64,000 bases of DNA, taken from assembly GCF_965363235.1 (NCBI RefSeq), contig NC_134845.1, positions 68,105,261-68,169,260 of the forward strand, written 5' to 3'. A model generated the notes under the pieces. It ran no database searches. It saw nothing but the letters and a program-made list of their open reading frames with translations, and was not told the origin of the DNA. The DNA is from Mytilus galloprovincialis (taxonomy: Eukaryota > Mollusca > Bivalvia > Mytilida > Mytilidae). The stretch's first letter is position 1. Every line of letters starts with the position of its first letter. The position numbers and the translations under genes are program-made. Shown piece by piece: positions 1 through 64,000 of this stretch.

Positions 1-54
1 TGATCTATGAACTTTGTGTTCTATTATCTTCATATGAACATATTTAATCTATGA
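1..54. repeat. Left copy of a 54-bp near-direct repeat flanking the LINE block
   Basis: The segment starting TGATCTATGAACTTTGTGTT recurs at 2641-2694 with about six mismatches. The two copies bracket the LINE, the foldback and the palindrome that lie between them. It may be an unusually long, aged target-site duplication or simply a local duplication that predates the insertions. Confidence 0.6.
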
Positions 55-55
55 A

Positions 56-1960
56 CGAATGAATGAATGCTTTAATTTATTATAGTGCAACCTGTATATA
101 TACAAAAGATAACATTACAGCCAGCAAGATAGGCTTACGATGGACTGACAAATTAAAGCTAGAATTTTTGAAAAATAGATAACACATAGTTATGGACGAA
201 TGTCTAAAGTTATTAGAAAATTCAACAGTTAAGGTAGCACAATACAAAGATTTTTTCACTCCCAATCAGACAACTTTAAACTGATGTAATTCATTTCATC
301 CTTCTTTATATTTTATAAATGAGGTACCAAAAGAAAGAAGAAAGATTAATCTTTCAAATTGTGATAATATCATTATGATATAATAATTACATAATTAATT
401 ATTATGTAATTAGTTGTTAAATTTTGATGTCCACACTTGAATGAATTTAGCGTCTTTGTTCTTCATAGCATCCCAAAATATTTTATAGATTCTTGTACAA
501 CACAGCTTGACCTCCAAAACTGTGTCTCAGATTTCCAAAAACATCAATAGAACAAATTTTATACCCAATTGAATTTAGTGGTCTCTTATGAATTGATGTT
601 GCAAACTTCATTGAAGATTTATGAGAGAATGAAATACAATAGGAAAAATCTGAGACACAGTTTTGGAGGTCAAACTGTGTTGTGTAAGAATCTATAAAAT
701 ATTTTTGGATGCTATGAACAACAAAGAAGCTAAATTCATTCAAGTATGGACATCACAAAATGGCAACTAATTACATAACAATTAATTATGTAATAATTAT
801 GTCATAATGAAATTATCACAATTTGAAAGATTAATTCTTCTTCTTTCTTTTGGTACCTCATTTATAAAATTTAAAGAAAGATGAGTGGAATTAAAACAGT
901 TTAAAGATGTCTAATAGGGAGTTAAAAATCTTTGTATTGTGCTACCTTAAAGTAAAACAATTAGAGAATTTCTCTTCTGATACGATCACGGTTCAAGATA
1001 AAGTTCGCTATACATCTGTTGTTGTTAGATAACAGGTAATTCAAGGCAACATTTTGAGGAAGTGTATTTATGCGTAGAGGATACGCGGGATCTGGTGATA
1101 TTGCAGTAAATAGTTTATTTCTCAGAACCAAGTAACGATCACAGTATACAATGAAGTGTTGCTCATTTTCAATAGATCCAGAATTGCACATTTTACATAC
1201 TCGTTGTTCGATTGGAATGTTTCTATAGCGTCAACAGCAAATTTTAGCGTGCAGATCATTGCGTCCTTGTTAAATGACTTTATACGTACGGCTCGGCAAA
1301 TAAATCGGTTTTTAAATGTTTATATGTCCTCAACTTTGGCATATTTTTCATTTCGTTAAACCACTTGTCTTTAAAGCCAGCTAAATGTTTACTTTTTACA
1401 GAGTCTAGGACGAATCTTGTTTAGACATCGGGATCGTTGTCAGTAAGGTGTGAAAGATTGCATTTGTCCAGAAGAGTTTTCGCGCTGCTAAACCACGTGT
1501 TTCGGTAAAGTCTCGACATTTCACGATCCCAAACAAACACTTTTCGGCAAATTTTGTCACCACGCATGTTCATAAGACGACACCATAAGCGGACAACGTT
1601 ACACTAGTTGTGAATAAAAACTGGATGCCATCCCATGTCTGCAAATAATGCTGGAATTAGTGTTGTTTTGGCAACGCCAAGAAAAGTTCTGATAGCTCTA
1701 GATCTATAATGTAAGCGTTCGATATTGTCATATTGCTTTGCTCTTCATACACCGGATGCAGAATCAAGTACAGGAATAAAAGTGATTTCCTAAATTTTCG
1801 TGAATATGTCGTAGTCCATATTACCCATATTACAGAATTTAGATATCAATGATCCCATTGATCTACTACCTGCACTTACGAGTTTACTGACAGAATCAAT
1901 ATGCTCGGATAATGTGAGTCCCAAAGTAGCGATATTAAGCCCCCTAGTCGAAATCTATAA
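56..1960 (-). mobile_element. 5'-truncated LINE (non-LTR retrotransposon), 3' end at left, split by a foldback element
   Basis: Read on the minus strand this is the C-terminal end of a LINE ORF2 followed by its 3' UTR. It matches the plus-strand copies at 44.7-45.86 kb and 49.35-50.46 kb: shared peptides include MGNMDYDIFT, FLGV.KTT.IPA, ADMGWHPVFIHN, and the CCHC-type C-xx-C...H-xxxx-C segment CNSGSIENEQHF (961-1191). The 3' UTR (56-228) ends in an ATTC-rich tail, as in several LINE clades. The upstream RT core is missing, as expected from incomplete reverse transcription. The reading frame contains several stops and shifts, so it is inactive. Clade (CR1/Jockey-like or other) cannot be settled by eye. 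Confidence 0.8.
229..950. mobile_element. 714-bp foldback/MITE element with TTAA target-site duplication
   Basis: The element runs 233-946 and is flanked on both sides by TTAA (229-232 and 947-950). It begins GGTAGCACAATAC and ends with the exact reverse complement. The inverted arms are about 300 bp each (233 to about 536, and about 643 to 946) with a roughly 105-bp spacer, so almost the whole element folds into one hairpin. The LINE copies at 45.67 and 50.27 kb give the unoccupied site (ttcaacagTTGAagtaaa), which proves insertion at TTAA. There is no transposase ORF. TTAA targeting is typical of piggyBac and also of Kolobok-type transposases, and the ends lack the usual piggyBac CCC start, so the mobilising family is not certain. 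Confidence 0.9.
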
Positions 1961-2010
1961 TTTTTGTCTTTTTGTCTTGTGTACGTAAGGATATGTATCA
2001 CCTATTATTA

Positions 2011-2150
2011 GTTACATAGTGTGCTAGTGACCTAATACGGTATATATGGGGTTAGTAAATTCCATATGAGGTGAGAGCGAAGCTCGAATCCTCATATGGA
2101 ATTTACTGACCCCATATATACCGTATTACGTCACTAGCACACTATGTAAC
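2011..2150. repeat. Near-perfect 61-bp inverted repeat (hairpin)
   Basis: Arms 2011-2071 and 2090-2150 are complementary at 59 of 61 positions, around an 18-bp loop. The arms hold GTTACATAGTGTGCTAG and a CCCATATATACCG stretch. It lies just beyond the 5' truncation of the LINE. It could be a miniature foldback transposon or the joined ends of a larger one. Confidence 0.85.
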
Positions 2151-2384
2151 GAATTAATCTTACCGACTATCTTAACATGTGAAATTAAGAATGGTGATTC
2201 TCAAAAAGAGCAAGTCTTGAATACTGTTAGCATTAAGAAAATACTTCCATTGATCCTACAAAAACAGATGCCAACAAAAACGACTTGTAAGGTTTAAATG
2301 TGTTTTATGAATTTATGTCAATCTTAATCATCAATTTCTTCGACTGTTTGAACCTTTAAGATTTTTTATCAGTACCGTTTTGTT

Positions 2385-2530
2385 TTTATAAAGGGACATA
2401 ACACCATTAATAACCGTGTATGAAATAAGCCCCGCCCCCTTCTTACCTAATATGGAATATAAAGGGACGTAACTCCACTACTAACCGTGTATGAGATAAG
2501 CCCCGTCTCCCTACTAACCTAATATCAAAT
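2385..2530 (+). repeat. Two tandem copies of a ~72-bp unit
   Basis: Two imperfect copies, starting at about 2387 and 2459, share ATAAAGGGAC.TAAC, ACCGTGTATGA.ATAAGCCCC and TAACCTAATAT. The end of the second overlaps a TACACGG segment. It is non-coding. The nearby stretch 2151-2384 shows no gene. Confidence 0.7.
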
Positions 2531-2640
2531 ATACACGGTTTGCACGCGGACGCTTTTAACCAATCATATTCCTGGAAATGTATAGGAGGTAAGATAATAC
2601 ATGATTCACACGTCAGATCTTTTTGAATATAAGACATATA

Positions 2641-2694
2641 ATGATCTATGAACTTTGTGTTACTTTATCGACATATGAACATGTTTAATCTATG
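2641..2694. repeat. Right copy of the 54-bp near-direct repeat
   Basis: Partner of 1-54 (see there); about 48 of 54 bases agree. The block between the two copies is therefore probably one composite insertion or duplication. Confidence 0.6.
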
Positions 2695-3880
2695 ATACGT
2701 ACACATCTTCAACTACGAATATAAACACGTAATACACAAATGCTTACTCAGCCTTACATGAAGTGCATAAAAATTCTTATCGAGGTTTCTCTGTAAAACT
2801 CATCATTCAGTAGTTTCTGCGTATAAATCAATTTACGCAAATGGGGATGACATGATAATTCATATTATGTACGTAGTGTAATGTAGGTCAACGTTTTTCG
2901 AATATAGAAATCTCGACAGTCAAAAATGCACTCTGCGGCAGGTTCAAAATCAAAAGACACCATACTAATTTCTAGTCTAAACCATTTGTACACAGTTCAT
3001 TTATTGATGTGTTTTTGCAACACACTAAGTTGAATAACATAACCTTATTCTAAGAGTACATGTAATTTGCACGTGTGAAGCATCTTCAGTTAGTTCTTGT
3101 TGCTATCTGTGAATAATGTTTATAATATAAAGATGTTCACTCTCTGGTCGCGAAAGCTTCCGTTTACATAGAAATAAGAACTTGTAAAGTTCACAAATAA
3201 TGAGACAAAAAATACGGAATAATCCAATATATTTTCCTGAACCAAGTCAGGATATCTGAAAATTGAACTGTTTGTTTTTGTTTGTCTTTGTTTGTATAAC
3301 TGAAATTTACTGTATAAGATGGCTGTTGTATGATAACGGGTTTTGACTGACGCACAACCCAGTACTGTGTATTCAAACTCAGCTTATACATAAAAAATGT
3401 TCGATCAAGGATTAATACGTAATTAAATTTATGGTTATATATTTCATTGTCACTGATTAATTAAGTAGTAGAGAATTCCGTTACCATTAATCGAGTTCTC
3501 CATGATAACAAACATTTTGTTTCCAAGTTTTTCAAACGAAAGAGAACATCCGAAATGTTATGTTGATGTTGTTAAACGAGCCTTAAAATTTAGATACAAT
3601 CAGAGAACATTTATCAATCCGTTGAATAATCTTATTCTTAACACTTCACCACTCTTATCAAATCATTGAACAGTTTGTTTTATTTGTAAATAAATAAATT
3701 TTGTGTATTTGTCTAATTGGTTAAAAGTAATACTTTCATTTTCAATGTTGTCAATTTTTTATGGCGACACGCCCACTCTGACGTTGTGTATTCATATCCC
3801 AACATGTATGTGTAAGAGATACATTTGTCATTGTAAAATATGGCTGGGCGGACACATATAAGTAGTAGAAAGAGTCCATG
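2695..3880. other. A+T-rich intergenic DNA, no gene seen
   Basis: Only short open frames without recognisable similarity occur here. I see no splice-bounded exon, RNA gene or clear mobile-element end. Confidence 0.6.
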
Positions 3881-3914
3881 GTTACAAAATTTACTAGTAT
3901 TTTTTGTCCGATGT

Positions 3915-4790
3915 TAGTAATTTATGTCCTCAGACTAGTTTTCCTAGGAATTCTAGTCCATGTCATTAATATTCCTAAGTAAAAACGTCCATGTGCTCTT
4001 TATAGGAAAAATATTAATGAATCAAATCATTTACGTTTAAACAATGAAAACTTATGTTTTGTATTTATATTTTTAATAAAATGTATGTCCCCAGACTAAT
4101 TTTCCTAGGAAATCATGTTATGTCAATCGTCCATGCCCTTTTGTTTTTAAAAGTGAATAAAAATGTTAAATTTTAATATTGTTAAAAAGAGTTGTATATA
4201 AATTCTTTTAATAAAGTTTATGTTCCCAGACTACATTTCCCAGGAAATTTTTTCCATGTCATTAATATTCCTAGGTAAATTCGTCCATGTCCTCTATTCT
4301 AAAAGGAATGTTTTAATGAAAAAAAATATTTACATGGAAATGCAATTTTTATGTTTTAAAAAATTGTTCGGATCAAGAGCTCGGGCAACAAAATTTAATA
4401 AAATGTATGTCCCCAGACTAATTTTCCTAGGAAATCATGTCCATGTCAATAATATTGTTAAGTAAAATGTCAGACCTTTATTTTAAAAGATAAATATAAA
4501 TGTTATGTTTCAATATTCAGTTTTAGAGTTGTGTTATAATATATCAATACAATTGATGTCCTCAGACTAATTTTCTTAGACAAATCATGTCCATGTCAAT
4601 AATTTTCCTAGGTAAAATCGTCCATGAGCTTTATTTTAAAAGATAATATAAATGTTATGTTTCAATATTCGGTTTATAAAGTTGTGTATTAATATTTTAT
4701 TAAAATCTATGTCCCTAGACTTATTTTCCTAGGACATCATGTCCATGTCATTAACATTCCTAGGTTAAAACGCCACTTTCCTTTATTTTA
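3915..4790 (+). repeat. Satellite-like array, six degenerate copies of a ~150-bp unit
   Basis: A block close to ATGTCCCCAGACTAATTTTC, then CTAGGAAATCATGTCCATGTC and ATTCCTAGGTAAAA, recurs near 3924, 4085, 4220, 4405, 4556 and 4709. Spacing varies from 136 to 186 bp. Between the blocks lies a variable AT-rich part. The unit contains several CCTAGG palindromes. Open frames across it are incidental. Confidence 0.85.
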
Positions 4791-4884
4791 AAATGGAAAA
4801 AAAATGAAACTTTTAAATCTTAACTAAAAATATGATCTGTTTTTATTTTCAATAATTGTATTAACATGATATAAATTACTAGTA

Positions 4885-5065
4885 TAACGTCTTAGGACAA
4901 TTTTACCTTGGAAAATAAGTTCGAGACATATTTTACTACCTATGGACTTATTTTCCTTGGAAAATTTGTCCTGGGACTTACGTTCCTAGTAAAATAATGA
5001 TCATGGACTTGATTTCCTAGGAAAAAAACTCTGGCGGACAGATTTTACTACCGGACCAATCTGTT
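4885..5065 (+). repeat. Short-period degenerate extension of the CCTAGGAAA array
   Basis: The motif GGACTTATTTTCCTTGGAAAA and variants recurs about every 35-50 bp. It looks like a compressed derivative of the satellite to its left, ending near CTGGCGGACAGATTTTACTA. Confidence 0.6.
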
Positions 5066-5143
5066 GCATATGTACGTCGTATTGTTAATATAAATAATAT
5101 TAAAAAGTTCTTTGAGTCTTATTTTTGATAGAAATTTATTTAT

Positions 5144-5300
5144 AATGAATGGCAGTAATTTATTTTGAATTTATTGAACCATAAAATTATTCTTTGACTC
5201 TTCACATTTTACATAATCCGCTTTGCGGATTATTCAATGTGAGAAGTAAAACAATAATTTTAAGGTTCAATAAATTCAAAATAAATAATAGCCATTCATT
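5144..5300. repeat. 157-bp palindromic foldback (MITE-like)
   Basis: The arms 5144-5220 and 5226-5300 pair at close to 90 percent around a CTTTG loop. The outer ends read AATGAATGGC and GCCATTCATT. It has no coding capacity. Confidence 0.85.
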
Positions 5301-5859
5301 AAACATATTGATTATGTTATCAGTAAACTAAATCATACTAAATAGTACTTTCACGGTGATACATTCTGTGGAAACCCATATTTTATATTTAGCATAGGAT
5401 AATATCATGTTTTACTCTGATTGTTAATGACCTTTTTACACTAAAACTATTGGATGTAAGTTGACATTTTAGTATTACATACAATGTGCATGGTTTCTTT
5501 TCATTAGTTGCTGTCAGTAACTGGGAGTGCTCTCAGGTCTGTCTTGCGGTGGATACATTTTTTTCCTGAATACAAGTTTTAGTGGTTTGAGGAAAACTTC
5601 GCATATTCGCGGATATTTCATTGCGTGGTTTTGGAAAAGTCTGCATTCATTACTTTATAAAATGTGTTATTCGGTGAACATCTAAATTTGTAATTCACAC
5701 GAAATCCATGAAAATTGGTATCCAACAAATATATATGAAATCACAGTAAGTGTTAGGGATGAGTGATGGATTAATACCCTGCAATGTTCGGTCTGTGTTT
5801 CATTTTGATGTTTTCCTGCTTTATATCGATTTAATAGGTTGAGCGTTGTAGCTCTTTTT

Positions 5860-6110
5860 CGAGTTTGTTCTTATCTTAGGTTGTGCGAGTAAACTACTGT
5901 CGGTGTCATATAGGGTGTATGTAGTTCAGTGGTTCGTGTTGGTATATGTCTTCTGTTCTTGGTTTTTCGTAAATTGATTTGTAATAGATTGGGCCGTTGG
6001 TTTTCTTATATTTTTTTTTCAAGATTTAATGTCGGAGCCTTTATATCATGTAGCCGATTATGTGGTATATGATTTTTTTGATGTTGCAGTCTGAACGGTT
6101 GCATAAAATT
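5860..6110 (-). repeat. Diverged copy of the GATGTGGTATGATTGCCAAT repeat family (reverse orientation)
   Basis: Fragments such as GGGCCGTTGGTTTTCTTATA and GAGCCTTTATATCATGTAGC line up with the better copy at 13.92-14.32 kb. Heavy divergence suggests an old insertion downstream of the HSPA12-like gene. Confidence 0.45.
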
Positions 6111-6496
6111 GTTTACATCCACGTCATTTGAAATCGAGTAGATAGTTGTATCATACAAAACCTATTTGCCTTCATACGGGCTAGCATTTCCTTTTTTTTC
6201 TCGGTGATATTATTTTCAGATTCATGTTACTATTGATCTTATCAACACAAACATAAATTTATCATAACAGAACTAAACAGTATTACTTTACATCTATGCA
6301 TACAGTCCAACACTATGTCTATACTTAAACTCAGGCGTTGCACAATATTAAGTTTTTCTCTGTTAACGGCCTGTTTGTATTTAATAAATTTTAATTAAGG
6401 ATAAAGTATCAGCTTCCGCAAACATGTTTACCCCCTGCAACATTCTGTATGTGCCTTACTTTTAAAATGAATTAAAGTAATATTTTTTTTATCGTA

Positions 6497-6502
6497 TTTA
6501 TT
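6497..6502 (-). promoter_or_regulatory. AATAAA polyadenylation signal of the HSPA12-like gene
   Basis: On the minus strand AATAAA starts 10 bases after the TAA stop of the last exon. A very short 3' UTR is implied; other downstream signals may be used instead. Confidence 0.5.
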
Positions 6503-6512
6503 TAGATTTTTG

Positions 6513-7111
6513 TTATTCCATGATCTCATATAAAACAGATCCCTTCAGTACAACAAGTTCTGGATTAATTGAAACAATAACCCTAAGAGCCGGATATCGT
6601 TCTTGCAATGTATTTACAAACACCCGGTCTACATGATCACCTGCTACAAATACAATGCCGATTTCTAATGCTGGTTGTTTTTCTAAAGTTGTTTCTACCT
6701 CTTCCATAATGCATTGTGTAGCATTTTCGTAAAACTTGCGGAAAAACTCTGGACTTATCCTGATTTTATCATTCTGAAATGTAACTGCTTCGCTGAATGT
6801 TGTTTGGTTAATTGTATTAGTCAGTGTGTCACCCGTAAATTCTTTGTATGCATCATACCATCCAGGAGGAACTCGAACTGTTACTACTTTATCTGACTGA
6901 AAATATCTCATTTTCTTTTCAAAATTATATAGAAGTTCCGAATAGTCCAATGGATGATACTCTCTTAAAAACGTCAAAACGTCCCCTCCAAATAAGCGCG
7001 TTAAGAATTTTAAGAACTCGTCTTTTGCGCTTTCATTTGTATTGAAAATTGTCTCAAGAATTTTTGTTTTCGTTTCGTTAACATCTACAACAGTCAAACT
7101 CATAGCGACAC
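6513..7111 (-). CDS. HSPA12-like, last coding exon (C-terminal half)
   Basis: Encodes about 199 residues. The exon follows a TTTCAG acceptor at 7112-7114, enters in phase 1, and ends in TAA at 6513-6515. After the junction the protein reads HLGG-VAMSLTVVDVNE, where family members have DLGGGT.D. Next comes an acidic helical region with LTRLFGGD and a later VPPGWYD segment, and then IGIVFVAGDHVDR..., matching the late Hsp70 FVG/LVGGF.....L region. It ends at VLKGSVLYEIME. The LKGA.L. segment normally lies well inside the protein, so the C-terminus is truncated relative to the family. Confidence 0.9.
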
Positions 7112-7669
7112 CTGAAATAAGAAGTACTAATATGAACTAAACTCCTCCCGTGACTACATATTGACTCAAAATAACTAGGTTTCTTTTCAAAATTGTAAAG
7201 AAGTTCAAAATTGTCTAATGGGTGATACTCACTTAATGATGCACAATTCGTTTTTTCAGTGTTTAAACAAACGTGAAATTACGCTTATTAACAACCTTTC
7301 AAGTACACATATGTGTGTGCAAATGTGCATCATTGATGTTGTCAGGATAACTACTTTAATCGTTTTACAATCAATTTGCAACTACTCTTCATACATGTCA
7401 TATAAATATTATAAAAGTTATACAGTCTAGGTTTATCAACAAGTTATACAAGTCTTTAAATAGATGTAATTATGTGCAAACAACATAGAAATATAGGTGC
7501 AACCCCTGCAATTGAATACAAAATACTTTTTATCAACGCTAAGCAACATAAAGAGATGTTTGTTGAAAAGTGATTAGGAAACATCTTTTGTATACATGGT
7601 ATATATTTGAAGTCGCAATATTCGAAATGTGAACAAATAATGCTAAGAATAGGATAACATCGTACTGAC

Positions 7670-7823
7670 CTCCTAGATGTACTAATATCGATCTGTAGTT
7701 TTTTGGAAGTGGCGATATCTCATATTCACCAAATGTAGATGGGGATCTTGTAAATGTCCGATTATACATTAGTTCGGCTTCGGGTCCTTGTACAAGAGTT
7801 AACTGATCATTTTTGATACCAGC
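7670..7823 (-). CDS. HSPA12-like exon (ATPase subdomain, phosphate-2 edge)
   Basis: 154 bp, phase 0 in and phase 1 out. It is bounded by ATTACAG acceptor and GTCAGT donor. It encodes AGIKNDQLTLVQGPEAELM, the counterpart of the family's AGI...L.LALEPEAA, then PLPKNYRSILVHLGG. Joining to the last exon restores the frame exactly. The acidic residue that precedes LGG in ATP-binding members is His here. Confidence 0.9.
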
Positions 7824-8146
7824 CTGTAATATAATCATCATCTTTAAAATTCCATTGGCACGTATTATACAAACTACACGAAATTCAAATTGTTATCCAA
7901 ACGCCATTCTACACAAATCAGGAATAATATAGAATCATATATTCGGAGTATTTTTAATAAAAGAAAAATCTCAACGAATTTGAACACCAAATAAATATAT
8001 GAAACACTCTCAACAAGATTTTTAAAATAATATTGATGCACGCATGTCGTATTTTTGTTTAGGTGTATTTCTTTTTCTATGGAATATGTATACCGCCAGA
8101 TAATAAAAAAAAGATTACCTAACTTATATGTAATTGTTCTCATAAA

Positions 8147-9500
8147 ATTGAGAATGGAAATGGGGAATGTGTCAAAGAGACAACAACCCGACCATAGAAA
8201 AAACAACAGCAAAAGGTCACCAACAGGACTTCAATGTAGCCAGAAATTCCCGCACCCGGAGGCGTCCTTCAGCTGGCCCCTAAACAAATATATACTAGTT
8301 CAGTGATAATGAACGCCAAACTAATTTCCAAATTGTACACAAGAAACTAAAATTGAAAAAATACAAGACTCACAAAGACAAGAGGCTCCTGACTTGGGAC
8401 AGGCGCAAAAATGCGGCGAGGTTTGACATGTTTATGAAATCTCAACCCTCCCCTATACCTTTAGCCAATGTAGAAAAGTAAACGCATAACAATACGCACA
8501 CTTAAAATTCAGTTCAAAAGAAGTCCGAGTCTGATGTCAGAAGATGTAACCAAAGAAAATAAACAAAATGACAATAATACACAAATAACAACAGACTACT
8601 AGCAGTTAACTGACATGCCAGCTCCAGACTTCAATTAAACTGATTGAAAGATTATGTCTTCATCATATGAATATCAGGCACAATCCTTCCCATTAGGGGT
8701 TTAGTATCATACCATCATAATATATATGAACAGAACATAGCCCGTGTCATCCCAACAACTGGTTTTTGAATAAATGTGTTTAGTTCCGATGCAAAGACCC
8801 TATGAGTGAATCAATATTAACGCCAAAATATGCAATCTTTAATGACCTGACAACAGTATCGGAACTATATCCCTTCTTAATAAGTCTATTGAAAGGTTTT
8901 ATTAGTTTCTGAGGTGAATAATGACATTTTTGTGCTTTATAAAGAATATTTCCATAAAAAATTGGATGTAAAATACCTGAACGTATAAGATGTCTGCATG
9001 TTGAGCTATATTTATGAATGATGTACTTATACCGATGATAAAATTTAGTAAATGTTTTGACTAGTTTGTGATATCGAAAACCCTGGTGTAATAATTTTTA
9101 TAGTAATACATAAATTTCTCTCGTTAAAATCTGAAACATTGTTACATACACGAGCGAATCGTACAAGTTGAGATATATAAACACCGTAAGATGGTGACAA
9201 GGGAAGTCACCATCTAAAAATGGTCAATTAACTATAGGAAATGTTAAAATATCTCATTTATCATAAATTGTAGTATTGAGCTTTTCGTTGGTGATATAGA
9301 TATCAAGATCGAGGAAAGGGCAGTGGTCATTGTTAATATTAGCTTTATTTAAAGTAAGTTCAACAGGATTTCTTTAGTATACATACTGAAGTCGTCATTA
9401 TTCAGAGCCAAAATATCATCCAAATATCTAAAAGTATTATCAAACTTGTTTATCAGATGTTTTTTCGATGGGTCTTTGCTAATTTTGTCATAAATTGTCA
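8147..9500 (-). mobile_element. Decayed reverse-transcriptase retroelement, probably Penelope-like, with 3' UTR
   Basis: Read on the minus strand, it gives RT-type peptides in order: FRYLDDILALNNDDFS, then NNDHCPFLDLDIYI, then a later part with FHRYKYIIHKYSSTCRH, FYGNILYKAQK and RSLKIAYFGVNID. The 3' part ends in GACACATTCCCCATTTCCATTC, a tail that recurs at 13020-13050 and 18750-18785. YLDD followed by FLDL.I resembles Penelope-like RTs, but the clade is not certain. The frame is interrupted several times, so it is inactive. It lies in the intron between HSPA12-like exons at 10.1 and 7.8 kb, in the same orientation as the gene. Confidence 0.7.
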
Positions 9501-9527
9501 CATTTTTTTTTTAAATTTAAGAAATTT

Positions 9528-9790
9528 GTATGGGAAAAAGTAAAATCACAAAAATACTGAACTTAGAGGAAAATCAATTTCGGAAAGTCCATAATCATAT
9601 GGCAAAAGCAAAAAACAAAACGCATCAAAAACGAATGGACAAGAACTGTCATATTCCTAACTTGGTACAGGCAGTTTCAAATGTAAAAAATGGTGGATTA
9701 AACCTGGTTTTATAGCGCTAACCCTCTCACTTTGTTGACAGTCTCATCAATTTCCGTTACATTTACATTGATGCGTTAACTAAACAGACA
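9528..9790 (+). repeat. Interspersed repeat, AAAGTAAAATCACAAAAATAC family, copy 1
   Basis: About 260 bp, shared with 62143-62400. Landmarks are AAGTAAAATCACAAAAATAC, GGTACAGGCAGTTTC, AATGGTGGATTAAACC and CCTCTCACTTTG. The 61-residue frame inside is not conserved between copies, so it is not a gene. Confidence 0.75.
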
Positions 9791-9794
9791 CGAT

Positions 9795-9960
9795 AAATAA
9801 TATAGTCAGAATATGGGGCTCGTTAAAAGTTGCTCTTTGATGTGAGTCTAGATTCCGTGTTGCAGACCGTACATTGACCTGTAATGGTTTACTTTTATAA
9901 ATTGGGACTTATATGGAATGTTGTCTCATTGGCACTCATACTATATCTTCCTATATAGAT
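9795..9960 (-). repeat. Mussel SINE/MITE-like repeat B, partial copy
   Basis: Landmarks are GTTGCTCTTTGATGTGAGTC, GACCGTACATTGACCTGTAA, TGTCTCATTGGCACTCATAC and TATCTTCCTATATAGAT. It is shared with 10690-10945, 21165-21437 and 30606-30840. It sits in the HSPA12-like intron. Confidence 0.75.
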
Positions 9961-10101
9961 TGAACATAGTCTAGAATACCAGCGGTAAGGAATACTAATA
10001 TTTATGTCGTAGTAGTTAAATCTATGAATCATTCCACAACATCAACTTCAAGATGAAAGAGCTTTTTGTAATTTCAAAGACTCAATACATCCAATAATTA
10101 C

Positions 10102-10329
10102 CTTTATAGCAGCGGTGTTCATAAGTTGCAGCTGTGAGGGTTCCAATTTCCCTGGTGTTGTTAACATCCATTGTATATCATTGTCGTTATACCCCAATTG
10201 ATGTCTTGATAATTCATTCCTCAGTTCGTCTTTCATTTGACTAATAAAGCTGGATATTACATCGACCGCTTTCATTGTAACTTTATTTTGGCAGAAATCT
10301 TTTATCTTGAAATCTTCAACAGCTTTGCC
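10102..10329 (-). CDS. HSPA12-like exon (ATPase core)
   Basis: 228 bp, phase 0 at both ends. The acceptor is the GAAG after a TTTTCTCTCTCTG pyrimidine tract at 10330-10350; the donor is AAAG|GTAATT. It encodes KGKAVEDFKIKDFCQNKVTM..., then a helix VISSFISQMKDELRNEL, then NDNDIQWMLTTPGKLEPSQ. This matches the family's ...I.YVITVPAIWSD.AKQFMR segment. Confidence 0.9.
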
Positions 10330-10689
10330 CTTCACAGAGAGAGAAAATATCAATGGAGCAACTAAAAATTGAAAGGAGTTGATACTGTAACTACCGCTGG
10401 TTATGAGTATGTGTTGATGCCATCAATGTTTTTCCTTCAAATAAACCTACATTTCTTAGTTATATATAAAGCATAGCAAGAGTCATCGATAGTTATGTCT
10501 CCATGTAAGATAGACACGGCTTTGTAAGTATCACATGATTCCAACGCCAATTGAATAGAGTAAAAAAAACTATGAGTACATTCTGAGTTGACTTACTAGA
10601 ATGACTACCAAAGAAACTGTTTTTTCTAAAGCATACATTCAATAAGCTTTAACTTGTATTTCTATTCACAAACCAATCTGATGTTCAGT

Positions 10690-10945
10690 GGTTGTCATCT
10701 GTTTATGTGGTTCAGAAGTGTTTCTCGTTTCTCGTTTTTTATATGGAATAGATCAATGGTCATGTGGTTTTCCCGTCTGAATGGTTTTACACTAGTAATT
10801 TTTTGGGCTCTTTAACTTGCTGTTCGATGTGAGTCTAGGTTCAGTTTTGCAGACCGTACATTGACCTGTAATGGTTTACCTTTATAAACTGTGGCTTGGA
10901 TGGAGAGTTGTCTTATTGGCACGCAGACCATATCTTCCTATATCG
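10690..10945 (-). repeat. Mussel SINE/MITE-like repeat B, fuller copy abutting an exon
   Basis: Landmarks are GTGTTTCTCGTTTCTCGTTTT, GGTTTTACACTAGTAATTTT, CAGACCGTACATTGACCTGT and TATCTTCCTATATCGATA. The repeat end is only about 13 bp from the splice donor of the exon ending at 10960. Confidence 0.8.
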
Positions 10946-10959
10946 ATATACTTATTTAC

Positions 10960-11265
10960 CTTCAGATTGTTAAACTCAACCATGAAGTTTTTGAAAAAGA
11001 ACCATTTTCCAGCATCTGGTTCACCTTGAATTCTGCTGACATGTTCCTCTGCTTCGTAACCTATACTATGGATAGATTTGTTAGGTCGGAATAAAATCGC
11101 CGTGGATGTTTTGAAATTAACTCCCCTTTTGTCTTTTGCTTCCCAGTTCGGGCAATATAGACCTACGCCCTCTAACGCATACTTTTCACCCAAACAAAAG
11201 ACATATCCTGAATGGGAGTATCCAATTTCAATGGCAACAATAACTTCTCTCTTTAATTGTTTTGT
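10960..11265 (-). CDS. HSPA12-like exon (N-terminal ATPase, phosphate-1 region)
   Basis: 306 bp (102 codons), phase 0 at both ends, with acceptor TTTGCAG and donor AAG|GTAAAT. It encodes TKQLKREVIVAIEIGYSHSG at the position of the family's VVAIDFGTTYSGYA, so the nucleotide-contacting D and TT are replaced. It then reads CPNWEAKDKRGVNFKTSTAI, IGYEAEEHVSRI and GKWFFFKNFMVEFNN, equivalent to the family's P..LL......FG..A...Y......W.FF..FKM.LY. Confidence 0.92.
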
Positions 11266-11990
11266 CTGCAAAGAAGGTCCATCAACGATAAAAAAAAACA
11301 TATACAAAAGCCTGTACGATTTTCCGTCTTATTTATTGGTTTTAACGTATCTTTATTTCGTAACTGCAGAATATTCCGATAACTGTTTCGCGATATTAAG
11401 AGGTTAATGAAACCTTAGATATGTATAAACTGGTTTATATGGCGAATTCCTCATGGCAATACATGTAGCTTGTTATATGTATTACGGCATCTGTTGATCA
11501 AAGGAAGGCACACATAAGTGTACTTGCGAAAATCAGCTATTTTCAATTTATGTTTATGATTTAATGTATAGGCGTTCAAAGTGATATTATTGTTGTATTA
11601 ATATACATTTTTTAGTGTTTGAAATGAAACTAGTAAACACACTATTCAGAAAAATATATTATGAAAACATTGGAATAAGTCCAAATACACATGTTCAAAT
11701 TACTTTGCATACGTTAGGTCCAGCTATATCTCGTCTGTCTTTCATGAAAGTAAGATTTTCCGAAAGGGTTAAGCGATAGGTGTTATCCACTTGCTGAGCT
11801 GTCGGGAATTGTTAATGGTCAACATGTTCGAAGATACATGTATATAGATGTACATCATATATTAAGGTAGCACAAATCTGACTAATTAAATGTCATGCTC
11901 AACACTTGTTGATAATCTCATCTACTACATTCGAAGAGCAACGTAAGGACAACGCTTTGTACTCTGTGTATGTCTCTATTAACAACTTAC

Positions 11991-12095
11991 CTTCAGACTG
12001 CTTGCTTTTCCAGGACGATGTCCACTTGTATATACCACTGACGGTTTTGGTGCATTATTTAATGAGGTGCGGTCTTGCTGTTGCTTCTGCAAAGA
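11991..12095 (-). CDS. HSPA12-like 5' exon, 105 bp
   Basis: Acceptor CTTAATCAG and donor AAG|GTAAGT; 35 codons, phase 0 at both ends. It encodes SLQKQQQDRTSLNNAPKP... ending SSLK. It is hydrophilic and Gln-rich, a linker before the ATPase fold. Same length and phase as the next exon upstream, which suggests exon duplication. Confidence 0.75.
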
Positions 12096-12331
12096 CTGAT
12101 TAAGAAAAAGTTATAATTTGATTAAAGATGTATATTCTATGTATTGAGTAATTAAATCACCTTTTAGCATTAGCATGATTAACATCGACGAAGTAATTGA
12201 ATGTTTCATGTACCATAACATTACTTTTCAACTTTTTGAGAGAGAGAAAACATCAATGAGAGAGAGAATTACATAATGAAATTGAATTTACGATAAATTA
12301 ATGTGAAATAAAATTCTTGAAGACTATATAC

Positions 12332-12436
12332 CTGTAAAGTGCCTGTCGTTTGATGGTGGGTTTGATTTGTAACTTTCACCGGCTGTCTTGATTCCTTTTT
12401 TAATTGTGCGTTGTCTTTTTGCTGCTGTTCATGGTG
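12332..12436 (-). CDS. HSPA12-like 5' exon, 105 bp
   Basis: Acceptor ATCTTAAAG and donor ACAG|GTATAT; 35 codons, phase 0 at both ends. It encodes HHEQQQKDNAQLKKESRQPV, then a stretch ending TTGTLQ. Gln/Lys/His-rich, low complexity, not a known domain. Confidence 0.7.
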
Positions 12437-13117
12437 CTTTAAGATGAAATAAGCAAACTTACGTGACAATCAAAATGAATGTACCAAAATATCATTAAAA
12501 CCATCAATATAATGTATATATGCTCTAAGAAACCTGCTGTACATCATGGCGTATCAAAGTGTTTATCGTTAGGTAAATAAACGTTTATGACAATATGACA
12601 ATTCGTACCTTGTCGAAATATTCTGTAAATCAAATCAAAACATTTCTAAATCTGCCAGAGTAATGGATACATTCATTTTTAATTATAAACAGAGTGCACC
12701 CTTAATTAAAACAAAAGTATTCCACCTGATTCAAATGACTTTGTTTTTATTCGTAAATTGGAAAAGCAAGTCGAAACAATATACCACCATCACATGACTT
12801 TTGATAAGATTATTCAGTAGAGATTGACTTCCATAAATATTTATCCTAATTAGAATTGTCAAACATAGTATATGGAAAACTTGACAATCGATTTCAATAT
12901 TTATTGTATTTATTATCAATATTTTAAATTCTTTTTTTTTTTTATCTCTTTAACTTTGTAATACGATTTCAGCGGCTAGACAATATATGGTTTCGGTGGA
13001 GTAGAAATTGGAAAAGACAAACACATTCCCCATTTCCATTCTCAATTTTAATTGATTGCTGACTGGTATATTTACACATAGCAGAACAATTACATAAACT
13101 TATTTTTGAATACTCAC

Positions 13118-13156
13118 GTCTGGTATCACAGTTGTATTTGCGTCATTGGTTTTTTT
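13118..13156 (-). CDS. HSPA12-like short 5' exon, 39 bp
   Basis: Bounded by TTTTCAG and GAC|GTGAGT. It encodes KKTNDANTTVIPD in phase 0, in frame with the two 105-bp exons. Its small size makes it less certain than those. Confidence 0.55.
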
Positions 13157-13609
13157 CTGAAAATTTTAATCAAATCAATCATTTTGAATATTCAAAAACA
13201 TTTTTTCAACATTATTGAAATTAACAGAGATTGCATAATGCTTTGAAATACTTTTTTAAGATGTTACTCACTTAATATATATTTCTGATTCTTCAATTTA
13301 AAACAAAGCGATTCAGTATTCATATAAAGGAAAGGATGTCATCTGCATATACTGACCGTGTCACCACTATAACTCAACAATGTACCACTGGAAATCGTTT
13401 ATATGTTTTAATTGGTTGACACAAAAAGGAAGATTAACAAATATTTAACCAAGCATCTTCAGATAGACATTATACTAGAAAAAAAAGTACAGAAAAAGCA
13501 ATAAAACTCATCTTATATACATCAATTTAAATTGTGTACATTATAAAGCATTTCGTCTTCCGACCGTGTAATACCATCATGGGTAGTCATGGTCGTTAAA
13601 ACCTATCTT

Positions 13610-13735
13610 TTTCGTCATTTCGTCTACAAAAGCCCCATCAGTGACGCTCAAATAAAAAAAAGTTTAAATGATTTTCTGAGTTGAAAAGCATTGAAGGCCT
13701 AGAATTCCGTTTGTTTCAGTTGATACTCTTGGCTT
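13610..13735 (+). repeat. Mussel SINE-like repeat C (ATCAGTGACGCTC core), copy 1
   Basis: Contains TTTCGTCTACAAAAG and CATCAGTGACGCTCAAAT, then an AGCATTGAAGGCCTAGAATT segment. Other copies are at 17738, 38440 and 63755. Confidence 0.75.
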
Positions 13736-13911
13736 CTCTGAGTTCCAGTTATTATAATCAAAAAGTAGTTAATGCCTTACTGAATTTGAAGTTCCCATTT
13801 TGAAGTAATGCTTCAATTCCTTTTGCTCATGGATTATTTATCACAATGATTGTTTTCATTTTTTTTTCCTACAAATAAAAAAAAAAATCACAATCATTAG
13901 ATATCCTGCTA

Positions 13912-14320
13912 AAAGGGAAGTTGTCCATCTGATGAGTTAAGCCTTTTTCAACTGATTTTTATAGTTCGTTCTTATGTTGTACTGTTATACCACTGTCCTA
14001 GGTTATGGGGTATCCCGCTACCATGTTTAACCCCGCCACATTATTTAAGTATGTTCCAAGTCAGGAACCTGTAATTCAGTGGTCGTCGTTTGTTTAAGTG
14101 TTACATATTTGTTTTTCGTTCATTTTTTTTTTATATAAATAAGGCCGTTAGTTTTCTCGTTTGAATTGTTTTACATTGTCTTATCGAGGCATTTATAGCT
14201 GACTATGCGGTATGGGCTTTGCTCATTGTCGGTGACCTTTAGTTGTTAATGTCTGTGTCATTTTGGTATCTTGTGGACATTTGTCTCATTGGCAATCATA
14301 CCACATCTTCTTTTTTTATA
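13912..14320 (-). repeat. Mussel SINE/MITE-like repeat A (GATGTGGTATGATTGCCAAT), long copy, reverse
   Basis: Runs from GTTGTCCATCTGATGAGTTA through CCCGCCACATTATTTAAGTA and AATAAGGCCGTTAGTTTTCT to TGGCAATCATACCACATCTTC. This is the most complete copy in the window; others are at 29184, 29519 and 55436. It is non-coding and ends in a T-rich tract. Confidence 0.8.
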
Positions 14321-14364
14321 TGAATATTGAATTTCATAATAAAACGCATCTAAATTTACACATA

Positions 14365-15495
14365 TGTGACCAGCCACGACATATCCAGGCTTATGGAGGT
14401 AGGACGTCATTGTGAGAAAAACGCCGTTAACTATATGTGAATAGCCATTTCCAGTCTTAGGAGGGTACATTGTCTAAAATTTGATTTTTGTATATTTATC
14501 TAGAATATTCCGAAACAAAACTCTCTGTCATGTTATTATGACATATTTGTTGTAATAGCAACGAAACGAGACATTTCGAATACCGGTATGAAAATGAGAC
14601 TGTTCTATGAAGACTTTTACTTATCGAAGGCACTAATTTATAAAACACAAAATTATTGTACTATTGGCTCTTAGTGATGTTTAATAGCGTTTTTGAATAA
14701 AATTTCAAAGACTTAAATTTACTGCAATGTAAACAATTCTTATCTCTATTTTAGAACATGTAATTTAAACTTGTTGAAATAAAAGTAGTTTAAAATTTGT
14801 CAAAGTAAGCTTTAAGAATTCCTTTTTTTAATTTAGATTTATTATGCATGTCTCTAAACATAGTATGCGACGCGTAACAGTTTATAAGTAAGTGTTCTCA
14901 TATATTAATTTGATACGGTGCATTTATTATAAATATATTTCAGACTTCATTTATGAAAGAAAATATATACAGCAGAGCATTATTTGTTTGTTTGTAGCTC
15001 TATTTTAGAACATGTAATTTAAACTTGTTGAAATAAAATTAGTTTAAAATTTGTCAAAGTAAGCTTTAAGAATTCTTTTTTTTTTTAATTTAAATTTATT
15101 ATGCAAAAGATGTCTCTATACATAGTATGCGACGCGTAACAGTTTATAAGTAGGTGTTTTCTTATATGCATTTGATACGGTACATGTATTATGGATATAT
15201 TTCAGACTTCATTTATGAAAGGAAATCTATAGAGCAGAAATTTGATTTTTTTTTGTATCAGTTTAAAATGTAGATTCAAATATTTTTCACTTCAAACGTT
15301 AAAGTAAAACTTCTTAAAAACTTATGTATGATGTATATTTCGGCGTCCGCAAAAGAGAAGCAAAGGAAAGTGTTTATCTCTTCTTCACAAATACGTATTT
15401 CATTGAATCTCGATATTTATCATGTTTATAATTTTTCTAACAATGACGTTCTACCTCCATAAGCCTGCAAATGTCATGGCGGGTCACATATTTGT
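14365..15495. repeat. Inverted ~60-bp ends enclosing two 254-bp-spaced direct repeats
   Basis: CAGGCTTATGGAGGTAGGAC at about 14389-14408 and its reverse complement at about 15448-15467 belong to ~60-bp inverted repeats (GTGACC ... GTCATTGT). Between them lie two direct copies of a ~240-bp unit (14744-14980 and 14998-15238), each with TTTTAGAACATGTAATTTAA, TATGCGACGCGTAACAG and TTCAGACTTCATTTATGAAA. It could be a non-autonomous element with internal duplication, or independent repeats that happen to face each other. Confidence 0.6.
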
Positions 15496-15499
15496 TTAT

Positions 15500-16560
15500 T
15501 ACTTGTCTTCGTTTATATTGAAAACTGAAAAAAATAAAAGACAAAACAGTAAGACAGGTTTTCCAACACGATTTGTGAATGCGTAGAATAAGATATAATT
15601 TCTCCCATTTTGTCTTTGATTTAAAAAAAAACTATTGCACATGAAATATAAAGTTAGTATAACTAATCAAAACGTTCACATATCGAAAATTATTTTACTA
15701 GTGAATACATAACACTAATAATTAAGTTATGCGCTTCGTTCAATTGTGAATTAATGTGTTGTTCAGTCATTCGAGAATTTGTTTTTGTATTTCAAATCTT
15801 CGATTAGCTATTCTATAAATTGATTAGGGACTTTAACATTTTAAATTTTCCTCGGAGTTCAGTATTTTTGTCATTTTACTTTCATACAAAATATGGTAGT
15901 ACACATAACTTTAATTTTAGGATAGTGATTTCTCTGAGAAAAACGTCATGTTTTGAAGTTTAGATGGCACCATGTGGAAAAAACCTTTAAAGGATAGAAG
16001 TTCAATAGAAAGTGCAACGATACTGTTGATAAATTGGAACGGTGGTTACAAACTAAGGATCAAATTAATTGGAAAAATACTCTATCAGAGTTAATATAAT
16101 GGAAGGCTGATTCTCTACCTTGCAACATACGAGTATAGAAGTGACTCGGGATGTCATCTGTCATAGCAAAAGAAAGAAAGAAAAGGGAATCAGTGTGCAT
16201 TAGTTAGACTATTCCTCTTGTGGCATATAAACATAGAGCTCCTTAATTATTTAATCATTATGTTGATTGTTTGTAAAAATACCGAGCGTTCGAGATGCTT
16301 GAAATTAATTTATAATAGAGCTTTAACACAACACATTTTTAATTTTTACTTTCAGTTTCAAACATAAAAATAACCTATACCGAGATATAAACCGGATTTT
16401 TATAAACCACACCGAGAGCACATACACAATTGTCATTGTCGATTTTCTTATCATTTGAAAAAAAAAATGTTTTCAAATGTAAATTAAATTACACATCCTT
16501 TTTAAAAGACGATAGAAATAAGTTTGTTACTACATTGTTCACATAATACATGTATACTTA
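15500..16560. other. A+T-rich intronic DNA, no gene seen
   Basis: Presumed 5' intron of the HSPA12-like gene. I see no element end or credible coding segment apart from the micro-exon candidate at 16562. Confidence 0.5.
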
Positions 16561-16561
16561 C

Positions 16562-16575
16562 CTCGCTATATAATC
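16562..16575 (-). other. Candidate 14-bp micro-exon of the HSPA12-like gene
   Basis: A strong donor (GCGAG|GTAAGT) follows GATAG|GATTATATAGCGAG. A 14-bp exon here would convert the phase-1 end of the 17.3-kb exon into the phase-0 entry needed at 13156, adding GLYSE. The upstream tract is purine-rich, so the acceptor is weak. This is a frame-based guess only. Confidence 0.2.
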
Positions 16576-17014
16576 CTATCTTCTTTCATTTCAATTTGTG
16601 ATTTTTTAATATACGTCACATATTAGCGATTTATATACTCCTGAACATAATAGAATTATTCGTTATCCATACATATCATGAAATATTTAACGTACATAAC
16701 ATTTAACAGTTACACCTGTATATTTGTTTAGTTGATTTGAACTTCATTTAAATTTCAGCTTTTCAAAAAGCCAACTAGACTAGAATGTTAATCGATTTTT
16801 CCACTGTATTGTGATTTAAAAATATGATTTGTAACAATTAAAAAACTTTACAACGTAATTACACGCATGGTTTGGAGAACAAACACATGTTAGCAAAAGC
16901 AGATTCAATCTTGTGCTGTAAAAATCATTACTTATTTATACAATAAATCTTTTATTATATATCCACATAATATACACGACAAGCTTAGCACTTTTAATCT
17001 TCTTTTAAGACGCT

Positions 17015-17098
17015 AGCAATTTAATTTGTCAAAGGATGCATGTCAGCAATTTCATTTGTCAAAAAACACATGACAGCAATTTAATTTGGCAAAGGATA
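17015..17098 (+). repeat. Three tandem 30-bp units
   Basis: AGCAATTTAATTTGTCAAA-type units start at 17015, 17045 and 17075 with a few substitutions each. Non-coding minisatellite. Confidence 0.8.
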
Positions 17099-17240
17099 AA
17101 ATAAAATGTCAAACAACAATAGAAGAAGGACTTGCAGTCAAAATGTGTATGAAAGACAGTATTATACGATATAGCCATAAGAAAATAGAAAGACAAAAAA
17201 CACGTTTGTCACTCTTAATTATATTATACATTGTATATAC

Positions 17241-17314
17241 CTGTCAATCGATTTTCTGCCTGTGGACTTTTGTTTTCATCAAGCTCAACAGCTAGCGCTG
17301 GCATCATATTATTT
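17241..17314 (-). CDS. Candidate first coding exon of the HSPA12-like gene
   Basis: A 74-bp segment between TTTTATAG and ACAG|GTATAT. It contains AATATGATGCC, so translation could start at 17307 with MMPALAVELDENKSPQ. It would end in phase 1, which does not fit the phase-0 exon at 13156 directly, so either another exon lies between or this exon is untranslated. Confidence 0.4.
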
Positions 17315-17737
17315 CTATAAAAAATAAAAGCTGTTCATGAAAGATAAAAGTTGGACAAAACAGTAAGTTTTATATTTTACACAAAAAAACACAAAGCTTC
17401 GCCATGATACTTTGGGTCCAAATCCGGTGATTGTTTACTTTCGTAATTACGTCATACACACTCATTTCTGTTTAATATCCCGAGAAGGGGAAAACAAATC
17501 TTTTCGGTATATATTGACACATTTATAAAATATCAATAAAATTTCTGGAAATCGAAATCTATTCATATTAAAGATTTTATAAATAAATCTGAAGCGAAAG
17601 TAAAAAGAATGATCGTCCTTTTTTTTCTTTCCCTTGACATGTTTCACATTATGTTTATCTTTGAAATGAAACAAATTGTAAGTGGAAAAATATCGTCAAT
17701 CCATTAATTATCCAAATCAAATACAATAAATTATTAT

Positions 17738-17862
17738 CAAAGGTACCAAGATTATAATACACCAGAAGCGCGTGTCGTCTAAATAAGACTCATCAGTGAC
17801 GCTCAGATCAAAATAGCTATCAAGCCAAACACGTTAAATGTTGAACAAATATTTGATTTTCT
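17738..17862 (+). repeat. Mussel SINE-like repeat C, copy 2
   Basis: Contains GGTACCAAGATTATAATACA, CAGAAGCGCGTGTCGTC and CTCATCAGTGACGCTCAGAT, then AAGCCAAACACGTTAAATGT. About 125 bp, internal part of the family. Confidence 0.8.
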
Positions 17863-18928
17863 TTAACAGTTCATCAGCAAGAAAGGATAATATCTGCAGA
17901 AAGATAATTTTTTTTAAGACTTACTAAGATGTAAATAACAGACAACTGCAAGGATAGAATTTTGGTCTTACTTGTAGATGTGATCATATATCTCGTCACA
18001 GCACAGTCTCTCATCACAACAAACAGAGAGACAAAAAATGCCAAACGAACATTCAAACTCATAAGTCGAAAGAAAAAACTGACAACGCCAATGCAAAAAA
18101 AAGTACTAACAGACAAAAAACAGTAAACTAATCACCAATTGTAAAACTAAAAACTAGATATATGCAGGAAGGATATGGCGATCATCTGTGACACGGATAT
18201 ACCCTTACAGTCAGCAAACTCGTGATGAGTTCAACTTCACCACTTGGACATTTTTTTCAATATATTCCTTGTGAACACCAACACTCTTTCAAGAAAATCG
18301 TGATAGCAAAAAAAAAACATTGATTCTGTGTTGAATAGTACTCAGACACCAGCCGATCATCTTTTGCTTGGAGTAAGCATGGATTAAGTCTTCAAAATAT
18401 TACAACATCCTGTAAATGACGATATCAACAATGTAATTGCATAATTACTTCGTGAACTATTGATCTATTGAACAGGTCAATATAACCTTCTGTTGAGATT
18501 TTTTGCAGTAACAATCCCACTAGAAGTAAATGGCGATAAGATTTTGACTGAGTTTAAAAAAACATCAACTGCCGAGTAAGGCATGAATACAAAACACAGT
18601 GTTGCTGTGGAATTTGTAACATGTCGTCGACCTGATTGACAGAAAAGAGATTATGTATATCAGCAGTGTGTGCTAAAGTAACGTCATGGTACCCAAAGTA
18701 TACCTACATGTAATATCCGATTTGTAAAATTTAATGAACAAAAAAAAAGAATGGAAATGGAGATTGTGTCAAAGAGACAACAACCCGACTAACGACATAT
18801 TTGAAAACCATAAATACATGGAATATGCTGATGCATATAACAATAAAACTTAGTTTGATTTAATTAACCTGTTACAAAAATAATATTAATTTCGATAAAA
18901 CGATATTCTAAAGCATCGATTAGCTTAC

Positions 18929-18954
18929 CTGGATCGTCTCCAAACAAAAAATCT
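18929..18954 (-). other. Candidate 26-bp 5' (probably untranslated) exon of the HSPA12-like gene
   Basis: TTTTACAG|...|GTAAGC borders a 26-bp segment. Joined to the 17314 exon in one frame it stays open into MMPALAV, but no upstream ATG is evident, so it is more likely 5' UTR. Transcript data would be needed. Confidence 0.3.
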
Positions 18955-19650
18955 CTGTAAAAATGAGATTATCCTATCCCGAACAGCTCGAAAAAAAGTG
19001 TTCTACAGAAACAACCAAACTTAAGAACTAAATCTTTATATCAATGGACAAGTTTAGTAAAGGTCTTTTACGTAAGTTCTGGTAACAAAATCACTGACTT
19101 CTAAAAATCAACCAGTAAAAAATATAAAGGTTATCATTAATATCCAAAATGTAACAATAAACACACATCATGCACATAGCACACAGCGAGCGAGTTGAAA
19201 TATATTAACATCGTAAGGTTGTGCCAAAGATTAATCGCCAACAAAAACAAGAAAAATAACAATAGGAAACACAATTCGTCCACCGTTTAAGAAAACGAAA
19301 TATCTTTATCTAGAATATGACAATTTTTACCGTTTTAATTATTTTTTTGTTTTAGCAAATTCCTTTAGATCAATTTCGGCAGTATAGTTAGATAATTCTT
19401 CATATTTTCCAAAACATTTAGTCATCAGAATGACAGTAAGTGTTGTTAAATTTTCAATTAAATGCAGTTTAGATGCATCTTTACCTTGTTTATTATCACT
19501 GCATTTTACATAAAACTTAAACTTTTTGAATTTCAACCAAAGATGAAGAACTGGAACTTCAATCACTGTATTTGATACCTAAACTACATACGTGTCCTTA
19601 CAAACAATTGAATATGGCTGAGTCTTCCAAGTGCACCACGAAACCTCTTT
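18955..19650. other. No confident feature
   Basis: A 75-residue minus-strand open frame (19339-19566) shows no recognisable motif. I do not call it a gene. Confidence 0.4.
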
Positions 19651-20499
19651 CTTAATTATCAACATTTTTTTTTATCAGAAATCAAAGCCGGGGTTCAAAC
19701 CTTTTGTGAAACTGCCTTTTCTAGAGGTGTGAATCAGATGTGTGGATACCAAAAAAATCAAAAGATCTTTTAGAGTACCTACGATCTAAGAATATGTCAT
19801 CTTGCAATTGTATTAAAACATTTGACTTTGCTACACTTTACACAAGTATTCCTATTTCAAACAAAAAGACAAATTGAAAGAGTTGGTATTGCTTAGTCTC
19901 ATAATAAAAGAATGGCGAACGAAGATACAAGTAGCTTGTGTTGGGGAGGGATAAAATCCTATTTTGTACAGAATTACTCTGATTCAAACAAACAATTCTC
20001 TAAAACTGGTATTATCAAGATGCTTGATTTCTTGATTGACAACATGTTTGTTACGTTTAAAGAACGTGTTTTTCAACAGACTGTCGGCATCCCATTTTTT
20101 TTAAACTTGAAAAATCAGCCTCTTTTTTTGGATGAAATATAATAAATATATGTATAATATTATTGAAACATAGTTTATGATAACATTGGCATTGAAACGA
20201 ACAAAAAATGTTTGAAAAAAAAAATGATTTATATAACTACAATTTTAATAACAAAATGAAGTGTTTTTTGTACAAAAAAGTGCATTTTACAACTTTTACT
20301 GTAGTCGAACTTTACAGTGTCAGACATTTCAAAATTAATGTTCAGATGACTGTTAACATCATGGTTGTTCGTTATACGCCAAAGAATTAGTACTTTGTGC
20401 GCAGCCTCCATTCAAACAGATAACCGCATCTTAACGTCTTCTGATTCCTGCCATAAATCGACTAATTTGTTGTTAAGGTAGCAGCAACCATTTCTAATG

Positions 20500-21100
20500 A
20501 AGGGCATTGTTTATTTCATGATGGGTTTGAACTGAGGTGTCCTTTCGCGCACTTTCCGCCCAATAGTGTCCTAAATATGCTCGATATGGTTCAAATCCGG
20601 GCTACGATCGGGCCAAGGAAGATGAACCAAATTCCATTTGAACATAAGATCTTCCTCCACGATGCTAACTTTGGCGAGCTCTGTACTACGTGTGATACGG
20701 AAAACTGTATGTCTGTTCGTTAGCAAAGGTCTCCGAAATGGTCTTGTCGCACGATAACCAGTAGCGATGAGTCGATCTCGAACAGTTCTTGTTAAAAGGC
20801 TCCTGTATGGCCACCACTCTCTTTTTAGGTTTATCTTGTATGCAATGGGTTTCCTTCAGACCAACCTTCATAATGCTTGATTTTCCCTAGCAAATGGTAT
20901 AGGGGGTCTTCATTATCTTGGAAGGTCTTTAACAGCGTTCATTGCCTGATTTTTATTCTCAAAACGACTTATAGTGGAATGGTGATGACCAACAATACGT
21001 GCAGTTGTTACAGCGACATCCCTGCTTCTCTTGTGCTGATAATCTGCCATCTTGCTGCAATTAAGAGTTTTCAAGGACCCATTACAAGGTGTCAATCACA
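20500..21100 (-). pseudogene. Tc1/mariner-type transposase relic
   Basis: Minus-strand frames give, in order, ARIVGHHHSTISRFENK and NAVKDLPR (N-terminal HTH and the PR.GRP region), RDRLIATGYRATRPFRRPLL (linker), and LPWPDRSPDLNHIEHI (the SPDLNPIEH catalytic-end motif), then a GRKVRER C-terminus. The central DDE domain is largely deleted and the frame is broken several times, so it is non-functional. It sits inside the split retroelement at 19.66-22.86 kb. Confidence 0.8.
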
Positions 21101-21107
21101 TAACTTT

Positions 21108-21780
21108 TACATGAATGTGTCCATAGTACACGGATGCCCCACTCGCACTATCATTTTCATGTCCTAAGTCAGGAATCTGATGTACAGTTGTTGTCGTTTG
21201 TTTATGTAATATATACGTGTTTCTCGTTTCTCGTTTTGTTTATATAGATTAGACCGTTGGTTTTCCCGTTTGAATGGTTTTACACTAGTAATTTTGGGGC
21301 CCTTTATAGCTTGTTGTTCGGTGTGAGCCAAGGCTCCGTGTTGAAGGCCGTACTTTAACCTATAATGGTTTACTTTTTAAATTGTTATTTGTATGGAGAG
21401 TTGTCTCATTGGCACTCACACCACATCTTCCTATATCTATGTGTACTAAGTTTCAAGTTCATGTAACTTTAACTTCATCAAAAACTACCTTGACCAAAAA
21501 CTTTAACCTGAACTTCGCACTATCATTTTCTATGTTCAGTGGACCATGAAATTGGGGTCAAAACTATAATTTGGCATTAAAATTAGAAAGATCATATCAT
21601 GGGGAACATTTGTACTAAGTTTCAAGTTGATTGGACTTCTTCAAAAACTACTTTGACCAAAAACTTTAACCTGAAGCGAACGGACGGACGCACAGACGGA
21701 CGAACGGACGCTAGGACGAACGGAGGCACAGACCAGAAAACATAATGCCCATCTACTATCGTAGGTGGGGCATAAAAACT
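21108..21780 (+). repeat. Mussel repeat E (CATCTACTATCGTAGGTGGGGCAT end), interrupted by repeat B
   Basis: The left part (21108-21162) has GTCCATAGTACACGGATGCC and CACTCGCACTATCATTTTC; the right part (from about 21438) has TTCAAGTTGATTGGACTTCT and a GGAC-rich stretch (21680-21725) and ends TATCGTAGGTGGGGCATAAA. A copy of repeat B occupies the middle, and CGCACTATCATTTTC appears on both sides. Non-coding. Confidence 0.75.
21165..21437 (-). repeat. Mussel SINE/MITE-like repeat B inserted in repeat E
   Basis: From TCCTAAGTCAGGAATCTGAT through AGATTAGACCGTTGGTTTTC and TTCGGTGTGAGCCAAGGCTC to CACCACATCTTCCTATATCTA. Best copy of family B in the window. Confidence 0.8.
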
Positions 21781-23189
21781 TGGTTATTTAAAGTGTTGAA
21801 AACAATGAGGATGAAAACATCTGTTTTGCTGTTTACGGGTACAGTAGCTGCATGTGCAGATAAAAACTTATCGAGTCGATATCTATTGATTAAACTCATG
21901 TGATACTTAAATAGTGTTTAACTAGTTCTATTTTACCAAATTATATCACAAAAAAATAAAGAGTGTTTTTTTAATTTCAATTCTAATTTGGTGTTGCAAT
22001 ACTTTTTTCCATGTGTATATAATATTATGAGGAACTTAATAGAAAGAAGGATAAGAAGTAACCAATATCCGTTAACTTTTTTTCCGCTATATACATGATG
22101 TTCTCTCATAATGAAGTGCTTTGTACATAATTCAACATTTGGTGATTTTGTTGAACGCATCTATCAAATCGAGCTGGAGATAAAGGATACAAAAGATACA
22201 ATTAAGTCTGCCTCATATATTGAATTACATCTAGAAATTGACAATGAGGGTCGGTTGAAAACAAAACTTTTCGACAAAAGATATGATGTCAGCTTCCCAA
22301 TTATGAACTTTCCATTTCCAGCAGCGCTTGCAAACGGAGTACATGTATATGTATTCAAATTGATACGATATGTCTGGGCTTGTATTTTCTTTCATGATTT
22401 CCTTGATAAAGGGTTGCTGCTCACACGGAAGCTTTAAACCACCAATAATTGCAATCATCACTTCATACATTTTATCGACGCCATCACGAGTTGGTTGACC
22501 GTTATGAAATAATCGTTTCACAGATGATATCGGATAAGTGACTTATGTCGTAAGTACAATCTACTTCCCTTTTTACCACGAATTTGATCTACCGAATTAC
22601 ACTATTTACCTGGTTTTGAATAACATGAGCAACACGACGGGTGTCACACGTGGAGCAGAATCTGCCTACCCTCCGGAGCACCTGCGACCACCCCAAGTTT
22701 TTGTTAGGGTTTGTGTTTAGTCTTCAGTTTTCTATGTTGTGTCTTGTGTACTATTATTTGTCTGTTTATTTTCGATTTATGAGTTTGACTGTCACTCTGG
22801 TATATTTCGCCCCCCAACCTCCCCCTTTTTACAGAGCTACATCAAAGAGGATTATTCTTTAAAAAAAACCAAATTAAATTGACAGTCATGTAAAGTATTT
22901 AAACATAAATTTAAAAAGAGAAATGAGGTACAGCAGATTGTAAAAAAAAGACAACTTCCGAGCACCCACATAATGATAAAAAAAGGTTTTTTTATTTTAT
23001 AATATACCGGGGAAAAACAGAAACATTACATGCTTGTAAGATCATTTATTTTTTTATAACACAAAATTGATTACAATCAGTTAATGGAATAGTTTGCTAA
23101 CATCATTTTGAAGAGAACTAGTTTTCTCTATTAAAAACAATATTGTACATTTTCGGACAATTTTAACAGGACCAGTACATAATTCAGGT

Positions 23190-23720
23190 TACTTTTTATG
23201 AACACCTCTTGCATTTATGACTGCATGACATCTTCGTCCCACTGAATCAATAAGACGTCGAATAAATTCTTAGGATATGGTTCCTTTCCCTTAAATGTGC
23301 TGTTTGGAGCTGGGCGAGTGTTTCCGGTGGATTTTGAATATTTCTAATACGTCGTCCCAGTTAGTTCAAAATATTTACAATCGGCGATAAATCTGAAATG
23401 AATGTTGTCTATGGCAACAAACGAATACGGTTATTCTCCAGAAAGATCAATGAAATGTGAGCCCTCGAAACAACGGCGTTGTCCTGCAGAAAAACATGGT
23501 AAAAACGATGTCTTTGGAGAAACGGGAGCCAGAATGTCGTCCCTTTACCTTGTTGCATTTATGATACCAACGATGATTTTAGACTCGGTGCGTTCCTGGT
23601 TATTCCGCTCCGTACCATTATTCCGCCACCACCAAACCTAACTGTTTCCTGTACGCACAAATCAGAAAATCGTTCATTACGCCTACGGTTGACTCTGGCT
23701 CTGACGTCGCTAAATTTTTA
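23190..23720 (-). pseudogene. Second Tc1/mariner-type transposase relic (C-terminal half)
   Basis: Minus-strand frames give NERFSDLCVQ, FGGGGIMVRSGI (the GGG.MVWG motif), FLQDNA (.QQDNA.PH position), ISDLSPI (SPDLSPIEH position), GRRIRNIQNPPETLAQLQ and NLFDVLLIQWDEDVMQS (C-terminal R.L..SM..R...VI). The catalytic region is altered and the frame is broken, so it is inactive. It is a different Tc1 lineage from the relic at 20.5-21.1 kb. Confidence 0.85.
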
Positions 23721-24066
23721 ACTATGTCGCAAAATAAATATAAAAAACAATGCAATTATGGTCAGCTTTGGTTGATGCGGTCAATTTTTCTTTTAATAGG
23801 AGTCAGCCTGAGGTTTTCAAAAGTACTGAAATTTTGTTGCAAGACGGCAATAATTTGAACAAAAAAAGAGAAAATGCTGACTATCTAAATGTAGGAAGAT
23901 AAAATTTTGTATTCACAATGTGTTTTGAATTGCTGTCATATCCATTATACAATACATTTTGACATAAAATATAATGAATTATTATGCAGCTATATATATT
24001 TGCATAATGCAGTGCAACTAAGATAAGTTTTGGTTGATACGGTCAAATAATTTTGTATTTGGAACT

Positions 24067-24862
24067 AGAGGCTCTAAAGAGCCTGTGTCGCTCACCTTGG
24101 TCTATGTGAATATTAAACAAAGGACACAGATAGATTCAAGACAAAATTGTGTTTTGGTGATGGTGATGTGTTTATAGATCTTACTTAACCGAACAAACTT
24201 GCTGCTTACAATTATCTCTATCTATAATGAACTTGGCCCAGTAGTTACAGAGGAAAATGATAGTAAAAATTTACAAATTTATGAAAATTGTTAAAAATTC
24301 ACTATAAAGGCCATTACTCCTTAAGGGGTCAATTGAACATTTTGGTCATGTTGACTTATTTTTATGTCTTACTTTGCTGTACATTATTGCAGTTTACAGC
24401 TGATCTCTATCTATAGTAATATTCAAGATAATAACCAAAAAAGTCAAAATTTCCTTAAAATTACCAATTCAGGGACAGCAACCTAATAATTGTTGCCCGA
24501 TTGGTCTAAAAATGTCAGGGCAGATAGATCTTGACCTGATAAACAATTAAACCCCATGTCAGATTTGCTCTAAATGCTTTGGTTTTTGAGATATAAGCCA
24601 AAAACTGCATTTTACCACTATTTTCTTTTTAGACATGGCGGCCATCTTGTTTAGTTGGCCGGGTCACACTCACCGGACACATTTTTTATACTAGATACCC
24701 AAATGATGATTGTGGCCAAATTTGGTGAAATTTTGCCCAGTAGTTTCAGAAAAGAAGATTTTTGTAAAAGTTAACGACGACGGACGACGACGACAACGAC
24801 GACGACGGACGCAAAGTGGTGAGAAAAGCTCACTTAGTCCTTCGGGTCAGGTGAGCTAATAA
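24067..24862 (+). repeat. Bivalve repeat D (GCTCACCTTGG ... CCTTCGGGTCAGGTGAGC)
   Basis: Starts with the palindrome GGCTCTAAAGAGCC and GCTCACC (24090-24096) and ends with GGTGAGC (24850-24856) in inverted orientation. Internal landmarks are GACATGGCGGCCATCTTGTT and a GAC-rich tract at 24770-24812. About 795 bp, no ORF, probably a non-autonomous DNA element. Confidence 0.75.
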
Positions 24863-27180
24863 AAGGATTACATGCTGCTGGCACGGTGAATCGATGCTGA
24901 CAAAACTTTGTAGTCATTGTGTTTCATTATTGGCGTTATTCATTGATCTGAAATTATAACAGTAAAAAAAACGGAAGAAAAAAAACCCACCTATTACATG
25001 TCGTTCTTGTATTATGGTGAGACGCGTGTTCTGTCACAAGCTTGAAAAATACCTGCTTCTCCTCTAATGGTGATATGATGAGCCAAGTTTAATGCCAGAG
25101 GGACAACACCATTCGGAAAAAAACTGTTCCGAAATTGACAGTGGATTATTTATTTATATACTATTTCCATATACTATTTATAAACTTTCAGCGTTTTTTG
25201 GGGGTTGATTAGTTGTGGCTTGCAAAGAGTTCATTAGGAAACATTTAATCTATATTAATATATATTTACACTCAAACTAAAAATCTGGATGTCAATAGAA
25301 ATCATGAAATGTTTGATAAATTAAAAAAGTTAACCTTGCAACCAACTATGGACATTCAAAATTTGTTTTCAATTGCTTATAGTATGTAATTCTTTTCTCA
25401 TGAACAAATAGAGGCCTTACTTTGAACAGAGATTTAAATATGGTAATAAAAATATCCAGAAAATCTATCTAAAGCTTTCAAGAAACTAATTTTCGTTAAC
25501 ATGATGTAAACTGAAATTACAATCAAAGGCAATCTCTGTTCCTACACTGTCCTAGTCAGGCAGTAGAAATCCATCTCATCAATGAATCCAAAATGAACGA
25601 TTAGCAGTTGTCTATCCATAAAGAATGAATTTAGTGGGTTAATATAAATATAGAAACTATTACAAGTAACTTAATTTTATCTTCAATAATGCTTAAAATC
25701 AGATTCGATTATGGAAATGAACTTTGGAATGTTTTGTGGTAGATTATATCATACATATAACAAATATTGCATAAACACACGCAGACGAACAAAGACTGCT
25801 ATATTGTTCCGGAGCATTTGGGATAACCCTGATGGAAATGATTACGTGGGTCATTTAAAAACGGATTTAAGACTTGCATGACAAAATAATAATGAACAAC
25901 CATATGAGTCTGATTTCTCAAAGTTGTGTTTTTTATTGGCCTATATGTATTTTCTACTTATTGTGCAAGTGTGATGTATTATGATCATACATTTAGTACA
26001 GCTTTTTTTCTGTACGACCAACAGAGAAACGACAAGAGAGTTAGCTTCTGTTAAAAGCCCTTATGAGGTAATGTTTGTGAAAAAAGTTTCTATCAACTAT
26101 CATTTAAAACACCAAGAAGGAGCACACACTAGTGATTTCAAATGAGTGCGAAACATAGGTTCAACGGTTTTATCACAACAGTAACTTGACAATACAAGTT
26201 AAAACCATATGTGATGCAATTTTCGGTTATAGAAACACACATACATATATACATACATATATATTATATATGTTCATACTGGCAGTCACTCCTATGCATG
26301 TGAAAAAAAGATAAATATATGTGGCAGTTGTCGAAGTATATATATATATGTTGTATATCTTCTTAGCTTTTGATGTGTTAAAGTCTTAAAATACATGTGT
26401 AAAACTAGAGGTATATGGGCAAACCCTGACCCATGAGTTTAAACCTGATAAACGTACACACAAATACAAAACGTGTGAAATCAAGTAAGTAATGTAAACA
26501 CACACATCGAGAAGCAGACATTTCAACAATTACGTAATTGATATATTTGTTGATTTGGTCATTACCAAGATGAATAAGGCTTCATGATGTCTATTGGTTT
26601 CAGATTTTATGATGAGCGAAATATTCATTTCATTACTGTAAAATAAATAAATTCACACAATTTAACTTACATGTATTCAAAAACTGTTAATGCATTAAGT
26701 CCAGTCAGCTGCGTGACTGTCTTCTCTTCTTTAAAAAAAGTTGCTATCTGCCTTTTATGAACCATGAGATAAGGACTTACGAAGGTTGCTTTTTATAAGC
26801 CATAATTTAAAATAAAAATGAGATATTACATATCTACAATACATCGTCAGGTCGTTAGGTTGGGAATAATTGACGAAGAAGGCAATAAGATATAAATGAC
26901 AAAGAACCGATAAACATTAAAATTGACGATGAAGCAAAACAAAAGGTGTACACAGAACACTAAAAGGTAAGAAAATAACCACCAGTCACATCCGATGTGA
27001 TGCCCATTTCAAGTAAGAATTCAGAGATAAGTCCTGTATGATCACGTCAAATTATATTACGGAAGACATGGCGACATATATTTCAAATCGTAAGAGCTGA
27101 TGCAGAACAAAAGAATGTATTCATATTTTATTTTAATCAGATTTATAAATTCATATACTCCAACTAATGAATTAAAGGAA
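24863..27180. other. Intergenic DNA between the two genes' 3' sides, no gene seen
   Basis: A+T-rich with short TA/CATA-rich microsatellite patches (26235-26270, 26336-26350). I find no exon, RNA gene or element with clear ends. Confidence 0.55.
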
Positions 27181-27184
27181 CTTG

Positions 27185-27190
27185 TTTATT
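27185..27190 (-). promoter_or_regulatory. AATAAA polyadenylation signal of the Ly6-EB-FReD gene
   Basis: Minus-strand AATAAA begins 11 bases beyond the TGA stop (27202-27204) of the fibrinogen-like terminal exon. Confidence 0.5.
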
Positions 27191-27201
27191 GAATTGTACT
27201 A

Positions 27202-27434
27202 TCATGTTTCTCTTGAAATCATCATTATTGATTTGTTTACGTGTCCAATATTATAAACCCAAAACATTCTTCTGTAAAGCTGATTAAGGTCAGCGTATTC
27301 ACACATACTGTACCACCAACCACCATGCACAAGGGCTGCACAGTTCCTTGAATCTGGATCATTATCAGAATCAAATGTTGAGAATCTTTTTCCGGCCGCT
27401 TTTCCCTGACTTCCTACATTTATCAGGCTATCCC
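27202..27434 (-). CDS. FReD exon 4 (C-terminal, with calcium-site loop) and stop
   Basis: Acceptor TTTTTCAG; phase 1 in; TGA at 27202-27204. It encodes GDSLINVGSQGKAAGKRF, then STFDSDNDPDSRNCA (the DxDND loop binds calcium in FReDs), then ALVHGGWWYSMCEYADLN (the WW...C.....LN signature), and ends FWVYNIGHVNKSIMMISRET. The two cysteines expected in this part are present. The end is close to the usual family length. Confidence 0.93.
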
Positions 27435-29183
27435 CTGAAAAACCACAAATGATAGTTAAGGAATGACTGTAATAATTCTATGAAGAAATAACAAAAACAA
27501 TGTGGTCCACATTGAATAATGCGTGTAGCGGATATATTAGCAGTGTGAAACACATTTGTATGTCATTCCAAATAGTGGAGTGGCATATCGGGAAAAGTAC
27601 CTTATTTAAGGCGTTTAGTGGACCCAAATATCTCACGGCTGAAAATTCACATGAATAAAGGCAACATGAAAACTTTATACTTTCATTTTAGCCCTGTCGT
27701 AGGGATTTTTGCGGTGCTGTGTTTTGTAAAATCGCGTTAAAGTGTGATTTTCTGATTTTTTTCTTTTCCATTTTCAAACACAGGAACGCCTATTATAAAT
27801 TCCCGAATGAAGATATCTTAAACAAATTCGTATCAGATGAAAAAGTGATGTATCAGGTTTTTTTTCCATCAAATTTTAATATATGAACATATGAATTGAG
27901 TGAATTGGACGATTTCAAATGTATGTAACATTTTTTTTACTCTTACCGTCTGTCAAAGTATATTACTTTTCTTATTTATATATCATCAATAGTTAATTTT
28001 CACAAAAATAGTGGAACAACCAATACTTATAAAGTTTGGATATATAAAATTTGATAGAACATATAAATCAACTTTTACAAGCATGACAAGCATTTTATAA
28101 AACTTATCGTATAGCAGTCTTACTACTTAATTTTCACCTCAATAAGTAATGTAACGTTCCCCTTTCCTATTTTCTCCTGTCATATGAAATGCAATGAATT
28201 TAATATGCTCTTTCAAAACTATTGATTTAAAAAAGAATATGTATTTATATCAATAGTTTTGGCTTTGTGCTTGAATAAAAAGGCTAATTTTAAACCACAT
28301 TGGAACACATCCGAAAAATTCCGGAACATTATTGTAAGTGTTAACTCCATTAAATAAGAACAAGTAAAGTAGCTTAGCCTTAGATCGTGTTATTAAGCCT
28401 TTACATGTCCAAGAAGATTTTATTATCATGCATTTGAATTAGTGAAACAAAAACATGTGTGTGACGATGAATCAACTTTCGTTATAACACGCTTAATGGC
28501 ATTTCAATGACTGGTATAAAATCTCTATTCTGGAGAAAAAATCAGACAACAAGCTAAGCAATCCATACATGTCGAGTCATTTGAGCGTGCCGATATTGTT
28601 TCAAATGACGCAAATTATCATGCAGTGCATCCAGTGGTGAGTTACTCTTCATAAATAACTTAAAGGAAAAGCCGCTTCAACATTCAGCATGCACTGTTAA
28701 CAACTTGATGAAATTAAAAATTAATTTGCTTCTGATGCTTCAAATTAATCGGGGCATGACGTTGCTTTTCAAATACTAATAGAAAGTCTACATGACGAAA
28801 TGCTTGCGAAAGAAAGACAAATTATGTTCGTTGTCGTATAGTTTGCCAGTTACATTTGTTTACAGATATTACAGATATTACATTTTACAAATTTGAAAAG
28901 CTGTTTTGAAATTTCAAATTATTTCTATCTTTACAATGTATTCCAACCTCTCTGATAAATATTTTGACTGGTTAGAAGTTGATAATTATTTTCAAATGAA
29001 TAATGATTACAATGCATTATCATTTAATACTAAACGGAAATGTATACTTTAGCTGAGTGTGTGATGTTCCTTTTTGAAAAACCAGTACACCCTTGATCAG
29101 ATAGATGGTATTGGTATTGTCCAAAATCTTTATGTAAAATGGTACAACAGTTATTGAGATTTGGCTAATGACTTCTTTAAAAC
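27435..29183. other. Intron of the FReD gene, no feature seen
   Basis: A+T-rich; no recognisable element or exon. Confidence 0.5.
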
Positions 29184-29517
29184 AATAAAAATAAAAATGT
29201 GGTATGATTGCCAATTAGACAAATCTCCAGAAATTACACATACATTTACAATTATAGATCACAGTACGGCCTTTAACAAGAAGCAAAGCCCTTATCGCAT
29301 AGTCAGCAATAAAGAGACCGAATTTACAAATGTAAAACAATTCAAACGAAATCAAAACGGCCTAATGAATGTACAAAATTATAAACGAATAAAAAAATGT
29401 AACAGCAACAAATAACAGGCTCCTGACTTGGGACAGCCACATACAGAATGTGACGAGGTTAAACATGTCAGCGGGCGCCAAACCCGCCCCTTATATCGGA
29501 CATTGGTGTATATAAAA
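29184..29517 (+). repeat. Mussel SINE/MITE-like repeat A, forward copy
   Basis: Starts AAAAATGTGGTATGATTGCC, continues through GATCACAGTACGGCCTTTAA and CAGGCTCCTGACTTGGGACA, and ends near CCCGCCCCTTATATCGG. The 84-residue frame inside is repeat-derived. Confidence 0.8.
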
Positions 29518-29518
29518 G

Positions 29519-29650
29519 AAGATGTGGTATGATTGCCAATTAATGGAACAACTCTTTATAAGAGACCAAATGACACAGATATGTACAACTATAGATTACC
29601 GCACGACGTTCAACAATGAGCAAATCCCATACCACAGTCAGCTATTAAAG
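29519..29650 (+). repeat. Mussel repeat A, second partial copy directly adjacent
   Basis: AAGATGTGGTATGATTGCCA restarts immediately after the first copy, in the same orientation, and stops near CAGCTATTAAAGGCG. Confidence 0.8.
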
Positions 29651-30390
29651 GCGTCAAAGGGACAATCAGGTTTATTTCAAATGGTGGTAGATCCAAATTG
29701 TTCTTCAAGTCATTGAATGCAGATCAATTAGAGATTGTAAGAAATTTCTTTGTGCACCTGAAAATAAACATGGGTTGATAAGATTTGTTTGTACGTTGTA
29801 ATTGTGCAATATCGCACTACAATGATTTTGATTTGCAAGAACATGATGAAATATTTCTAGCGAGATCTTTTCAAAATCTATAGACTGTGATGCAGTTTTA
29901 TTTAGGATATGTAAGGGACTGAAGAGGCAGATATACGAATTATTATGTGCCTCTTTTTTCCAATAAACAAAAATTGAAAAGTTATTCCAGGGGTTGCTTC
30001 ATATTAAAATCATGACAGTTACGTCGTATTTCTAATAAGGTCGTCTCTTAGATGTCAAACATGATGAATTGTGATTTTAGACTGGAGGCGTATCTTCAAC
30101 CAAGACAGTGTTTACCTATTCACCATATGCACTTTGTTAAAAGTTATTGGACCCCCTGATGTCTGGCACACTTACAGCAGCTCGCGCTCTAACAGGATTC
30201 GACACGTCTTCTCTTAGCGAAATTGAAAAAGGAAGACGATACAAGGGGTCGGGAAAAAATGCCTGTATCAAAATTTGTCAATCAAGCTGGTTTTCATATT
30301 GACAAATATGTTGCAGTGAAAATCGATTCACCGGGAATTAAAATGACCCTAGAAGAAATGGTCAATCTGTACATGGTGAACTGAATAAAC
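29640..30390 (+). pseudogene. Possible decayed mobile-element ORF
   Basis: Two open stretches look coding-like: FISNGGRSKLFFKSLNADQL followed by EIVRNFFVHLKI (29650-29780), and ARALTGFDTSSLSEIEKG (about 30178-30230). ALTG.DT motifs occur in uncharacterised ORFs of animal transposons as I remember them. I cannot identify the family, and stops separate the stretches. Confidence 0.3.
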
Positions 30391-30605
30391 TTATAAGTAT
30401 TGTCGGCGCCATACAATGACATCCACTTTTTTTCTAGTATTCCATCACTTCATCAAATCGATGTGCATCTTGATGTCTAGTGTTATTGTATTATGAGTAT
30501 ACATAGACAGCAACTTTTGAGGCATAATACTACTGTGAATCGTGTTTGTTTGTAGTTCACATACATATATCGGGCTTTCATGTCTGTTGTATATTCCATT
30601 GTTCA

Positions 30606-30842
30606 TAGATATAAGAAGATATAGTATGAGTTCCAATGAGATAACTCTCAATTCAGGTCCTAATTTGTCAAAGTTCACCATTATAGGTCAAAGTACGGTC
30701 TTCAAAACGGAGCCTTGGCTCACACCTGAACAGTTAGAGCTCCAAAAATGACTAATATAAAACCATTGCAACGGTTTAATCTATATAAAAAACTATAAAC
30801 ATTTATGAACCACATCAACAAACGACAACCATGTATGTCGGA
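30606..30842 (+). repeat. Mussel SINE/MITE-like repeat B, forward copy
   Basis: ATAAGAAGATATAGTATGAG, CCAATGAGATAACTCTC, GGAGCCTTGGCTCACACCTG and ACAAACGACAACCATG match the reverse complements of copies at 10.7 and 21.2 kb. Confidence 0.75.
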
Positions 30843-33600
30843 TGTTTAATAACAAAAAAGGGGGACACATCATCTCAATGTAGTATTGGTCTAGTACTGA
30901 TTTATTTATTAACATAAAAAAACTTAATATACTATAGTCTCATGAACATTAAGACTAATTTTTATAGTTCTAACATCTTTTTAAGTTAAAATAATCAGCC
31001 AAAAGTTTCATCTTTTTTTCATAACACCATGGACCGTGTGTTAACTTCACAGTTTTTATTTCTCCTCTGTTAACGTTCTTAATGACATTTTAACTCAACG
31101 TTCCCAAAAATATCTTTATATCTGGCCATATATTATTACATAGCTAAATCTTAATTATGAATATTTTTGTCGATAATTTCCGTAGATAAAGATATTTGTT
31201 TCATTTTCTTACATGTTGCAAGCGAGGGTATGTATCACTAGTCTCTGATAATCAGACATAAATATGTTTAGCTATACTTTTGGAGCATTCCTAGCGCATG
31301 CTTCCATTGAAAAAAATTCTCGGATAGCACGGGAGACTACTCAGAAATTGTCCACAATGTCTAAAATTTGCGATTTTCTAAAAAATCCCCCCTTTTGACC
31401 TGTGACTGCAGTTTTCAAAAATCTGCACCACTTTGGCACTCTACGACATGCCTTAATCAAGGATATTATATGTATCTACAAAATAGGACCAACATTAGCC
31501 GTGAGGTATTTCGGTCCATTAAATTTTCAAATTTACCTTATTCATGTTATTTGTCACCATACTAATAGACAGAAAAAAATACAATCTTTCCTTGTAATTT
31601 AAATATAAATTCCATTTTTATGGAGTACACCATTAAAAAAAAACGTTTGTGACATCATGGTCACATGCCAAAGTTACGTCTATGAGCTGATAAACAGTTT
31701 ATAGCAGCCAATCAGAAAAAAATAATTAATTTATTTAATTGTAGTCTCAATAGTAAACTTTTTCCCTTCGCTTATACATATTATATTTCAAGTATTGAAC
31801 TTTCATACCTCTAAAAAATGTGACTATTTTTCAGAGTATTCAAGGTTTGTTTTTCGTTCAGTGGTACATATTTCAAATATGTTCAGGACGAAATAAATGA
31901 ACATGAATATGATATATAAAAGATAGCTTCAAAAAATTAAGAGTCCGCAATTTAAGATGGAAATTTGACTGACACTTGAAAATAAGAATTTGTCGGAAAC
32001 GAAAAAAAATTGTCTTACAGCAGGCCTTCAACATACCCCTCAAATAGTTCTTGCAAAGACCGATGCAGTTTTGTCATACGAAACATCTGTCATTATCTCA
32101 TTATTCTTGCCGGAACTTGCTGAATACTAGTAGTTGTTCATCAATTTTTGACCAAGCAGATGTTCAACTTTTGGTTGTACTGTGGGTTGTATAAAACTAA
32201 TTTGAACATATCACTACACCCAAGGTAACATTAGGTTAAAAAAACAAAAAATGTCAAGGTGTTTTAGTGGTTACAAATAAGTTGTAAATGGTCTAAGTTC
32301 AAATAAAAAAAAAATGTGCATGTTCTATTACATGTATAGATAATGTCGAACACACTTATTTATTATGAAAGGTTTTTGATATATTAATTTATACAATATA
32401 CTTGTCTGTCAGAAACATTGTGCTGTGTGCTATTGTTGATCTAATCAAAACAATTATCAAATATGTTGTAGAGTTAAACTGTATTTACGTGAGTTTCACA
32501 AATGAGCTTGTTTCAGGTTAGATTCATGTAAAATTTACGTGGCAAAATTTGTCAGTGTTATGCAAATAAATTCTGAATCGTCGAATTTGCTTCACAAAGT
32601 GAAAGCGAAGATGCTGTCTGTGTGTTTGAATCCCTTTAAGGTCACACTATAGAGTGATATGGGAAAATGTAATTCTTATATTTTCCTATTTGCATGCTGT
32701 ATTTTTACACTATACTTTTCTGTTCAATCTGCATTAAACCTACATTTTTACATTAACATAATTTAGGCGTAGTTTGTGTATTTTTATAATCTGGTTGTGT
32801 TCGTTTTGTCCTCTTTCTGTAAATATATATTAATAGCAAATAATGTTACTACGTGTATCTATTTATTTTCGGATTATTTTTTTTACATTTTCTGAAATCC
32901 TAAAACTAGTTCACCAAACAACGTAATGACAGGTACTCCTAATATCACCTGCTAAGCGTTAGCATGTTATCTGTTTTGAATATCGTATTGATAGTTGCAT
33001 GTCTGATTCAAACCTGTATATCACTATTATATTTGACGTAAATCATCATGATATTAGCAAAACATTTCAGTAGTTACGGTCAAATAAATGATGGATAAAC
33101 AAATAATTTTGTATCGATTACTTTAACTTTAACATTTATCCTTGACTTGCTTAGTTTTAAACTTACCATTTGCCTTTTGTCTGTTTTATTTCTCTTAAAA
33201 GATATTGATTTGTCATCTTATCATCATGAAAAAGCAAAACCAGAGAGTTTTTTTTCAACTTTTGATGATTCTTACAACGGTCTGATTTTCGTTCTTTCGT
33301 TTCAATTGGGTACAATATTTTCAAACCTTAGTAATAATTTCTCGGGAATGGTGTTTGATACTATTCAAGATCAAGGAAACCAATGCCTTTCAAATATATA
33401 TATAAAAGACAAATGACCTAGATGCTGATATTATATCCGGCGAAAATGGGTTTATCTTTGAAAACTTTGAAACAAAAAGTGATACGTGTTGAAAAACTGC
33501 AATTAGTTAACAGAGTAGACGGTCATTTAAATAACACAAGACATCATGCTTTAAAAAACATTTTTTTCATCAGCACTTGTTAATCATAGAATAATTATTA
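30843..33600. other. Intron of the FReD gene, no feature seen
   Basis: Several short frames (31368-31602, 33147-33416) lack recognisable motifs or splice context and are not called. Confidence 0.5.
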
Positions 33601-33601
33601 C

Positions 33602-33766
33602 CGGCTGTTCCACTGTAGCCATTTACTGTGAGTAAATATTTGTTAGCCTCATTTCCAATGCTAAAAGTTGAGTAATCTGCATACTTGTTGGTACCATTAG
33701 CCTTCCATAGCTGGAAGCGGATTTTGTGTCGACCATTAGACGAAATAAGATGAATATATTCATTTC
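33602..33766 (-). CDS. FReD exon 3
   Basis: 165 bp, phase 1 in and out, acceptor CAATAG and donor GCCG|GTAATA. It encodes GNEYIHLISSNGRHKIRFQL, then NKYADYSTFSIGNEANKYLL and TVNGYSGTAG. This is the canonical G...IH.LT..G.Y.LR......Y..F.IG.E...Y.L.V.GYSG.AGD segment. Confidence 0.93.
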
Positions 33767-33904
33767 CTATTGAAGCAAAAAGTGGTGAATATAATCATTT
33801 ACTACATGACGTACGTAAAAATTACGGACATAGTGTGCTGCTGTTACAGTAGACACCCAATAGTGTACGTATTATATGTCGACATACGTTTTAGCTGTAA
33901 ATAA

Positions 33905-34005
33905 AGGCAAGAGTAGTATACTGCTGTTCGAAAGTCATAAATCGATTGAGTCCGGATTACACACTAAAACCGAGGGAAACACATCAACTATGAAAGGCAA
34001 ACAAT
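33905..34005 (+). repeat. Mussel repeat I (CGAGGGAAACACA), short copy
   Basis: TACTGCTGTTCGAAAGTCAT, ATCGATTGAGTCCGGATTAC and ACCGAGGGAAACACATCAAC match the longer copy at 56018-56270. Intronic. Confidence 0.6.
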
Positions 34006-34476
34006 GATTAAAATATATGTAATTCAAAGCTCATAGGTCTGTAACATAAAGTTCAAATTTAAAACTTTAATGGACCTCGTGGTTTTTTTTCGATTAAGTT
34101 TTGAATATTGATATAAAACTGCCGTAAAGTTTAAAAAAAAATGTGCACAATTTTTAACTTTGTAGATAAATAACAGAAAAAAGACTACAATGTTATCTTG
34201 TTTTACATTTATAACAATAAATGCACAGTCATCATGCATGATTCGAAGTGTTGTAGATTTGGAATGATGTTAAGGAATTGATACCCCGGTTTTTCAGAAT
34301 ATACGAAAATTACCAAACAAAATTAATGTATATGAGCACAATTTCATGTGATATATTTTTTAGAGTATCAAAGGCAACATATATCACTCGAGTAAAATTT
34401 AAGCATCATGTATTGTTTTATTTTCTTCTCCAAAAGATAATAACTTCTTAACTACACTGTAAGTACTTAAACTTAC

Positions 34477-34573
34477 CTAGCCAATATTCGCCATTTACGT
34501 TACCAAATCCACTTTTATAGCTTGTCCAATTTCTAGTAAAGTTAACTGATCCGTTAAACCTTCTTTGAATTAC
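34477..34573 (-). CDS. FReD exon 2
   Basis: 97 bp, phase 0 in and 1 out, acceptor GTCCTAG and donor CTAG|GTAAGT. It encodes [20 protein letters not shown], then [13 protein letters not shown]. This is the classic FReD W.VIQRR.DGSV.F.R.W..Y..GFG...GE.WLG motif. N-F-T and N-W-T are potential N-glycosylation sites. Confidence 0.95.
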
Positions 34574-35046
34574 CTAGGACAGTATATTGAATAAAATAAA
34601 TGGTTATCAATATACTTATCTTCGCAGTAATTTTAAAAGTGTATGTTGAAAAGGCAATGCAAAATAAAACAAAAGTCAGAGCAACTAGACAAGTTCTGTT
34701 CAAATTCTGTTTTTAGCAGATATAGCCGTGAACAGCATACTTTGTGCCCTTGTGTTACGTTCTCGCTCCTATTCGGAGAAAACAGGTCTGCCAAATATCC
34801 ACTTTACTTATTGAATATCATTTTGTGAGTTAACACAAAAGTTAAACACATCTCACATAATACATTCATTAGTTTACATTAGATCTATAAACAGTTTTAT
34901 CGCTATTTTGTGCAATTTTCCTTTGATCTTTTTTGTGCTAATTTTTCATATCATGCTACTCGCTTGAGATAGAAAATTATCGCTAGAAACTAAAAAGGCA
35001 TGTGACGTTGCTAATGAAATTGATAACGTCGTCATAGGTAAAACAG

Positions 35047-35155
35047 CGATAAACAGATTAGCATTGGTCATCTCAACTCGATTGCTTTCTCGGTTTCGCC
35101 AATCCGGCTCACGCGAGAAAATCTATCTCGTTGAAATGATCAACGATAATCTATA
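35047..35155. repeat. Imperfect palindrome with CTCG-rich arms
   Basis: CGATAAACAGATTAGCATTGGTC...CTCGG faces CTCGCG-containing GCGAGAAAATCTATCTCG and TGATCAACGATAATCT, about 75 percent complementary. Intronic. Confidence 0.5.
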
Positions 35156-36059
35156 AATACATATATATAACGAGATAAGTTGTAAATATTAATATAATGC
35201 CGTAGGCATGATCACCTTTCAGTTTGATGAAACAAAATGAATTAGTACAAAACATATTGTCGTTAAAAGATGTGGATGTATTTGTGCGCGTTGTAGTAAG
35301 GGGCTGGAGGCTTAATATGGCTTATTATTATTATTATGGCATATATATGTACTTGTACACAAAAGTTATCACACATATAATTTGGGAGGATACAACGAAA
35401 TTCAGTCTCGATTAATGCACTAGTTTGGTAAGTATTGTACATAAGCACTCACATAATGTTACATTCAATATAATGATATAGAAAGCATACACTGGCAAAA
35501 CATATAACATTGTATTGTGCTATGTATATGGCTTAAATTAATGTTTTTGTTTCATTATATGATGTGATTTTGTTATTTTTCGTAATGACAATTAACCAAT
35601 TCTTCAGATTGCTTTAACATTCAATAATTGTGGTTATAAATTTGACGATTTTACACAACATGTTGTAATCCTGTCATTCTGCTTGTTAATGTGCTTGTAA
35701 TTGAGTTGAAATTCAAAATAAAGTTCGAGTTATTTGGTATAAAAAAGGTGAACGGCAGGCAAAAATAAGAAACAAATGGTATATAGTTCTGTTTGTCTCA
35801 CTTTCGCGACGTTCACATCACAGGCTAGACATTCATCAAATGACTTGTACTTTAATGTCAACAAATGAAACCCTTTGAATCAACTCACACTAAAGTTACT
35901 GGACAAAGGGAGATATTGGATTAAGCGGCAAAGCATCAATTTAAAGTTGTGTTTTCTAAACTTGTATTATATTTTAAACATATATGAATATCAATCTTTT
36001 AACATACATTTAAATTAATTCCATTATCTGTTAAACCAAGCACTAAGTTAATAATTAAG

Positions 36060-36330
36060 GTTTACGGTATAGCGCCCAAAGATAGGTTTGACTCCGCCAC
36101 GTGCTTTTTCCTTATGTGCCTGCCGAAAGTCACGATCCCGCAAATGTAATGGTTGTCGTTGTTTCAAGTGTGTCATATGTATTTTTCGTTAATTGTTTAG
36201 TTATTAGTTTTGGGTGCCTATAATAGCATACAACAACTGCATTTAAACGCTGTTGCATACACGTAGTTTTTTTTTACTTATTGTCAATCACACCACGTCC
36301 AACTTGATTTCAATTTTTATGTGGTATTTT
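36060..36330 (-). repeat. Diverged copy of mussel repeat A
   Basis: TTTGACTCCGCCACGTGC, GTGCCTGCCGAAAGTCACGA, GGTTGTCGTTGTTTCAAGTG and CAATCACACCACGTCC correspond to ordered parts of the 13.9-14.3 kb copy. Confidence 0.4.
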
Positions 36331-36419
36331 GTATACTGTAACCTTGTTTATCGTTTGTACGCATACCACATAACTCTTTTTTCGAAAGTCTGACAAAAGC
36401 TCTTTATATACGTGATAGA

Positions 36420-37220
36420 AAATAAAACGAACTCTTGTTAGATAACTGTTATTCTAACTCAAAATCTTAATCTGAATGAGACTCAACTCTTACTCGAACA
36501 CCACTTCAAAGGTAACCCAAACTCGAATTTCAACACACTTCTTGAAACATACTATTAATAAGAGTTATATTTTCCTTGCTTACTTGAACTTTGATTGTGA
36601 TGATGTCCTGAATTCTAAGTTTAAATCGAGGGCTACATTTTGTAACTAGAAGTTTATTTCAAAAAGTAACTCTAACTTTATTAACATTAACTCTAACTCG
36701 ATTGACGGTAACACTCATCTAAGGCAAATATAACATGAAAACGGTTTTGAAAATAGAGCTAAATTTTCCAAAATAGTGTTTTTTTACCTCATCAATTAAT
36801 GTGATAACCACAGCAAAGAGTGAGAGGACCACATCAAAAACTGGAACAAACATATCATGTTGTGTGAAATTTAAACACCGTAATGTACTTTTAAAGCCAT
36901 ATGAGGAACTATCGTAATTAATAACAGAACATAACGTTAATCCACATCAACATCAATTAATATTAAAACCAGACTGCCTAATAACACATATAAGGATTAA
37001 ACGACATAGAGTTATGACAATACCATATTAAGTAATGACAAAACTTTATCAAGTCCATGCGAAACCATATCATGCAATATCGAAATATAAATAAGTAATG
37101 ACTATTTCATATTGAGTAACATCAGAACATTATTACGTCATGTCAAAACCAAAATATGTAAATACAAAATACCATCAAGTAATGATAAAACAACATAAGG
37201 TTATATCAGAGTACTACATA
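36420..37220. repeat. Cryptically simple intronic sequence
   Basis: First an AACTC-rich part (36430-36730), then a part (36900-37215) where CAT.AAGTAATGA.AAAAC-like words recur every ~25-30 bp without a strict period. Probably an eroded tandem repeat. Confidence 0.4.
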
Positions 37221-37549
37221 AGACAGCTGTTGTATTCCATAAATGTTCGTAAACGTATGATTCAATCTGGTATGCAAAAAAGAAAATGTCCTGTTGGCAA
37301 ATAATTTTATTCACGGTGTTATTTTGAAATAAATTTTCTAGTGCTGCCAATTTTACTGGTATTATTCCATTGTATTCATATGCTTCAATCTAGTGGGTTT
37401 TTGTTCTTGCAATTTGTTTCTGTATGCACTTTTTAAGAGCTTTTTCATTCTAAAACATTTGATTATATGACTGGATTTCTGTCAGACTTAAGTTGTTGTG
37501 ATACGTACGGAACAAATATTGAACCAAATTATCTGTACACTTCACGTAC

Positions 37550-37668
37550 CGTCCATTTTATTCCGTCTTGTAAAACACAATAGACAGGCTTTGGATGAAT
37601 TCTGTCAGTTGGATATATTACATAGACGCCATTTGCTTTAAATGGGATGTCATAGCACTCCATTGGTC
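37550..37668 (-). CDS. FReD exon 1 (start of fibrinogen domain)
   Basis: 119 bp, phase 1 in and phase 0 out, acceptor TTCTATAG and donor ACG|GTACGT. It encodes PMECYDIPFKANGVYVIYPT, then KPVYCVLQDGIKWT. This is the domain's P.DC.D.....SGVY.I.P.....V.C.M.....W opening, with both expected cysteines. Confidence 0.95.
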
Positions 37669-38180
37669 CTATAGAAGAAGTTGTATATATGTGTTTAATT
37701 GTATTAAAACAGCACTTACAGATGCTTCTATCCCTTGTGTACGTATCAAACAGAGACACAAGATAACAGGGCATTAATCAAAACGAAAACGGCAATGCCA
37801 TGCCAGCAAAGGAAAATCGGCTAAAAGATAAACAAAGTCCTTTTAAGTAAATTAATGACTGAACAACGCGAAGGATTAAATTAAAGACTGAGCAACGCGA
37901 AGGATTAACTGATCCTTCGAAGTCACAAAAAGTGACACGCAAACAAAATCAAACGTTGCATTTATTTTATTAAAAAAATGTATCAATATCGTAAGTTGTT
38001 TCTATAATGTTTTAATCTGTCACATAGTGAGATTAAATTTTGTTGCTTTTTTTTTATTTAGACTAGAACAACTTAACACATTCATAACGAGTGTACTATT
38101 GGTTTGCTTGAGAGAGAGATATTTTAATTTTGTTCGAATCTTTAACATTCAAATAATTAAATACACTTAAACTTACTTAC

Positions 38181-38303
38181 GTGAAACAGAACAGCTTACT
38201 CCATTCCATAATTCAGTATTATTGCAAGTACATGTATTATCATTACATATAAGTGATGCTTTACAATCATTGTGAGAAAGACAAAAATGACCTAAAGTGT
38301 TTC
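38181..38303 (-). CDS. EB-like module exon (last before FReD)
   Basis: 123 bp, phase 1-1, acceptor TTTGACAG and donor CAC|GTAAGT. It encodes GHFCLSHNDCKASLICNDNT, then CTCNNTELWNGVSC: six cysteines in the order C-x5-C-x5-C-x4-C-x-C-x8-C. It joins in frame to the FReD. Confidence 0.9.
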
Positions 38304-38439
38304 CTGTCAAATAAAATTAACAGTCTTAATTAACGGATGATAAAAATATTAAACTTTTCAGTTGTTTTACCAAAATAAATAGTTTTATAATACAAAAACT
38401 AATCAGAGATTTATTTCGTTTTCAATAGTTATCAAATGT

Positions 38440-38590
38440 ACTAGGATTATAAGTTAGTACGCCAGGCGAGCGTTTCGTCTACATAAGACTTACCAGTGAC
38501 GGTCAGATCAAAATAGTTATAAAGCCAAACAAGTACAATGTTGAAGGGCATTGAGGACCCAAAATTCCAAAAAGTTGTGCCAATATTCAA
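38440..38590 (+). repeat. Mussel SINE-like repeat C, copy 3
   Basis: TACTAGGATTATAAGTTAGT, GCCAGGCGAGCGTTTCGTCT, CAGTGACGGTCAGATCAAAA and GGGCATTGAGGACCCAAAAT. About 150 bp. Confidence 0.8.
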
Positions 38591-38690
38591 CAACCAAACT
38601 GTCTGTTCTACTTATTATTCACAATAAAACAACAGGTAACACATTGTTCAAATATGGCCTTTGAAAACAGTGTAATTAATTACTTTTGTA

Positions 38691-39356
38691 GTGTTTGAAT
38701 ATCGTTGGAAGTACTTGATAAATTACATGCATATATTGGTGGTTTTGAATCTGTTCAAAGTTTGTTTTACCCTATGTACCACCTTGTCTCATCTCCTCGT
38801 TTCATTTATAAGAGATGATTTCCTCGTCTCATTTATAAGAGATGATTTCCTCGTCTCATTTATAAGAGATGATTTCAGCTTTCCAATTGTGAACTGTCCA
38901 TTTCTAAGTAGCAACATTCCAGCAGCACCTGCATACGGGGTGTATATCTCCCAACTGATACGATATTCCCGTGCTTGCATTTCCTATCATGATTTTCTTG
39001 ATAGAGGGTTGCTGCTCAGGAATAACCGTTTCACAAATGATATCGGATATGTTCCTTACAATCCCCTTCCCTTTCATGAATGTGACCTACCGAATTAGAC
39101 TATTTACCGGATTTGTAATCACATAAGCAATACGACGGGTGCCACATGTGGAGCAGGATCTGCCTACCCTTCCGGAGCACCTGAGATCACCCCTAGTTTT
39201 TTGGTGGGGTTCGTGTTGTTTATTCTTTAGTTTTCTTTGTTGTGTCGTGTGTGCTGTTGTTTGTTTGTCCTTTTTATTTTTAGCCATGGCGTTGTCAGTT
39301 TGTTTTAGATTTATGAGTTTGAAAGTCCCTTTGGTATCTTTCGTCCCTCTTTTATA
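38691..39356 (+). mobile_element. RT retroelement 3' fragment (probably Penelope-like) with 27-bp triplication
   Basis: Encodes FPIVNCPFLSSNIPAAPAYG, VYISQLIRYSRAC and YHDFLDRGLLL (RT thumb-side segment), then the 3' UTR tail (GGTGCCACATGTGGAGCAGG ... CTTTGGTATCTTTCGTCCCT). Upstream, 38794-38874 is a perfect or near-perfect triplication of a 27-bp unit, repeating SFIRDDFLV. Truncated at the 5' side and inactive. Confidence 0.75.
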
Positions 39357-39559
39357 ACAAATTCACATACTTATTGAAATGGTTTTTAAAATGTCGCAGT
39401 GCGAATATGTATGTTCAAATTATATTATGTAATTTTAGTAACAACAGACAAAAGAATTATGTCAACTGGTTTGATACGATAACTGCATTTGAATGTTAGC
39501 TAGATAACATTTTTGTTATAACCAAGTTATCCGAATTTTAATAGGAACTAACAGTGCAC

Positions 39560-39898
39560 CACTTATTGATATGTTCCTTAAGTCGTAACTGCAATCCCCT
39601 TCCCTTTCATGAATCTGACCTACCGAATTAGACTATTTACCGGATTTGTTATAACATAAGCAACACGACGGGTGCAACATGTACAGCAGGATCTGCTTAC
39701 CCTTCCGGAGCACCTGAGATCACTTCTAGTGTTTGGTGGGGTTCGTGTTGTTTATTCTTTAATTTTCTATGTTGTGTCATGTGTACTATTGTTTGTCTGT
39801 TTGTCTTTTCGTTTTTAGCCATGGCGTTGTCAGTTTATTTTCGATTTATGAGTTTGACTGTCCCTCTGGTATCTTTCGTTTTTCTTTTATTGCGTACA
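39560..39898 (+). repeat. Second 3' tail of the same retroelement family
   Basis: GATATGTTCCTTAAGTCGTA, TACCGAATTAGACTATTTAC, CCTTCCGGAGCACCTGAGAT and CCCTCTGGTATCTTTCG repeat the tail at 39040-39356, same orientation, about 0.5 kb further on. Confidence 0.75.
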
Positions 39899-39899
39899 T

Positions 39900-41980
39900 T
39901 CTTTCTGTTACAATAAACGACTTAAATCAGCAAAGATCAATGAAAACAAAATCTGATATCAATTTAAAAACACTTATAAATACTTGGATGATAAATTGTC
40001 TCTCAATAATGATGGCTCAAGTTTGAAGTTTACTACTCAAATTTACAATAAACGAGATGGTTTTAAGTTTCTTTTTGTTAATTATTGATTTAGATGATGA
40101 CGTCTTACTGTTGACGTCTTATGGTGTTTACAAAATCCAATTTTCACTGTATTTTATGATGTTTTTCATTTTTAACAGAAGAATTCTCTGTATTACTGAA
40201 AAATAATTACAATAATATTTTCAATATCACAAACTTGTCGAAACATTTACTTAAAGTGGTACGGAATACCTATGAAAATATAACTCTTAGTATGTTTCAT
40301 TGTAACGTTATAAAATCTCATGCAATATGCAAGAAGGATTATAATGTTTACACTGTTGCTACGAGCAGATGCACACTTATTGTCATTCATTTAATATTTT
40401 AACTGATTAATAATTACATAATAGTCTTTGATAAATGAATCATTGAAGAGACAAAATCGGTAAGTTTCAAAGTAAAAGAAATTAACAAAAGAAAACCAGG
40501 AGGTCAGAAAGTTTTTAAAGTGGCAAATGAAGGGAAACAGAAAAGACATGATAACTTTTTTTTCTTTTTTTTTTGGCCTAGGCATTACATACAATATAAT
40601 AAAGTACAAAAAGTAAGAAGCTGACAATAAAAATTACAACCAAATAAAAATTAATAAACCAAGGACAAACCTGCTTCTTTTCGTTCCAAATTGATTTAAA
40701 TCAAACTAGATTTGACTCAACGATACGTAAAAACTGTATTTTAGATTTAAATTGTAGGTATGAGTAAAATTGTAGGGTACATGTATGAGGTAATAACGAC
40801 ATCATCATGTCGTTATAACAACATTCCTATATCGTTATTATGACATTGCTTTATCATTATAACGAAAACCTTACCGTTGTTTCTTTGTGAGCATTGCAAC
40901 ACAGGAGAAACAACATGTTCATCTTTATTTTAAAAACCGCATATCAGAATTGAATCAATCATATATGATATGTGTATTCTGTGGTGAAAAAATTGTAGGA
41001 TGTTATTTTTGAACTCTCAGTTTTCACCCTTTATCCTGGCAGGTGTAGAAACTATATGATAAACAAGTGTCTTCGCCGTCCGCATTTTTTTTTGGGAAAA
41101 GTAAAATCTAAATGAAAAACCATGGTTGAAACTGAAACTAAACATGTAAGATAAAAATAGAATATGTTTTTTGCTTTATCAAATTATATTTTCGTACGGA
41201 ATGTGTGTGTCTCTCCGAAATAGTGAATGCAATGTTGTAAAGTTTTTCTTCTCAAGTCTCAATACAAGGTTATGACTGATTTTATATATTAAGGGTGCCA
41301 AACAAATATATACCTGTAACTGCAGTTTGATATTTGGTGGTATGAGAGATGAAGTGAGTAAAGACTTTAACATTTTGATAGCATTTTAAAGACTAGTTTG
41401 CTTTAATCTAAACACCAGTTGCATCTAAATGTCATAACTTTTGCAAAAATACCATAAAATTCTATCTTTAACGATCTTGATTATAAATAAGGATTTAGCA
41501 CGGTCATCTCTTTTCTATCATCTAGTTCAGACTTTCAGGAGCCGTGGTTCTTTACACCAATGGATCCGTAGTTTATTTTGAATCGTACATATTTTTTTCT
41601 TATCTGCAGACCAACAAAATTGAAAATCTTAATCATGTAAAATATCAGCAGATTTTAAAGATTTTCCCTATGTATCCTTTATGCATTTTTGGTGTCTCAT
41701 GCTTTGAATTTCATCAGCTCATATCTCAAAAACAACAACAATTACTCTGTGCTTCATTTTATTATCTCGTGTACTTTTACAATCAGAATCCGCATGTGAA
41801 ATTTAACAACATTCTGTGGCATAGTTACGTACATAATTTTCTCTTCAATAGACACTCGGTCTTTTGAGTTGTTTTTTTAAGATAACTGCATGTACTTTAT
41901 GTAATTTGTTGATATGTCAACATGTTTGTCTATATTCTTGTATGGTCGATAAGAGCATGTGTAATTTGTATTTGTTAATT
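39900..41980. other. Intron of the FReD gene, mostly featureless
   Basis: Contains a small cluster of CGTTATAA/TCGTTATTA words at 40785-40865 and A/T tracts. The 107-residue frame at 41544-41867 has no splice context or motif and is not called. Confidence 0.5.
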
Positions 41981-43299
41981 AAATATTGACTCTAAATAAA
42001 ACTTAGAACTCAATTGAATTGAATTAACAAGCCACATTTTCAGGCCTTGTTCAAAAGACAAGTCATTATCTGTTCAATTGTTTCCTGCCAAAAATACAGT
42101 GATCGTCCTTGGTCCAAGTTCAAGGTCACACAAAGATTAAAGTTGCAAAGGGGTACACCACCTCATGATACTATATCCACATGCCAAAGATGTAATGTCT
42201 TAGACTAGTAACAAAGACGACGAAGTAATTGTGTTTCTTGCAAAAAAACATTTAGTTGACCTTGAGGTAAAATTTTAAGGTCATATGAAGGTCATCATGA
42301 TACAAGACGCATAACATCATGATGATACATCAACATGCCAAAAAGCTGAGGCCTAGATCAAAGAAAAAAGTTATGAACATTATTAACTTTCAAAATTGCC
42401 TTTGCCCTTATTTATTGAGCCAATTGCAGGGTGGAGGCCACATTTTAAACTTTAATAGAAAAAAATCTGGTTGGTATTTTTTTTTTAATTTTGAAATAAC
42501 AACAGACTGATATATAAGCATGATAAGTAGGAATGGCAAGTTTTTGGAATAAATTAAACGACACATTTTTTTTTTCAGAAAAAAATGATTTTAAATACCC
42601 ACCAATCATATTCAATTTTGGGGGCTGACTCTAATACCCCCTTTTTTAGTTCAGACACAAATCAAAATCTAGAATGAAAGAAAAACCTACAAGTAAAGTT
42701 TATCGGTGAACTAAAATTTGCCTCAGTTATCAACATAAACTATATATGCTATTGTCAATTTAGGATTAAATAGATAAAAATAACATATCTACCCAAATTT
42801 GGCCGATATTAGCATATAAAAGATGCCATTTCGAGTTGCCAAATTTGTTAAACCTATTGTTCAAATCTTTTGAATTTTTCAAAAGATGATTGATTAGCTA
42901 GGCCTTATTTATCAAGAAAAATTAAACGACAAATATTTGTTGGGGTATAGTGTTGGGTACCCCCGTAATGTTATCATCGGTATTCATTAATATAAATCAA
43001 CGTGCAGACATCTTTTACAATTAGGTATTTCACATCTCATCTGTTATGGTAATATATATTCTATAGAAAGACACTAATGTCGTCATTCACCTCAAATGTC
43101 AACCAAACCTTTAAACAGACTTATTCAGAAGTCACATAGAAACGAGACTGTTGTCAAGTCATTAAAGATTGCATTTTTTAGAATAAATAATGATTCCCAT
43201 TTATATCTTTGTGTCCTAAAAAAACACATATAATCTAAAACCAGTTATTGGCATGATTCGGGTTATATTTGTCTAGTATATTTTATGAGGTCAGAAGCT

Positions 43300-43665
43300 G
43301 ATATGATAGTTACTGCAAGTAGTTCTTTGTCAATTTATGTTCATCGTTGTCTTTTTGTTCTTAGTTTCCACTGTTTCCTTAAGCTTATTTGATATCGGGC
43401 TTGGACTTTTTTCAACTGAGTATTACTTTGCGCATTGCTGTTTGTGGTTTTTTATTCCACATTAACTAGAGGTATAGGGGATGGATTGAGATTTCACAAA
43501 ATATGTTTGACTCCGCCATATTTTTGGCGCCTGTCTTAGTCAAAAATATCTGGCCTTTGTTACTCTTGTCTTGTTTTTTTCTAATTTTGGTTCATTTATA
43601 TTTTTTGGAGTTACGTGTGACGTCCATTTTCTCAGAACAAGTTTACATTTTTTCAAGGGACAAGC
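43300..43665 (+). repeat. Diverged 3' UTR of the 8.1-9.5 kb retroelement family, copy 1
   Basis: GATGGATTGAGATTTCAC, TTTGACTCCGCCATATTTTT, GCGCCTGTCTTAGTCAAAA and TGGCCTTTGTTACTCTTGTC are the reverse-complement counterparts of the segment at 8380-8480. Ends near the EB exon at 43731. Repeated at 47905-48270 by the segmental duplication. Confidence 0.6.
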
Positions 43666-43730
43666 TAAAAGAAAGAAATGAGTTAACTTGTTCAATAATT
43701 TGGAACTGCAAATAACGCCTTGTTTCTTAC

Positions 43731-43856
43731 TATGACGGCATATGCGTCCATTCCAAAACCAATCATCTCCTTCATTGCATACACATTTATCATCCACACA
43801 CTGTAAAGTATCCTTGCATTCTTTTGTCTCTGTACAATTTAATTTTGCTTCTTTTC
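43731..43856 (-). CDS. EB-like module exon d (duplication copy 1)
   Basis: 126 bp, phase 1-1, acceptor TTTTGAAG and donor ATA|GTAAGA. It encodes GKEAKLNCTETKECKDTLQC, then VDDKCVCNEGDDWFWNGRIC: six cysteines with the W.G..C ending. Confidence 0.88.
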
Positions 43857-44320
43857 CTTCAAAATATGGTACCAAAAAATCAAATAACAGTCTTCAATAA
43901 ACACTGTCGAATACTGAGTGTATGATGGATATAATAAAATGGAAAGATGATAAGTTGAATTATACATGTCTAAGTTGATTACAAGATGTAGAGAAAACAA
44001 AACAAAAAGTAGGTTTGGTAGAACTGAAAATGAGACAACTTTCCATCAGAGACCAAATAAACTTAAATCCATTATAATTCATTTCAAATTAATTATTTTC
44101 TTATATTAAATTCGAATAAAATTTGAAATTGTTCAATAAATATTTGTTAACAACTATGAATTCCTACCATTTGCTAAAAAACTATCTACAGATGAATCAC
44201 AGAGAATGTTAAGTCTGTTATTAGGGAACATCAACAAACATGGCGGTAAGGATATATATTCCTAAAGAAAACATTAAACAAAAGAAACAAAAATAAGAGG
44301 ATTTCTATCAAATTTCTTAC

Positions 44321-44440
44321 TCGCACTACATTTGTTTCCCATCCAATAATCTATCCTATCGCATTTACAGGCTCCATGAATACAAAACAATGTTTCTATA
44401 CACTCATCTGACATCGTACAAGTTGAGTTATGCGTCTTTC
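44321..44440 (-). CDS. EB-like module exon c (duplication copy 1)
   Basis: 120 bp, phase 1-1, acceptor GTTGCCAG and donor GCGA|GTAAGA. It encodes KTHNSTCTMSDECIETLFCI, then HGACKCDRIDYWMGNKC, with six cysteines. Confidence 0.88.
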
Positions 44441-44590
44441 CTGGCAACGAAATGAATAAATGTTCTATATATAGATACTAGTAAACAAAATCCCATCACA
44501 TAATTCAATTTCTTCAAAATATGTAGATGCAAATACTTAAGAAAAATAGGACGAGATATATTGATATATGACGGGATTTGTGTTCTCTGA

Positions 44591-45860
44591 TTGACTTCAC
44601 TCACTAACCAAGCTGTATTGTTCAGTAAATCTATATTATGTATAATGCAGTTTTCTTATTTAAATGTTATCGAAATAATTGAACCGATGCACTATATACT
44701 ATATAGACTAATTGAGTTCTGTGTAAGGGTTATTTATGATAATCACAAATATATAATACATATGTTATCCAAATTTAATATGGGTAATATGGACTACGAC
44801 ATATTCACGACAATTTATGAAAACACTGTTATTCCTGTACTTGATTATGCATCCGGGGTATGGGGAGCAAAGCAATATGACAATTTCGAACGCTCATATT
44901 ATAGAGCTATGAGAACTTTTCTTGGTGTCGGCAAAACAACACCAATTCCAGCGATATTAGCAGACATGGGATGGCATCCTGTTTTTATTCACAACCAGTG
45001 TAACGTTGTCCGCTTATGGCGTCGTCTTATGAACATGCCTGGTCACAGAATTGGCCAAAAAGTGTTTTTTTGGGATCGTGAAATGTCCAGACGTTACCGA
45101 AACACGTGGTTTAACAGCTTGTAGACAGATGCAATCTTTCAAACATAACTGACAACGACACGCTATCTCAACAAGATTCATACTAGACTCTTTTAAAAGT
45201 AAACTTGTAGCAGACTTCAAAGACAAGCTGTTTAACGAAATAAACAATATGCCAAAGTTGAGGACCTATAAACATTTAAAAACCGAATTTTATCTCCAGC
45301 CGTACGTACAAAAGCATTTAACAAGGACACAAAGATATGCAATCGCCAGATTTCGCTGTGGTACTTTCCCACTAGAGGTCAAACGAGGACGATATAGGGA
45401 CATTCCCATCGAACAACGATTATGTAAACTGTGCAATTCTGGATCTATTGAAGATGAGCAACACTTCATCTTATACTGTGATCGTTACTCAGTTTTGAGA
45501 AATAAACTATTTACTGCAATATCACCAGATCCTACTTATCCTCTATGCATAAATGAACTTCCTCCAAATGTTGCCTTAAATGAACTGTTATCTAACAACA
45601 TCAAATGTATAGCGAACTTTATCTTGGACTGTGATCGTATCAAAAGAGAAATTATCGAACTATTTTACTTCAACTGTTGAATTTTCTGATAATTTAGACA
45701 TTCTTCCAAAACTATGTATTATCTATTTTTCAAAATTTGAGCTTTTTAAAATTTGTCGGTGCATCGTAAGCCTATCTGGCTGACTGTAATGTAACATTGT
45801 ATTAATATGTATTTATTGTATATATACAGGTTGCACTATAATAAATCATTCATTCATATA
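44591..45860 (+). mobile_element. 5'-truncated LINE 3' end, copy in duplication 1
   Basis: Encodes the C-terminal part of a LINE ORF2: MGNMDYDIFTTIYENTVIPV, LDYASGVWGAKQYD, YRAMRTFLGVGKTTPIPAIL, ADMGWHPVFIHNQCNVVRLW, a frame break, then the zinc-knuckle-like LCKLCNSGSIEDEQHFILYC (45249-45680). The 3' UTR ends AATAAATCATTCATTCAT at about 45860. It is antisense to the host gene, in the intron between EB exons. Confidence 0.85.
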
Positions 45861-48335
45861 ATTTCAACAAATAATATTTGAACCAATGATATTATATTCA
45901 GTGCGAGATTTTTACAACCTTATTACTTTCGAGATACTTACCGGAGGTAACAGAATCCATACATTGATAAACATGCACTTATTAACAGCTGGGTCCAGTA
46001 CGTGACAAATATTTAAGTTAATAAAGCTATGATCATGTTTTTTTCAATGGGTTCGAATTTGTTTACCTAACTGTATCTTAAAAGTGGTTAAATGATTTGT
46101 TGTATTAAATTTGTTCTTTGAGAATAAGTTATTACTGTTTACCTTCCAGTGCAATATGTTTCATCATAATTTTCCTTACTCACTTGTGCTATGTGATGGT
46201 ATAAGCCCTAACGAGAGTTTTCGTTATCAAGTTGTATACGGAAAAAAAGTCGGCGAATTGGTGTACGTGAAGACAATAACTAAATTTCAGTGCATGTATT
46301 AATATTTTCAACATATAGATGATTTTTCCCCCAAGAATGTTCACATACACTTGCTGTATGGTAAAATTTTGCCATTCAAGCAACATTTTTGTTCAATTTG
46401 AAGTTGTATATGACTATGACTTTAAATATTATTCGAGGTATCAAAGAATGATTCCGTATTTGTTTCCCGGTTGCTTTTGAAATCATTGGCAATGAATCGA
46501 AATGTTTGTATCTTTTAATGACCATATTTCGGTTGTTATCCTTTATTTGTTTTTCTTCATACACAATATTCAATATCCGGGGTCTAAATATTGACTCTAA
46601 ATAAAACTTAGAACTCAATTGAATTGAATTAACAAGCCACATTTTCAGGCCTTGTTCAAAAGACAAGTCATTATCTGTTCAATTGTTTCCTGCCAAAAAT
46701 ACAGTGATCGTCCTTGGTCCAAGTTCAAGGTCACACAAAGATTAAAGTTGCAAAGGGGTACACCACCTCATGATACTATATCCACATGCCAAAGATGTAA
46801 TGTCTTAGACTAGTAACAAAGACGACGAAGTAATTGTGTTTCTTGCAAAAAAACATTTAGTTGACCTTGAGGTAAAATTTTAAGGTCATATGAAGGTCAT
46901 CATGATACAAGACGCATAACATCATGATGATACATCAACATGCCAAAAAGCTGAGGCCTAGATCAAAGAAAAAAGTTATGAACATTATTAACTTTCAAAA
47001 TTGCCTTTGCCCTTATTTATTGAGCCAATTGCAGGGTGGAGGCCACATTTTAAACTTTAATAGAAAAAAATCTGGTTGGTATTTTTTTTTTAATTTTGAA
47101 ATAACAACAGACTGATATATAAGCATGATAAGTAGGAATGGCAAGTTTTTGGAATAAATTAAACGACACATTTTTTTTTTCAGAAAAAAATGATTTTAAA
47201 TACCCACCAATCATATTCAATTTTGGGGGCTGACTCTAATACCCCCTTTTTTAGTTCAGACACAAATCAAAATCTAGAATGAAAGAAAAACCTACAAGTA
47301 AAGTTTATCGGTGAACTAAAATTTGCCTCAGTTATCAACATAAACTATATATGCTATTGTCAATTTAGGATTAAATAGATAAAAATAACATATCTACCCA
47401 AATTTGGCCGATATTAGCATATAAAAGATGCCATTTCGAGTTGCCAAATTTGTTAAACCTATTGTTCAAATCTTTTGAATTTTTCAAAAGATGATTGATT
47501 AGCTAGGCCTTATTTATCAAGAAAAATTAAACGACAAATATTTGTTGGGGTATAGTGTTGGGTACCCCCGTAATGTTATCATCGGTATTCATTAATATAA
47601 ATCAACGTGCAGACATCTTTTACAATTAGGTATTTCACATCTCATCTGTTATGGTAATATATATTCTATAGAAAGACACTAATGTCGTCATTCACCTCAA
47701 ATGTCAACCAAACCTTTAAACAGACTTATTCAGAAGTCACATAGAAACGAGACTGTTGTCAAGTCATTAAAGATTGCATTTTTTAGAATAAATAATGATT
47801 CCCATTTATATCTTTGTGTCCTAAAAAAACACATATAATCTAAAACCAGTTATTGGCATGATTCGGGTTATATTTGTCTAGTATATTTTATGAGGTCAGA
47901 AGCTGATATGATAGTTACTGCAAGTAGTTCTTTGTCAATTTATGTTCATCGTTGTCTTTTTGTTCTTAGTTTCCACTGTTTCCTTAAGCTTATTTGATAT
48001 CGGGCTTGGACTTTTTTCAACTGAGTATTACTTTGCGCATTGCTGTTTGTGGTTTTTTATTCCACATTAACTAGAGGTATAGGGGATGGATTGAGATTTC
48101 ACAAAATATGTTTGACTCCGCCATATTTTTGGCGCCTGTCTTAGTCAAAAATATCTGGCCTTTGTTACTCTTGTCTTGTTTTTTTCTAATTTTGGTTCAT
48201 TTATATTTTTTGGAGTTACGTGTGACGTCCATTTTCTCAGAACAAGTTTACATTTTTTCAAGGGACAAGCTAAAAGAAAGAAATGAGTTAACTTGTTCAA
48301 TAATTTGGAACTGCAAATAACGCCTTGTTTCTTAC

Positions 48336-48461
48336 TATGACGGCATATGCGTCCATTCCAAAACCAATCATCTCCTTCATTGCATACACATTTATCATCC
48401 ACACACTGTAAAGTATCCTTGCATTCTTTTGTCTCTGTACAATTTAATTTTGCTTCTTTTC
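48336..48461 (-). CDS. EB-like module exon d (duplication copy 2)
   Basis: Same sequence as 43731-43856, shifted by 4,605 bp, with intact splice sites. If the duplication is real the transcript contains this module twice. Confidence 0.85.
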
Positions 48462-48925
48462 CTTCAAAATATGGTACCAAAAAATCAAATAACAGTCTTC
48501 AATAAACACTGTCGAATACTGAGTGTATGATGGATATAATAAAATGGAAAGATGATAAGTTGAATTATACATGTCTAAGTTGATTACAAGATGTAGAGAA
48601 AACAAAACAAAAAGTAGGTTTGGTAGAACTGAAAATGAGACAACTTTCCATCAGAGACCAAATAAACTTAAATCCATTATAATTCATTTCAAATTAATTA
48701 TTTTCTTATATTAAATTCGAATAAAATTTGAAATTGTTCAATAAATATTTGTTAACAACTATGAATTCCTACCATTTGCTAAAAAACTATCTACAGATGA
48801 ATCACAGAGAATGTTAAGTCTGTTATTAGGGAACATCAACAAACATGGCGGTAAGGATATATATTCCTAAAGAAAACATTAAACAAAAGAAACAAAAATA
48901 AGAGGATTTCTATCAAATTTCTTAC

Positions 48926-49045
48926 TCGCACTACATTTGTTTCCCATCCAATAATCTATCCTATCGCATTTACAGGCTCCATGAATACAAAACAATGTTT
49001 CTATACACTCATCTGACATCGTACAAGTTGAGTTATGCGTCTTTC
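48926..49045 (-). CDS. EB-like module exon c (duplication copy 2)
   Basis: Same sequence as 44321-44440, shifted by 4,605 bp, splice sites intact. Confidence 0.85.
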
Positions 49046-49195
49046 CTGGCAACGAAATGAATAAATGTTCTATATATAGATACTAGTAAACAAAATCCCA
49101 TCACATAATTCAATTTCTTCAAAATATGTAGATGCAAATACTTAAGAAAAATAGGACGAGATATATTGATATATGACGGGATTTGTGTTCTCTGA

Positions 49196-50465
49196 TTGAC
49201 TTCACTCACTAACCAAGCTGTATTGTTCAGTAAATCTATATTATGTATAATGCAGTTTTCTTATTTAAATGTTATCGAAATAATTGAACCGATGCACTAT
49301 ATACTATATAGACTAATTGAGTTCTGTGTAAGGGTTATTTATGATAATCACAAATATATAATACATATGTTATCCAAATTTAATATGGGTAATATGGACT
49401 ACGACATATTCACGACAATTTATGAAAACACTGTTATTCCTGTACTTGATTATGCATCCGGGGTATGGGGAGCAAAGCAATATGACAATTTCGAACGCTC
49501 ATATTATAGAGCTATGAGAACTTTTCTTGGTGTCGGCAAAACAACACCAATTCCAGCGATATTAGCAGACATGGGATGGCATCCTGTTTTTATTCACAAC
49601 CAGTGTAACGTTGTCCGCTTATGGCGTCGTCTTATGAACATGCCTGGTCACAGAATTGGCCAAAAAGTGTTTTTTTGGGATCGTGAAATGTCCAGACGTT
49701 ACCGAAACACGTGGTTTAACAGCTTGTAGACAGATGCAATCTTTCAAACATAACTGACAACGACACGCTATCTCAACAAGATTCATACTAGACTCTTTTA
49801 AAAGTAAACTTGTAGCAGACTTCAAAGACAAGCTGTTTAACGAAATAAACAATATGCCAAAGTTGAGGACCTATAAACATTTAAAAACCGAATTTTATCT
49901 CCAGCCGTACGTACAAAAGCATTTAACAAGGACACAAAGATATGCAATCGCCAGATTTCGCTGTGGTACTTTCCCACTAGAGGTCAAACGAGGACGATAT
50001 AGGGACATTCCCATCGAACAACGATTATGTAAACTGTGCAATTCTGGATCTATTGAAGATGAGCAACACTTCATCTTATACTGTGATCGTTACTCAGTTT
50101 TGAGAAATAAACTATTTACTGCAATATCACCAGATCCTACTTATCCTCTATGCATAAATGAACTTCCTCCAAATGTTGCCTTAAATGAACTGTTATCTAA
50201 CAACATCAAATGTATAGCGAACTTTATCTTGGACTGTGATCGTATCAAAAGAGAAATTATCGAACTATTTTACTTCAACTGTTGAATTTTCTGATAATTT
50301 AGACATTCTTCCAAAACTATGTATTATCTATTTTTCAAAATTTGAGCTTTTTAAAATTTGTCGGTGCATCGTAAGCCTATCTGGCTGACTGTAATGTAAC
50401 ATTGTATTAATATGTATTTATTGTATATATACAGGTTGCACTATAATAAATCATTCATTCATATA
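49196..50465 (+). mobile_element. 5'-truncated LINE 3' end, copy in duplication 2
   Basis: Same as 44591-45860, carried along by the segmental duplication and not an independent insertion: its flanks are identical too. Confidence 0.85.
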
Positions 50466-51610
50466 ATTTCAACAAATAATATTTGAACCAATGATATTAT
50501 ATTCAGTGCGAGATTTTTACAACCTTATTACTTTCGAGATACTTACCGGAGGTAACAGAATCCATACATTGATAAACATGCACTTATTAACAGCTGGGTC
50601 CAGTACGTGACAAATATTTAAGTTAATAAAGCTATGATCATGTTTTTTTCAATGGGTTCGAATTTGTTTACCTAACTGTATCTTAAAAGTGGTTAAATGA
50701 TTTGTTGTATTAAATTTGTTCTTTGAGAATAAGTTATTACTGTTTACCTTCCAGTGCAATATGTTTCATCATAATTTTCCTTACTCACTTGTGCTATGTG
50801 ATGGTATAAGCCCTAACGAGAGTTTTCGTTATCAAGTTGTATACGGAAAAAAAGTCGGCGAATTGGTGTACGTGAAGACAATAACTAAATTTCAGTGCAT
50901 GTATTAATATTTTCAACATATAGATGATTTTTCCCCCAAGAATGTTCACATACACTTGCTGTATGGTAAAATTTTGCCATTCAAGCAACATTTTTGTTCA
51001 ATTTGAAGTTGTATATGACTATGACTTTAAATATTATTCGAGGTATCAAAGAATGATTCCGTATTTGTTTCCCGGTTGCTTTTGAAATCATTGGCAATGA
51101 ATCGAAATGTTTGTATCTTTTAATGACCATATTTCGGTTGTTATCCTTTATTTGTTTTTCTTCATATACAATATTCAATATCCGGGGTCTTTTTTTGGTG
51201 TTTTTCCTTCAAAAGTGCAGACAGATTAACGAATCGATGAATAAGCAAACGTTCAACTAAGTAAACTCTTCCTTTTACGATAGTAGCATTTTCTTCTAAT
51301 TTACACCATTTTTCTTAACAACTTTTTATATTATAATTTGTTTGTTTAAAAATGTGTTCTTAAACAGTTTGAAGAAGTTTTTAATGTTTTGTTCGACGTT
51401 GTTTTGTTTTCTCATTTCTAACAGTCATCGTAACTGGACATATATTTTAACATTAACATACCGAATGCAAAAAAGAATACATGTCATCATTGTAAAGTTA
51501 TCAACAAACAATTAATTGCGTCTAATTTAAATCATCCTACAGATATCAATATCGGTAAAAAGCAATCATCATTTGATATGAATATATCAACAGATTACAG
51601 AAAACCTTAC

Positions 51611-51730
51611 TTGAATTGCAAAGTGATCCATCCCAGTATTGATTTGCAGGACATTTACATGAATTATTCAAGCAATGAAATGGTTTTCTGCATTCATTTG
51701 AGGTTGCACAGGCATGGTTGTTTCCTTTAA
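51611..51730 (-). CDS. EB-like module exon b
   Basis: 120 bp, phase 1-1, acceptor TTTTACAG and donor TCAA|GTAAGG. It encodes KGNNHACATSNECRKPFHCL, then NNSCKCPANQYWDGSLC, with six cysteines. Outside the duplicated unit. Confidence 0.88.
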
Positions 51731-53260
51731 CTGTAAAATATTTAAGTTTAGGAATTATTCATATGGAGATTCAGGAATGAAAAGCTTCTTAACTTTCAAT
51801 TTTGATATTTGGTTTATAATTAAAAAAAATATTTAAAAAATATCTGTAATGCCGTACTTTACCCTCAGTCATTATAATAACTATGTGTATGTGGTTTAAA
51901 ATGCACTAACACATAATTAAAAGGTATATAACTCCATAATGCGAGGTGCATTCTTGTATAGGTTATCGGGTTTCCTTCGCATTGATATCGTACAAAATCA
52001 GCCGCGAGCCACAATGTGAACTTTGTTGGCGAGTGAGAGCCGTAAAAAGGTTTACATTGTGTCGAGCGGTCGATATTTTACGGTATCTATACACAGAAAA
52101 CATGGTTATCTGTTTATCGTTATATAAGCAGTCTTTTTCACCTTCCATAAGAAAGTTTCGCGATTAACGAAAGCTAACTTGACAACATCTTCTCTAACAT
52201 TTAAATATAAATATCAAGTCAATTAGTGATATCATATCTGGCAGTATGGAAATACAATTATTGACTTCATGGTGTATATATACACAAAAGTGTTTGTGAA
52301 ATATTTGGTTTAATATGTTGCCTTTACCAATGTTTACTTTTAGGGTGCATCACATTTTTTTTTTTTTTACACGATTGTTATGTGTAAGGCTACTCAACAA
52401 CATCATTAGTTGATACAATGTTGCCCTTGGTTTCCAAAATATATGCCATCTGTTCAATCAGCTGTGGGTTTCTTAGGAATTTAAAAGCATCTACTCCAAA
52501 ATTCTCAGTAACAACCATAAAAAGATTGCAATGAAATTAAAACTTTGGATTTGATTCCTGTTTACGCTTCGTCAGCCCTTGCGTGTCCATGTTTGTTCAA
52601 AACATTTTACTTCTTGTAAGGAATATATTTATGCCAACAAAATAATCAGAGATTTTGTAATCAAAATGCTAGATGTTTATTGATCTTAAAAAGAATATGT
52701 TTGGCAGCCTAATAATAATTAAAATGATACAGTCGGTGTTCCAATTGGTCCAAATGGGCGATTTGAGTTAAACTCTTATAAAGCATCCCAAATTATGTCA
52801 GCTCGCTATCAAATATAATGAACGGTTCTGTCTCTAGTAAATAGCCCAAATTTCAATGGTTAATGTATCTGAAATATCCCATTGAGTATATACTACTGAA
52901 AATACATTGTGCCTCACATCTTGACATTTTCCATTATATTGACACAGATAGACGTTTTTAGATTATATTATGTAACTAACGTGATCTATACTGCGTTCCC
53001 TTTGCCAAGTTCTCAGTAACACACTATCTACCTCATAAGACAGAATTACGCTCATGCATTTTCATATTATGTAAACTTCGTTGGAAGGATCTTTTACTTA
53101 AACCAAACCTGCTCCAACACAGTTAAGAGAAAAGAACCGATTGCAACCAACACAACCTAGGTTGATAAATACGATGTTTAGGCTCACCAGTAAAATGTTG
53201 TAGCAGACTCATTTCTCGTAATGCCAGGATTGTCGTTTGATTTGTTAATGTTTCGATTGC
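51731..53260. other. Intron, one small coding-like remnant
   Basis: Mostly featureless. At 52390-52533 (minus) an open stretch reads LFMVVTENFGVDAFKFL, then LIEQMAYILETKGNIVSTN and a stop. It looks protein-like but I cannot name it; it may be a retrocopy or element fragment. Confidence 0.3.
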
Positions 53261-53265
53261 TTCAT

Positions 53266-53795
53266 AAAGCCCCGGTCACAACAGATCGTACGATTTTTTT
53301 GTCGTGGAAGATCTATAAAATAGTTATCGTGGCACTGTCGTGCAAAATATCAAACAAAATATTTCGAGTGGTCACATCAGCTACGACATATCCACGATGG
53401 TTCCACGATGGGTACACGACAGAAAAAAAATAATTGTAAATGTACGGTCGTTGGTTTGTCGAAAGTCAGTCGTGCGACAGTCGAGCGGTCGTACGACAAT
53501 TGTGAGTTGTTTGGGCCTTTTTCAGGTTTTCATGTCAACAGATGCTCGAGTTACTGTCGTGTCACTGTTGTGCCGTTGTCGTACGACTGTCGCAACAGTC
53601 GTGGGTCACTCGCGCGTTTGAATCCCAACTACGAGTATATAAAGAAGGCTTGATTTATTGCGTGCAATGATGCTCAAATATCGTGCGTCTGTCGTGCAAC
53701 TGTCGTATGACGATCATAGATGACCCGCGATTTGACAAAATTTCATGTTGTGGCACTGTATAGATGTGTTGTGGGTTCCTTGTGACCAGGGCTTT
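53266..53795. mobile_element. Non-autonomous DNA transposon with 16-bp terminal inverted repeats
   Basis: Ends AAAGCCCCGGTCACAA (53266-53281) and TTGTGACCAGGGCTTT (53780-53795) are inverted with one mismatch. The interior is packed with GTCGT and ACGAC words (for example GTCGTACGACTGTCG near 53578), so it can fold extensively. No clear target duplication and no ORF with transposase motifs. Lies in an intron of the FReD gene. Confidence 0.7.
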
Positions 53796-54149
53796 GCCCA
53801 TAGTCTGCATTTTTAACTGATTTTGGATGAAATGCATGCATAAAACATGTAAAAAGAAACTTTATTCTGTCGACGCGACCTGTCTTAATGATGTAAGATT
53901 TTACATGATTCTCTCATATGTTTCTGTTATTGTATACTTTGTTTTGTATATTCCAAATGGATAAAAAAAAATGAATATTCCTCGGTAACTTTACTGAAAA
54001 CTGTCTATTGATATGTATATTATGCTTTGAATGTGTTAAATTTTGTCCCAGATTCTACAAAAATAACTTTTAAGATTCCAAGGAAAATATATGAAGCCTG
54101 GAATAAAAGTGAAAATATCAATTAAAAACATATCCATAAACATACGTAC

Positions 54150-54272
54150 GTAAGGTACAAGTATTTGTTGACCAGTAATAATCATTAGTCGGGCACGTGC
54201 ATTTTCCAGAGAGGCAAATCAAATTACTAGTGCATCCACTTGTTGATGTGCATGAGCCGTTAATAGATGTTT
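54150..54272 (-). CDS. EB-like module exon a (first EB module seen)
   Basis: 123 bp, phase 1-1, acceptor TTTTATAG and donor TTAC|GTACGT. It encodes TSINGSCTSTSGCTSNLICL, then SGKCTCPTNDYYWSTNTC: six cysteines, ending YW.....C. Confidence 0.85.
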
Positions 54273-55435
54273 CTATAAAATAAAAGGAGATTGCAATTAT
54301 TATAAAGTATCAGACTAAGAAACCTTTATACAAATTTAAAATACAGACTCATTGATCAATCTCACAATACAACAAAATAAAAATAAACAAACGGTTATGA
54401 GAGAAGATTGTATTTTGTCAATACGTTCTATTTAAGACGTTTCGTTATGTCTCTATGAAAAAAGAATTAGTATTATGTTTTAAACAAAATTTATTCTGAC
54501 ATCAATAATTATTTTGACTATGCCTAGGCCTGTAGGTTTGAACATTTTCACAACAATATTAATTGCCAATATTTTTAACATGAATGTTTAACGAGAACAT
54601 TTGGACAATCTTAAGTACTTTGCATTCAGTGTACTTGTTTAAGGTAAACCTAGAAAACGTTTAAGACGCAAAAAGGTGATCATTTCTTTTTTCAAAAAGT
54701 GTTATTTTTATTTCTTACATGTTCAAAGATCAACTTAATTTAAACACTTTTCATCATGAAAAATGTAACTTAGAATTGTGGTTTGACATTCCACACAGCA
54801 CTAACTCTATTTATCTATTACTGTTTATGTACAAAACTTATAATTTTAACGAAAATACACGACATTTTCGATCTGGGTTATCAAGATATATGATATAACC
54901 TTATCATTGTCTTGATAATTACATATATCTTAATGAAATATACTTTTTTATGCAAAACAGATAGGCTTTCACTATTTTGCACTTTATTTCCGAGATGTTT
55001 GACGGCTAACATGCATTCATATGTGTAGCTTCATTTCGTCGATTGTTTGACATCTGTATGTTTGCGTCTGATTTCAGTTCTAATTTATGCAATGTATTTT
55101 TGTTTGAAAGAAACAACATTGTTGTACTTTGCTTTGGCAGAAGTAATCAATGTATCAATTCAAAAGTAAATGCAATAAATTATTACATGTAAAGCCTATA
55201 AAAAATATGTCAGCTATTTCTGGTGACCTGTGAAATTCGTAAAAGAACTGATAAGAGGACAAATTAAGGATCAACATTATATAAACAATGATAAAGTTTG
55301 TTCAATCTGGTTTCGTGTTACAATTGTCAACAAAGTTGTCATTCAACGACAACATTGCCTTCACTGTGAACAATGACCAGCTTCAATGTAAGTTTGATAC
55401 ATATTAAGCAAACGGATAGAGTTCATGAATATAAA
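54273..55435. other. Intron, no feature seen
   Basis: A+T-rich, no element or exon recognised. Confidence 0.5.
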
Positions 55436-55565
55436 AAAAAAGATGTGGTATGATTGCTGAGTAAACATCTCTCCACAAAAGAGCAAGTGACACAGACATT
55501 AACAGCTATAGGTCATCATACGGCCGTCAACATATTGAGCAGAGCCCACACAACAAAGTCACGTA
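55436..55565 (+). repeat. Mussel SINE/MITE-like repeat A, partial copy
   Basis: AAAAGATGTGGTATGATTGC, AGTGACACAGACATTAACAG and TAGGTCATCATACGGCCGTC. It ends about 50 bp from the Ly6-like exon at 55620. Confidence 0.8.
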
Positions 55566-55619
55566 AAATAGTTTCCAAAATCACAAATTTAAGGCTGGTT
55601 TCAGACTCGCTTTACTTAC

Positions 55620-55749
55620 GATTATGGTGACTACATAAGAGGTCGCGATTGCAGTTAGAGCTTCCCCCACAGCAAGATTCACACAGCAGATGTCTCTCAC
55701 TGTCTGATCTTCTACCAAATATGTTAGAAAAAAATCCATTCATGCAAAT
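55620..55749 (-). CDS. Ly6/three-finger-like exon, second half of a domain
   Basis: 130 bp, phase 0 in and 1 out, acceptor TTTTTTCAG and donor AATC|GTAAGT. It encodes ICMNGFFSNIFGRRSDSERH, then LLCESCCGGSSNCNRDLLC. The C..CC......CN ending resembles Ly6/uPAR-type folds. Pairs with the 83-bp exon at 61514. Confidence 0.75.
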
Positions 55750-56017
55750 CTGAAAAAAAATATATCTATAAATAATATAAATTTGTATGTTTATTCTCTT
55801 TGAAATATCCAAATCCGTAAGATTACGGGATTTTTTTATATGTTAGCACTGCTATCAGCTCGAGAAAAGAGTAGTTGTATGTTAGTTTTATCTGATGTGC
55901 ATTATTTTTTACTGGAAAATGCCAGGCCAGAAAGTGTTAAAATATGTGAAGTATAAAATTTATTTAGAAGGCATATAAGTTTTTGTTTCCTTAAGTGGTT
56001 GATTAATCAAGACAACA

Positions 56018-56270
56018 ATAGTATACCGCTTTTTCAATAGTCATAATTCGATTAAGCAAAAACAAATCCGGGTAGAGAAAAAACCCGAGGGAAACACAAC
56101 AACTATAAGATGAAAACAACGTATCAACAGAAACACTAAACTACAACAAAAGCAAACACCAACATACATAGAAACGATAACAACTGCCATATTGGAGACT
56201 TGGTACATGACATTCTAGGATAAATGATGTGTTGAATCTGGTTTCATGGGTAACCAAACTAACCGTTTAT
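56018..56270 (+). repeat. Mussel repeat I, longer copy
   Basis: TATACCGCTTTTTCAATAGT, AAAAACCCGAGGGAAACACA and GAGACTTGGTACATGACATT, then a GTTGAATCTGGTTTCATGG segment. Confidence 0.65.
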
Positions 56271-56353
56271 ATAGCAATACAAAAATACCAATGTTGAAAC
56301 TTATTGAACGTATGACAGCTGCGGATTAATTAATTAATGTTAAAACCCTTTCA

Positions 56354-56445
56354 AGGCGAACAATGCGTTGAGGCATCCCCGTAGCCAGGCCGAACGATGT
56401 GTTGAGGCATCCCCGTAGCCAGGCCGAACAATGCTTTCAGGCATT
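56354..56445 (+). repeat. Two and a half tandem ~34-bp units, followed by a 14-bp poly-C tract at 56488
   Basis: AGGCGAACAATGCGTTGAGG and AGGCCGAACGATGTGTTGAG begin successive units sharing GCATCCCCGTAGCC; a third is partial. Fourteen C residues follow at 56488-56501. Confidence 0.8.
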
Positions 56446-57016
56446 GAAAATCACATGATAATAATATTTTTTGTCTTTTAAATCATTCCCCCCCCCCCCC
56501 CGTAAAGCTACATTTAACCATTAAATATATAGATTTTCAGGAAGTTTGTATATCACTGTTAAAGAATACCTATTCTGACTGAATTTGATACCTTATATAT
56601 ACTTCAATACAATAAAAGATCGGTAGTGTCAACAAACAAAATAAGCCGCCGCCATTTTGTACAAAACATGTGATGCGAACATGTGACGTTTTTGGTCGAG
56701 AAAAGGTTATTTGGCAGGAAAGTTAAATTTAATTTCATGAATATTTTGATTAATATTATAATAAAAATTACGAAAAACGATTTTTATAATTGCACGGAGA
56801 ATAAAATCAAGTAATAATCCGACACCCGTCGACGCGGTAATTGGATTTTCCCCACAAGTGCAAAAGGTCGCACTCCTTTTATTGAAGTTCTAAATAAAAC
56901 AATGCAATCACTTTCCTCTCTCACTTGCCGATGTCAAGGACGCAAAATTATAGTAAATATTAGTAAAATGTCGTTTCATGGTCTGTATCGTGTCTGTAAC
57001 ATTCTGAGACACAAAA

Positions 57017-58240
57017 ATGTCCGATAGTTCAGAGGACGAGTTTGAGGGATTTTCGGTGGGAGAAGTAGAACTTCCTGGTCAACGGTATGAAATGCACTGA
57101 CCTCAAAATGACATAGGTGATGATTTCATGATCACTCCTGAAGTGATGTTGAAAGAGAAAGGGTCAGCGAACTTTCAGACGAAAATAATGACAGCTGGCA
57201 GATGTAAATAATGCGCTTGATGCCCAACAACAATGACTGATGGCACCAAGAATTTTATATATTGAAATTTGAAAGAGGTCTTCCTCGTTTATCCCAACCA
57301 AGAAGTATTATACTGGTCCACAAAACATATGAGGCCCAAAGAAGGATATTTTTTCTAAATGTTTCTATCTGACAACCAAATGATTGATAGTTATAATAAG
57401 ATAAAATAAGACATTTTTATTCTTATCAAAGGGCCCATGAAGAGCAAAGTAAAAAAAATTGCAATGATTTGATAATTGACATAAAACCGGTAATGTTTTT
57501 ATAAATCATATATAAATGTGAATATAATCATCTGAATTCTAAGATGTTAAACCGCAGCCAGATTAGAGCCACACACACATATTAAAGTAAAAAAGCCATA
57601 ACAATTATATTTTTATATTAACAGGCAATTATTCTCATATTCAATATATATGTACATTGACGGAAAAAATAAAATATATTTGTATGCGCTTTATTAGAAA
57701 CAGGACAACAATTTTATATTTTCTGACAATGTACATATATTGTTTTTATCCTGAAATTTAATCCCAACACTTGAAGGTTTTATCATGTTTATAGTTATTA
57801 AAAATATAAGTCATGGTCTCTAATTTTTCAAAGAAATGGACGAATTATGCAGATAATAAGGTATCTACACTTCACTGATACGAACCAGCGAGGTGAGCAA
57901 ACATGGGAGGCTAATTATGATGTATCTTACAAACTCAGATAAATTAAAGACCCCCTTAACAGACAAAAATGAGAGACCAACATGTCCCCAAACGATAGGT
58001 GACGATTCATGATACCTTACAAAGGGAGGGATGCATTCAAGCAATTCATGCCTCCTAAAACAAAGAAATGGGCCATCAAACTTTAGGTATTGGCAGCGTC
58101 TGACACTGTGTATGTAATATTGTGAAATCTACCACGTCAAGACAGATCAAACACATGTAGGTTAACTCTGCTTTCCAGCAGACTTTGGGAAACAAGATAA
58201 GGTGTCACATATGCTGGGCTAGGGAAGCTATTAAAGGTAC
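57017..58240 (+). pseudogene. piggyBac-type transposase relic
   Basis: An apparent N-terminus at 57017, MSDSSEDEFEGFSVGEVEL, has the acidic start common in piggyBac-derived proteins. Near 58010-58090 the sequence reads MIPYKGRDAFKQFMPPKTKK, then WAIKL.VLA, matching the family's DE.MI.FKGR...KQYMP.KP.KWGIK.W.L.DS. Upstream of that, IKDPLNRQK.ETNMSPN fits the segment leading to the catalytic Asp. Most of the ORF between is eroded and much is missing, so it is inactive. Ends with TTAA were not located. Confidence 0.75.
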
Positions 58241-58660
58241 ACAGGAAAAAAGGTTTCAAATATGGTTGTGTTGAATGTACTTTGTTACAATTTTTAAGTT
58301 GAGAGGATATTATATATTACATAATTTGTTGAAAAGGTTTTCACAGATAAGTTGTTGAAATGATATTCATAATTTATATTTGTTGTTACAGTTGACATTT
58401 TCATTTATTAATTTTTATCATTTTTTTTTAATAAGGAACATTAAACTATCTTCATCATTGAACAATACAAAACCAAAGACAGTGGAAATTCTAGCATCCC
58501 ATGGACACTTATGAAGATAATTTTTTAAATAAATCATAGACTTTTTCAAAGTAATTTAGTTCATGATTGTCTTTCAAGATTTAATTATGTCTCACTTAAT
58601 TTATCAAGACATTATTAAAGTGTTAAACGTACATGGATTAGTGTGTCAGGTCATCTTACA

Positions 58661-59626
58661 TCTATAATACTAAAATTACGAGATCCAATTTGTCAGCCGT
58701 CATCACGTAAAAACGACGAATCAAAGAATTCAACATTATATATAACTAAAATAGTACAAAGGTGTAGATTAAAAATTACACCACTCCAGGTCCTTTTGTT
58801 TTCCACGTAATTAATATTGCCAATAATTAAGAAGTTCCGGGTCGAGTCCGATACCGATACCATGCAATAGTATATTCACCTGATTACGAGGTCCAATTTG
58901 TTAGCCGTCATCACGTAAAAACGACGAATCAAAGAATTCAACATTATATATAACTAAAATAGTACAAAGGTGTAGATTAAAAATTACACCACTCCAGGCC
59001 CTTTTGTTTTCCACGTAATTAATATTGCCAATAATTAAGAAGTTCCAGGTCGAGTCCGATACCGATACCATGCAATAGTATATTCACCTGTTACCTATTA
59101 CCTGATCTGTACGTTTCGCATCTGACAGGCGCACCAACAAACGGTGTATTCAGGATTAATATGCTATATACACGGGTCATAATCACAGGGTTGACACTAC
59201 TAAATTGTCAAATTGTTACCTATTGTAGTATTTTAATCAGTAAGACTTTCTAAGATAACAATACGAATATTAAAAATCTGGACTAAAAACAAGGCGTATA
59301 GGTACATTTTTCAATTTGTAAGCTGGCATGACGTAAAACAGCGAATCAAAGAATTCAACTTTATTTATAACTAATATAGGACAATGCTGTTGATTAAAAA
59401 ATACTCCATTCCAGGACCTTTTGTTTTCCAAATAATTAATATTACCAATAATTGATAAGTTCCAGTTCGACGGGTTCAAACAGAAAGATTTGAAAGCAGA
59501 GAAAACTGAGTATCTTATAATCGGCATGACTTTATCAGATGACAATACTAATACTAAAATAAGGCTTGCGCATAGTTATATACTTTAATTCAGTCACGGA
59601 CCCGCGATATCACGGGTGTGTTCTAG
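58661..59626 (+). mobile_element. Non-autonomous Helitron, 966 bp
   Basis: 5' end TCTATAATACTAAAATTACG after an A (58660); 3' end CTAG (59623-59626) before a T (59627); subterminal hairpin ACCCG...CGGGT at 59600-59617, five bases before CTAG. Those are the hallmarks of Helitrons: 5'-TC, 3'-CTRR with hairpin, insertion between A and T. No Rep/helicase ORF. It contains an internal 208-bp tandem duplication and a diverged third copy of the same motif at about 59310-59470. Confidence 0.85.
58675..59090 (+). repeat. 208-bp tandem duplication inside the Helitron
   Basis: Units 58675-58882 and 58883-59090 are nearly identical (ATTACGAG.TCCAATTTGT ... GTATATTCACCTG). A diverged relative with AGCGAATCAAAGAATTCAAC lies at 59310-59470. 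Confidence 0.9.
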
Positions 59627-61513
59627 TTTAATTAATATTTCCATGCAGTCAGTGGTTTGATACAAAAAAAAAAAACAGAAAAAAATATATTTGCACATTA
59701 AAAAAAAGAACATATTAATCTCAAAAGTATTGATTTTACTAGAAAAAAATATCATTAGATATCTCCATTAAAATATTAAAAAATCCACAAAAGATCCCAA
59801 TAGTCAATTTATATCTATATCAATGCAATAATACAAAGAAAACATTGGACTAAGAAAGACAACTCCAACTTATCCAGGGACACAACTTCCTATCTGGTGA
59901 CTATATTGTACTGATAAAAAAATGGCTGCCGCTGAATTTGACATACCATTTTCATTCGTGTTTATTCATACTAATAAGCTAGAATTTTGACTCTGGAGTT
60001 ATTTTTTCCATAAAACTTTGATAAAGGAACACTCGAAATTGATAATTACCATTTGTATTGTTAATTTAGAAGATGGGAGGCAAAAAAATAAGCTGGTCAC
60101 AAAAAAAAATAGATTTCGCAAATCAAACGTCATTTTCTTTCCACAAAAGGTTGAAAAATATCAAAAGTAGGTATTGTCATGTAATTTTATTTAAATTGCA
60201 ACACTCCTTTCATACTTAAGTGTAATAATATCGAGTTTGAAACCAATTTGATGAGAAACAACAAAGATACAAACGTTTTTTCTAAAACGTAATTTTTTCC
60301 CCATTTACACGTCAAATTAATTCAGGCCAGGCAAACTGCGCCTGGAAATTTGATCAGGTCACACAACGTCGCGGAAAAAACAATTCAGTAAGGAAAGTGT
60401 TTTTACTGTTCATTCTACAGTTTTAATTGATTTTTTTCTCTCTAAAAATAGCCGTTTGAAACGGATACTTATTTCATGTATATATATAGTTAATAATGCT
60501 AGAGAAACCCGGTAAATACACATTCACTGGAATTTATATTTTGTGTATTAAATTGTGTTCTTACTGCAATTTTATCAGCGTTTAAGGGAAAGTCATACAG
60601 TATTTCATATGCTCTTATTGGTGCTCGCTCCTCTAATTTAAGATGACAAGCTTTTCAAAAGATTGTTCAAAGTTGAAAAATCTAGAAAATCTAAAAGTAG
60701 AAGAAATGACAGGTCTGCCTCCTTGTTTTGTTGGTTTTTTTTAGATATAATCAACTGAATGAATCTAGATTTTTCTTGAATTTAACATTGGCACCTTTGC
60801 CTTTTCAAAAACATACGAGAAAGTGTATTTATAAAATTTTCAAAGTTTTGATTTTAAACTATATGTTTATCTTACAGAATTGTCTAAAGAAAAGTACGTG
60901 TCAGCTGGCAAAATTTATAATTGCACTTCATGAAGAAAATAACACGATTCTGAATATCTCACCAAAAGCCAAAAATAAGAGAAGCTTTGGCTTGTTACTC
61001 TCGACAATTGACTATTTTTAGGATTTTCATATTGGTAATTCTTCGATTTGTTGTTTAGAATTTGCTGGTTGATCTATATCATATAGATGTCTTGTCTTCA
61101 ACGAACTGGTTTTAGTAGTATTGTTTACAAAAATATATCATCTATATTGTAAATACCCCGTCAAAAAACTTACGGTTGAACTTTTACACCCGAGGTCGTA
61201 GTATTGTTGATTCAGAGCTGTCCGATATTTTTGTGTGAAACACACCTATTCAAGATAAATGAAATATAATTTTAAACAGAATAATGCAAACAACAGCAAT
61301 CTATACGCGAAATCAAATGGCTGTGTCAAATATTAGGTACATATGCTTTATATCAGGCTTTTTAAAATTTACGAAACATTTAAATTCTGCACAAAATAAA
61401 ATCAGTAACAATAAACAACATTTAAATATTATTTTTAAAATGTAATAATAATCTGTTCTGTCAAGCCATTTACATTTACAGTCTACGCAGTTTTGACTGA
61501 TGGATTAAAATAC
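59627..61513. other. Intron, no feature seen
   Basis: A+T-rich; the 97-residue frame at 60728-61021 has no motif and is not called. Confidence 0.5.
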
Positions 61514-61596
61514 CTCATTTTTGGTGCATGCGATGGTGTTGTTGCATTGGTCTGTACTCATGACCCCACTACAGGACAAACAACTCAGACTTGGAA
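61514..61596 (-). CDS. Ly6/three-finger-like exon, first half of a domain
   Basis: 83 bp, phase 1 in and 0 out, acceptor TTTCATAG and donor GAG|GTATTT. It encodes PSLSCLSCSGVMSTDQCNNT, then IACTKNE: the C..C.....PE.C...V.C...E opening seen in molluscan Ly6-like segments. It continues into 55749-55620. Confidence 0.75.
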
Positions 61597-62142
61597 CTAT
61601 GAAAAAAAATGATAATTAGATATTTTACATATCACTAACAATTGTCTAACATAATCCTTTAAATGGAGGAATACCTCATAACAACTGTCACAAGCTAAGG
61701 GAAAAGTGGATAAATTCACAAAAAAAACATACTTCTTAATTATAAGGTTGCTTTCCCTTTTTTTTTTTTGCATAACAAAGGAATGACAATGTAATATACA
61801 AATCATGATATATCGTCTGTTAATTGCATTCATTTCTGGCATTGTTGTCAAAATTTTAAAACATAAAGCCTTTACTAATATTAGTATGTCATCCAAACAC
61901 TATCCAAGTTTTATGTTGATCGGTGTGTGTATACTTTTCCTCATGACAAGTGGTATTATTTTTCTTCATAATTTATTGTAGAAGTAGCTGAACGCAATTC
62001 ATGAAAACTATAAATTTGAGACTCATGAACAAGGAAAGCAATGATCATATGAGTCTGCCAGACATTACTATGACGTTAGATTTTCGTCGCGCTTGTGTTA
62101 TTTTGTTTTTACCGTAAAATCATTCAAAAAATTTGCTTGTAG

Positions 62143-62400
62143 ATATGTAAAAAGTAAAATCACAAAAATACTGAACTCCGAGGAAAATTCAAAACTGAAA
62201 GTCCAAAATCATATGGCGAATTCAAAAGTTCAAACACATGAAACGCATGAAAAACAACTGGAATACTCCTGACTTGGTGCAGGCATTTTCTTATGTAAAA
62301 AAATGGTTGATTAAATTTGTTTTATAGCTAGTTAAACCTCTCATTTGTATTACAGTTGAATCACATTCATTATATTGACAACGATGAGCGACATTGTGCT
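62143..62400 (+). repeat. Interspersed repeat, AAAGTAAAATCACAAAAATAC family, copy 2
   Basis: Matches 9528-9790 in order: AAGTAAAATCACAAAAATAC, GACTTGGTGCAGGCATTTTC, AATGGTTGATTAAAT, CCTCTCATTTG. Confidence 0.75.
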
Positions 62401-62519
62401 ATAATCCTAATCACTAAAAACCATACACACATGTAACAAAGAAGCACACAATTGCATTCAGACTAAGCATATAAGTTAAAATTAAAGAAAAGATGTAATT
62501 GATTGTATAATTTTCCGAC

Positions 62520-62649
62520 CTTTGTAGTTGTCGTTGCATGTTAAGACGGAGTTACAAACGTTGTCCTGGCAACATTGATGACACACTACATGGCCATGAT
62601 CGACCATGAGTTTTCCAAATATAACACCTGTACTATCTTTACGGCAAAG
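62520..62649 (-). CDS. Ly6/three-finger-like exon of a preceding domain (5'-most exon visible)
   Basis: 130 bp, phase 0 in and 1 out: same size and phases as the exon at 55620. It encodes LCRKDSTGVIFGKLMVDHGH, then VVCHQCCQDNVCNSVLTC. It has the same C..CC...VCN ending. The donor (G|GTCGGA) is weak. Its first-half exon should lie upstream but I do not see it before the window ends. Confidence 0.7.
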
Positions 62650-63750
62650 CTGTAATAAATTTAAATCAATATTTAATTTTAATATCCAAACATTTCTAGT
62701 GCATGGCCGACTCCCATACCTACACTGACTTAACAATTGAGGGACTGTATCAAAGTATCGAAATATACTGTATGAATAACCCCGTAAAGCGCGGTTGGAC
62801 TCAGCAGAAGTATGAAAATAACTAAAATTGTTATTGAATTATTGATAGAAACACCAAGTGATCTCATTAGTTTTGGATTTATTTATCATACTTTTTCGTT
62901 TACACGTTCTTGTTTCCGTTAAAAAATGAAATATACTAAAAGAACAGAGTATCAATGTCCCCGCGTTGAATATATTTTATCTGCCCAGTGGCAATAACAA
63001 CCACTGAAATAGTTTATAATGAGCATTTAAAAGTAGATGATCAGTTCTGGTTTTCCGAGACATTGCTGATATGCATCTATTTTATCAGTCTTAAAAAACA
63101 TCTGACAAAAATTATAAACGTGAGAGCGTTTACAATACCAGTCAGACAGACGCTCGGACACAACAGGTCGCGCGGGGGACAACCAATTTGATAACAACGT
63201 GTGCTTCGTAAAATATGGGTTTTGTGTAAATAAAAAAACGTAATATTTAATACGAAGCTCGCTCAATTTTTGGAAGCTAAACAAAGCAAACAAAGTAATA
63301 AATCATTGGAAATTGGTATTTTTTAATTCAATTGAAAATTAGATAAATGTTATACATTATACAAATGGTATGAATGTTTCTGATCGTTGACCACCTTGGG
63401 ATGACCCATTACGAAAACGGTGTCCTGTTATCATAAACATACACTTGACAATCAGTGTAGATATGTTTCCGAAAACGTCTACGGTTAGGGCATACAACAT
63501 GACTAACGACATGATCAAATGTTTTTGTTGTTGTTTCTGTCTTTCAATCTTATATATGGAAGCAATCTGAAACAGCTACATGTAGCTATGAAGTATAATT
63601 TTTATTTGTTTAATATTTGTCAGTAAATTAAAAAGTTTATTCTGATCAGATCCAATTGTTTTTTTATATACAGGCACATCATTACAAATTGCGTGGTTCA
63701 GCAGAACACCTATTATGGACGACAAAAAATTGTGGCAAATAAACTTATCA
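62650..63750. other. Upstream intronic DNA, no exon seen
   Basis: I searched for an 83-bp C..C-type exon and found none with fitting splice sites. The open frame at 63027-63293 has no motif. Confidence 0.4.
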
Positions 63751-63754
63751 TATA

Positions 63755-63925
63755 TAGATACCAGGATTGAATTTTTTTAATTTACGCCAGACGTGCGTTT
63801 AATCTACAATCGACTCATCAGTGACGCTCGAATTTAAAAAAGGTAAAAATGATAAATAAGGTAGGAGTTGCAAAGCATTGAGGACAATAAATTTCTAGCA
63901 GTTTTGTCAAATCCAGCTGAGCTAG
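63755..63925 (+). repeat. Mussel SINE-like repeat C, copy 4
   Basis: TACCAGGATTGAATTTTTTT, CGCCAGACGTGCGTTTAATC, GACTCATCAGTGACGCTCGA and AAAGCATTGAGGACAATAAA. Confidence 0.8.
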
Positions 63926-64000
63926 AAATGCCTTAGTATTTAGAAAAAATCAATGTTTCGGTATCAGTTGCTTTATAAATTTGCATTCCATTTTTGTTCC

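What the first reader, a model, noticed from the sequence alone, without database searches (positions are those of the whole stretch)
27202..62649. Ly6-like + multi-EB + fibrinogen-domain gene: an unusual lectin architecture
Minus-strand exons with consistent phases encode at least one and a half Ly6/three-finger-like domains, five distinct EB/EGF-like modules (seven with the duplication) and a full FReD with all expected cysteines and the DxDND loop. Known molluscan FREPs pair FReD with immunoglobulin domains; I do not recall this three-part order as a described family. The exon-per-module, phase 1-1 design would let the EB array expand freely.
Basis: partly seen in the sequence, partly recalled or inferred. 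Interest (0 to 1): 0.85.

Follow-up and report, generated by a model that had tools for sequence, protein, structure and literature searches.

The report
Mussel Ly6-like EB fibrinogen lectin genes
The window holds one intact-looking mussel gene for a secreted protein that strings two Ly6-like cysteine-rich domains, a row of EGF-type EB modules and a fibrinogen-type lectin head together, and it belongs to a wider family of such genes in the same genome that I did not find described.

Summary
Fifteen minus-strand exons, GT-AG and phase-consistent, give two Ly6-like domains (one exon lies 1 kb outside the window), five distinct EB modules (seven with a 4,605-bp tandem duplication) and a FReD ending in a stop plus AATAAA. 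They are one gene: three other loci, on C8 and C11, carry the LU-LU-EB-FReD exons in the same order and phases, with different EB numbers, and LU, EB and FReD parts are all under purifying selection.

Caveats: "Ly6" is only partly met. Pfam UPAR_LY6 stays below its cut-off (best E 0.086), PDB profile searches gave nothing significant, and the cysteine spacing fits only partly. EGF-like + fibrinogen proteins (snail FReM) are already described. In G1, P2 and P3 a FReD loop is 8-14 residues shorter than in seven other mussel FReDs. Best reading: a secreted, oligomeric recognition lectin. Transcription and function are untested.

The parts
62520..62649 (-). LU1b: second half of Ly6-like domain 1, phase 0-1. 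Its partner LU1a (phase 1-0) is at 65000-65082 in window numbering (C8:68170260-68170342), outside the window; a signal-peptide-like exon (phase 1-1) is at 66935-66982, also outside.
   Evidence: searches (borders, phase; LU1a; signal-like exon), homologues in P2, P3, P4
61514..61596 (-). LU2a: first half of Ly6-like domain 2 (LSCLSC...), phase 1-0
   Evidence: homologues in P2, P3, P4
55620..55749 (-). LU2b: second half of Ly6-like domain 2 (CC...CN), phase 0-1
   Evidence: homologues in P2, P3, P4
54150..54272 (-). EB1 module exon, phase 1-1
   Evidence: Pfam EB; homologues in P2, P3, P4
51611..51730 (-). EB2 module exon, phase 1-1
   Evidence: Pfam EB; homologues in P2, P3, P4
48926..49045 (-). 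EB3 module exon, phase 1-1 (upstream copy of the duplicated pair)
   Evidence: homologues in P2, P3, P4
48336..48461 (-). EB4 module exon, phase 1-1 (upstream copy); weak polypyrimidine tract at its acceptor
   Evidence: no counterpart found in P2 or P3
44321..44440 (-). EB5 = duplicate of EB3, phase 1-1
43731..43856 (-). EB6 = duplicate of EB4, phase 1-1
41980..51189 (.). Tandem duplication, two units of 4,605 bp (41980-46584 and 46585-51189), 1 mismatch; each unit carries EB3+EB4 and repeat-like plus-strand ORFs
38181..38303 (-). EB7 module exon, phase 1-1
   Evidence: homologues in P2, P3
37550..37668 (-). F1: FReD exon 1, phase 1-0
   Evidence: Fibrinogen_C
34477..34573 (-). F2: FReD exon 2, phase 0-1
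33602..33766 (-). F3: FReD exon 3, phase 1-1
27202..27434 (-). F4: FReD last exon with DSDND loop, shortened C-terminal loop and TGA stop
27185..27190 (-). AATAAA, 11 nt after the stop; the same motif stands 9 and 10 nt after the stop in P2 and P3

Best explanation
One gene encodes a secreted protein: signal peptide, two Ly6-like domains, an array of five to seven EB modules, and a C-terminal FReD. Shown here by sequence: exon order, open frame, conserved splice phases, purifying selection in all three parts, and recurrence of the arrangement. Inferred: the FReD is the ligand-binding head with a calcium site (DSDND kept) but an altered pocket, because the loop after LNxxY is cut to 2 residues; the EB array is a spacer whose length changes by duplication of phase 1-1 exons; the Ly6-like tip makes protein contacts, and the odd eleventh cysteine of LU1 (kept in G1, P3 and P4) could link chains into dimers. 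The most likely role is a soluble recognition or agglutinating lectin of mussel innate immunity, diversified by gene duplication.
For: 15 phase-consistent exons. Same order and phases in P3 (12 exons), P2 (11 exons found; LU1a not in the stretch read) and P4 (LU1a to F3; F4 not in the stretch read). dN/dS G1 against P3: LU 0.20, EB 0.24, FReD 0.44. EB7 to F1 is only about 0.5-0.7 kb in G1, P2 and P3. 27 of 45 further Ly6-like loci have a FReD hit 3' within 35 kb on the same strand, random mean 0.30, maximum 4 in 2,000. FReD matches solved lectin and growth-factor FReDs: angiopoietin-1 7.8e-41, MFAP4 6.7e-40, ficolin-3 2.6e-38, FIBCD1 9.6e-38, techylectin-5A 1.4e-29. Cys counts: LU1 11 in three of three, LU2 10 in four of four, each counted EB 6. 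Bivalve single-domain FReDs are described as expanded, inducible and bacteria-agglutinating (passage of PMC8878817).
Against: No transcript, expression, binding or structure data. The start-codon exon was not found and the signal-like exon rests on G1-P3 similarity alone. Ly6 profile scores are below cut-off. FReD proteins also act in adhesion and growth control (angiopoietin and tenascin are among the hits), so an immune role is not shown. The shortened loop could mean that glycan binding is lost. FReD Cys counts differ (G1 4, P2 6, P3 5).
Confidence: 0.6

Rival explanations
1. The exons belong to two or three neighbouring genes (a Ly6-like/EB gene and a FReD gene) that the reader joined.
For: No transcript evidence; the gene spans about 38 kb; FReD exons and Ly6-like exons also occur without one another: 18 of 45 Ly6-like loci had no listed FReD in reach, and one FReD locus (L055) showed no LU or EB exon in the 9 kb read.
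Against: Phases match at every junction; the order is kept at P2, P3 and P4 on two contigs; EB7 and F1 are 0.5-0.7 kb apart in three genes with no room for a clear promoter and terminal exon; F1 starts in phase 1 without an ATG.
Confidence: 0.04
2. The N-terminal domains are not Ly6/uPAR three-finger domains but another cysteine-rich fold that shares the CxxC and CCx4-5CN motifs.
For: UPAR_LY6 best E 0.086, below cut-off; PDB profile of six domains: first hit adenylate kinase 5 at 0.59, LYPD6 at 1.6; profile of eight domains: no hit at E 10; Dickkopf_N scored 0.041 and Toxin_TOLIP 0.014 for single members. Between Cys5 and the CC pair there are 23 residues and one Cys; CD59 numbering in PMC4839075 (passages) has 36 residues and two. 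There is an extra Cys after CN, and the internal intron lies just before Cys5 rather than in loop 2.
Against: First five Cys spacings, the LxCxxC start (LU2), CCx4CN (LU1), Asn after that Cys, and two exons per domain flanked by phase-1 introns agree with the LU definition (passages of PMC6600238 and PMC4839075). Five of six members hit UPAR_LY6 weakly.
Confidence: 0.4
3. The protein is an extracellular matrix or signalling molecule (tenascin- or angiopoietin-like) rather than an immune lectin.
For: Best PDB match is angiopoietin-1; tenascins also join EGF-like modules to a FReD (passages of PMC11401434); the pocket-side loop is shortened.
Against: No FN3 domain was hit in Pfam; the gene family is multi-copy with recent tandem relatives (P2 and P3 are 90-99% identical in protein), more usual for immune lectins; FReD dN/dS is the highest of the three parts.
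Confidence: 0.3
4. The EB3-EB4 duplication is an assembly artefact, so the real gene has five EB modules.
For: Two adjacent units of 4,605 bp differ at one base; P2 and P3 have four EB exons.
Against: One mismatch exists; EB number also differs in P4, and two nearly identical EB exons (one residue apart) stand in L057, so exon duplication does occur in the family.
Confidence: 0.4

Closest known systems
FReM (EGF-like + fibrinogen domain proteins of Biomphalaria)
   Same: N-terminal region, EGF-like region in the middle, FReD at the C-terminus; distinct from Ig-bearing FREPs (passages of PMC7588048, PMC10903818, PMC10075465)
   Different: No Ly6-like domain is named for FReM in the passages I saw; 1 FReM in B. 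glabrata BB02 and 3 in B. pfeifferi, against several colinear genes here; the original FReM paper (PMC2585491) is not held, so its N-terminal region could not be compared
FREP (IgSF + fibrinogen) of heterobranch snails
   Same: Secreted, multi-domain, FReD at the C-terminus, clustered multigene family
   Different: No Ig domain: Pfam reported only Fibrinogen_C, EB and a sub-cut-off EGF_TEN on the whole protein
Single-domain bivalve FReDs (sFReD, mussel FREPs)
   Same: Same kind of FReD; large expansion in mussels
   Different: Extra Ly6-like and EB modules; G1, P2 and P3 have a shortened loop. Described as signal peptide, FReD and often coiled coil (passage of PMC8878817)
Ly6/uPAR (LU) domain proteins
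   Same: CxxC start, CCx4-5CN, two exons per domain, phase-1 flanks
   Different: Profile below cut-off, fewer residues and one Cys less between Cys5 and CC, extra Cys after CN, fused to other modules. A review calls LU probably not a bona fide mobile module (passage of PMC6600238)
Tenascins
   Same: EGF-type modules followed by a C-terminal FReD
   Different: FN3 repeats are part of tenascins (passages of PMC11401434) and none was hit here

Membership tests
FReD (Fibrinogen_C) proteins | Fibrinogen_C domain over Pfam cut-off | tested here: met
   2e-51, 175.4 bits against 22
FReD (Fibrinogen_C) proteins | Two disulfide pairs (4 Cys) and DxDND calcium loop | tested here: met
   4 Cys in G1, DSDND
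FReD (Fibrinogen_C) proteins | Full-length loop between LNxxY and IxW near the ligand pocket (its role in the pocket is recalled, from no call) | tested here: not met
   2 residues in G1, P2, P3; 10-16 in seven other mussel FReDs; 6 in the EB-bearing C11:38.27 gene and 3 in C8:70.28
EB module | Pfam EB over cut-off, six Cys | tested here: met
   1.9e-14, 53.9 bits against 24.3, five stretches; 6 Cys each
Ly6/uPAR (LU) domain | Profile match over cut-off | tested here: not met
   Best 0.086 of six members; PDB LYPD6 E 1.6; none with eight members; PF00021 over the whole genome: 10 weak hits, none over cut-off and none at this locus
Ly6/uPAR (LU) domain | LxCxxC start and CCxxxxCN end | tested here: met
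   LU2 LSCLSC, LU1 CCQDNVCN; LU1 has I for L, LU2 five residues between CC and CN
Ly6/uPAR (LU) domain | Ten cysteines in canonical spacing | tested here: not met
   10 or 11 Cys, but one Cys and 23 residues between Cys5 and CC (two and 36 in CD59 numbering, PMC4839075) and an extra Cys after CN
Ly6/uPAR (LU) domain | Two exons per domain flanked by phase-1 introns, internal intron at loop 2 | tested here: inconclusive
   Two exons and phase-1 flanks met; internal phase-0 intron lies just before Cys5 (definition: passages of PMC6600238)
Ly6/uPAR (LU) domain | Three-finger fold | not testable with these tools
FREP (IgSF + FReD) | One or two Ig domains | tested here: not met
   No Ig family in Pfam up to E 10 on the spliced protein
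FReM (EGF-like + FReD) | EGF-like region followed by FReD, no Ig | tested here: met
   EB modules then Fibrinogen_C; EB is an EGF-type module, not the EGF profile itself
FReM (EGF-like + FReD) | Homology of the N-terminal region with snail FReM | not tested
   Snail sequence not available; paper not held

The most novel reading that the evidence does not exclude
Mussels carry a large, unrecognised family of secreted Ly6-like - (EB)n - FReD proteins, probably 30 or more loci, in which a Ly6-type domain has become a true mobile module joined to a lectin head; standard annotation overlooks it because the Ly6-like domain falls below the Pfam cut-off, so many genes are filed as single-domain FReDs. 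The EB-bearing branch has changed its ligand loop and varies its stalk length by duplicating phase 1-1 EB exons.
Probability: 0.45. Interest if true: 0.7.

Novelty: new variant of a known kind. Interest (0 to 1): 0.55.

Why it matters
If true, part of the mussel FReD repertoire, described so far mainly as signal peptide plus FReD with or without coiled coil (passage of PMC8878817), is a multi-domain family with its own N-terminal module. That gives testable parts: ligand change by loop loss, chain linking by an odd cysteine, stalk length by EB exon copy number. It would also count against the view that the LU domain is not a mobile module (passage of PMC6600238), provided the fold is confirmed.

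Tried and rejected
Separate genes: rejected on phase, order in three other loci and short EB7-F1 introns. Pseudogene: no stop or broken splice site in the 15 exons, purifying selection. A relative at C8:92.41 Mb does carry a stop in LU2b, and L057 has EB-like stretches with stops; these were only described.

Significant Ly6 assignment: tried with Pfam, NCBIfam, PDB profiles of six and eight domains and a genome-wide PF00021 search; none was significant. Adding two more domains made the PDB result worse, not better.

First coding exon: a scan for ATG exons ending in phase 1 and a translated comparison of upstream flanks (an earlier run with a wrong option returned nothing) gave no start exon, only the signal-like second exon.

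Does every mussel FReD carry a Ly6-like exon? Not shown. I read one locus for this (L055, C5:56.10-56.11 Mb) and found only FReD exons in 9 kb.

Resemblance of window ORFs at 6.5-11.3 kb to HSPA12-type proteins is recalled only; Pfam gave nothing.
Full report
Setting. The window is C8:68105261-68169260 of a 1.385-Gb genome in 331 contigs. Fibrinogen_C (PF00147) gave 155 matches there, a lower bound because only the best candidates are scored.

The gene. Reading the minus strand, 15 exons join with AG acceptors, GT donors and one open frame: LU1a 65082-65000 (in the fetched flank), LU1b 62649-62520, LU2a 61596-61514, LU2b 55749-55620, EB1 54272-54150, EB2 51730-51611, EB3 49045-48926, EB4 48461-48336, EB5 44440-44321, EB6 43856-43731, EB7 38303-38181, F1 37668-37550, F2 34573-34477, F3 33766-33602, F4 27434-27202. 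Both Ly6-like domains have an 83-nt exon (phase 1-0) and a 130-nt exon (phase 0-1); EB exons are 120-126 nt, phase 1-1. An AATAAA stands 11 nt after the stop, and 9 and 10 nt after it in P2 and P3. A 48-nt, phase 1-1 exon that reads like a signal-peptide core lies at 66982-66935 and has a counterpart in P3. The start-codon exon was not found.

Is it chance? Strict exon signatures found the exons on the minus strand only and none in 20 dinucleotide shuffles.

One gene, not several. A protein search of the own genome showed colinear relatives, which were then read. P3 (C8:67521838-67533419) has LU1a, LU1b, LU2a, LU2b, EB1, EB2, EB3, EB7, F1-F4 within 12 kb. P2 (C8:68074582-68084639) has the same from LU1b on; a weak LU1a-like hit lies 18 kb further upstream at 68102615. 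P4 (C11:39044635-39066612) has LU1a to F3 with its own set of EB exons; F4 was outside the stretch fetched. Borders and phases agree at the P2 and P3 exons and at P4 except two poor EB-like stretches that I did not place. Nei-Gojobori dN/dS, G1 against P3: LU 0.20 (140 codons), EB 0.24 (157), FReD 0.44 (197); G1 against P2: 0.17, 0.27, 0.37; P2 against P3: 0.25, 0.37, 0.63 on few changes; against P4 synonymous sites are mostly saturated.

A wider family. Ly6-like exons were sought with three queries and FReD exons with three. Leaving out the query genes, 45 Ly6-like loci remain; 27 have a FReD hit within 35 kb 3' on the same strand (21 within 10 kb), 11 have one 5' on the same strand (several lie in tandem clusters), 1 has one 3' and 1 has one 5' on the other strand. 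Random placement gives 0.30 on average and 4 at most in 2,000 trials; 18 of 45 show no FReD, which may reflect capped lists or genes without FReD. Of the 27, I read sequence at two: L056, with two Ly6-like domains (one with a stop) and FReD exons and no EB found, and part of L057, with EB and four FReD exons. L054 is a query gene and shows one Ly6-like domain, four FReD exons and no EB. The rest are search hits. L055, chosen as an ordinary FReD, showed no Ly6-like or EB exon in 9 kb.

What the domains are. FReD: Pfam 2e-51; PDB matches include angiopoietin-1 7.8e-41, ficolin-3 2.6e-38, FIBCD1 9.6e-38, tenascin-R 2.7e-34, techylectin-5A 1.4e-29. The DSDND loop is kept. Between LNxxY and the next IxW-type motif G1, P2 and P3 keep 2 residues, seven other mussel FReDs 10-16, the EB-bearing gene at C11:38.27 Mb 6, and C8:70.28 Mb 3. 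From recall, this loop supplies part of the acetyl-group pocket in known FReD lectins; no call shows it. EB: Pfam over cut-off; the PDB profile search gave only weak, short matches. Ly6-like: UPAR_LY6 is hit weakly by five of six domains, best 0.086, below cut-off; PDB profile of six domains gave adenylate kinase 5 at 0.59 and LYPD6 at 1.6, of eight domains nothing. Motifs and phase-1 flanks agree with the LU definition, spacing after Cys5 does not. I therefore say Ly6-like.

How it may work. Shown: gene structure, conservation, recurrence. Inferred: secretion, FReD as binding head, EB array as spacer, Ly6-like tip for protein contact, the odd cysteine of LU1 (11 Cys in G1, P3 and P4) as a chain link. 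An immune recognition lectin is the likeliest role, because such FReDs are expanded and bacteria-agglutinating in bivalves (passage of PMC8878817) and reported mussel FREPs promote phagocytosis (passage of PMC5877582), but an adhesion or signalling role is open.

The duplication. Two adjacent 4,605-bp units differ at one base. They may be an assembly artefact or a very recent event; EB number varies between relatives either way.

Literature. Ten searches of open-licence PMC showed no paper joining Ly6 and fibrinogen domains in a mollusc; others (Ly6, fibrinogen-related, mollusc; fibrinogen, EB module, mollus) returned none. All papers cited were seen as passages, not in full. FReM (EGF-like + fibrinogen) is the nearest described kind. 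The two mussel FREP papers of 2011 were seen only as references, and the original FReM paper is not held, so an earlier description cannot be excluded.

Noticed in passing
window 947-4669 and 8930-9963: Same-strand DNA 98.8% and 94.7% identical to the region upstream of P3 (C8:67536284-67540000 and 67534511-67535552), so this end of the window is part of a larger segmental duplication.
   Followed up: partly
window 44591-45680 and 49196-50285 (+): Repeat-like ORFs (177 and 175 aa) inside each unit of the tandem duplication; similar peptide at 1424-1603 on the minus strand. No Pfam match at 0.01.
   Followed up: partly
window 6513-11328 (-): ORFs of 207 and 148 aa at 6513-7136 and 10882-11328 that recall HSPA12-type proteins; not supported by Pfam.
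   Followed up: partly
window 20574-20855 (-): Fragment with a sub-cut-off match to HTH_Tnp_Tc3_2 transposase (E 0.00048).
   Followed up: no
window 58675-59094: Two copies of a 208-bp unit, 97% matches, in the LU2a-LU2b intron.
   Followed up: no
C6:71402430-71407908 (+) and C12:5826356-5833151 (+): Ly6-like exons followed by EB-like exons with no listed FReD 3' on the same strand: perhaps LU-EB genes without FReD.
   Followed up: no
L057 (C11:38272001-38280000): Two EB exons that differ by one residue, each near an EB-like stretch with a stop: another recent EB exon duplication.
   Followed up: no
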